From positions 1-25,925 of the IMG/VR virus record IMGVR_UViG_3300028800_000289: a DNA stretch of 25,925 nt; one strand, given 5' to 3'. The notes under the pieces were generated by a model. The model had not been told where the DNA came from and did not search any database. It was given only the letters and a program-made list of their open reading frames with translations. This document shows, piece by piece, positions 1-25,925 of this stretch. Positions within the stretch are counted from its first letter, which is position 1. Each line of letters opens with the position of its first letter. Made by a program: the position numbers and the translations under genes. The stretch is from a virus.

Positions 1-12
1 ATCGAATAAAAG

Positions 13-18
13 TATAAT
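13..18 (+). promoter_or_regulatory. TATAAT box (candidate late-type promoter)
   Basis: A TATAAT sequence overlaps the first ATG of the opening gene and lies 19 nt before the in-frame ATG at 38. It belongs to a set of similar boxes just upstream of start codons in this window. If it is a promoter, the start at 38 is favoured. Confidence 0.3.
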
Positions 19-256
19 GCACGAACAAAATGGATCAATGTCGATTTTGCAAACGTTGGAAGCAATACAAAATCAACATAATAAACTTCACGATAGTGAT
101 ACAAAACGTATTGATACGTGGCAAAATGAGCATAATGCAAGACATGATAGAGACGAAAAACGTCGAAAATGGTTTATTGCAATATCTGTATCGTCAATAG
201 GCGCTTGTGCAGCATTATTGGGTGTTTGTGTAACATTAATAATACATTTTTGGTAA
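17..256 (+). CDS. small membrane-anchored protein, unknown function
   Basis: This 79-residue protein has a polar N-terminal half (about residues 8-52) rich in Gln, Asn, His and charged residues, which is probably helical. A single hydrophobic segment follows at about residues 53-78, giving a C-terminally anchored layout. The basic stretch just before the segment (EKRRK) would keep the N-terminal part in the cytoplasm. An in-frame ATG at 38 is an equally likely start, because a TATAAT box covers 13-18 and overlaps the first ATG; starting at 38 gives 72 residues. No strong Shine-Dalgarno is visible for either start. The stop lies 1 nt before the next ATG at 258, so the two genes are probably co-translated. 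I do not recognise a family. Small holin- or spanin-like roles are possible but nothing specific supports them. Confidence 0.6.
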   Translation: MHEQNGSMSILQTLEAIQNQHNKLHDSDTKRIDTWQNEHNARHDRDEKRRKWFIAISVSSIGACAALLGVCVTLIIHFW

Positions 257-257
257 A

Positions 258-650
258 ATGTCTGAACTTTTAACAAAATCCAAAGAACGCATTAAACGTC
301 TCGGCGAAGTTTATACACCAAAAACTCTCGTCTTGCGAATGCTTCGCCAAATTCCCTTAGAAATCTGGTCTGATCCCACAAAAACGTTCTTGGATAATAG
401 TTGTGGAAATGGAAATTTCATAGTCGAAATCATCAAACTAAAAATCAAAATGGGCTCATCGCCAATACAAGCATTATCATCCTGTTTTGGCGTAGACATC
501 ATGAGCGATAATATTGAAGAGTGTAAGGAAAGACTATTACTCGCCGCTGAAAAGACTTCTGGATTGAAACGTGAACAGTCATGGATCGACATCGTGAACA
601 AGAATATAGTGTGTCATGATGCGCTCACGTACAATTACGATTTTGAGTGA
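258..650 (+). CDS. N6-adenine DNA methyltransferase-like protein, lacking the catalytic NPPY region
   Basis: The 130-residue protein matches the N-terminal part of type I (HsdM-like) N6-adenine methyltransferases. It has a GEVYTP motif at residues 16-21, a SAM-binding motif I (FLDNSCGNGNF, 44-54), an acidic motif after strand 2 (GVDI, 78-81) and a conserved Asp-Ala-Leu near 121. The protein stops just where the NPPY catalytic motif would be expected. Short proteins of this type are common in phages, so this may be a normal phage family that binds SAM or has lost catalysis rather than a recent truncation. The start follows the previous stop by 1 nt. No restriction endonuclease partner lies next to it. 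A role in self-methylation against host restriction is plausible only if the active site is supplied elsewhere. Confidence 0.75.
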   Translation: MSELLTKSKERIKRLGEVYTPKTLVLRMLRQIPLEIWSDPTKTFLDNSCGNGNFIVEIIKLKIKMGSSPIQALSSCFGVDIMSDNIEECKERLLLAAEKTSGLKREQSWIDIVNKNIVCHDALTYNYDFE

Positions 651-668
651 TAACACAGGAGCATAAAC

Positions 669-839
669 ATGAAAAACACATGCACGCTGTACGATAGCAA
701 CACTAACGAACCACTAAGTCACACTGATCTTGGCATCACGCCAAAGCAATATGCGCAGTTAGTTTTCGAGTCGCTTGACGCTGACACGTTCGATGGATAC
801 ACGCTGACTGACACCGGTCGCCGTGTTTACGCACTGTAA
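669..839 (+). CDS. small hypothetical protein (56 aa)
   Basis: A 56-residue reading frame starts at an ATG preceded by a good Shine-Dalgarno (AGGAG, about 7 nt upstream) and ends at TAA. It is soluble and mildly acidic, with no membrane segment. The sequence opens MKNTCTLYDSNTNEP and closes with a short, polar Gly/Thr/Arg-rich tail. I do not recognise a family. The ribosome site, the fit between flanking genes and the same strand as its neighbours support it as real. It lies in a run of small early-type genes. Confidence 0.65.
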   Translation: MKNTCTLYDSNTNEPLSHTDLGITPKQYAQLVFESLDADTFDGYTLTDTGRRVYAL

Positions 840-875
840 GTGTAAACGAGTGTGTAATGTGATACTATGGTTAAC

Positions 876-1130
876 ATGAAGATCGTATCTAAAGACAACA
901 GAGACATGCTCGAAGAAAATCGCGTTGCAGACGTCACACTCGCAGAAGGCGTGTCGATCGGCTTTGCAAAACTGTTTTGCGACGCAGTCAACGCGGTGTA
1001 CAAAAACAAGAAGACTGACAGGTGGTTCACTGCAACCATTGAAGATGACGATTACGTGCTCAAGAGGCTTGGAAAGAACGTGATCTTTCCACGTGAGTGG
1101 CTGAGCAGGATGACGTTGCTTTGGCGATGA
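876..1130 (+). CDS. small hypothetical protein, paralogue of the gene at 2037
   Basis: This 84-residue protein aligns over its whole length with the product at 2037-2270. Shared features include the opening MKIV-KDNR, a central Lys/Ala-rich helix, the pattern DRW/DKW followed by EDDY-V-KR, and the ending V-FP-EW. I chose the ATG at 876 rather than the in-frame ATG at 867 because it lines up with the paralogue's start. Neither start has a clear Shine-Dalgarno. The conserved EDDY and FP-EWL motifs suggest a small compact domain. No known family is recognised. The two copies flank a group of tiny membrane peptides, which points to a local duplication. Confidence 0.65.
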   Translation: MKIVSKDNRDMLEENRVADVTLAEGVSIGFAKLFCDAVNAVYKNKKTDRWFTATIEDDDYVLKRLGKNVIFPREWLSRMTLLWR

Positions 1131-1155
1131 ATTTTGTTTCCCGTTGAGAATGAAC

Positions 1156-1344
1156 ATGAAAAACAAGAACTCTTTTGTGATAGACGTAGACGGCTTCAAC
1201 TTCACGCCTGACAACGTGACACATGACATGATAAAGCGTGCGATTGGCGTTGCAGTTCATGAGGGCGCGTACAGCGAAAGAGAGGAGCAAGTGATGCTCG
1301 CTGAGCTCAATCGACTAATTGGCGTTGACAGGAGCAAAAAGTAA
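1156..1344 (+). CDS. small hypothetical protein (62 aa)
   Basis: This soluble 62-residue protein begins MKNKNSFVIDVDGF. Its C-terminal half looks helical, with an acidic-basic pattern (EREEQVMLAELNRLIG). Two in-frame ATGs at 1150 and 1156 compete; the second has the better spacing to a weak GAG site. The stop lies 5 nt before the next gene at 1350, so the two are probably transcribed together. I do not recognise a family. Paired AEL/RLIG helices of this sort are common in small phage proteins and say little about function. Confidence 0.6.
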   Translation: MKNKNSFVIDVDGFNFTPDNVTHDMIKRAIGVAVHEGAYSEREEQVMLAELNRLIGVDRSKK

Positions 1345-1349
1345 AATCT

Positions 1350-1784
1350 ATGGACACGACTCTAAGATCACTAAGGTGCATGATAACAGAGATGTTGTTG
1401 CTTGAGAGAGCTCCCTCAAGGGGAGACTGGCAAAATCACATTGTTGGTTTTTTGTCAGGAGCAATCAGGGAATTCTACAAGGCTCGTCTGGGAGAGAAAA
1501 ATAAGCTCTCTGTGCCGCAAGACATTGATCACTGGTACAAAGAAGTAAGACAGCTTCGTGATGCTGCGTGTAACGTGTATAATCAAAGAACGAAGAAAAG
1601 CTTCAACAAAGAAAAAGCGTACAGACAAGCAATTGAAGAAATTAAAGACATTGACGCAAAAAAGCGAAGAGAAGCTGAACACATCATTGAGAGAGACTAT
1701 AAAACGATTTTATCGCTTCACGTGTCAGACAAAGACACTGAGGATTTTTGGGAAATGATCGATTACATAATTCTTTCAGGTTAA
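1350..1784 (+). CDS. leader-bearing helical protein, paralogue of the gene at 17555
   Basis: The 144-residue product shares several blocks with the protein at 17555-18046: SGAIREFYKARLGEK, the pattern D--HWY-EV, and D--DFWE--D near the end. It is almost entirely helical and highly charged. Its first 21 residues (MDTTLRSLRCMITEMLLLERA) form an amphipathic helix like the leaders on about ten other proteins here. That leader ends in L-L-E followed by R, close to the T4 prohead-protease rule (L/I)-x-E. By inference it may be packaged in the capsid and trimmed. The conserved aromatic and charged blocks (FYKAR, HWY, DFW) mark the family core, whose function is unknown. Confidence 0.7.
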   Translation: MDTTLRSLRCMITEMLLLERAPSRGDWQNHIVGFLSGAIREFYKARLGEKNKLSVPQDIDHWYKEVRQLRDAACNVYNQRTKKSFNKEKAYRQAIEEIKDIDAKKRREAEHIIERDYKTILSLHVSDKDTEDFWEMIDYIILSG

Positions 1785-1798
1785 AACGGGAGACTTAA

Positions 1799-1879
1799 AT
1801 GATACTTTACGCCTATATGGGTATATTATTGCTAATCATAACAGCTATCATGCTGTGGGTTTTAGCGACAGGAGATTGA
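1799..1879 (+). CDS. 26-residue single-span membrane peptide
   Basis: This tiny frame encodes a peptide that is almost entirely one hydrophobic helix (Ile/Leu-rich, residues 3-23) ending in GD. A GGGAG ribosome site lies 5 nt before the ATG. It is the first of five similar peptides of 24-26 residues between 1799 and 2448. Size and hydrophobicity resemble phage-encoded membrane micropeptides, but no family can be named. The site and the tandem arrangement support real translation. Confidence 0.6.
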   Translation: MILYAYMGILLLIITAIMLWVLATGD

Positions 1880-1880
1880 C

Positions 1881-1958
1881 ATGTTTGGAACATTAATTGT
1901 ATGTGTTGTAATTTGTTACGTGATCGTGTGTGTAGTCAAGTGTTGCGTGAAAGAGTGA
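1881..1958 (+). CDS. 25-residue Cys/Val-rich membrane peptide
   Basis: The peptide is a single Val/Ile/Cys-rich span with a short charged tail (VKCCVKE). A GGAG site sits 6 nt before the ATG, inside the end of the previous small gene, whose stop is 1 nt upstream. The four cysteines could be acylated or form disulfides, but that is speculation. It is the second member of the micropeptide run. Confidence 0.55.
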   Translation: MFGTLIVCVVICYVIVCVVKCCVKE

Positions 1959-1962
1959 CAAC

Positions 1963-2040
1963 GTGACAGCACTATCAGTTTGCGTTGTAGTATTTTTTAT
2001 TGTTTTCGTCATTGGTTGCATAAGTGAAAAGAAAAAATGA
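1963..2040 (+). CDS. 25-residue membrane peptide, GTG start, coupled to the next gene
   Basis: Starting at a GTG, this frame encodes a Val/Phe-rich hydrophobic span followed by SEKKK. Its stop codon overlaps the ATG at 2037 in an ATGA arrangement, a typical sign of translational coupling. The ribosome site is weak (GAG in the preceding stop region). Like its neighbours it is probably a single-pass peptide with a positively charged cytoplasmic tail. Confidence 0.5.
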   Translation: MTALSVCVVVFFIVFVIGCISEKKK

Positions 2041-2270
2041 AGATCGTAGTAAAAGACAACAGGCGCATTCCGAATGAAAACAAGTTCGCTGAAGCGCTCA
2101 TAGCCGAACACGTCACGGCGAAGTTTGCGTACGTGTTTCGCAATGCAACGAACGACATGTACAGACAAAACGCAACCGACAAGTGGTACAAGGCGTGTGT
2201 TGAGGAGGACGATTACACCGTGAAGCGTGACGGTGTAGACGTGACATTTCCTCCTGAATGGCTGATGTGA
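2037..2270 (+). CDS. small hypothetical protein, paralogue of the gene at 876
   Basis: This 77-residue protein is a diverged copy of the product at 876-1130. It keeps the MKIV-KDNR start, an Ala/Phe-rich central helix, a DKWYKA/EEDDYTVKR block and the FPPEWLM end. The conserved residues cluster in the C-terminal half, so that part is probably the functional core. The ATG overlaps the stop of the preceding membrane peptide by 4 nt. No known family is recognised. Two copies separated by small membrane peptides suggest duplication of a gene-plus-peptide unit. Confidence 0.7.
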   Translation: MKIVVKDNRRIPNENKFAEALIAEHVTAKFAYVFRNATNDMYRQNATDKWYKACVEEDDYTVKRDGVDVTFPPEWLM

Positions 2271-2282
2271 AGGGAAATTAGA

Positions 2283-2357
2283 GTGACAGTCGTTGTAGTG
2301 TGTGTAGGAACTTTTTTCGCGGTGGTGATCGCTGCGTTGTTGTCGTTGTATGAGTGA
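2283..2357 (+). CDS. 24-residue membrane peptide, GTG start
   Basis: A GTG-started frame encodes a Val/Ala/Leu-rich span ending in SLYE. An AAGGG site lies about 9 nt upstream, directly after the stop of the 2037 gene. It resembles the peptide at 1963 in start codon, length and position next to a paralogue copy, though here it follows that copy rather than preceding it. Confidence 0.5.
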   Translation: MTVVVVCVGTFFAVVIAALLSLYE

Positions 2358-2367
2358 AAGGAGAAAT

Positions 2368-2448
2368 ATGTTGTCGTTTATTTTAGCGTTTTCAGGTGCA
2401 ATTCTCATATTGATAACGGCGTTATTGATTAGCAATTACATCAAATGA
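2368..2448 (+). CDS. 26-residue single-span membrane peptide
   Basis: This frame encodes an Ile/Leu-rich helix that ends in SNYIK. The ribosome site is excellent (AAGGAG, 5-6 nt before the ATG) and is the strongest in this cluster. The stop is followed 5 nt later by the tRNA gene. It is the last of the five micropeptides. Confidence 0.6.
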   Translation: MLSFILAFSGAILILITALLISNYIK

Positions 2449-2453
2449 CTTAT

Positions 2454-2527
2454 TGGGATGTCGTCTAATGGTAAAGCAGAGGTCTCATAAGCCTCATATC
2501 GTGGTTCAATTCCACGCATCCCAACCA
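2454..2527 (+). tRNA. tRNA with CAT anticodon (Met, or Ile2 if lysidine-modified)
   Basis: A 74-nt cloverleaf can be drawn. The acceptor stem is TGGGATG/CATCCCA. The D-arm contains AATGGTAA, with one mismatched pair in its stem. The anticodon stem GAGGT/GCCTC encloses the loop CTCATAA, with the anticodon at 2486-2488. The variable loop has 4 nt, and the T-stem CGTGG/CCACG encloses TTCAATT. The discriminator is A and CCA is encoded (2525-2527). The first acceptor pair is U-A. A CAT anticodon may be elongator Met or a tRNA-Ile that needs lysidine; sequence alone does not settle which. A coding frame begins 1 nt after the CCA. Confidence 0.93.
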
Positions 2528-2528
2528 A

Positions 2529-2684
2529 ATGAAAAAGCGTAGAGAAAAGAAAGCACGTTGCATTGAAGCGTTGCACATGCTGCTCGCAAGCAAGTCATGT
2601 GTGATGCGTGACAGGCGTCGAAGGCGTGAAAAAGAACGGGAGAAGAAAGTCGAAAATGATTTTGACGTGAGTGATAATTATTAA
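2529..2684 (+). CDS. small, very basic hypothetical protein (51 aa)
   Basis: The 51-residue frame is packed with Lys, Arg and Glu (RDRRRRREKEREKK in the middle) around a short hydrophobic patch with two Cys. It would be a charged helix able to bind nucleic acid. The ATG starts 1 nt after the tRNA CCA, so any ribosome site would have to lie inside the tRNA and none is visible. The frame may be expressed only after tRNA processing, or not at all. Being sandwiched between the tRNA and the gene at 2688, with no other frame there, gives modest support. Confidence 0.45.
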   Translation: MKKRREKKARCIEALHMLLASKSCVMRDRRRRREKEREKKVENDFDVSDNY

Positions 2685-2687
2685 CAA

Positions 2688-3770
2688 ATGGAATTCACGT
2701 TGAACGAGCTTCGGCAGCTTCTTCGAGAGGCTGCGAATGCTGCTTATGAAATCTTGGGAGTGTCAAAGAACTCGTCTCCTGAAGAGATCAAACGTGCGTA
2801 CAGGCAGAAGGCGTTAACGTTGCATCCCGACAGAAATCCAGGCGTTGACACGACGTCGAAGATGGCAAAGCTCAACGTTGCGTATAGCATCTTATCTGAT
2901 CCCATGAAGCGCAGCAAGTACAACTCGATGGGTGACAGGACTGTTGACGCTGAAATTCATGCTGCGTCGACTGCACGAAAGGAACCGCAAGCAAAGCAAA
3001 GCGCTGCCGGTTGGAATTCTCCCTACGATGCATCATGGAATTCTCCCTACGACAAAAATAACAATTCATGGGGATCTTCAAAACAAAAGGCTGAGCCTCC
3101 GCCTTGGGAGAAGAAAGAAAAGAAAAAGCGCCCGGCGCCTGACGAAAACGATGGATGGAAAGGCTCACGCAAGACACGTGAAACTGTAGACGATCCTTAT
3201 CAAGTACAATACTTTACATACGTCAATGGAACGTCAAACAAATTTTGGAGCATACAATTAACACCTACTGCGACAAGTGGAACGTTTGATGTCATGGTAC
3301 GTTGGGGTAGAATTGGATCAGTTGGACGGAATAAACTATTTTATTTTTCAAATCTTGGCTTGGCGCGAAGGTTCATAAGAACAAAAATTGGTGAAAAGTC
3401 GTCAGAGGGTTATGTGAGATCTTCAGACACAACGGGTAACAAAAAAGAAGAACCAAAAACACAAACTCCGCCTGTTGAAAAGCCTCAAGAAGCTGTGCCT
3501 CCTCGCAAGCCTCGCTCGTCTTACAAAGTCTATGGGCCTCACCATGGTAAGCCCGCTTCTGCTCACTACGCTGGTCACATTTACACACCTCAAGGTGGAC
3601 AGACGAAGTTCAGGCCTGGGATGCGTGCAAACATGGGCTTGGGTTCAGATGGCAGACTTGGTGTGAATAATCCCGAGACAGGTGACACGGAAGCGTGGAA
3701 CATTGACGAGAGCGTGATACACGACATGCTCATAGAGTACGCATTGCGATGTGTTGAATATAATCTTTAA
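2688..3770 (+). CDS. DnaJ-domain / WGR-domain fusion protein with capsid-targeting-like leader
   Basis: This 360-residue protein has four parts. Residues 1-17 form an amphipathic leader (LNELRQLLREA) that contains L-R-E followed by A, a match to the T4 prohead-protease site. Residues 18-82 are a J domain (AYEILGVSKNSSPEEIKRAY) with the diagnostic HPD at 46-48, which in DnaJ proteins stimulates the DnaK ATPase. A low-complexity linker follows, with a duplicated WNSPYD (109 and 117) and a Lys/Pro-rich stretch. Residues about 170-245 form a WGR domain (VRWGRIG at 204-210), a nucleic-acid or protein-binding module known from PARPs and bacterial proteins. The last 80 residues are Gly/Pro-rich and then helical. 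I infer an injected or virion protein that recruits host DnaK to nucleic acid. No Shine-Dalgarno precedes the ATG. Confidence 0.85.
   Translation: MEFTLNELRQLLREAANAAYEILGVSKNSSPEEIKRAYRQKALTLHPDRNPGVDTTSKMAKLNVAYSILSDPMKRSKYNSMGDRTVDAEIHAASTARKEPQAKQSAAGWNSPYDASWNSPYDKNNNSWGSSKQKAEPPPWEKKEKKKRPAPDENDGWKGSRKTRETVDDPYQVQYFTYVNGTSNKFWSIQLTPTATSGTFDVMVRWGRIGSVGRNKLFYFSNLGLARRFIRTKIGEKSSEGYVRSSDTTGNKKEEPKTQTPPVEKPQEAVPPRKPRSSYKVYGPHHGKPASAHYAGHIYTPQGGQTKFRPGMRANMGLGSDGRLGVNNPETGDTEAWNIDESVIHDMLIEYALRCVEYNL
3759..3764 (+). promoter_or_regulatory. TATAAT box 6 nt before the 3771 start
   Basis: The box lies inside the last codons of the preceding gene, six bases before the ATG at 3771, which has no Shine-Dalgarno. 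A transcript starting at the usual distance would begin at or next to the ATG, making it leaderless. It is one of the clearest members of the window-wide set. Confidence 0.45.
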
Positions 3771-4451
3771 ATGAAGATAGAAAATCTTGATCCACTTAAC
3801 GAAAATACACTTAAAAAAGTAGAAACAACTTTTGGAGAGTATTATTTTAATTTATTGTTGAATAACATGCAGTGGACAAAAATAGACGGCGGCCGTGTCT
3901 ATAATTTTAGAAATACGTTGCCAAAGTACGTTAAAACTGTCGTATATGAAGATTTTTATAATTTCGATGCAGTCGCTTTGTGGCCATCCATATTACGAAT
4001 ATGGACAAAAAATGATAAGATATGCGTTGAAGCGGTGAATGAAAGAGAAAAAACGTACAGAACATATGCAACGTGCGGATTGAAAATGTCGTTTGATTTG
4101 CTTAAAACAAAGTATCCAAAACAAAATTGGACACGTGACACGTTTTTAGCATGCGTTGAGAAATATAAAGAAAATTTAAATGAGGCTCAACACATTATTC
4201 CTGTATCAACAAAACGAAATAAAACGACAACATCACTAATGACACATGCGTCTGCATTAAGCTGTGATTATGAGCGATATGAAACAAAATACATCAACGC
4301 AGTCATTGAACAATGTAAAAAAAATGGAATTAGTGTTATTACACGAGAACATGATGGCGTTGTTGTTGATCGTAATATTACAAGCGACGTGTTTGAACAA
4401 ATTAAACAAATTGATGAAAATTATGTTAACATAATGTTAAGAGTAAAATAA
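3771..4451 (+). CDS. unknown protein with DNA-polymerase-B-like motif A
   Basis: The 226-residue product contains FDAVALWPSIL at residues 65-75. This closely resembles motif A of family B DNA polymerases (D--SLYPSI), where the Asp binds a catalytic metal. About 120 residues later SVITREHDGVVVD (188-200) sits where motif C (YGDTDS) would follow the palm helix, but it keeps only one Asp. A Lys/Asn/Thr-rich block (about 148-155) could stand in for motif B. The protein is far too short for a full polymerase. It could be a stand-alone or degenerate palm domain, or the resemblance could be chance. The gene starts directly after the previous stop, has no ribosome site, and is AT-rich compared with the gene before it, as are the next two genes. 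Confidence 0.55.
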   Translation: MKIENLDPLNENTLKKVETTFGEYYFNLLLNNMQWTKIDGGRVYNFRNTLPKYVKTVVYEDFYNFDAVALWPSILRIWTKNDKICVEAVNEREKTYRTYATCGLKMSFDLLKTKYPKQNWTRDTFLACVEKYKENLNEAQHIIPVSTKRNKTTTSLMTHASALSCDYERYETKYINAVIEQCKKNGISVITREHDGVVVDRNITSDVFEQIKQIDENYVNIMLRVK

Positions 4452-4460
4452 TTAAAAATC

Positions 4461-4736
4461 ATGGCACGAGTTATTACACAAAAATCTTTACGACGGATCA
4501 TAAACGAAGAAATTTTAAAAGAAGGTAACAAAAAGAAGTTGGTTAAACAACTTAAATTGCTTAAAGAGCGCGTCAAGGAACTTGAAGCAAAAGTTGACGA
4601 CGATCTAGGCTTGTATGATGATGCTTTTGACAGAGCAACAGCTGCTTTTGATCGAGCAACAGATGAAGATCTAGGCTTGTATGATGATGCTTTTGACAGA
4701 GCCACGAGTCGTGTTGTTAGTAAACGTCGAAAATGA
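4461..4736 (+). CDS. leader-bearing coiled-coil protein with internal repeats
   Basis: The first 22 residues (including LRRIINEEILKEG) form the amphipathic leader seen elsewhere in this window, with L-K-E followed by G at residues 19-22, an exact fit to the T4 prohead-protease rule. A Lys/Leu/Glu coiled coil follows (about 23-47). Next comes an acidic repeat unit of the type DLGLYDDAFDRAT, present twice with a shorter AAFDRAT unit between. The tail is basic (SKRRK). At the DNA level the repeat is a 35-bp perfect direct repeat. By inference it is a packaged internal protein; T4 internal proteins are similarly small and charged. Its stop overlaps the next start (ATGA). Confidence 0.65.
   Translation: MARVITQKSLRRIINEEILKEGNKKKLVKQLKLLKERVKELEAKVDDDLGLYDDAFDRATAAFDRATDEDLGLYDDAFDRATSRVVSKRRK
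4602..4636 (+). repeat. 35-bp direct repeat, copy 1
   Basis: This copy is identical to 4668-4702. The 66-bp spacing equals 22 codons, so the repeat stays in frame and duplicates DLGLYDDAFDRA in the protein at 4461. Slippage or recombination could change the copy number without breaking the frame. Confidence 0.85.
4668..4702 (+). repeat. 35-bp direct repeat, copy 2
   Basis: This is the second perfect copy of the repeat at 4602-4636, in the same reading frame. The absence of silent differences between the copies points to a recent duplication or ongoing homogenisation. Confidence 0.85.
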
Positions 4737-5710
4737 TTGAATACGTCATAATTACAAGCGACGCAGGAATAGAGCTTCATGACGCCCAATGTCATACTTG
4801 TTTATACAAACAAATTGTACACACGTTGGGTGATGAAGATGATCTTGATCGACAATTAAAACTTTTGTCAAGTGGACGTAAAACGTTGCGTTGGTGGTTG
4901 ACACATAAAACGTTTGCTGATTGGATGTTTTTTTGTGATGACGATACGTGGATTTTTGTTGATAATCTTGAAAACGTATGTTCTCATCTTTCAAACGATA
5001 AACCACAAATATTTACACACACGTGTTCACCATGGGGTGCAAAGCATGTGATGCGAGATTTATTTGGGTATGATCAATTTCCGCGTCGTACACAGGAAAT
5101 GTATAACGCAATTCCCGGCATAACGTTTACGGGACAAGGTACAAGCATTTCATGGCATGGTGGTGCAGGTTTATTAATGAACAAAAAGGCTTGTGAACTA
5201 ACACGATGTGCAATGTTTCAAGATGAATTTTATAAAGAAGCATTTAACGTTTTATGTTTTGTTGATATTAGTGTGGGACCCGATGTTCTTTGGCCATGGA
5301 TGTTACCACAGGACTTAATCATGCCAAGAGCATTAGCATTAGCAATAAATTTGTCGGGATTAAAAAAGTGCGACGTTTATAAGGGAATTCACGCTCCGCA
5401 ACGAATTTTTTCAGAAACTCAGCACGCGTGGACATCTTATGGAACAAATTTTCCATCGCGATTAGGACAATCGATTGATATGCACAAAACACAACATCGA
5501 TGTGTTGCTGACTTTAACGAAGCATATTGTGTAAAACAAAATACAAAAGACGAAATTGACGTTGAACAAGCGATTAAATTATCACGTGTACACGAACCAA
5601 CGCGTAGAAAAAACATGCACTTAGTTGATGATTTTGCATCACTTTGTACAATGCATCGCATTAAAAAACCTAAAATGATGTATGATTTATACGCTGCACA
5701 AAACAAATAG
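4733..5710 (+). CDS. Fringe/GT31-like glycosyltransferase
   Basis: The 325-residue protein has the hallmarks of glycosyltransferase family 31 and Fringe-type enzymes. These are a metal-binding acidic triplet in ADWMFFCDDDTWIFVDNL (Asp at 69-71) and a downstream WHGGAGLLM block (141-149) that corresponds to the GGAG acceptor or nucleotide-sugar motif. Family members transfer a sugar from a UDP-sugar to protein or glycan. There is no signal peptide or membrane segment, so it would act in the host cytoplasm, for example on phage proteins, modified DNA or host targets; the target is unknown. The start overlaps the previous stop (ATGA). The gene is AT-rich relative to the structural gene that follows, which may indicate separate acquisition. 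Confidence 0.75.
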   Translation: MIEYVIITSDAGIELHDAQCHTCLYKQIVHTLGDEDDLDRQLKLLSSGRKTLRWWLTHKTFADWMFFCDDDTWIFVDNLENVCSHLSNDKPQIFTHTCSPWGAKHVMRDLFGYDQFPRRTQEMYNAIPGITFTGQGTSISWHGGAGLLMNKKACELTRCAMFQDEFYKEAFNVLCFVDISVGPDVLWPWMLPQDLIMPRALALAINLSGLKKCDVYKGIHAPQRIFSETQHAWTSYGTNFPSRLGQSIDMHKTQHRCVADFNEAYCVKQNTKDEIDVEQAIKLSRVHEPTRRKNMHLVDDFASLCTMHRIKKPKMMYDLYAAQNK

Positions 5711-5718
5711 TTATAATC

Positions 5719-8634
5719 GTGGCAAATGATTTTTCGACGTTGGATAGCATATTTACAATGCTTTCGCCGGCAGATTTAAACGGCAGTAGCTTCAATCTTA
5801 ATTTGGGTTCGCCGATGAACGTTTCAAAGCAGCCCGTTGCGTTCTTGACGGACGCGTTAGATAGTGACGCGAAGGGCGTGCTTTCTATAAAAGATTTTCT
5901 AAAACGTTTTGAGGACATCGCGACGACGTCTGACGGGAGCACAAAGATAAAAGACGACTTGAACATGTACTTTGACTTGTACAGCACGAAGGGATTTCTG
6001 TCATTCGCGAGTGATGACATCAAGTCTTATGACGACGTAGATAACGGTAAGATGGCAGTCAAGAAAGTCGGTGGTATTGGTGAAATAATTGGAAGCAAAT
6101 TTGCACAATACATGGATCCCACGTTCGACGTCATGCTTCTGTGCTCCCGTTCGCCGTTCTTTCACCCAGCAAAGCGAAACACGAAGAAGGTGGAAATATT
6201 CCTCAACTCAATGCCACCCATCGTTGCGTCGTCAATGACGCCTTACCTTGATATCGAGTTTCAAACGGTGCGTGATCCAAGTGACAGAATACAATCACCA
6301 GGCACGCTGAAGTTTCTGTTGGGTGCCGTACCAAAGGATGGCTTGTCGAAGCCTGACTTGGCAATGCTCGACGCTCAGACTGCGTTGACTTCAAACAACA
6401 AGGAAAACAGCTTCTTTGGCATGGAGATGTTCACATCGCCGCAGACGCTCATTAACCCAACGCCCAACACTGACGTCGGAGTCAACGGGATGCGTTATTC
6501 ACGTGTCTTAGATCCGTTCAGGCCTTTTGCTTCAATCGAGGGTGTCTCGATATCAATCACTCCCACCGTTGGTATGTTTACCTACAAACGTGCTTCAGTG
6601 ACAATCAAGATACACGACAGGTCACGGTTGGCAGAAATAAGCGACTTGCTTCAGCCACTCACGTACAGCGACGTGACGGTGTGGATGACATATGGGTGGC
6701 GGTGTCCAAGCAACACTGACAATCCGTACTTTGACTACGTGAACTCAAACATGCTTTGCAGGGAGGCGTATGGCATCATCAACTCGAACTTCGCTTTCGA
6801 CAACGTGGGCCAAGTGACGCTCACGCTTGACTTGTTCACGAAGGGCGTGGGCGAGATGCGCACCGCAAAGATAAGCGACACGATAGGCGATGCTGCGTTC
6901 GTCATGAAGCAGGTGAGGCAACTGGGCGATGCGATTCGTGCGTACAGAAAGTCATTGAGGCTTGATCCGCCTGAGGGCAGCAACAAGGAAATAAGAATAT
7001 TCCAACTCCTTGACAGCGCGCAGGTGGGCGAATTTCCCGATATGAGCGCGTCTGACGTTCAGTCGACGATACAGACGCTGTCGTTGAACTATAAACGCAA
7101 CAAGAAACCTGTGCCCGATGACGTCACGAAGCTCGTAAACGCATTGACGACTTTGTACAAGCCCGATGGCACAGTGAAAAGCCAAAAGTTCAGCCTCAAG
7201 GAACGAATTCAGACGCTTGCAACGAAAGGAATCGCTGACAAGTTCAACGAGCTCTTGAGCGGCCCTGACACGTTCTTACCCTCTGACACAAAGACTGATC
7301 CCGCTCGTCAGCAGGACAGCTCGCCCCTCGTACGGGAGATAAAAAAGTACAAGCCAAACCCAAAGGCAAACGTAGGCAAGCTCAACAAAAAGGTCGTGTC
7401 GTTCGGGAAGCTGTTCAGCGTGTTCGCAGTGCAGTCTATCGTCTCCGCACAAGTCGTCGATGAGTTGCAAGTGTTCTTCTACAGCATGAACGAGCAGTGC
7501 GGCCCTGTGAGCTGTCACTCGATAGCAGAGTTTCCCATAGACATGCAGGTGTTCACTGACCAGTACAGGCAACACGTGATACAGCGCGGCGGTGAACTCA
7601 TAACTCTTGAAGAATTCTTACAGCTCGTCATCAACGCACAGGTGCTCGACGACAGGGCGATAGGCTATGGCTTGCGAACGTACTACGAACCATATGATCC
7701 CACAAACAGGGACGCACAGGTGAATAAGAACAAGGAAAAGGACTTCGAGAGCGCACTGTCGGCGAGGACGCAGAAGTACGGTGCGTTCAAGAAGCCCGTC
7801 ATAGAGATGTACGTCGAGACAACGCACCAGAAGTCGCCAAGCATGGGACAAAGCGACATTCTACAACAACTGTCTTACTCGGCAAAGGACGCCACGAGCG
7901 AGCTCCAGAAGACGCTGAAGGAAAATCAGTTGCATCGAATAATGCGAATTCACATCTATGACAAGCAGGCGAACACCGACGTCGAAGCGAGTCAGCTGCT
8001 TCGAAGCAGCGATGGGAGAGGATTTGTGGAATTTCCATCGACAGACTACGCAAAGAAGCTGTTTGGCAACCGATCACTTGGCAACGTTCAGGACACCGCA
8101 AAGGCGCTCGGCGTGACGATACAGAAGTTGATAGACGATCCTACGAGCGGCGTTAAACTCGCACAGGCGACTGACGGCACGCAGGTGAAGAATTTGGTGT
8201 CGAAGCTGATGCCAACGATAACGTACGGGTGTAATGGCACGTTAATCTTGAAAGCTGAATTGGCGAGCAAGTCTGATCCTTTACTTGCGACTGCGAACAT
8301 GATGCGCGTCAACACGACAAAGAACACAGCGGCACCAAATGGAAGTGGTGAAGGTGGAATTCCATTGACGATTATCCCGGCTGCGTTACGTGTCGTCGCA
8401 ATGGGATGCCCGCTGTTGATACCTTCTCAAAGGTATTTCATCGATTTCAACACGGGTACAACTGCGGATAATGCCTATATTTTGAACACATTGACACACA
8501 ACTTGTCACCCGGTAAATTTGAAACTACGTGTGAATTTGGATTTTCAGACTGTTATGGTGTTTTTCGTGGGACGCAGACAGTTCAACAAATGTTAAGTAG
8601 TTTAAATCCGGACATTCCGACAATCACAAAGTGA
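5719..8634 (+). CDS. large virion protein, probable baseplate/tail hub-like component
   Basis: This 971-residue protein is the largest in the window. A mid-region near residues 255-400 (including SRVLDPFRPFASIEGVSIS) is beta-rich, with conserved Trp/Tyr-Gly patterns. Residues 926-942 (THNLSPGKFETTCEFGF) resemble the closing strand of phage baseplate hub proteins of the gp27/gpD/gp44 type, where a turn of the form H-isPG-f-T is typical. This is a motif-level resemblance, not a proven homology. The start shown is a GTG; it has no Shine-Dalgarno and a TATAAT box lies 1 nt before it (5712-5717). The in-frame ATG at 5758 is therefore a real alternative. Base composition is richer in G+C than in the three genes upstream. 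Confidence 0.6.
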   Translation: MANDFSTLDSIFTMLSPADLNGSSFNLNLGSPMNVSKQPVAFLTDALDSDAKGVLSIKDFLKRFEDIATTSDGSTKIKDDLNMYFDLYSTKGFLSFASDDIKSYDDVDNGKMAVKKVGGIGEIIGSKFAQYMDPTFDVMLLCSRSPFFHPAKRNTKKVEIFLNSMPPIVASSMTPYLDIEFQTVRDPSDRIQSPGTLKFLLGAVPKDGLSKPDLAMLDAQTALTSNNKENSFFGMEMFTSPQTLINPTPNTDVGVNGMRYSRVLDPFRPFASIEGVSISITPTVGMFTYKRASVTIKIHDRSRLAEISDLLQPLTYSDVTVWMTYGWRCPSNTDNPYFDYVNSNMLCREAYGIINSNFAFDNVGQVTLTLDLFTKGVGEMRTAKISDTIGDAAFVMKQVRQLGDAIRAYRKSLRLDPPEGSNKEIRIFQLLDSAQVGEFPDMSASDVQSTIQTLSLNYKRNKKPVPDDVTKLVNALTTLYKPDGTVKSQKFSLKERIQTLATKGIADKFNELLSGPDTFLPSDTKTDPARQQDSSPLVREIKKYKPNPKANVGKLNKKVVSFGKLFSVFAVQSIVSAQVVDELQVFFYSMNEQCGPVSCHSIAEFPIDMQVFTDQYRQHVIQRGGELITLEEFLQLVINAQVLDDRAIGYGLRTYYEPYDPTNRDAQVNKNKEKDFESALSARTQKYGAFKKPVIEMYVETTHQKSPSMGQSDILQQLSYSAKDATSELQKTLKENQLHRIMRIHIYDKQANTDVEASQLLRSSDGRGFVEFPSTDYAKKLFGNRSLGNVQDTAKALGVTIQKLIDDPTSGVKLAQATDGTQVKNLVSKLMPTITYGCNGTLILKAELASKSDPLLATANMMRVNTTKNTAAPNGSGEGGIPLTIIPAALRVVAMGCPLLIPSQRYFIDFNTGTTADNAYILNTLTHNLSPGKFETTCEFGFSDCYGVFRGTQTVQQMLSSLNPDIPTITK

Positions 8635-8650
8635 TTACAAAAACGGGTGC

Positions 8651-9565
8651 ATGTTTTATGTTCTCAACATGTATAACGTCATACTTTCATACAAAGATAC
8701 AACAATTTTTAAGGCGGGTCCCGTATCTACTCAAAGCAGCGCTGAAGCACTTTTAATCGCGTGTGTGGGAAAGCAAATGATCGCAGACAGCGCGTCAATC
8801 ATTGAGGTGGCAGAAAAAGTGATAGTGCCTGAGGGCTACAAGAGCGTTGAGATCGCAGACGATGTCAAGATTTTAATTAAGGAGTCATTGATTGACGCGG
8901 CAACGGGAGTGTCAGCGGAAAAACAACGTGGCATTGATGTTCTTAAAAAGATTGCCGATGAGAATATTTGCCTCGCGCACCAACACAATGCTGATGTTCT
9001 TGATAAGATCACATCAACGTGTCCTAATTTTAAGGACGCAATCGTGGATGTGTCACGTGGCGATGTCGTCACACGGCGATGTCGTTTTTGCGGAAGCATC
9101 GCTGACACCGCAAAAAATCTGATGAGAGAAGATTTGATTGATCAGTCTGATGAAAATAAAGCGAATGCCGTTCGAATGTTTAATGACGACGGTTCACAAA
9201 CAGAAATAAAGTTGAACGACGTAATGCTCGCTCCTGAACTTCTTGAAGTCGCGCGCTCACCCATTTTTCCAATAACATTTGCTAACGATGCTGATACTGC
9301 AAAGCACGGCGCGCCAACAACGAAAATTATTCCAATTACAACGAATGATATTGGAGGATACACAACGTTGGAAGTTAACGTTGAACATTTACTCGATGTT
9401 GCGTGTTCACCTGTCAGAGGTGTCACTGCGACCGAACCGACAATCGTAGAAGGCACGTTGCCGCACTCGCAGATACCTTCACTTTATGACGAAGGTAAGG
9501 GATACAATTTTGACGATACCAACGTCGCGCCTTTCGATACAGACGTAACGTCATTGACTTCATGA
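8651..9565 (+). CDS. hypothetical protein (304 aa)
   Basis: This protein follows the large virion gene by 16 nt on the same strand and could be a structural or accessory partner. Residues 1-80 look like a mixed alpha/beta domain. A helical middle contains one CxxC pair (CRFCGS) near residue 144, and the last 140 residues are acidic, Thr/Ile-rich and probably beta. There is no signal peptide or membrane span. An in-frame ATG at 8669 is possible, but the first ATG has a weak GGGTG site 5 nt upstream. I do not recognise a family. Confidence 0.7.
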   Translation: MFYVLNMYNVILSYKDTTIFKAGPVSTQSSAEALLIACVGKQMIADSASIIEVAEKVIVPEGYKSVEIADDVKILIKESLIDAATGVSAEKQRGIDVLKKIADENICLAHQHNADVLDKITSTCPNFKDAIVDVSRGDVVTRRCRFCGSIADTAKNLMREDLIDQSDENKANAVRMFNDDGSQTEIKLNDVMLAPELLEVARSPIFPITFANDADTAKHGAPTTKIIPITTNDIGGYTTLEVNVEHLLDVACSPVRGVTATEPTIVEGTLPHSQIPSLYDEGKGYNFDDTNVAPFDTDVTSLTS

Positions 9566-9574
9566 TTATTCTCT

Positions 9575-9604
9575 TTGTACAATTTATAACCTGTGATGTA
9601 ATAT
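9575..9604 (+). promoter_or_regulatory. candidate sigma70-type promoter upstream of 9627
   Basis: TTGTAC (9575-9580) and TAATAT (9599-9604) are 18 bp apart, with TG immediately before the -10 element. It sits in the 61-bp gap before the secreted-protein gene and would give a leader of about 15-20 nt that contains the ribosome site. Unlike the TATAAT boxes elsewhere it has a recognisable -35 element. Confidence 0.45.
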
Positions 9605-9626
9605 CTTCATAAGAAAGAGGTTACAC

Positions 9627-10136
9627 ATGAAGTTCACGTCGCTCGTAATAAGTCTCCTGCTCACTGTGTCTTTATCGTCAACGTCGTCTGCGGACGACTG
9701 CGCTTTGAAACACGACTTTGGAGACGGCAGCGGCGCAGTTTGTGCACGGCGGCACTTGAACAACGATGACACGCTCGGCGGGTGGGTCGCTGACACTGCT
9801 ACGGTCGCACCCACTGCACACGTTGAGAGAACTGCGGTTGTGTACGGGAACGCAAAGATATTCCAACGAGTGTACGTCAAGGGTCACTCGGAAGTCTATG
9901 GTGACGCTCGATTGTACGATGACGCACAGATCATGGAGCACGCAAAGGTGTTCGGGAAGTCTAACGTCTATGGGAACGCTCGAGTCGGAGGCCACGTCAG
10001 CGTGAGCGGTAACGCGTACGTGGGTTGTAGCAGCCAAATCGCAGGTGGCACGTTGATCTTTGGGACAGCATATTTTTGCACCAACATTTTGAACGTAATA
10101 ACAACAGGGGTGTACTATGCGGGAGAGGTTAAGTAA
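9627..10136 (+). CDS. secreted beta-helix (hexapeptide-repeat) protein with signal peptide
   Basis: The 169-residue product starts with a clear Sec signal peptide: MK, a hydrophobic core at about residues 6-16, then a Ser-rich region and a likely cleavage after A22 (SSA/DD). From about residue 55 to 150 it consists of imperfect short repeats such as VYGNAKI, VYGDARL and VYGNARV, typical of left-handed beta-helix or polymer-forming proteins. Four Cys in the mature part could form disulfides in the periplasm. A phage protein exported to the periplasm or surface might block superinfection, alter the envelope, or decorate the host; the sequence does not decide. An AGAGG site lies about 8 nt before the ATG, and a candidate promoter lies upstream. 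Confidence 0.8.
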   Translation: MKFTSLVISLLLTVSLSSTSSADDCALKHDFGDGSGAVCARRHLNNDDTLGGWVADTATVAPTAHVERTAVVYGNAKIFQRVYVKGHSEVYGDARLYDDAQIMEHAKVFGKSNVYGNARVGGHVSVSGNAYVGCSSQIAGGTLIFGTAYFCTNILNVITTGVYYAGEVK

Positions 10137-10138
10137 TA

Positions 10139-10621
10139 ATGATCAAGTGTCCAAGTTGTAATTCGACTTCTCCTGATAAATGTTTACCCACGTGGGTATT
10201 AAAAGCTGGTAGCTGTAGCTTGTGTTACTGTGCGAATGTGTATCACAATGCACACGCCAACTCGCTTAACGCGTGGGCTTCACGAAACTATCAAAATTGT
10301 GTTGAACACGGGTTTCACGACGACGATCAGAACAAGTCTCTGCAAGAAAATCTCGCCGTGTGGATGATGAACTTGCATTCTGAAATTAGCGAAGTGTGGG
10401 AAGCCTATCGAGCAGGAAAATTATTTGAGCCTTGTGACAAGAGCGAAAAACTAAAGACGCTGGGATTACCCGTGTTGACGTGCATTGAAGAGGAGTTTGC
10501 TGACATATTTCTTAGGCTCGTTGACGACGCAAAGGCAATGAACGTTGATCTCGAAAGAGCAGTCAACATAAAACACACGTACAACGTCACCCGTCCTCAC
10601 ATGCACGGAAAGTTGTGTTGA
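10139..10621 (+). CDS. MazG-type nucleoside triphosphate pyrophosphohydrolase with N-terminal zinc-binding region
   Basis: The C-terminal 100 residues carry the MazG/all-alpha NTP pyrophosphohydrolase signature: HSEISEVWEAYR (E82, E85) and EEEFADIFLRLVDDA (E119, D122) give the EXXE-EXXD magnesium site. The closing pattern YNVTRPHMHGK is also typical of phage MazG-like proteins. These enzymes hydrolyse (d)NTPs to monophosphates, and phage versions are thought to adjust nucleotide or alarmone pools. Residues 1-60 add a Cys-rich segment with CPSC at 4-7 and C26-C29 plus C31, probably a zinc ribbon, which many phage homologues lack. It starts 2 nt after the previous stop, so it is probably in the same transcript. 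Confidence 0.88.
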   Translation: MIKCPSCNSTSPDKCLPTWVLKAGSCSLCYCANVYHNAHANSLNAWASRNYQNCVEHGFHDDDQNKSLQENLAVWMMNLHSEISEVWEAYRAGKLFEPCDKSEKLKTLGLPVLTCIEEEFADIFLRLVDDAKAMNVDLERAVNIKHTYNVTRPHMHGKLC

Positions 10622-10622
10622 C

Positions 10623-10877
10623 ATGACAATTCAATTTGACGAAGACATCACAGTTTCAGACGCGATTGATATCGTTGAAGATGTCAAGGTATGGAAGATT
10701 AAACAGTTTGATAAATTCATTGAAAAATTGCGTCAACTTGAACAAAATCCAACAAAGTGTGGTGCGTCAAGTTTAATATACACGTGTCAAGATTTGTTGG
10801 GCGAAGAGTATTGGTACTTGATGCAGGACGTTAGAGAAAATATTGATAAAATCGATGATTTTGATGATGTAAAGTGA
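10623..10877 (+). CDS. small acidic hypothetical protein
   Basis: This 84-residue, strongly acidic and mainly helical protein (ITVSDAIDIVEDVKVWKIK near the start, VRENIDKIDDFDDVK at the end) starts 1 nt after the MazG stop. There is no membrane segment or metal motif. Acidic small phage proteins are sometimes DNA mimics or inhibitors, but nothing here proves that. It is likely co-transcribed with MazG. Confidence 0.65.
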   Translation: MTIQFDEDITVSDAIDIVEDVKVWKIKQFDKFIEKLRQLEQNPTKCGASSLIYTCQDLLGEEYWYLMQDVRENIDKIDDFDDVK

Positions 10878-10894
10878 ACAATCAATTCATTTAA

Positions 10895-10900
10895 TATAAG
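10895..10900 (+). promoter_or_regulatory. TATAAG box 8 nt before the 10909 start
   Basis: A TATAAG element sits in a 31-bp AT-rich gap, eight bases before the ATG of the HAD gene, which lacks a Shine-Dalgarno. It is a one-mismatch member of the TATAAT set. Confidence 0.35.
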
Positions 10901-10908
10901 ATTGTACA

Positions 10909-11436
10909 ATGAAGATAATTTTTCTCGACTTTGATGGCGTGTTGAACTCAGCTCCATTTTTGGAGCGTGAAGGTTGGTTCGAAGGGCCGCTGACGCAACG
11001 GGAACACAAGTTTATGTGTGAACATGCAAGTTCAAACGTAGATTTTAGTGATTTACGAATGATTGATCGCACAAAGGTTATGCTTCTAAATCAGATCATT
11101 GAGCGAACAATAGCTCAAGTTGTCATATCATCGTCTTGGCGCTTGGGACGAGATGTCAACGATTTGATCGATGCATTGAAGTTTCACGGATTTGTCGGTG
11201 AAGTCATTGGAATGACACCCGAATTGTCTCATGCCATTCGTGGCGAGGAAATAGACAGTTGGATGTATGATCAGATGTTGCTTCCCGATAAAGACATAAC
11301 GTTCGTCATTCTTGACGATGATAATGACATGGGAACGCTTCGTGGTAACCTTGTGAAGACTTCAATGAAATACGGGTTGACACCGTACGACGTTGAAAGA
11401 GCGATTATGATGTTGAACAAAAATGATGACAATTGA
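10909..11436 (+). CDS. HAD-superfamily hydrolase (Swiss-army-knife RNA repair HAD-like)
   Basis: The 175-residue protein shows the HAD phosphatase motifs in order. DFDGVLNS (D7 nucleophile, D9 acid) is followed by VISSSWR at 72-78, with the motif II Ser/Thr, then RGEEID at 111-116 and VILDDDNDM at 133-141, with the acidic motif IV. This layout matches the HAD domain of the Swiss Army Knife RNA repair group, which is common as a stand-alone protein in phages. Its substrate is unknown; a 3' or 5' phosphate on nucleic acid or a nucleotide is plausible. The end overlaps a possible TTG start of the next gene. Confidence 0.85.
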   Translation: MKIIFLDFDGVLNSAPFLEREGWFEGPLTQREHKFMCEHASSNVDFSDLRMIDRTKVMLLNQIIERTIAQVVISSSWRLGRDVNDLIDALKFHGFVGEVIGMTPELSHAIRGEEIDSWMYDQMLLPDKDITFVILDDDNDMGTLRGNLVKTSMKYGLTPYDVERAIMMLNKNDDN

Positions 11437-11474
11437 CTACACTGTTATTGCAAACGAAGAAAGCGAAGAAGAAA

Positions 11475-12152
11475 ATGCGAACTCCTGAACAAATAGCGTC
11501 AACGATTGATCACGCAATTCTCTCTCCTTACCTGTCACAGCAGGAGCTCGAGGAAGGACTTGACCTCGCGTGTGAGCTCAACGTGGCGTCGGCGTGTGTG
11601 AAGCCGTGTGACGTGCGGTTTGCAAAGCACTACGTGTGGAACAGGATGAAGCTTGCAAGCGTCGTCGGGTTTCCGCATGGCAACTCGTGCTTGCACACGA
11701 AAGAGTATGAGGCGTGTTTGGCGTTAGATCACGGTGCTGATGAAGTAGATTACGTAATCAACACGTCAAACGTGCTCAACGGTGATTGGCACGCTGTTGC
11801 ATGTGAGATGGAAAGAATGCACAGTACCATTCACGCGAGAAGCGGCATCGTGAAGGTGATCTTTGAGACGTATTACACCGGTGATTACATTCAAATGTTG
11901 TGTCAATTGGCGACGAAGACGGGTGCAGACTTCGTGAAGACTTCAACAGGATTTGCACATGATGGAGCAATGAGGTACGACGTTGAGCTCATGACAAAGT
12001 GGTGTGAGGGAACAAAGTGCCAAGTGAAGGCATCAGGTGGGATTAAGACACTTGAACAAGTCGAGACGTTTTTAAACGCAGGTGCAACTCGTGTGGGTAG
12101 CTCAGCGACGAAGAAGATCGTTGAAGAAGCGAGATTGAGACAGGTGATGTAA
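11475..12152 (+). CDS. deoC: deoxyribose-phosphate aldolase
   Basis: This is a full-length DeoC TIM barrel of 225 residues, the usual bacterial length. It converts 2-deoxyribose-5-phosphate to glyceraldehyde-3-phosphate and acetaldehyde. Recognisable blocks are IDHAIL near the start, VVGFPHG, ADEVDYVIN, the Schiff-base lysine in DFVKTSTGF (K155) and the second active-site lysine in VKASGGIKT (K185), followed by the phosphate-binding GATRVGSS. I chose the ATG at 11475. A TTG at 11433 would add 14 Lys/Leu/Thr-rich residues and overlap the HAD stop, but adds nothing seen in the family. In a phage it probably helps turn deoxyribose from degraded DNA into carbon or energy, or shifts nucleotide salvage. 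Confidence 0.93.
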   Translation: MRTPEQIASTIDHAILSPYLSQQELEEGLDLACELNVASACVKPCDVRFAKHYVWNRMKLASVVGFPHGNSCLHTKEYEACLALDHGADEVDYVINTSNVLNGDWHAVACEMERMHSTIHARSGIVKVIFETYYTGDYIQMLCQLATKTGADFVKTSTGFAHDGAMRYDVELMTKWCEGTKCQVKASGGIKTLEQVETFLNAGATRVGSSATKKIVEEARLRQVM

Positions 12153-12364
12153 TGTACGGGCATGACTTCGTCTGCAAAATATGTGGATACACGTGTGATT
12201 CTGATCATGAGGTATGTGATGGTTTACACGTGTGTACTGACTGCGTTTCAGCTAAGAAACATAGGCTGTGGCGTTGGCAGCAAAGTGCTCATGAACGTGG
12301 ATTGTACGATTTACATAAGATAGAACGCGTCAAGGTGAACGATTCAAGAGCCAGTCAATCATGA
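12152..12364 (+). CDS. small Cys-rich zinc-ribbon-like protein
   Basis: The 70-residue protein has CKIC (C8, C11) and CTDC (C28, C31) pairs with two extra Cys (C15, C22) between, a treble-clef or zinc-ribbon pattern. A basic, Trp-containing helix follows (KKHRLWRWQQS). Its ATG shares one base with the deoC stop, so translation is coupled. A nucleic-acid-binding or protein-bridging role is likely for such a fold, but no specific family is recognised. Confidence 0.7.
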   Translation: MYGHDFVCKICGYTCDSDHEVCDGLHVCTDCVSAKKHRLWRWQQSAHERGLYDLHKIERVKVNDSRASQS

Positions 12365-12414
12365 TGTTTGCATCAACGTGAGTGTAGTTTTCCAAATATT
12401 AATGTGAAAGTTCA

Positions 12415-13020
12415 TTACGATTGAAGCAGTGAACTCACGTGTTCTTCGACGAGCTTTGCACGTCGTTCATCCAACACATTTGACACCTCAACGGGAGCAA
12501 AACCCCAACAGTCAACACCAACGTCGATATACGTTCGTGTGTCACCTTCAACGTGTTGTCGAGTACCATGTGCGTGGCCATGCACGACGACTTTTACGTC
12601 AGCGTCAATGAGTGATGTAATAAGATAGTTGTGACAGTACATCGTGTCATCTATGATAAAACCATATAATTTCTTTTCGTTTGGAGGTTGTAGTTCGTTT
12701 TTGATGACGCGCCACCCGCATTCTTCGTAGAATGAAAACATTCGCTTGTCATCATGATTGCCAGGTACAAGAATTATTCTTCCGTTCAAACTTTTGATGA
12801 GCTCGACAAAGTCAGGACGCTTTTCGTGCAACACGTCTTTGTTGTAATTTATAAGAGTAACGTCACCCAAGTATAAAACGCAATCGTTAGATTTGATACA
12901 TGCGTTCCAACGTGACACAAGTTCATCGTTCATGTGTTCAACAGATGTGAACGGGCGGGAGCAAAATTGAATGATGTTACGGTGTGACAGGTGATGATCG
13001 CCGCTGAGGAATAAAGTCAT
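12415..13020 (-). CDS. calcineurin-like metallophosphoesterase
   Basis: The 201-residue protein has all the dimetal phosphoesterase motifs: GDHHLSH (D8, H10), GDV at 52-54, GNHD at 87-90, the His in MYCH (H130), and HGHAH at 147-151. These proteins hydrolyse phosphomono- or diesters, and small phage versions of this length are common though their substrate is usually unknown. Convergent with the upstream gene, it has only a 50-bp gap at its 3' end. The start has a TATAAT box 8 nt upstream and no obvious ribosome site. Confidence 0.88.
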   Translation of the reverse strand: MTLFLSGDHHLSHRNIIQFCSRPFTSVEHMNDELVSRWNACIKSNDCVLYLGDVTLINYNKDVLHEKRPDFVELIKSLNGRIILVPGNHDDKRMFSFYEECGWRVIKNELQPPNEKKLYGFIIDDTMYCHNYLITSLIDADVKVVVHGHAHGTRQHVEGDTRTYIDVGVDCWGFAPVEVSNVLDERRAKLVEEHVSSLLQS

Positions 13021-13028
13021 TGTGTAGA

Positions 13029-13034
13029 ATTATA
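13029..13034 (-). promoter_or_regulatory. TATAAT box 8 nt before the 13020 start, within a divergent gap
   Basis: Read on the minus strand this is TATAAT, eight bases before the ATG at 13020. On the plus strand the overlapping TATACT (13033-13038) points towards the gene at 13062. The 41-bp gap between the two divergent genes therefore holds two overlapping boxes in opposite directions. Confidence 0.45.
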
Positions 13035-13061
13035 TACTAAAATGATGAATAATTATCAGTT

Positions 13062-13370
13062 ATGAACAAGCTCATTGAAACACGAATTTACGAAATGTTG
13101 CTTGAGAAGTTCGCGACTGTCGAAAATCCTGAAGAAGTTTCGTACTGTCCAGAATGTGGATATGCGCACACAGAAGAAAAAGAAGACGCAAAGCGTGCTC
13201 ACGAAAAGATGGGTGACGTTGAACTGTACGATGAGTTAAATGACATCGACGAAAGTGCTCCCGCGGGTTACGAGAAGATCGTAAAGACATTGAAGAAACA
13301 ACCTGGTGTGAAGAACGCGTGGGCAGTAGCAAATTCCATGAAAAATAAAGGAATTCATCCAAAGAAGTGA
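13062..13370 (+). CDS. leader-bearing small protein with recurrent phage C-terminal module
   Basis: The 102-residue protein opens with an amphipathic leader (MNKLIETRIYEMLLEKFA) ending in L-L-E/K, like the other putative capsid-targeted proteins. A CPECG pair follows near residue 29, then an acidic linker. The C-terminal block contains APAGYEKIVKTLKK and WAVANSMKNKG, a helix-turn module that I recognise as recurring at the ends of many marine phage proteins (GWEKTV--MK, NPWAL-W-MKNKG). Its function is unknown. A seven-codon frame (13042-13065) overlaps its ATG and could couple translation. Confidence 0.7.
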   Translation: MNKLIETRIYEMLLEKFATVENPEEVSYCPECGYAHTEEKEDAKRAHEKMGDVELYDELNDIDESAPAGYEKIVKTLKKQPGVKNAWAVANSMKNKGIHPKK

Positions 13371-13378
13371 TTAATCAC
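13367..13378. other. 12-bp perfect palindrome spanning two convergent stop codons
   Basis: GTGATTAATCAC is its own reverse complement. It contains the TGA of the plus-strand gene (13062-13370) and the TAA of the minus-strand gene ending at 13371. It might be a weak bidirectional hairpin end or a binding site, but the stem is too short and lacks U-tracts for a confident terminator. Confidence 0.35.
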
Positions 13379-13550
13379 ATCCGTACATGTCAAACATGCG
13401 TCCTTGAAGATTTGCGTAATCAGTTTCAAGTTCTTTGTAATCATTTTTGAGCGCTTGATACGCATCGAGTAGTTCAATCACTCGCGCAGCACTGACATGA
13501 TCAAACGTTGCGTCTTTTCGTAGGTCTTCTAACGAATTTACGTCTAACAT
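13371..13550 (-). CDS. small coiled-coil hypothetical protein
   Basis: Starting at the ATG at 13550, the protein has 59 residues with a helical, heptad-like C-terminal half (VIELLDAYQALKNDYKELE). I prefer this start over the in-frame ATG at 13586 because a TATAAT box lies 7 nt upstream of it and the longer version adds only a hydrophobic, AT-encoded stretch. If the longer start were used the protein would carry an N-terminal membrane segment and overlap the stop of the next gene. No family is recognised. Confidence 0.6.
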   Translation of the reverse strand: MLDVNSLEDLRKDATFDHVSAARVIELLDAYQALKNDYKELETDYANLQGRMFDMYGCD

Positions 13551-13557
13551 GTAAATG

Positions 13558-13563
13558 ATTATA
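13558..13563 (-). promoter_or_regulatory. TATAAT box 7 nt before the 13550 start
   Basis: On the minus strand the sequence reads TATAAT, then CATTTAC, then ATG. The spacing is nearly the same as at 3759, 16291 and 19615, and the gene has no Shine-Dalgarno. Confidence 0.45.
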
Positions 13564-13582
13564 ACAATCACGTAACGTAAAT

Positions 13583-13822
13583 TCACTTCTTCACTAAAAT
13601 GATAGCTTGCGTTGGTTCAACTGATATAACAGGTTCAACAGTTGTAGGAATGACTAATATAGGCATTTTGTCAACAATTTTGATCTCGTCTTGTTTTTCA
13701 ACGATTTTTTCATTTGCAACAGGTGCAGTACCAGCAACAATCGCATAGTATTGTTCAAGCGTTATTTTACTCGCTCTGAAATCATTGAGTGCCGCACCAA
13801 CACGATCGTAAAAATTATCCAT
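13583..13822 (-). CDS. small hypothetical protein (79 aa)
   Basis: The protein has a helical N-terminal half (ALNDFRASKITLEQYYAIV) and a Val/Ile/Pro-rich extended C-terminal half. It lacks cysteines, membrane spans and known motifs. A palindromic sequence (13823-13838) adjoins its start codon. The short spacing to the genes on either side on the same strand supports an operon. I do not recognise a family. Confidence 0.6.
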   Translation of the reverse strand: MDNFYDRVGAALNDFRASKITLEQYYAIVAGTAPVANEKIVEKQDEIKIVDKMPILVIPTTVEPVISVEPTQAIILVKK

Positions 13823-13838
13823 GTCTTATACATAAGAC
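13823..13838. promoter_or_regulatory. perfect inverted repeat at a start codon (operator or promoter candidate)
   Basis: GTCTTAT and ATAAGAC are perfect inverted arms separated by two bases, ending one base from the minus-strand ATG at 13822. On the minus strand it includes TATAAG, similar to the other boxes. It could be an operator or a symmetric promoter element. Confidence 0.35.
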
Positions 13839-13868
13839 TTTGTCGGTAACAAGAAATGAAAACAAAGA

Positions 13869-14516
13869 TTACTTTGTGTAGTAATTGTTTGCAGATTTCC
13901 ACTCGTCGTTCATACGTTCAGGCATCCCAATGTCATCAAACGTGATAAGATGTACGTCAGGTGCTTTTTCGTGCTCAATTTGCACGTCATTGATGGATGG
14001 TGTAACGTTGTTGCCTTTACAAACACGTTGCAAAAGATAACAATGACTTTCATGCACGTCTGCGATTCCAGCCACAAGATTATCAATGCCTGTTGTCAAA
14101 GTGCCATTCGCCTTCATTGACTTTCGAAGCACTTCGCACACGCACAAAAATTCGAGTTCAAGTTTCAGCGATTTCTTTGCGAGGTCGTCAGGAGAAGGAA
14201 TTACATTGACGCTTGAGTTACTGAACACGATTTCAAGCGCAGTTTCAAGCTGCTTGTGCAAGTCAACGTTGTTCTCGTCACCAAGCCCAACGCTCTTCTC
14301 GGCGACTGCATCGATTTCAGGCAACACTTCTTCGTAAATTCTCTGAAAAAGTAGATGATTTCCGAAAAAGCTGTCACCCTTGCTGATCCAATGATGCGTC
14401 TGGTGCGTGAAGTAGAGCGCACGTAGCCAAGTGAGCAACACTGAAAGTTCAGGCCTGCTCACGCATTCCCACTCGGTGAGCAGGTGTTGAATTTGTAGCG
14501 TGCATTCGTTATTCAT
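13869..14516 (-). CDS. Dps-like ferritin-family protein
   Basis: The 215-residue protein contains a four-helix Dps signature: THQTHHWISKGDSFFGNHLL and YEEVLPEIDAVAEKSVGLG. The candidate ferroxidase ligands H42, H54, D69 and E73 have spacings of 12, 15 and 4 residues, the same as His51, His63, Asp78 and Glu82 of E. coli Dps. The family forms dodecameric shells that oxidise and store iron and can protect DNA from peroxide. The C-terminal 50-60 residues extend beyond the usual Dps length and end in a polar tail. The gene overlaps the next minus-strand gene by 4 bp (ATGA), linking it to the large HEAT/zinc protein. Assembly and DNA binding cannot be judged from sequence. Confidence 0.82.
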   Translation of the reverse strand: MNNECTLQIQHLLTEWECVSRPELSVLLTWLRALYFTHQTHHWISKGDSFFGNHLLFQRIYEEVLPEIDAVAEKSVGLGDENNVDLHKQLETALEIVFSNSSVNVIPSPDDLAKKSLKLELEFLCVCEVLRKSMKANGTLTTGIDNLVAGIADVHESHCYLLQRVCKGNNVTPSINDVQIEHEKAPDVHLITFDDIGMPERMNDEWKSANNYYTK

Positions 14517-16204
14517 GAAAATTTCCTTGGTGTGGCTTTCCCTGAGCTGTCTCGCATTCGCAGCAAACGATCCATACGTGAGTCAGCAGCTGACATGGGC
14601 TTTTCGTTCATAGCGTTTAGTTCGTCTTTGCGTTCATCGTAATATTTCATCCACACGCCGGCAGGAATGTGTATTTCACCATTGTCATCAGCCTTTTGTA
14701 AGCTTCGCTTTGCACGAGCGAGTTCTTTTAGGTCTCCTGCGTTTTTGATCGCGTCGATGAAAGGTTTATTTTCAGGTTGCTCAGCAATTTTTGTCCAACG
14801 ATCTTGTTGTTGTTCGGGCGTCTCAACGTTGTCCCAATCGTCGCTTTCCTTTATGATCACGCTGTCAATGAGCGCGTCGATGTTTTCCATGACATCATGA
14901 TCGTACGTTGCGTCAGGTGCAAGGCACGTACAATTAAAACTATCATTTCCACATTGTGGACACGTATCGTCAAAGTTTTCTTCTTCTTTGTCCCATGACA
15001 ACATCGCTTCGTGTCCACTTGAAAACGGTTTGTCATCACTTTTTTCTCTCACAATGCTCTCACCCAAGTCACCGACGTCAATGCCATGTCGAGCGTCGTC
15101 TGCGAGAGGCCCAGCATATACGCTTATAAATGCGTCATGCTCAACGTGTTTCTTCTGAAACGTAACTCTAAACGTGTCGTCAACGCTCAGCACGTCGCCG
15201 CTATACGGTGAAACGTCCACGCTATAACCCGCTTTGTTCAACGCGCTTACAGCTTCCTGGGAGTTCGTGATGTCGTCGCCGGGAGCAGATTTGTCAAGCC
15301 AACATTTGATCTCGCCGGTGTTCTTCTCTCGACTTGAGACTTTGTAACCAAGCGTTCCCATGACTGCGATCAATTGCTTCATCAACGAAATCGCCTTCAT
15401 CGAGCGTGCAGGCTTTACTTTTTCGTCAACGCGCTTGCTTTCGCTCAGAACTCGTCGTGGCTCTCTGAACACGTCCTCTTCAAGTGCCAAGTCTTCACGC
15501 TTCTCGATCAAGTCCATCAGTTTTTTATAAAGCTTCTCTCGATCGATCTCAACGCCACTTGTTGCTTTCGTTGCGTTGCAGTAGTTGTTACAGGCACCGC
15601 GTTCCCATGAGTATTCAACGTTACCGTCATAGTCCTCAAGTAGCTTGAACGCCAGCGTCTCGTACCACTGGTCTGACAGTTCTGGAAATTGTTGCTGTTT
15701 CCCGGGATCACCAATTCGCTTGTCAGAGTGAAGCTCAAGTGTCTCTTCGCTGTCACCGTCTTCGAGCGTTGGCTCGTCAAGCAACCGCGTCAAGTAAGTA
15801 GATCGCATTTGGTCGTCTGAGGGCCACATTGACAAAGCTTCTTTTAATGACTTCATGCTGACGCGTTCAGCGGCTGCGCATCTGACGGCGGGAGACTTGT
15901 CTTTCAACATGTTGTCCAAAAACTTCTCGGGCACCAATCGAGTCGCAAGCTTTCGAACGTGCTCGTCGCTGTGCTTCAGGCACTCAACAAACAATGAAAC
16001 TTTGACACTCGGTGCTTTACCAACGTGCGTGAGCTCGTTCATGTCGAGCATGTAATTCGCGCTCTCTGCGACAGCCCGTGGCACGTAGCCTCGAATGCAG
16101 CTACCAAACGATCGTTTTACCTCTTCACAAAATAACGTTGATAGCTTGTTTTCGTTGCGTACGTTGTTCACAATGTTCTCCAGATGTGAAAGCTTTAGCT
16201 TCAT
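14513..16204 (-). CDS. large leader-bearing protein with HEAT-like repeats and zinc knuckle
   Basis: I place the start at the ATG at 16204 (563 residues). That gives a leader, MKLKLSHLENIVNNVRNE, nearly identical in pattern to those at 17267 and 18631, with Glu at position 18 in all three. Upstream of it the open frame encodes an unlikely hydrophobic stretch. HEAT-like helices follow (HVRKLATRLVPEKFLDN and SPAVRCAAAERVS). A long, charged middle part comes next, then a CPQCGNDSFNCTC knuckle (C-x2-C-x6-C-x-C) near the last quarter, and a helical C-terminus. I infer a capsid-internal or virion protein. A TATAAT box lies 15 nt upstream. Its end overlaps the Dps-like gene start. Confidence 0.75.
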   Translation of the reverse strand: MKLKLSHLENIVNNVRNENKLSTLFCEEVKRSFGSCIRGYVPRAVAESANYMLDMNELTHVGKAPSVKVSLFVECLKHSDEHVRKLATRLVPEKFLDNMLKDKSPAVRCAAAERVSMKSLKEALSMWPSDDQMRSTYLTRLLDEPTLEDGDSEETLELHSDKRIGDPGKQQQFPELSDQWYETLAFKLLEDYDGNVEYSWERGACNNYCNATKATSGVEIDREKLYKKLMDLIEKREDLALEEDVFREPRRVLSESKRVDEKVKPARSMKAISLMKQLIAVMGTLGYKVSSREKNTGEIKCWLDKSAPGDDITNSQEAVSALNKAGYSVDVSPYSGDVLSVDDTFRVTFQKKHVEHDAFISVYAGPLADDARHGIDVGDLGESIVREKSDDKPFSSGHEAMLSWDKEEENFDDTCPQCGNDSFNCTCLAPDATYDHDVMENIDALIDSVIIKESDDWDNVETPEQQQDRWTKIAEQPENKPFIDAIKNAGDLKELARAKRSLQKADDNGEIHIPAGVWMKYYDERKDELNAMNEKPMSAADSRMDRLLRMRDSSGKATPRKFS

Positions 16205-16219
16205 AGTTCTACAAACATA

Positions 16220-16225
16220 ATTATA
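16220..16225 (-). promoter_or_regulatory. TATAAT box 15 nt before the 16204 start
   Basis: On the minus strand TATAAT is followed by 15 bases and then the ATG at 16204. This would give a leader of under 10 nt without a clear ribosome site. It also supports 16204 as the true start, because the longer open frame would begin upstream of the box. Confidence 0.4.
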
Positions 16226-16290
16226 TGTCTCACGCCATCTGGAAATCAAAAATATTGTAATGTGTAAGTGTAATTCTTTGAAGAAAGTGA

Positions 16291-16296
16291 TATACT
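16291..16296 (+). promoter_or_regulatory. TATACT box 6 nt before the 16303 start
   Basis: TATACT is separated from the ATG at 16303 by exactly six bases, the same spacing as at 3759 and 19615. It faces away from the box at 16220, so the gap between 16204 and 16303 holds a divergent pair. Confidence 0.4.
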
Positions 16297-16302
16297 TTTT
16301 GT

Positions 16303-16548
16303 ATGTCAAACAAAACATTTCGAAAGTTACCAATTGTCACGTTCGACAACACTCACTGCGACGAAACGTGTCCACAATTAAAAGGCTTTGCAACAAAGTG
16401 TAAGATTGATGATAGCGTTTTGACAGTTGAAATTGTAGTTCTTGGCTCAGACAAGGTGATAAACATGTTTCTTCGCACTGAAGAGTGTAAACGCGAAGAA
16501 AAAAAATATCGAGAAATTATTGATTTCGATCCAACTTTTATTGGGTGA
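16303..16548 (+). CDS. small hypothetical protein with three Cys
   Basis: The 81-residue protein has a beta-rich N-terminal part with Cys at 19, 23 and 33 and a central strand (VLTVEIVVLGS). The rest is a charged helix (EECKREEKKYREI). The Cys spacing is compatible with metal binding but is not a standard zinc motif. It begins the plus-strand run that reaches the GNAT gene. No family is recognised. Confidence 0.6.
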   Translation: MSNKTFRKLPIVTFDNTHCDETCPQLKGFATKCKIDDSVLTVEIVVLGSDKVINMFLRTEECKREEKKYREIIDFDPTFIG

Positions 16549-16551
16549 AAC

Positions 16552-16767
16552 ATGGCATTGCCAAGCGGTTCAACGTGGAGATTTTCAAACCTTCCTGGAA
16601 AAACTGAAGTCACTCGTCATCATGACAATCGTGAGACTGCGAACGTCGAGGTTGATGGTGATTACATTTTCATCACGTCAGTGTCACTCGATGGACGTGC
16701 AAGTCACGTGTCAGTACCTGTGTCGACAATGGTGAATTTACTTGCGGTTGCAGGTAAGATTAAATGA
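16552..16767 (+). CDS. small hypothetical protein (71 aa)
   Basis: This 71-residue, mostly beta protein (ANVEVDGDYIFITSVSLDG) ends in a short helix. It begins 3 nt after the previous stop with a weak GGGTG site. Its stop overlaps the next ATG at 16764 (ATGA). There is no membrane span or metal motif. Compact beta proteins of this size are typical of phage accessory regions; the function is unknown. Confidence 0.6.
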   Translation: MALPSGSTWRFSNLPGKTEVTRHHDNRETANVEVDGDYIFITSVSLDGRASHVSVPVSTMVNLLAVAGKIK

Positions 16768-16937
16768 AAATTACAACACACGAACAGTATTACAATTTGT
16801 TAGGAATTGTTGAGAACTTGTGTTCGCTTACACATCTTTCTCCGGTAGAAGCTGAACAACTCGACAAATTGTCATTGAGCGTAGAAGAATACGAAAAATT
16901 ACATTTTTCAATCGATGACACCGCACATCGTCAATAG
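16764..16937 (+). CDS. small hypothetical protein (57 aa)
   Basis: A 57-residue helical frame overlaps both neighbours: its ATG overlaps the previous stop (ATGA), and its end overlaps the start of the GNAT gene by 23 bp. It reads MKITTHEQYYNLLGIVENL and continues with Leu/Glu-rich helices, as in small regulatory or adaptor proteins. Coupled translation on both sides is the main support. Confidence 0.6.
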   Translation: MKITTHEQYYNLLGIVENLCSLTHLSPVEAEQLDKLSLSVEEYEKLHFSIDDTAHRQ

Positions 16938-17259
16938 ACACCGTTCAATTCTCATCGAGTGGTTCGACGGGAGCAAAGAAGTGGGACACGTCGAAATGTG
17001 CATTGATGAACGCCCAGTTGAGACGTTCTATGAGACACACTCGTTTCTTGACGAAGAGCATAGAAACAAGGGCTACGGCGTCATGATGTATAATAAGGCT
17101 TTTGAAATAGCGGAACTACTTCGTGTGACAGTCAAATCGTCGCTCGTGCCGTCAGACGATGTTTTACGCGTCTGGAACTCACGTTCGTTGAACAAAAAGT
17201 GGAACATATGTTATCTTAACAATCGATACGTCGTGTGTGGGCGACGGGAGCCTACTTAA
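16915..17259 (+). CDS. GNAT-family N-acetyltransferase-like protein
   Basis: The 114-residue protein has a GNAT core. A beta strand ends in YETHSFLDEEHRNKGYGVMM, where R-N-K-G-Y-G corresponds to the acetyl-CoA pyrophosphate-binding motif A (Q/R-x-x-G-x-G/A), followed by a long helix (YNKAFEIAELL). A later strand and helix contain DVLRVWNSRSLNKKW, similar to the C-terminal region of GNAT enzymes. The length is short for the family, so the N-terminal part may be reduced. It would transfer an acetyl group to an amine of an unknown target. The start overlaps the previous gene. Confidence 0.7.
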   Translation: MTPHIVNRHRSILIEWFDGSKEVGHVEMCIDERPVETFYETHSFLDEEHRNKGYGVMMYNKAFEIAELLRVTVKSSLVPSDDVLRVWNSRSLNKKWNICYLNNRYVVCGRREPT

Positions 17260-17266
17260 TCTCAAC

Positions 17267-17551
17267 ATGAAGCTAAAGCTGTCAGAACTAAGAGAAATCG
17301 TGAAACAAACACTGAACGAGCGTGCACACACAGGAACGTACACGCTTCTCGACAAGTTTAACCCACACATGCACACCGTTGACGACGTGTACCACGCCCT
17401 GATGAACGAGTTTTATGCAGTCGCTTCAGAGCTCGAAGTGAAGTCAGCGACAGATCCAGAGTTTGTGAGCTACGCAAAGGACATGATGCGTGGAAACGTG
17501 CCACAGGATGTGGTAGACGTTGTGATGAAACGCTTGACGAACAAAAAGTGA
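17267..17551 (+). CDS. leader-bearing helical protein
   Basis: I start this gene at the ATG at 17267 (94 residues), because that places the leader MKLKLSELREIVKQTLNERA at the N-terminus, as in the proteins at 16204 and 18631. An earlier GTG at 17237 in the same frame overlaps the GNAT end. The leader ends L-N-E/R at position 18. The remaining part is a helical domain (TVDDVYHALMNEFYAVASE and DVVDVVMKRLTNKK) rich in acidic and aromatic residues. No family is recognised. Capsid targeting is inferred from the leader only. Confidence 0.7.
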   Translation: MKLKLSELREIVKQTLNERAHTGTYTLLDKFNPHMHTVDDVYHALMNEFYAVASELEVKSATDPEFVSYAKDMMRGNVPQDVVDVVMKRLTNKK

Positions 17552-17554
17552 AAT

Positions 17555-18046
17555 ATGAAAAGACAAATTGAGATTGAACAAGAAGAACTGCTACGAGACT
17601 TGATCAAAGAAACGATCATTCTCGAGAAGATGGCTTATGATCGTGAACACTTCATTGACAAGATGGATGAATACTTGACGGGTGCGATCAGAGAATTCTA
17701 TAAGGCACGTTTGGCGGAGAAATATTTCTCCTGTCGAAACCAAGACGTTAATCACTGGTACGTTGAAGTTCATCGACTTTTGACTTCGTTTGAAGAGGCG
17801 TATCGACACAAAATTAAAGGATTTTCAGACAAAGACAAGGCATTCAAGTCTGCGAAAGCAGACATCGTTGGAATTTCTGACGAGCGTAAGCGACTGGCAA
17901 CGTCAATCATCATTGATGACTATGACATTGATGAACTGAACGTTCAAATAACAGACGATGATACAAGAGACTTTTGGGAATTAGTCGACAATGTGCTCGA
18001 CGGAAAGCGAAAGCTCGTCACGAGGTATCTGTTAGATCGCAAGTGA
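17555..18046 (+). CDS. leader-bearing helical protein, paralogue of the gene at 1350
   Basis: The 163-residue protein shares TGAIREFYKARLAEK, the patterns D-NHWY-EV and DTRDFWELVDN with the protein at 1350. Its N-terminus (residues 1-25, ending IILEKM) is longer and more acidic but has the same amphipathic character and an I-L-E/K step. The copies are about 16 kb apart, next to different genes, and well diverged at the protein level outside these blocks. The C-terminal ten residues are basic. It starts 3 nt after the previous stop. The function is unknown, and packaging is inferred only from the leader. Confidence 0.7.
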   Translation: MKRQIEIEQEELLRDLIKETIILEKMAYDREHFIDKMDEYLTGAIREFYKARLAEKYFSCRNQDVNHWYVEVHRLLTSFEEAYRHKIKGFSDKDKAFKSAKADIVGISDERKRLATSIIIDDYDIDELNVQITDDDTRDFWELVDNVLDGKRKLVTRYLLDRK

Positions 18047-18631
18047 TTATAATATCGTCCATTCACCGTTTTGCGAATTTAGTGTTGCTATCTTTTTTGC
18101 TGTTATTGGTTTTGTGGCCCAGTGTTCGTGTGTCTCAGGTGCATCAGGAACTTGTCCTTTCAACGCACGAATTGCTGAGTGTTTCGATTCAGGAGGGGCG
18201 CGCAACAAATCTTTTGGCCATCCTTCTTCTTCTGCATAATCCATGAATTTACCAACATCGAACGTTGAACCGTATTCATTATCAGGAGACGAGGGAGCGT
18301 CAAGAAAATTTTCTTCAACGTCAACTTCACCTGGAAGTTTGTTCGTCGCATAGACGTAGAGCGTGTCTGACTTGTTTATGGATCCTCCAAGCGCATCAAG
18401 CGCGTAGTCAATGCTTGGTGCCCAACTAACACGTGGCGTAAAATCGTCTTCAATTGTAAATCCGTGCGGTCCCGACATTGGAAAGCGGGGCGTTCGTGGC
18501 GTGAACGTAAACTCTTTTCCAAGATCGGTTGCTGACACATGATACCAATTAAATCCGCCAAAGTGTGGGTTAATGGCTTCATGAAGAGCTTTTCTGATTA
18601 TCGTGCGAAGTTCACTAAGTCGTAAACGCAT
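18047..18631 (-). CDS. leader-bearing protein, possible ADP-ribosyltransferase-like fold
   Basis: Residues 1-20 are the shared leader (MRLRLSELRTIIRKALHEAI), with L-H-E/A at positions 16-19 exactly matching the T4 protease rule. The following domain opens with NWYHVSATDLG (H31, S33), then VSWAPSIDYALDAL (68-81), then TLYVYATN (90-97). The late block DAPETHEHWATKPITAKKI contains Glu residues. This order of His, Ser/Thr-rich strand and Glu is reminiscent of compact ADP-ribosyltransferase folds such as rifampin ADP-ribosyltransferase, but the resemblance is weak. The T4 precedent is Alt, a capsid-packaged ADP-ribosyltransferase injected with DNA. It runs convergent to the gene at 17555 with adjoining stops. 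Confidence 0.6.
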   Translation of the reverse strand: MRLRLSELRTIIRKALHEAINPHFGGFNWYHVSATDLGKEFTFTPRTPRFPMSGPHGFTIEDDFTPRVSWAPSIDYALDALGGSINKSDTLYVYATNKLPGEVDVEENFLDAPSSPDNEYGSTFDVGKFMDYAEEEGWPKDLLRAPPESKHSAIRALKGQVPDAPETHEHWATKPITAKKIATLNSQNGEWTIL

Positions 18632-18642
18632 GTCAATAACTA

Positions 18643-19608
18643 TTATCGTTGTTGAATGCCTTCAATGCAGTTGAAGCAGTACACGAAATCGTCAACGTTG
18701 AAATCTGAAATTCCGTGTTTCGCTAACGTTCGCATGATCTCAAGTTTATTAGTCTTGGGAGAAAACTTTGACATTTGATTGTCAATCTGCGTCTGTTGTT
18801 GTAAGGACAAAGTGTTATCACCGAGGTACACCAAACGATAGTTTCTTTTGATGATGTCTACACCCTCAAGAACTTTTTTGTACGTCTTTTGTTTTCCTAA
18901 ATTTACTTGAGAATAATCAAATATATGTTGAATTAAAACGTCTGTATCTGTTCCTAACATCGGAAAACATTTCGCCGCTGTTTTAAACCCAACGCCTCCT
19001 ATCGAAGGAATATTGTCTCCGCCTATGGGTTCTCCAACTATCGCCTTCGCAACCGCCCAATTTCTTGCCGAAATTCTGAACTCGTCAAACACTTGTTCAG
19101 CAAGAATGAATGTCTTCTTATGAAAGCTATAAATACGTGTCTTTGCGTCTAACAATTGATAAAAGTCTTTATCGCTCGACGCAACGACTTTGTTGACTTC
19201 GTTGAACTTGTTCTTGCACAAATACGCTACGACGTCGTCGCCCTCGCAGTCAGGAACGTACAGTTGACAAACGGGAACGTGTTTTAAAATACCAATAAGC
19301 TCAGCTGTTTGAAAAGAACGATTTTCATTACTTTCCGGGATATCAGATCCATAAAATCGATTAAGTTTTTCTGGAGCACGTCCCATCTTGTATTCTTTGA
19401 ATATCTTACGACGTTTAGTGCTTCCACCACTCTCCCAACAAATGTAGACTTGTTTGGGTTGAATTTCGTTGACGAGCTTTCGAAGTGTCTTTAAAAAGCC
19501 AATAGTCCCACCCATTTGTTGCCCATTTGAATTTAATTGTGGATAAACTGCCCACGCGCGTGTAAAACAGTTAAGAGCATCAATTATTAAGATCGGACGA
19601 TCATTCAT
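18643..19608 (-). CDS. rnh: 5'-3' exonuclease / RNase H of the T4 type (FEN-like)
   Basis: The protein (321 residues from the ATG at 19608) is a flap-endonuclease-family nuclease that removes RNA primers and 5' flaps during lagging-strand synthesis. Metal-binding motifs are IIDALNCF (D10), PDCEGDDVVAYL (E122, D124, D125) and VVASSDKDFYQLL (D146, D148). GDNIPSIGGVGFKTAAK (197-213) holds D198 and the helix-three-turn-helix that grips DNA. The length is close to T4 RNase H (305). The start at 19608 was chosen over the upstream ATG at 19632 because of the TATAAT box 6 nt before it and the direct fit of the first strand. It diverges from a homing endonuclease gene. Confidence 0.92.
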   Translation of the reverse strand: MNDRPILIIDALNCFTRAWAVYPQLNSNGQQMGGTIGFLKTLRKLVNEIQPKQVYICWESGGSTKRRKIFKEYKMGRAPEKLNRFYGSDIPESNENRSFQTAELIGILKHVPVCQLYVPDCEGDDVVAYLCKNKFNEVNKVVASSDKDFYQLLDAKTRIYSFHKKTFILAEQVFDEFRISARNWAVAKAIVGEPIGGDNIPSIGGVGFKTAAKCFPMLGTDTDVLIQHIFDYSQVNLGKQKTYKKVLEGVDIIKRNYRLVYLGDNTLSLQQQTQIDNQMSKFSPKTNKLEIMRTLAKHGISDFNVDDFVYCFNCIEGIQQR

Positions 19609-19613
19609 AGATT

Positions 19614-19623
19614 GATTATAATC
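19614..19623. promoter_or_regulatory. palindromic GATTATAATC between divergent genes
   Basis: The 10-bp palindrome reads TATAAT in both directions. Minus-strand TATAAT (19615-19620) is six bases from the ATG at 19608, and plus-strand TATAAT (19617-19622) is ten bases from the ATG at 19633. One symmetric element could serve both the exonuclease and the endonuclease gene. Confidence 0.45.
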
Positions 19624-19632
19624 AATAATCAT

Positions 19633-21291
19633 ATGGGTGCAAAAATTATCTTACAACAAAATATAATTGATGAAATTTGTGATTTTTGGGAAAAGAATGG
19701 GTTTTGTCAAGGATATACATTTTCAACACTTACAAAAAAGTACAATATATCACATTATATGTTGCTACAGATTTTGTGTTCAAATTTTGGAAAAAATTTT
19801 AAAAAAGATGCACCAAAACGTAAAAAGCCAATTACAAACGTCGAACAAAACATAATTGATGAAGTTTGTAGATTGTATCACACGGGAGCGTCGTCTGTTG
19901 ACATAGCAACAAAACTAAATGTTGATCGTCGTGTTGTTTTTAAAATTTTAAAAAGTTGTTTATCTGATGATGAATATAAAACGTGTGCAAAACTTGCCAT
20001 AAAAGCATGCGGTGCAAAAGCAGGAAAGAAAACAAAAGGCATTAAAACTGGCCCAAATCCGGATCCTATTCGGGCAGCAAAAATTAGCAAAGCAAACAAA
20101 GGACGTCCTGTTTCAAAAGAACATCGCGAGAAGCTTAGCAATGCTCTTAAGGGACATGAAATATCTGACGAACAACGTCAACAAATAAGTGCAACAGTAA
20201 AAAAGTTATGGGAAACAGGACATTATAATAATCGTAAAAAGCCAAGAAGAACAAAGAAAATAAAACTTCCTAAAGTAGATCGACGTAGAAAAATAATCGA
20301 TCAAAGTATCATTGTCGAAATGTGTAATTTGTTTCGTGATTGTGTATCAATCAAAGAACTTCGTGAAATGTTCAAGCTTAGTCGTAATAAAATTACGGCA
20401 ATTTTGCGAAAAGAATTGGGTGATGAATATAAAGAATGTGCAGAACGCGTCATTCGATCATGTTCAAGAAAAGGTTGGAATAAACATCCAATACGTGAAT
20501 GTAATATTTCACCAGAAAAATTACGTATAAGAAATAAGAAAATCAGTGAAGCAAACAAAGGTCATTTGTTGTCTGACGAACAAAAGGAGAAAATAAGCAT
20601 TGGCGTGAAGAAAACGTATGCAACGTTCGATGATGAAAAAAAGAAAAACATGGCCATTCACGTAGTCGAAACAAAACGTAAGAATGGTTATTTTGAAATT
20701 CACGCCAAACGTCACTCAGCGTGGATGAAAGAAAATTGTCCGAACAGAGGTAAAAAAGCAAGCGCAGAAACTCGTCGCTTGCAAAGCGAAGCAAAACAGC
20801 GATTTTTTGCGAACGGTGGAAAACCATCGCAACTTGGACGAAAAAGAACTCCTGAAGAATGTGAAAAAATGAGTTTGACAACTAAGAAAATGTGGGCAGA
20901 CGGAAAATTCAGTTATGGAAATGGCAACGTCTTTCGCAGCAAACTTGAGATTTCAGTCTACGAAGAATTTCTAAAACGTTTCCCTGATGCGCAACACAGT
21001 TTTCCAATCGCGACATTTGAACGAACGTATTCTTTTGACGTTTATGTGCCATCGTTAAATTTGCTTGTTGAAGTCAACGGTGATTATTGGCATTTTAATC
21101 CCGTTATGTACGAAGCAAAACACTTTGACAAGTATCGAAACGTTCACGCACAAGACGTTTGGGACGCAGATTTAAAGAAACACGGCGCAGTTCAAGAAAT
21201 GGGATACAAGACTGCGATAATGTGGGAGTTTGACATAAACGAAATTGGTTTTGAACAAAGTGTGAATGATTTAATAAACGAACATCTCTAA
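19633..21291 (+). CDS. free-standing homing endonuclease: HTH repeats, NUMOD3 repeats, VSR-like nuclease domain
   Basis: The 552-residue protein is modular. Three helix-turn-helix-like repeats lie at about residues 10-55, 73-125 and 222-275. Several NUMOD3-type DNA-binding motifs follow the pattern ISKANKGRPVSKEHREKLS (near 151, 305 and 370-420). The C-terminal 120 residues form a PD-(D/E)xK/VSR-like nuclease: E439, SFDVYVPSLNLLVEVNGDYWH with D469, E480, D484 and H487, then a Lys-rich helix and WEFDIN. This matches the EDxHD group of phage homing endonucleases. It is notably AT-rich and diverges from the exonuclease gene, as expected for a mobile intergenic endonuclease. I chose ATG 19633 over the TTG at 19612, which lies upstream of the promoter-like box. 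It overlaps the next gene by 21 bp, tail to tail. Confidence 0.85.
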   Translation: MGAKIILQQNIIDEICDFWEKNGFCQGYTFSTLTKKYNISHYMLLQILCSNFGKNFKKDAPKRKKPITNVEQNIIDEVCRLYHTGASSVDIATKLNVDRRVVFKILKSCLSDDEYKTCAKLAIKACGAKAGKKTKGIKTGPNPDPIRAAKISKANKGRPVSKEHREKLSNALKGHEISDEQRQQISATVKKLWETGHYNNRKKPRRTKKIKLPKVDRRRKIIDQSIIVEMCNLFRDCVSIKELREMFKLSRNKITAILRKELGDEYKECAERVIRSCSRKGWNKHPIRECNISPEKLRIRNKKISEANKGHLLSDEQKEKISIGVKKTYATFDDEKKKNMAIHVVETKRKNGYFEIHAKRHSAWMKENCPNRGKKASAETRRLQSEAKQRFFANGGKPSQLGRKRTPEECEKMSLTTKKMWADGKFSYGNGNVFRSKLEISVYEEFLKRFPDAQHSFPIATFERTYSFDVYVPSLNLLVEVNGDYWHFNPVMYEAKHFDKYRNVHAQDVWDADLKKHGAVQEMGYKTAIMWEFDINEIGFEQSVNDLINEHL

Positions 21292-21834
21292 AAATTTTGG
21301 TGTTACACAAAAACAATCATTTGGTATATCTTCAAAACAATATGGAACATCAGGGAATCCAGGAATTTGTTTCAATGGTTGTGAATTTTTAACGTAAAAT
21401 GTTTTCGAAATAAGTTCAATATTTTGTAGCTTTTTCAACCCAACGAGTTCCATGTGCGTCATTAACGGAAACGTTAAATAACCCAGTTTTTCGTATATAC
21501 ATTCTGTTGGACGATAAATACTCGAAAAATATTTATTTCCATATTGATATTTGTAGTTTTCATTTTTGTCAGACCAAATATCGCGTCTTAGTGTTTTATT
21601 ACAAATTTCATAATTTATTTCAAATTGATAATATTCTGGATGTGGATTAGAAAGTTTGTAGGATGGATTGTGAGACAAGATCCACGAAACAGCCATCAAT
21701 TCTTCTTTTGAAGATTTACATCTAAAAATAAACGTTTTTGATAATGAATTAACGTTTCGTAAATAACGAAAAGAGCGCGCAAAACGATACATTGAAGGTG
21801 CAAATTTTACTATAAATGAAATTAGTTTTATCAT
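21271..21834 (-). CDS. hypothetical protein (187 aa)
   Basis: The protein has a basic, hydrophobic N-terminus (MIKLISFIVKFAP and FARSFRYLR) followed by an aromatic-rich globular part with several Cys and Tyr residues (YQFEINYEI, YKYQYGNKYF). It might be a peripheral membrane protein. The gene is AT-rich, like its convergent neighbour, the homing endonuclease, whose last 21 bp it overlaps; both may have arrived together. No family is recognised. There is no clear ribosome site, and the ATG at 21792 is an alternative start. Confidence 0.55.
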   Translation of the reverse strand: MIKLISFIVKFAPSMYRFARSFRYLRNVNSLSKTFIFRCKSSKEELMAVSWILSHNPSYKLSNPHPEYYQFEINYEICNKTLRRDIWSDKNENYKYQYGNKYFSSIYRPTECIYEKLGYLTFPLMTHMELVGLKKLQNIELISKTFYVKNSQPLKQIPGFPDVPYCFEDIPNDCFCVTPKFLEMFVY

Positions 21835-21855
21835 GGTGTATGCCGATCAACGTGT

Positions 21856-22176
21856 TCACGCTTGAATTCTCGCTAATGCGCCCGTCGCGTATAATCCTGC
21901 CAACGCGTTCAAATCACTCGCGTGTCGTTCGACGGCGACTTCTCTAACTCTCTCGTCATCATCGCGTTCTAACGCTTGTAACTGTTCATAGCTTCTGCCA
22001 CTCACGAACTTCGCAACGCTTGCACGTACCATCCAATTATCGTGTGAAACGAGCGAAATCACTACGTCATCGTCGACAACGTTTGCAACTATTCTATCGA
22101 TTGCACGGGCAGCGTCTGGATCCGCGATCGCTTCGTCCAACATGAGATTGATTATTTGTGTGAGACAGTTTACCAT
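21856..22176 (-). CDS. small HEAT-repeat-like protein
   Basis: The 106-residue protein contains two HEAT-like units. The first is SHDNWMVRASVAKFVSGRSY and the second ERDDDERVREVAVERHA, each with the typical Asp, Val-Arg and Ala pattern of helix B. A Leu/Ile-rich helix precedes them. HEAT repeats build protein-binding solenoids. A similar style of repeat appears in the large protein at 14513-16204, so the two may share ancestry. It diverges from the gene at 22281 across a gap with an inverted repeat. Its partner is unknown. Confidence 0.65.
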   Translation of the reverse strand: MVNCLTQIINLMLDEAIADPDAARAIDRIVANVVDDDVVISLVSHDNWMVRASVAKFVSGRSYEQLQALERDDDERVREVAVERHASDLNALAGLYATGALARIQA

Positions 22177-22187
22177 ATTTTTGATAC

Positions 22188-22210
22188 TATCACATAGTCT
22201 ATTTGTGATA
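22188..22210. promoter_or_regulatory. inverted repeat in a divergent intergenic gap
   Basis: TATCACA (22188-22194) and TGTGATA (22204-22210) are perfect inverted arms nine bases apart, centred in the 104-bp gap between the divergent genes at 22176 and 22281. On the minus strand TAGTAT, next to the left arm, is 7 nt from the ATG at 22176. It could be an operator for a repressor acting on both genes. Confidence 0.35.
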
Positions 22211-22280
22211 CACTAAACGCGGTGTAGGTTATTAAAAAATAATCAAGACATTGTGTTCTTGGTAACGAAAGAAAGGTCAC

Positions 22281-22994
22281 ATGATTAACTATATTGAAAA
22301 TTGCAGGCACGAATACGTCACCCGGCAGGCTAAAGAACTGTTTAACGTGATATCTTCGCTAATGGCGCATAAAGTTCCGAGTGAAGTCGATGAAAAAATT
22401 TGTTACGATTTTGTCATCAGGTGGAATTCACCCGATTGTAGAAATCCCGGCACAAAGATTGATCAAATGATTTTTGATCGCGTCACCGACATGTTCAACG
22501 AGCTCGACATTAGCATTGACATATCGCGCCAAGGTATAAAAAATCAAATTACGGTGTCATTGTTACAGGGCGTCACGTTGTTAAAAAAGAACATAACGTT
22601 CTACTGGTCGAATAGTTGTGGTATGTATGTAAATAAACGTACTGGTAAGCCTTCATATGATTACGAAACTAAAATTGGTCCACAATTTACGGGTACGAAG
22701 TCACAGTGGAATGAGTTACTCGTTGATACAATTCTTGACTGTGCAAGAGATGTTGAGACAACGCATCATTGTCGTAAGCTTGACACGATATACGTAAATG
22801 CAAGCGTGCTCTCTATTTTGGAGACGAGCATGAGACACAAACCCGTGATTGAAGAAAATTCCCTTCGAGGAACGATTAGAGGCATGTTGTGTAACGTAAA
22901 AATTATCGTCAACAACGATCTTGACAACAGAGTGATCATTGCGTTGACAACGAACGGAGTAAGATATCAAGGTGAAGTAGCAATCATCGATTAA
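22281..22994 (+). CDS. hypothetical protein (237 aa)
   Basis: It has a good ribosome site (AAAGG, about 6 nt upstream), unlike many neighbours. The N-terminal half is helical with several Cys. The C-terminal third, LDTIYVNASVLSILETSM through GTIRGMLCNVKIIVNNDLD, resembles in style the P-domain to C-terminal strands of phage capsid proteins (an I-Y-V--xxL helix, then GTI-GM-V-V-N-D). That is a loose resemblance; the N-terminus does not look like a capsid protein. A hairpin terminator follows 21 nt after the stop, so this is probably a monocistronic unit or the end of one. No family is assigned. Confidence 0.65.
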   Translation: MINYIENCRHEYVTRQAKELFNVISSLMAHKVPSEVDEKICYDFVIRWNSPDCRNPGTKIDQMIFDRVTDMFNELDISIDISRQGIKNQITVSLLQGVTLLKKNITFYWSNSCGMYVNKRTGKPSYDYETKIGPQFTGTKSQWNELLVDTILDCARDVETTHHCRKLDTIYVNASVLSILETSMRHKPVIEENSLRGTIRGMLCNVKIIVNNDLDNRVIIALTTNGVRYQGEVAIID

Positions 22995-23015
22995 TTCATA
23001 ATTTGAATACATCGT

Positions 23016-23043
23016 AAAATGGCCATTTTTGGGTGGCCATTTT
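23016..23043 (+). terminator. rho-independent terminator
   Basis: AAAATGGCCA (23016-23025) and TGGCCATTTT (23034-23043) are perfect inverted arms of ten base pairs around an eight-base loop (TTTTTGGG). The T-rich arm gives the U-tract. It lies 22 bases after the stop at 22994. It also shows that the GTG at 23033 is not the start of the next gene, since that would lie inside the hairpin. Confidence 0.85.
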
Positions 23044-23080
23044 CTTATACAAGACTATTCACATTGATTATGAAACGAAT

Positions 23081-23683
23081 ATGTCAATCAAAGAATTGTC
23101 TCCCGAAGAAATTGTTGCAAATTTTGATAAATTTCGTTCCTTTTGCGAAAAGTTGGGTGATCGTAGCGAAGTTGTGTTGAAGATGGTTGATGAATTGGGA
23201 GAGCGTTTAGCGTTAGCGCCTGCGTCAGGATCGCCTAAAAAACATAGTGCATACAGCGGTGGATTAATACAACATACGCTTAACGTTCTTAAAAACATAC
23301 TGATAGTTAACAAGGCTTTCAAGTGGGAGCTTCAGCAGGAGAGCATGATCATCGTCGCACTATTCCACGACTTAGGCAAAGTCGGGTTGCCAGGCGGGAG
23401 CGAAAATGATTTTTATCTCCCACAGACTGACGACTGGCACAGAAACAAGCTTGGTGAGATGTACACGTATAATAACAACATGACGTTCATGGAGACGGGT
23501 GACAGGACGATGTTTGTTCTTCAGTACTACGGAATACAATTGACTCCTGACGAGTGGGTCGCCATAAAGACGAGTGATGGGTACGTTGTTGATGAGAACA
23601 AGAAATACTGTCTCAAAGTGTCAAATTTGACAACTGCGGTGCAGATCGCAGATTATGTCGCCACAATGAATGAAAAAGAATGA
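23081..23683 (+). CDS. HD-domain phosphohydrolase
   Basis: The protein (200 residues from the ATG at 23081) shows the HD metal-binding pattern: H65 in GGLIQHTLNVL, H96-D97 in IVALFHDLGKVG, and an Asp near 192 in VQIADYVA. HD phosphohydrolases act on nucleotides or nucleic-acid phosphates, and related proteins are common in T4-like phages. An earlier in-frame GTG at 23033 lies inside the terminator, so I use the later ATG. Residues 1-50 are helical. The stop overlaps the next start by 4 nt (ATGA), tying it to the homing endonuclease. The substrate is unknown. Confidence 0.85.
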   Translation: MSIKELSPEEIVANFDKFRSFCEKLGDRSEVVLKMVDELGERLALAPASGSPKKHSAYSGGLIQHTLNVLKNILIVNKAFKWELQQESMIIVALFHDLGKVGLPGGSENDFYLPQTDDWHRNKLGEMYTYNNNMTFMETGDRTMFVLQYYGIQLTPDEWVAIKTSDGYVVDENKKYCLKVSNLTTAVQIADYVATMNEKE

Positions 23684-24525
23684 CATTTATACGTTATACA
23701 TCGGATACAAAAATACATGTCATATTAAAATGTGATACTTGTGGATATGAATTTGAACAATATACGAGTAAAGTTAAAAACATTAATGGCGTTCATTTTT
23801 GTCCTGGAATTGGTGTAGGACAAAGAACAAATGGATCAGAATGTAAAAAGATTGGTATGGCTCGTGGCGGAGCATTTCAACTTGCAATGCAAGAAAATTG
23901 TTTAATAAAATATGGTGTTAAAAGCACATGGGCGGTACCTGAAATTCGTGAAAAAATAAAACAAACAAATCTTGTACATTGTGGTTATGAAAATCCATTG
24001 TCAAGTCCTGAAATACGTCGTAATATAGAACAAACAAATTTAGAACGTTATGGTGTAAAATGTGTTTTTCAATTAGAAAGTGTGCGACAAAATTGTAAAT
24101 CTCCTGAAGCAAATAAAAAGAAATATGAAACTGCACGTAAAAATGGCACGTTATGGATTTCAGGACATGAAAACAATTTGTATGATGCGTTGTGTGAAAT
24201 ATTTGGTGTTGACGATATTTTACGTCAAAAACATGTATATAAATGGCCAATTGATTTTTACATAAAAAGTATTGATACATACGTTCAGTATGACAGTCAT
24301 TGGCATGGTTATAACGATCAAGGAATAATTCGTGATTTTGATGAAATACGTGAGCGCAAAAATAAACATGACATGTTCATACGTAAACGCGTGATAGATG
24401 ACATCATACAAAACGTGTACTTTGTCACGCATTCTTTGAAACTTGTTAGATACATTGGCACGAAAAGTGGTAACATTGATCGTGAAGTTTTGAACAATTT
24501 GATAAATGAAAGTATGGTAACATGA
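23680..24525 (+). CDS. free-standing homing endonuclease-like protein with KYGV repeats and VSR-like nuclease domain
   Basis: This 281-residue protein begins with a Cys-rich segment (C18, C21, C41, C55), probably a zinc finger. Repeats follow of the form KYGVKSTWAVPEIREKIKQT (near 77), a second copy at about 101 and a partial third at about 122. This KYG-type repeat is typical of phage homing endonucleases. The C-terminal part has E164, PIDFYIK (D192) and YVQYDSHWHGY (D205, H207, H209), then KHDMF (D231), consistent with a VSR/EDxHD-type nuclease. It is AT-rich, as is the endonuclease at 19633, but has a different DNA-binding array. Stop/start overlaps (ATGA) on both sides suggest insertion between genes of one operon. 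Confidence 0.8.
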   Translation: MTFIRYTSDTKIHVILKCDTCGYEFEQYTSKVKNINGVHFCPGIGVGQRTNGSECKKIGMARGGAFQLAMQENCLIKYGVKSTWAVPEIREKIKQTNLVHCGYENPLSSPEIRRNIEQTNLERYGVKCVFQLESVRQNCKSPEANKKKYETARKNGTLWISGHENNLYDALCEIFGVDDILRQKHVYKWPIDFYIKSIDTYVQYDSHWHGYNDQGIIRDFDEIRERKNKHDMFIRKRVIDDIIQNVYFVTHSLKLVRYIGTKSGNIDREVLNNLINESMVT

Positions 24526-24833
24526 AAACAGTGCCACAATGTGTAGATTTTTTGAATGAAGCGTTGGCGCTTGATCCCGTAGCGATTAGTGATCTAATGT
24601 TAATACATTACGTTTGTAATGAAAAACTTGCGGATCATCCGACGATACAAGTAGGTGGATCGTCAAAAGTAAAACTTATCAGCGCTTTTGGACTTTTGAA
24701 TGGTCTTTTTGGCACAATCGGTGACACAGGCGTGGGACACATGTTCTACGAAGTTGACGAAGTAAACGGGAAGCGCGTCGTCACGAAGTTTGGGTTGGTT
24801 GGTGATCCAAACAAATTTTTGAATAAAGCATAA
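24522..24833 (+). CDS. conserved phage hypothetical protein
   Basis: The 103-residue protein has a helical N-terminus (CVDFLNEALALDPVAISDLM), the block NEKLADHPTIQVGG, and a loop-rich centre (FGLLNGLFGTIGDTGVG) before a closing beta pair. I recognise this arrangement (a DP-A--L helix, HP-IQV, LLNG) as a recurring small protein of marine phages, but its role is unknown. The ATG overlaps the previous stop (ATGA). It is soluble, with no membrane segment. Confidence 0.7.
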   Translation: MKTVPQCVDFLNEALALDPVAISDLMLIHYVCNEKLADHPTIQVGGSSKVKLISAFGLLNGLFGTIGDTGVGHMFYEVDEVNGKRVVTKFGLVGDPNKFLNKA

Positions 24834-24841
24834 TTATAAAC

Positions 24842-25156
24842 ATGTCTTTTGACGAAAGTCTCATTCGAGAGTACGTGTCATTGGTTTTTGAAAAGCGTTC
24901 TACTACGAATCACTACAAGACGGTGTGCAAAGATTGTGGCGATGTGATAAATCAGTGCAGGTGTCCGGGAGACAAAAAAGTAACCTACGATACTTGTGAA
25001 AAGTGCAGCGAAATCAATGAACTCGACGTCGAAGAAGACAAAGAAGAATTAGACGAGATGTCAACGTGTGCAGGCATAAGCGGCGTGACTTTGCCATTAG
25101 GCATGTCACCGCCAAATTCAACGTCTTCACCCAAAAAGAGAGCAACGTGGAAGTAA
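24842..25156 (+). CDS. leader-bearing zinc-knuckle protein with recurrent GV-LPLG end
   Basis: The 104-residue protein starts with an amphipathic leader (MSFDESLIREYVSLVFEKR). It then has CKDCGDVINQCRC (C-x2-C-x6-C-x-C) and CEKC, a zinc-binding region with the same spacing as the knuckle in the protein at 14513. A Glu/Asp-rich linker is followed by a C-terminus reading GISGVTLPLGMSPPN, which resembles end motifs in other marine phage small proteins. The leader, zinc and terminal modules suggest a processed, packaged protein. TATAAA ends 1 nt before the ATG. Confidence 0.7.
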   Translation: MSFDESLIREYVSLVFEKRSTTNHYKTVCKDCGDVINQCRCPGDKKVTYDTCEKCSEINELDVEEDKEELDEMSTCAGISGVTLPLGMSPPNSTSSPKKRATWK

Positions 25157-25157
25157 C

Positions 25158-25529
25158 ATGAAAACAACCGTCTCAAAGTTACGTACGCTAATTCGTGAGT
25201 ATATTGAACTTCCACGTGAAGAGCTTGTCAAGATGATCAATGACATGCCTCCCGACGAAGTTGCAACAGAAGACTTCGACGACTACGAAGACGATGACGA
25301 TTATATGACAACAAACGATTTGCTCATGAACGCAGTGAAAGAGTTTGCGTCGCACATCAGCAATGATTTACCTGACGACACCGACGCGCAGGACGTTGCA
25401 CCTGACATGGCAGAAAACTTCTTTTACGAATACCCACAGTGGAAAGAGTGGGCGCGGGAAGTAAAAATGAAAAAGTGGAATGTAAAGGAGATCGTGACAG
25501 ACGCAGTCTATGACGCACTAACAAAATAA
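25158..25529 (+). CDS. leader-bearing acidic protein
   Basis: The 123-residue protein opens with MKTTVSKLRTLIREYIELP, the shared leader (I-R-E at 12-14). A strongly acidic middle follows (DFDDYEDDDDY, then DLPDDTDAQD), and the protein ends in an aromatic-rich helical part (FFYEYPQWKEWAREVK). A GGAAG-type site lies a few bases before the ATG. Acidic packaged proteins may neutralise basic targets or mimic DNA, but this is not shown. It starts 1 nt after the previous stop and is separated from gp32 by a 98-bp leader region. Confidence 0.7.
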   Translation: MKTTVSKLRTLIREYIELPREELVKMINDMPPDEVATEDFDDYEDDDDYMTTNDLLMNAVKEFASHISNDLPDDTDAQDVAPDMAENFFYEYPQWKEWAREVKMKKWNVKEIVTDAVYDALTK

Positions 25530-25535
25530 AAACTT

Positions 25536-25627
25536 TATACTCTTATAGCTTCTTAGCTTAATATCAATATCAGACACGAACGGTGTCCCAACAAAACAAA
25601 ACAAAAGAAAGAAAAAGAGAAAATAAA
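25536..25627 (+). promoter_or_regulatory. gp32 leader: TATACT box, hairpin and A-rich unstructured tract
   Basis: A TATACT box at 25536-25541 opens the gap. A 5-bp hairpin follows (GACAC 25573-25577, GTGTC 25583-25587, loop GAACG). Then comes an almost C/U-free, A-rich stretch of about 38 bases up to the ATG at 25628. In T4, gp32 represses its own translation by binding a structured element followed by an unstructured A/U-rich leader; this layout is similar, but I see no clear pseudoknot partner. Confidence 0.5.
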
Positions 25628-25925
25628 ATGGCAATGGATCTTGATGCAATTCGAAAAAAGTTGGCTGAGCTCAAGGGCGAGAATCGTGGTGGAGAGATCA
25701 ACTACTTCTTCCCTGAGGCAGGTGAGACAAAGGTGCGATGCCTTCCCTGGAAGAACGCTCCCGCTGAGTCGCCAATCATTGAGCTTTCGTTTTACAAGAT
25801 TGGAAACAACAAACGCACTCTCGCACCGTATCAATTTGGTCTCCCTGACCCGATTCACGACTTCCGCATGAAGTTGTACAAGACGAAGAAGGAAGATGAC
25901 AAGAAGGTTGCGAACAGCCTTCGCC
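25628..25925 (+). CDS. 32: gp32-like single-strand DNA-binding protein (partial, 3' end beyond the window)
   Basis: The frame runs from the ATG at 25628 off the right edge, giving 99 codons. It matches the start of T4 gp32: a short, charged N-terminal helix (MAMDLDAIRKKLAELKGE), which in T4 mediates cooperative binding, and then the OB-fold region with TKVRCLPWKN, SFYKIGNNKRTLAPYQFG and LPDPIHDF, typical of the family. The protein coats single-stranded DNA in phage replication, recombination and repair. The usual Zn-binding and acidic C-terminal tail would lie outside this window. Its leader suggests autogenous control. Confidence 0.9.
   Translation, partial: MAMDLDAIRKKLAELKGENRGGEINYFFPEAGETKVRCLPWKNAPAESPIIELSFYKIGNNKRTLAPYQFGLPDPIHDFRMKLYKTKKEDDKKVANSLR

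Follow-up and report, generated by a model that had tools for sequence, protein, structure and literature searches.

A candidate capsid-targeting leader on many unrelated proteins of large T4-type phages

Phage proteins that are packaged in the head and injected into the host have usually been identified one by one. A common loading device is described for T4, whose gp21 protease cuts after (L/I)xE and which ejects several of its internal proteins into the host; the leader of the internal protein IPIII suffices to bring foreign proteins into the head (PMC9026906). Alt, an enzyme that is also packaged by T4, has propeptides removed at both of its termini (PMC9026906). In phage P1, N-terminal residues direct the DarB protein, or a reporter that is fused to them, to the head (PMC9024508). 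The giant phage SPN3US has many head proteins, some of which are processed by the prohead protease and ejected into the host (PMC5694885, PMC10052503).

The DNA under study (the window) is a linear virus record of 25,925 bases with 42 genes. Its close relatives are the contigs G001 and G005; larger relatives, reached by way of a superoxide-dismutase-like gene, include records of 298, 200, 140 and 116 kb, and the window has 7-9 of its 42 genes in common with each of these four, at ~40-42% identity. What members of this clade share is an amphipathic N-terminal helix of ~20 residues at the start of otherwise unlike proteins (referred to below as tagged). The arrangement is like that of T4 IPI-IPIII, in which a short N-terminal propeptide with (L/I)xE is carried by unrelated and poorly conserved proteins, is cut by gp21, and sends its cargo to the prohead core (PMC9026906). 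However, the T4 leader, MKTYQEFIAE, has only ~10 residues and is found on few proteins, whereas the clade leader is twice that length, has an unrelated consensus, and marks as many as 31 genes in a single genome, tandem arrays among them. Some tagged proteins are, like Alt, marked at both ends, the C-terminal mark being the tail of the scaffold; the clade proteins have no sequence relation to that enzyme, and ADP-ribosyltransferase activity is not established for them (a candidate among the tagged proteins of G001 was dropped, its Pfam match being weak and its alignment-free AlphaFold model having a pLDDT of 36). The likeness to DarB lies in the direction of a protein to the head by its N-terminal residues, but P1 is without a separate scaffold and has one large cargo in place of dozens of small ones (PMC9024508). 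The likeness to SPN3US lies in the number and fate of the head proteins; the abstracts of the SPN3US reports describe no shared leader of the clade's type (PMC5694885, PMC10052503). As far as sequence allows one to judge, the device is of the same kind as the T4 leader, but it uses a different peptide, serves a much larger set of cargo, and belongs almost wholly to uncultured phages. The reading that is developed here is that the leader is a capsid-targeting propeptide cleaved by a gp21-type protease, and we assign it a probability of roughly 0.82.

The leader emerges from a de novo motif search in which the N-terminal 26 residues of 795 proteins were compared, all of them drawn from four large relatives and none from the window. 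The resulting motif, K-[LI]-T-x-x-Q-L-R-x-I-I-K-E-E-L, is present in 13% of the 795 protein starts, with a log-likelihood of 678 at the N-termini vs 308-402 for control sets of internal or shuffled segments. A refined leader profile was built on the distant relatives G011-G014, G002 and G003, and both it and an earlier, wider profile were applied to the window genes. Five of these 42 genes score at least 14 with the refined profile, whereas shuffling gives 0.009 such genes on average and never more than 1 in any of 2000 rounds. Nine related contigs yield 76 tagged proteins with 49 unrelated bodies, no more than 31 per genome and frequently in tandem runs. At a score of at least 10, clade genomes of 55 kb or more have 7-36 tagged genes each, where shuffling expects at most 1, and the control T4-type phages T4, P-SSM4, HTVC008M, immuto and Mel-JY01 have 0-3 each, which is background. 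(The gene calls come from a simple script of our own, so that individual starts may be wrong; the control genomes passed through the identical caller.) The enrichment check that the preliminary description of this DNA had named thus speaks for it, the leader motif being in strong excess over shuffled, internal and unrelated-phage sequences. The N-termini of T4 IPII, gp22, gp24 and Alt fit the leader profile poorly, at -11 to -17, and there is no resemblance to the T4 leader peptide.

A pattern scan of viral contigs with leader residues 1-15 retrieved at least 120 stretches, the largest number of copies among the matches listed being seven, on a contig of 7.6 kb. In the collection of isolated phages the sole match, a weak one, is to a metagenomic phage of 484 kb, and the collection of prokaryote genomes has four matching records, all of them MAGs. 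The near-absence from isolated phages, set beside the at least 120 stretches from viral metagenomes, makes the device appear to be confined to uncultured phages. The literature searched contained no match to the core leader sequences.

In the window itself, about ten proteins had been described as opening with the leader. Each of the ten has an in-frame ATG start in a real open reading frame; profile scores single out five clear leaders, leave two or three divergent ones, and give two no support:

2688..3770, + strand: leader MEFTLNELRQLLREA (residues 1-15); score 19.8, 0/3000 shuffles
4461..4736, + strand: leader MARVITQKSLRRIINEEILKEG, site LKE|G; score 14.2, shuffle p 0.0017
17267..17551, + strand: leader MKLKLSELREIVKQTLNE, site LNE|R; score 16.2, 0/3000 shuffles
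18047..18631, - strand: leader MRLRLSELRTIIRKALHE, site LHE|A; score 21.8, 0/3000 shuffles
25158..25529, + strand: leader MKTTVSKLRTLIRE; score 18.9, shuffle p 0.0003
17555..18046, + strand: probable divergent leader ELLRDLIKETIILE; first profile 9.7, refined profile 3.2, p 0.12
14513..16204, - strand: weak leader MKLKLSHLENIV; first profile 6.8, refined profile p 0.028
1350..1784, + strand: divergent N-terminal helix, leader unsupported by score; -0.2 (background), p 0.019
13062..13370, + strand: leader unsupported; score -6.8 (background), p 0.21
24842..25156, + strand: N-terminal leader unsupported; score -7.3 (background), p 0.088

The 2688 protein passes directly from its leader into a DnaJ domain (residues 19-79, Pfam 2.2e-20), which is followed by WGR (residues 175-247, 1.3e-15); it has a tagged homologue in G002, and DnaJ is found without the tag in G011. 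The 4461 gene (21.0 with the first profile) specifies a charged protein of 91 residues, and the 94-residue product of 17267 is kept in G001 and G005. The 194-residue protein that starts at 18631 on the minus strand (AlphaFold model without alignment, pLDDT 32) occupies a slot whose cargo varies among relatives: G001 has no homologue of it and fills the same slot with a different tagged protein. Searches of the PDB with the 18631 protein and with the tagged G001 protein that had been the ADP-ribosyltransferase candidate produced no match, and the search of viral contigs produced no homologues of the 18631 and 2688 proteins. The 25158 product is an acidic protein of 123 residues with a body homologous to that of the tagged protein at G002 72785-73615. 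The divergent candidates include a pair of paralogues, 17555 (163 residues) and 1350, whose alignment begins at residue 8. The start of the HEAT-repeat protein at 16204 is independently supported, since the proteins of six relatives share this first residue and open with sequences of the MxLKLxxLQxV type. As for the two unsupported genes, the zinc-ribbon region of 13062 has a relative in G011 (86721-86912) that bears a perfect leader, and the helix of 24842 lies ~90 residues inside a longer protein in G001 and G005. Finer details of the preliminary description are accurate: three leaders (16204, 17267 and 18631) have Glu at position 18, and (L/I)xE precedes Ala or Gly in 2688 (LRE|A), 18631 (LHE|A) and 4461 (LKE|G).

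Among the relatives, (L/I)xE after the leader is much commoner than chance in both of two sets. Among the 49 body families, 32 have (L/I)xE just behind the helix vs 10.8 expected (z 7.7), and Glu alone is enriched two residues after Leu or Ile; Asp, Lys, Arg and Gln are not. The other set consists of 72 independent proteins, among the matches listed, that were selected by residues 1-15 alone and from which related bodies were removed. Of these, 48 have (L/I)xE within residues 16-30 vs 16.9 (z 9.5), 35 have Glu at residue 21 or 22, Asp is depleted, and Ala is the commonest next residue. This excess is not circular, because only residues 1-15 entered the selection. Within the smaller sample formed by the window, G001, G005, G002 and G003, the (L/I)xE excess past residue 16 is not significant (6 vs 4.5 of 31).

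A propeptide of this kind calls for a protease, and the gp21-like enzyme that had been proposed as its partner is present in the large relatives and missing from the window record. PF03420 (Peptidase_S77, the gp21-type protease) is matched in G011-G014 with E values of 1e-25 to 4e-28; scores in relatives are 81-113 bits vs a Pfam cut-off of 27, the T4 positive control giving 372. It is found in 12/12 leader-bearing records of at least 140 kb and in 15/20 leader-bearing records overall, vs 2/20 random viral records, whose average size is lower. In one MAG, leaders and protease lie on the same 306-kb contig, which we interpret as phage DNA placed in a bacterial bin. The window, a fragment of 25.9 kb without head genes, for that reason shows no protease gene, and for the same reason the small close relatives match neither PF03420 (control positive in T4 and others) nor PF07068. 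The phage from which the window derives presumably has the protease.

Tagged genes are also part of the head module. In G011, G012 and G014 the terminase comes first and is followed by a tagged gene, the portal, a conserved gene, the protease, a pair of tagged genes, the scaffold and the capsid protein, further small genes being scattered among them; G013 is without the left part. The G011 capsid protein is of the gp23 type (PF07068, E 1e-76). The capsid protein itself has a leader-like start, MKYFSLDQLAQGIRE, and VLKE|SN of the clade aligns with FLTE|A, the cut site of T4 gp23. In six phages the scaffold has RWxxLAGI(I/V)K, or something close to it, as its C-terminus, and an RWxxLAGI tail is also borne by the tagged proteins G011 165413, G011 246636 and G024 11361, and by three more proteins of G025 that have no recognised leader. 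A scaffold with the leader's own motif had been anticipated; a scaffold is there, and what it has in common with some tagged proteins is this C-terminal tail. The shared tail ties the leader to the prohead core, and suggests the existence of a C-terminal signal as well.

One objection is that tagged genes are paralogues of one ancestor of which only the N-terminus is still recognisable, and the way in which tagged genes follow one another in long runs in G024 and G025 does suggest local duplication. However, body clustering rejects shared paralogy: the 49 families, and the 72 proteins among the matches listed, are without detectable body similarity, DnaJ, P-loop kinase and L,D-transpeptidase belong to families of their own, and the same DnaJ domain is also found without the leader, all of which makes common descent very improbable. 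It is improbable too, if less extremely so, that the leader helix docks at a destination other than the virion (a replication compartment, a membrane, a host factor) and that (L/I)xE is a by-product of amphipathic helix structure. The leader is amphipathic, many tagged genes are far removed from the head genes, and bodies such as DnaJ-WGR and the kinase could do their work in the infected cell without being packaged. What such docking leaves unaccounted for is the enrichment of Glu, to the exclusion of Asp, Lys, Arg and Gln, after Leu or Ile and at a nearly fixed residue, the location of tagged genes in the head operon, the scaffold tail on some of their products, and the constant company of a gp21-type protease.

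A more restricted form of prohead targeting, whose probability overlaps with that of the main reading, is that the cargo goes to the prohead as core or scaffold parts of a very large head, there to be cut and for the most part lost, rather than as effectors. T4 gp67 and gp68 are cut and mostly lost at head maturation in just this way. The conservation, in four genomes, of tagged genes beside protease and scaffold fits this possibility, as does the small size and acidity of many tagged proteins, T4 internal proteins being basic. Most tagged genes nevertheless lie outside the head operon and are poorly conserved, enzymes and chaperones are among the cargo, and slots change their contents between close relatives; we consider it rather unlikely that core components are the whole story.

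The preferred reading, a cleaved capsid-targeting propeptide, draws on the presence of the tag on unrelated bodies, the apparent selection for (L/I)xE, the joint presence of genes for protease, scaffold and capsid, and the location of tagged genes in the head operon. Points against it are that the leader is unlike T4 leaders, that the window record has no head genes, that the (L/I)xE excess is not significant in the small sample around the window, that the random control records are smaller, and that the cargo includes an L,D-transpeptidase, an enzyme that is normally periplasmic. The capsid-targeting interpretation put forward in the preliminary description is supported by the enrichment of the motif, the protease of the large relatives, the (L/I)xE sites and the scaffold tail; it needs correcting in that the window has fewer than ten leaders and that the motif differs from T4's. 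The leader helix would dock a tagged protein onto the prohead core, probably by way of the scaffold, during head assembly; the gp21-type protease would then cut after (L/I)xE at the end of the helix and leave the mature cargo in the head, and by analogy with T4 part of that cargo would be ejected into the host with the DNA. That some of the cargo, at least, reaches the host we consider somewhat more likely than not. The broader proposition is that a large, essentially uncultured group of giant T4-type phages has a general loading code, made up of an N-terminal helix and a protease site, sometimes with the C-terminal tail of the scaffold, and that exchangeable tagged cargo encoded in tandem arrays gives each phage a packaged set of up to ~30 delivered proteins, which sequence alone would suffice to list; we consider its chances to be slightly better than even. 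Were the leader truly a loading tag, the full candidate set could be taken directly from the sequence of any genome or metagenome contig that belongs to the group, and the many tagged proteins without a family would be the first to consider for roles in anti-defence and host take-over.

The tagged bodies include DnaJ with WGR, a P-loop kinase (domain from residue 28, right behind the leader), L,D-transpeptidase, HEAT-repeat proteins and many without a family, and a good many are small and acidic. Tagging reaches 31/337 genes in G025, many of them in long runs. A small C-terminal module, TYKVYG...HTR..., is common to the tagged proteins of window 2688-3770 and of G002 10152-11597, 50174-50986, 72785-73615 and 75855-76853, which have otherwise different bodies. 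The protein encoded by G011 192339-193265 has two leader copies, the second of which is internal and stands directly before a body that bears its own tag in other phages; this is apparently a fusion of two cargo genes.

The window contains one relative of a head gene:

22281..22994, + strand: free-standing piece of gp23-type capsid protein, 237 residues; sole head-gene relative found in the window

Its product is 33-39% identical to the gp23-type capsid proteins of G011-G014 over 83-119 residues (E to 2e-13), has no Pfam match of its own, and is possibly a vertex protein, a remnant or a decoy. The superoxide-dismutase-like protein (PF02777, 3e-18) has an N-terminal extension and is represented by G003 54687-55400 (L032), G005 38195-38899 (L026/L027) and L033-L053. 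It is kept in 21 contigs and adjoins tagged genes in several, its extension has sites of the LDE|A type, and its profile detected no relative in prokaryote genomes. G005 8600-10189 (L025) has, by eye only, a start like that of a phage-encoded GroEL-type chaperonin.

T4-type late promoters are about equally rare upstream of tagged and untagged clade genes. TAATTA is found within 25 bases upstream of 4/42 window starts, its genome rate being 0.2%, and only 14% of starts have an SD-like site. Flavobacterium phage immuto has the same start-codon pattern, with TAATTA at 11.5% and SD-like sites at 9%, and this may be a sign that the window phage has a host of the Bacteroidota type.
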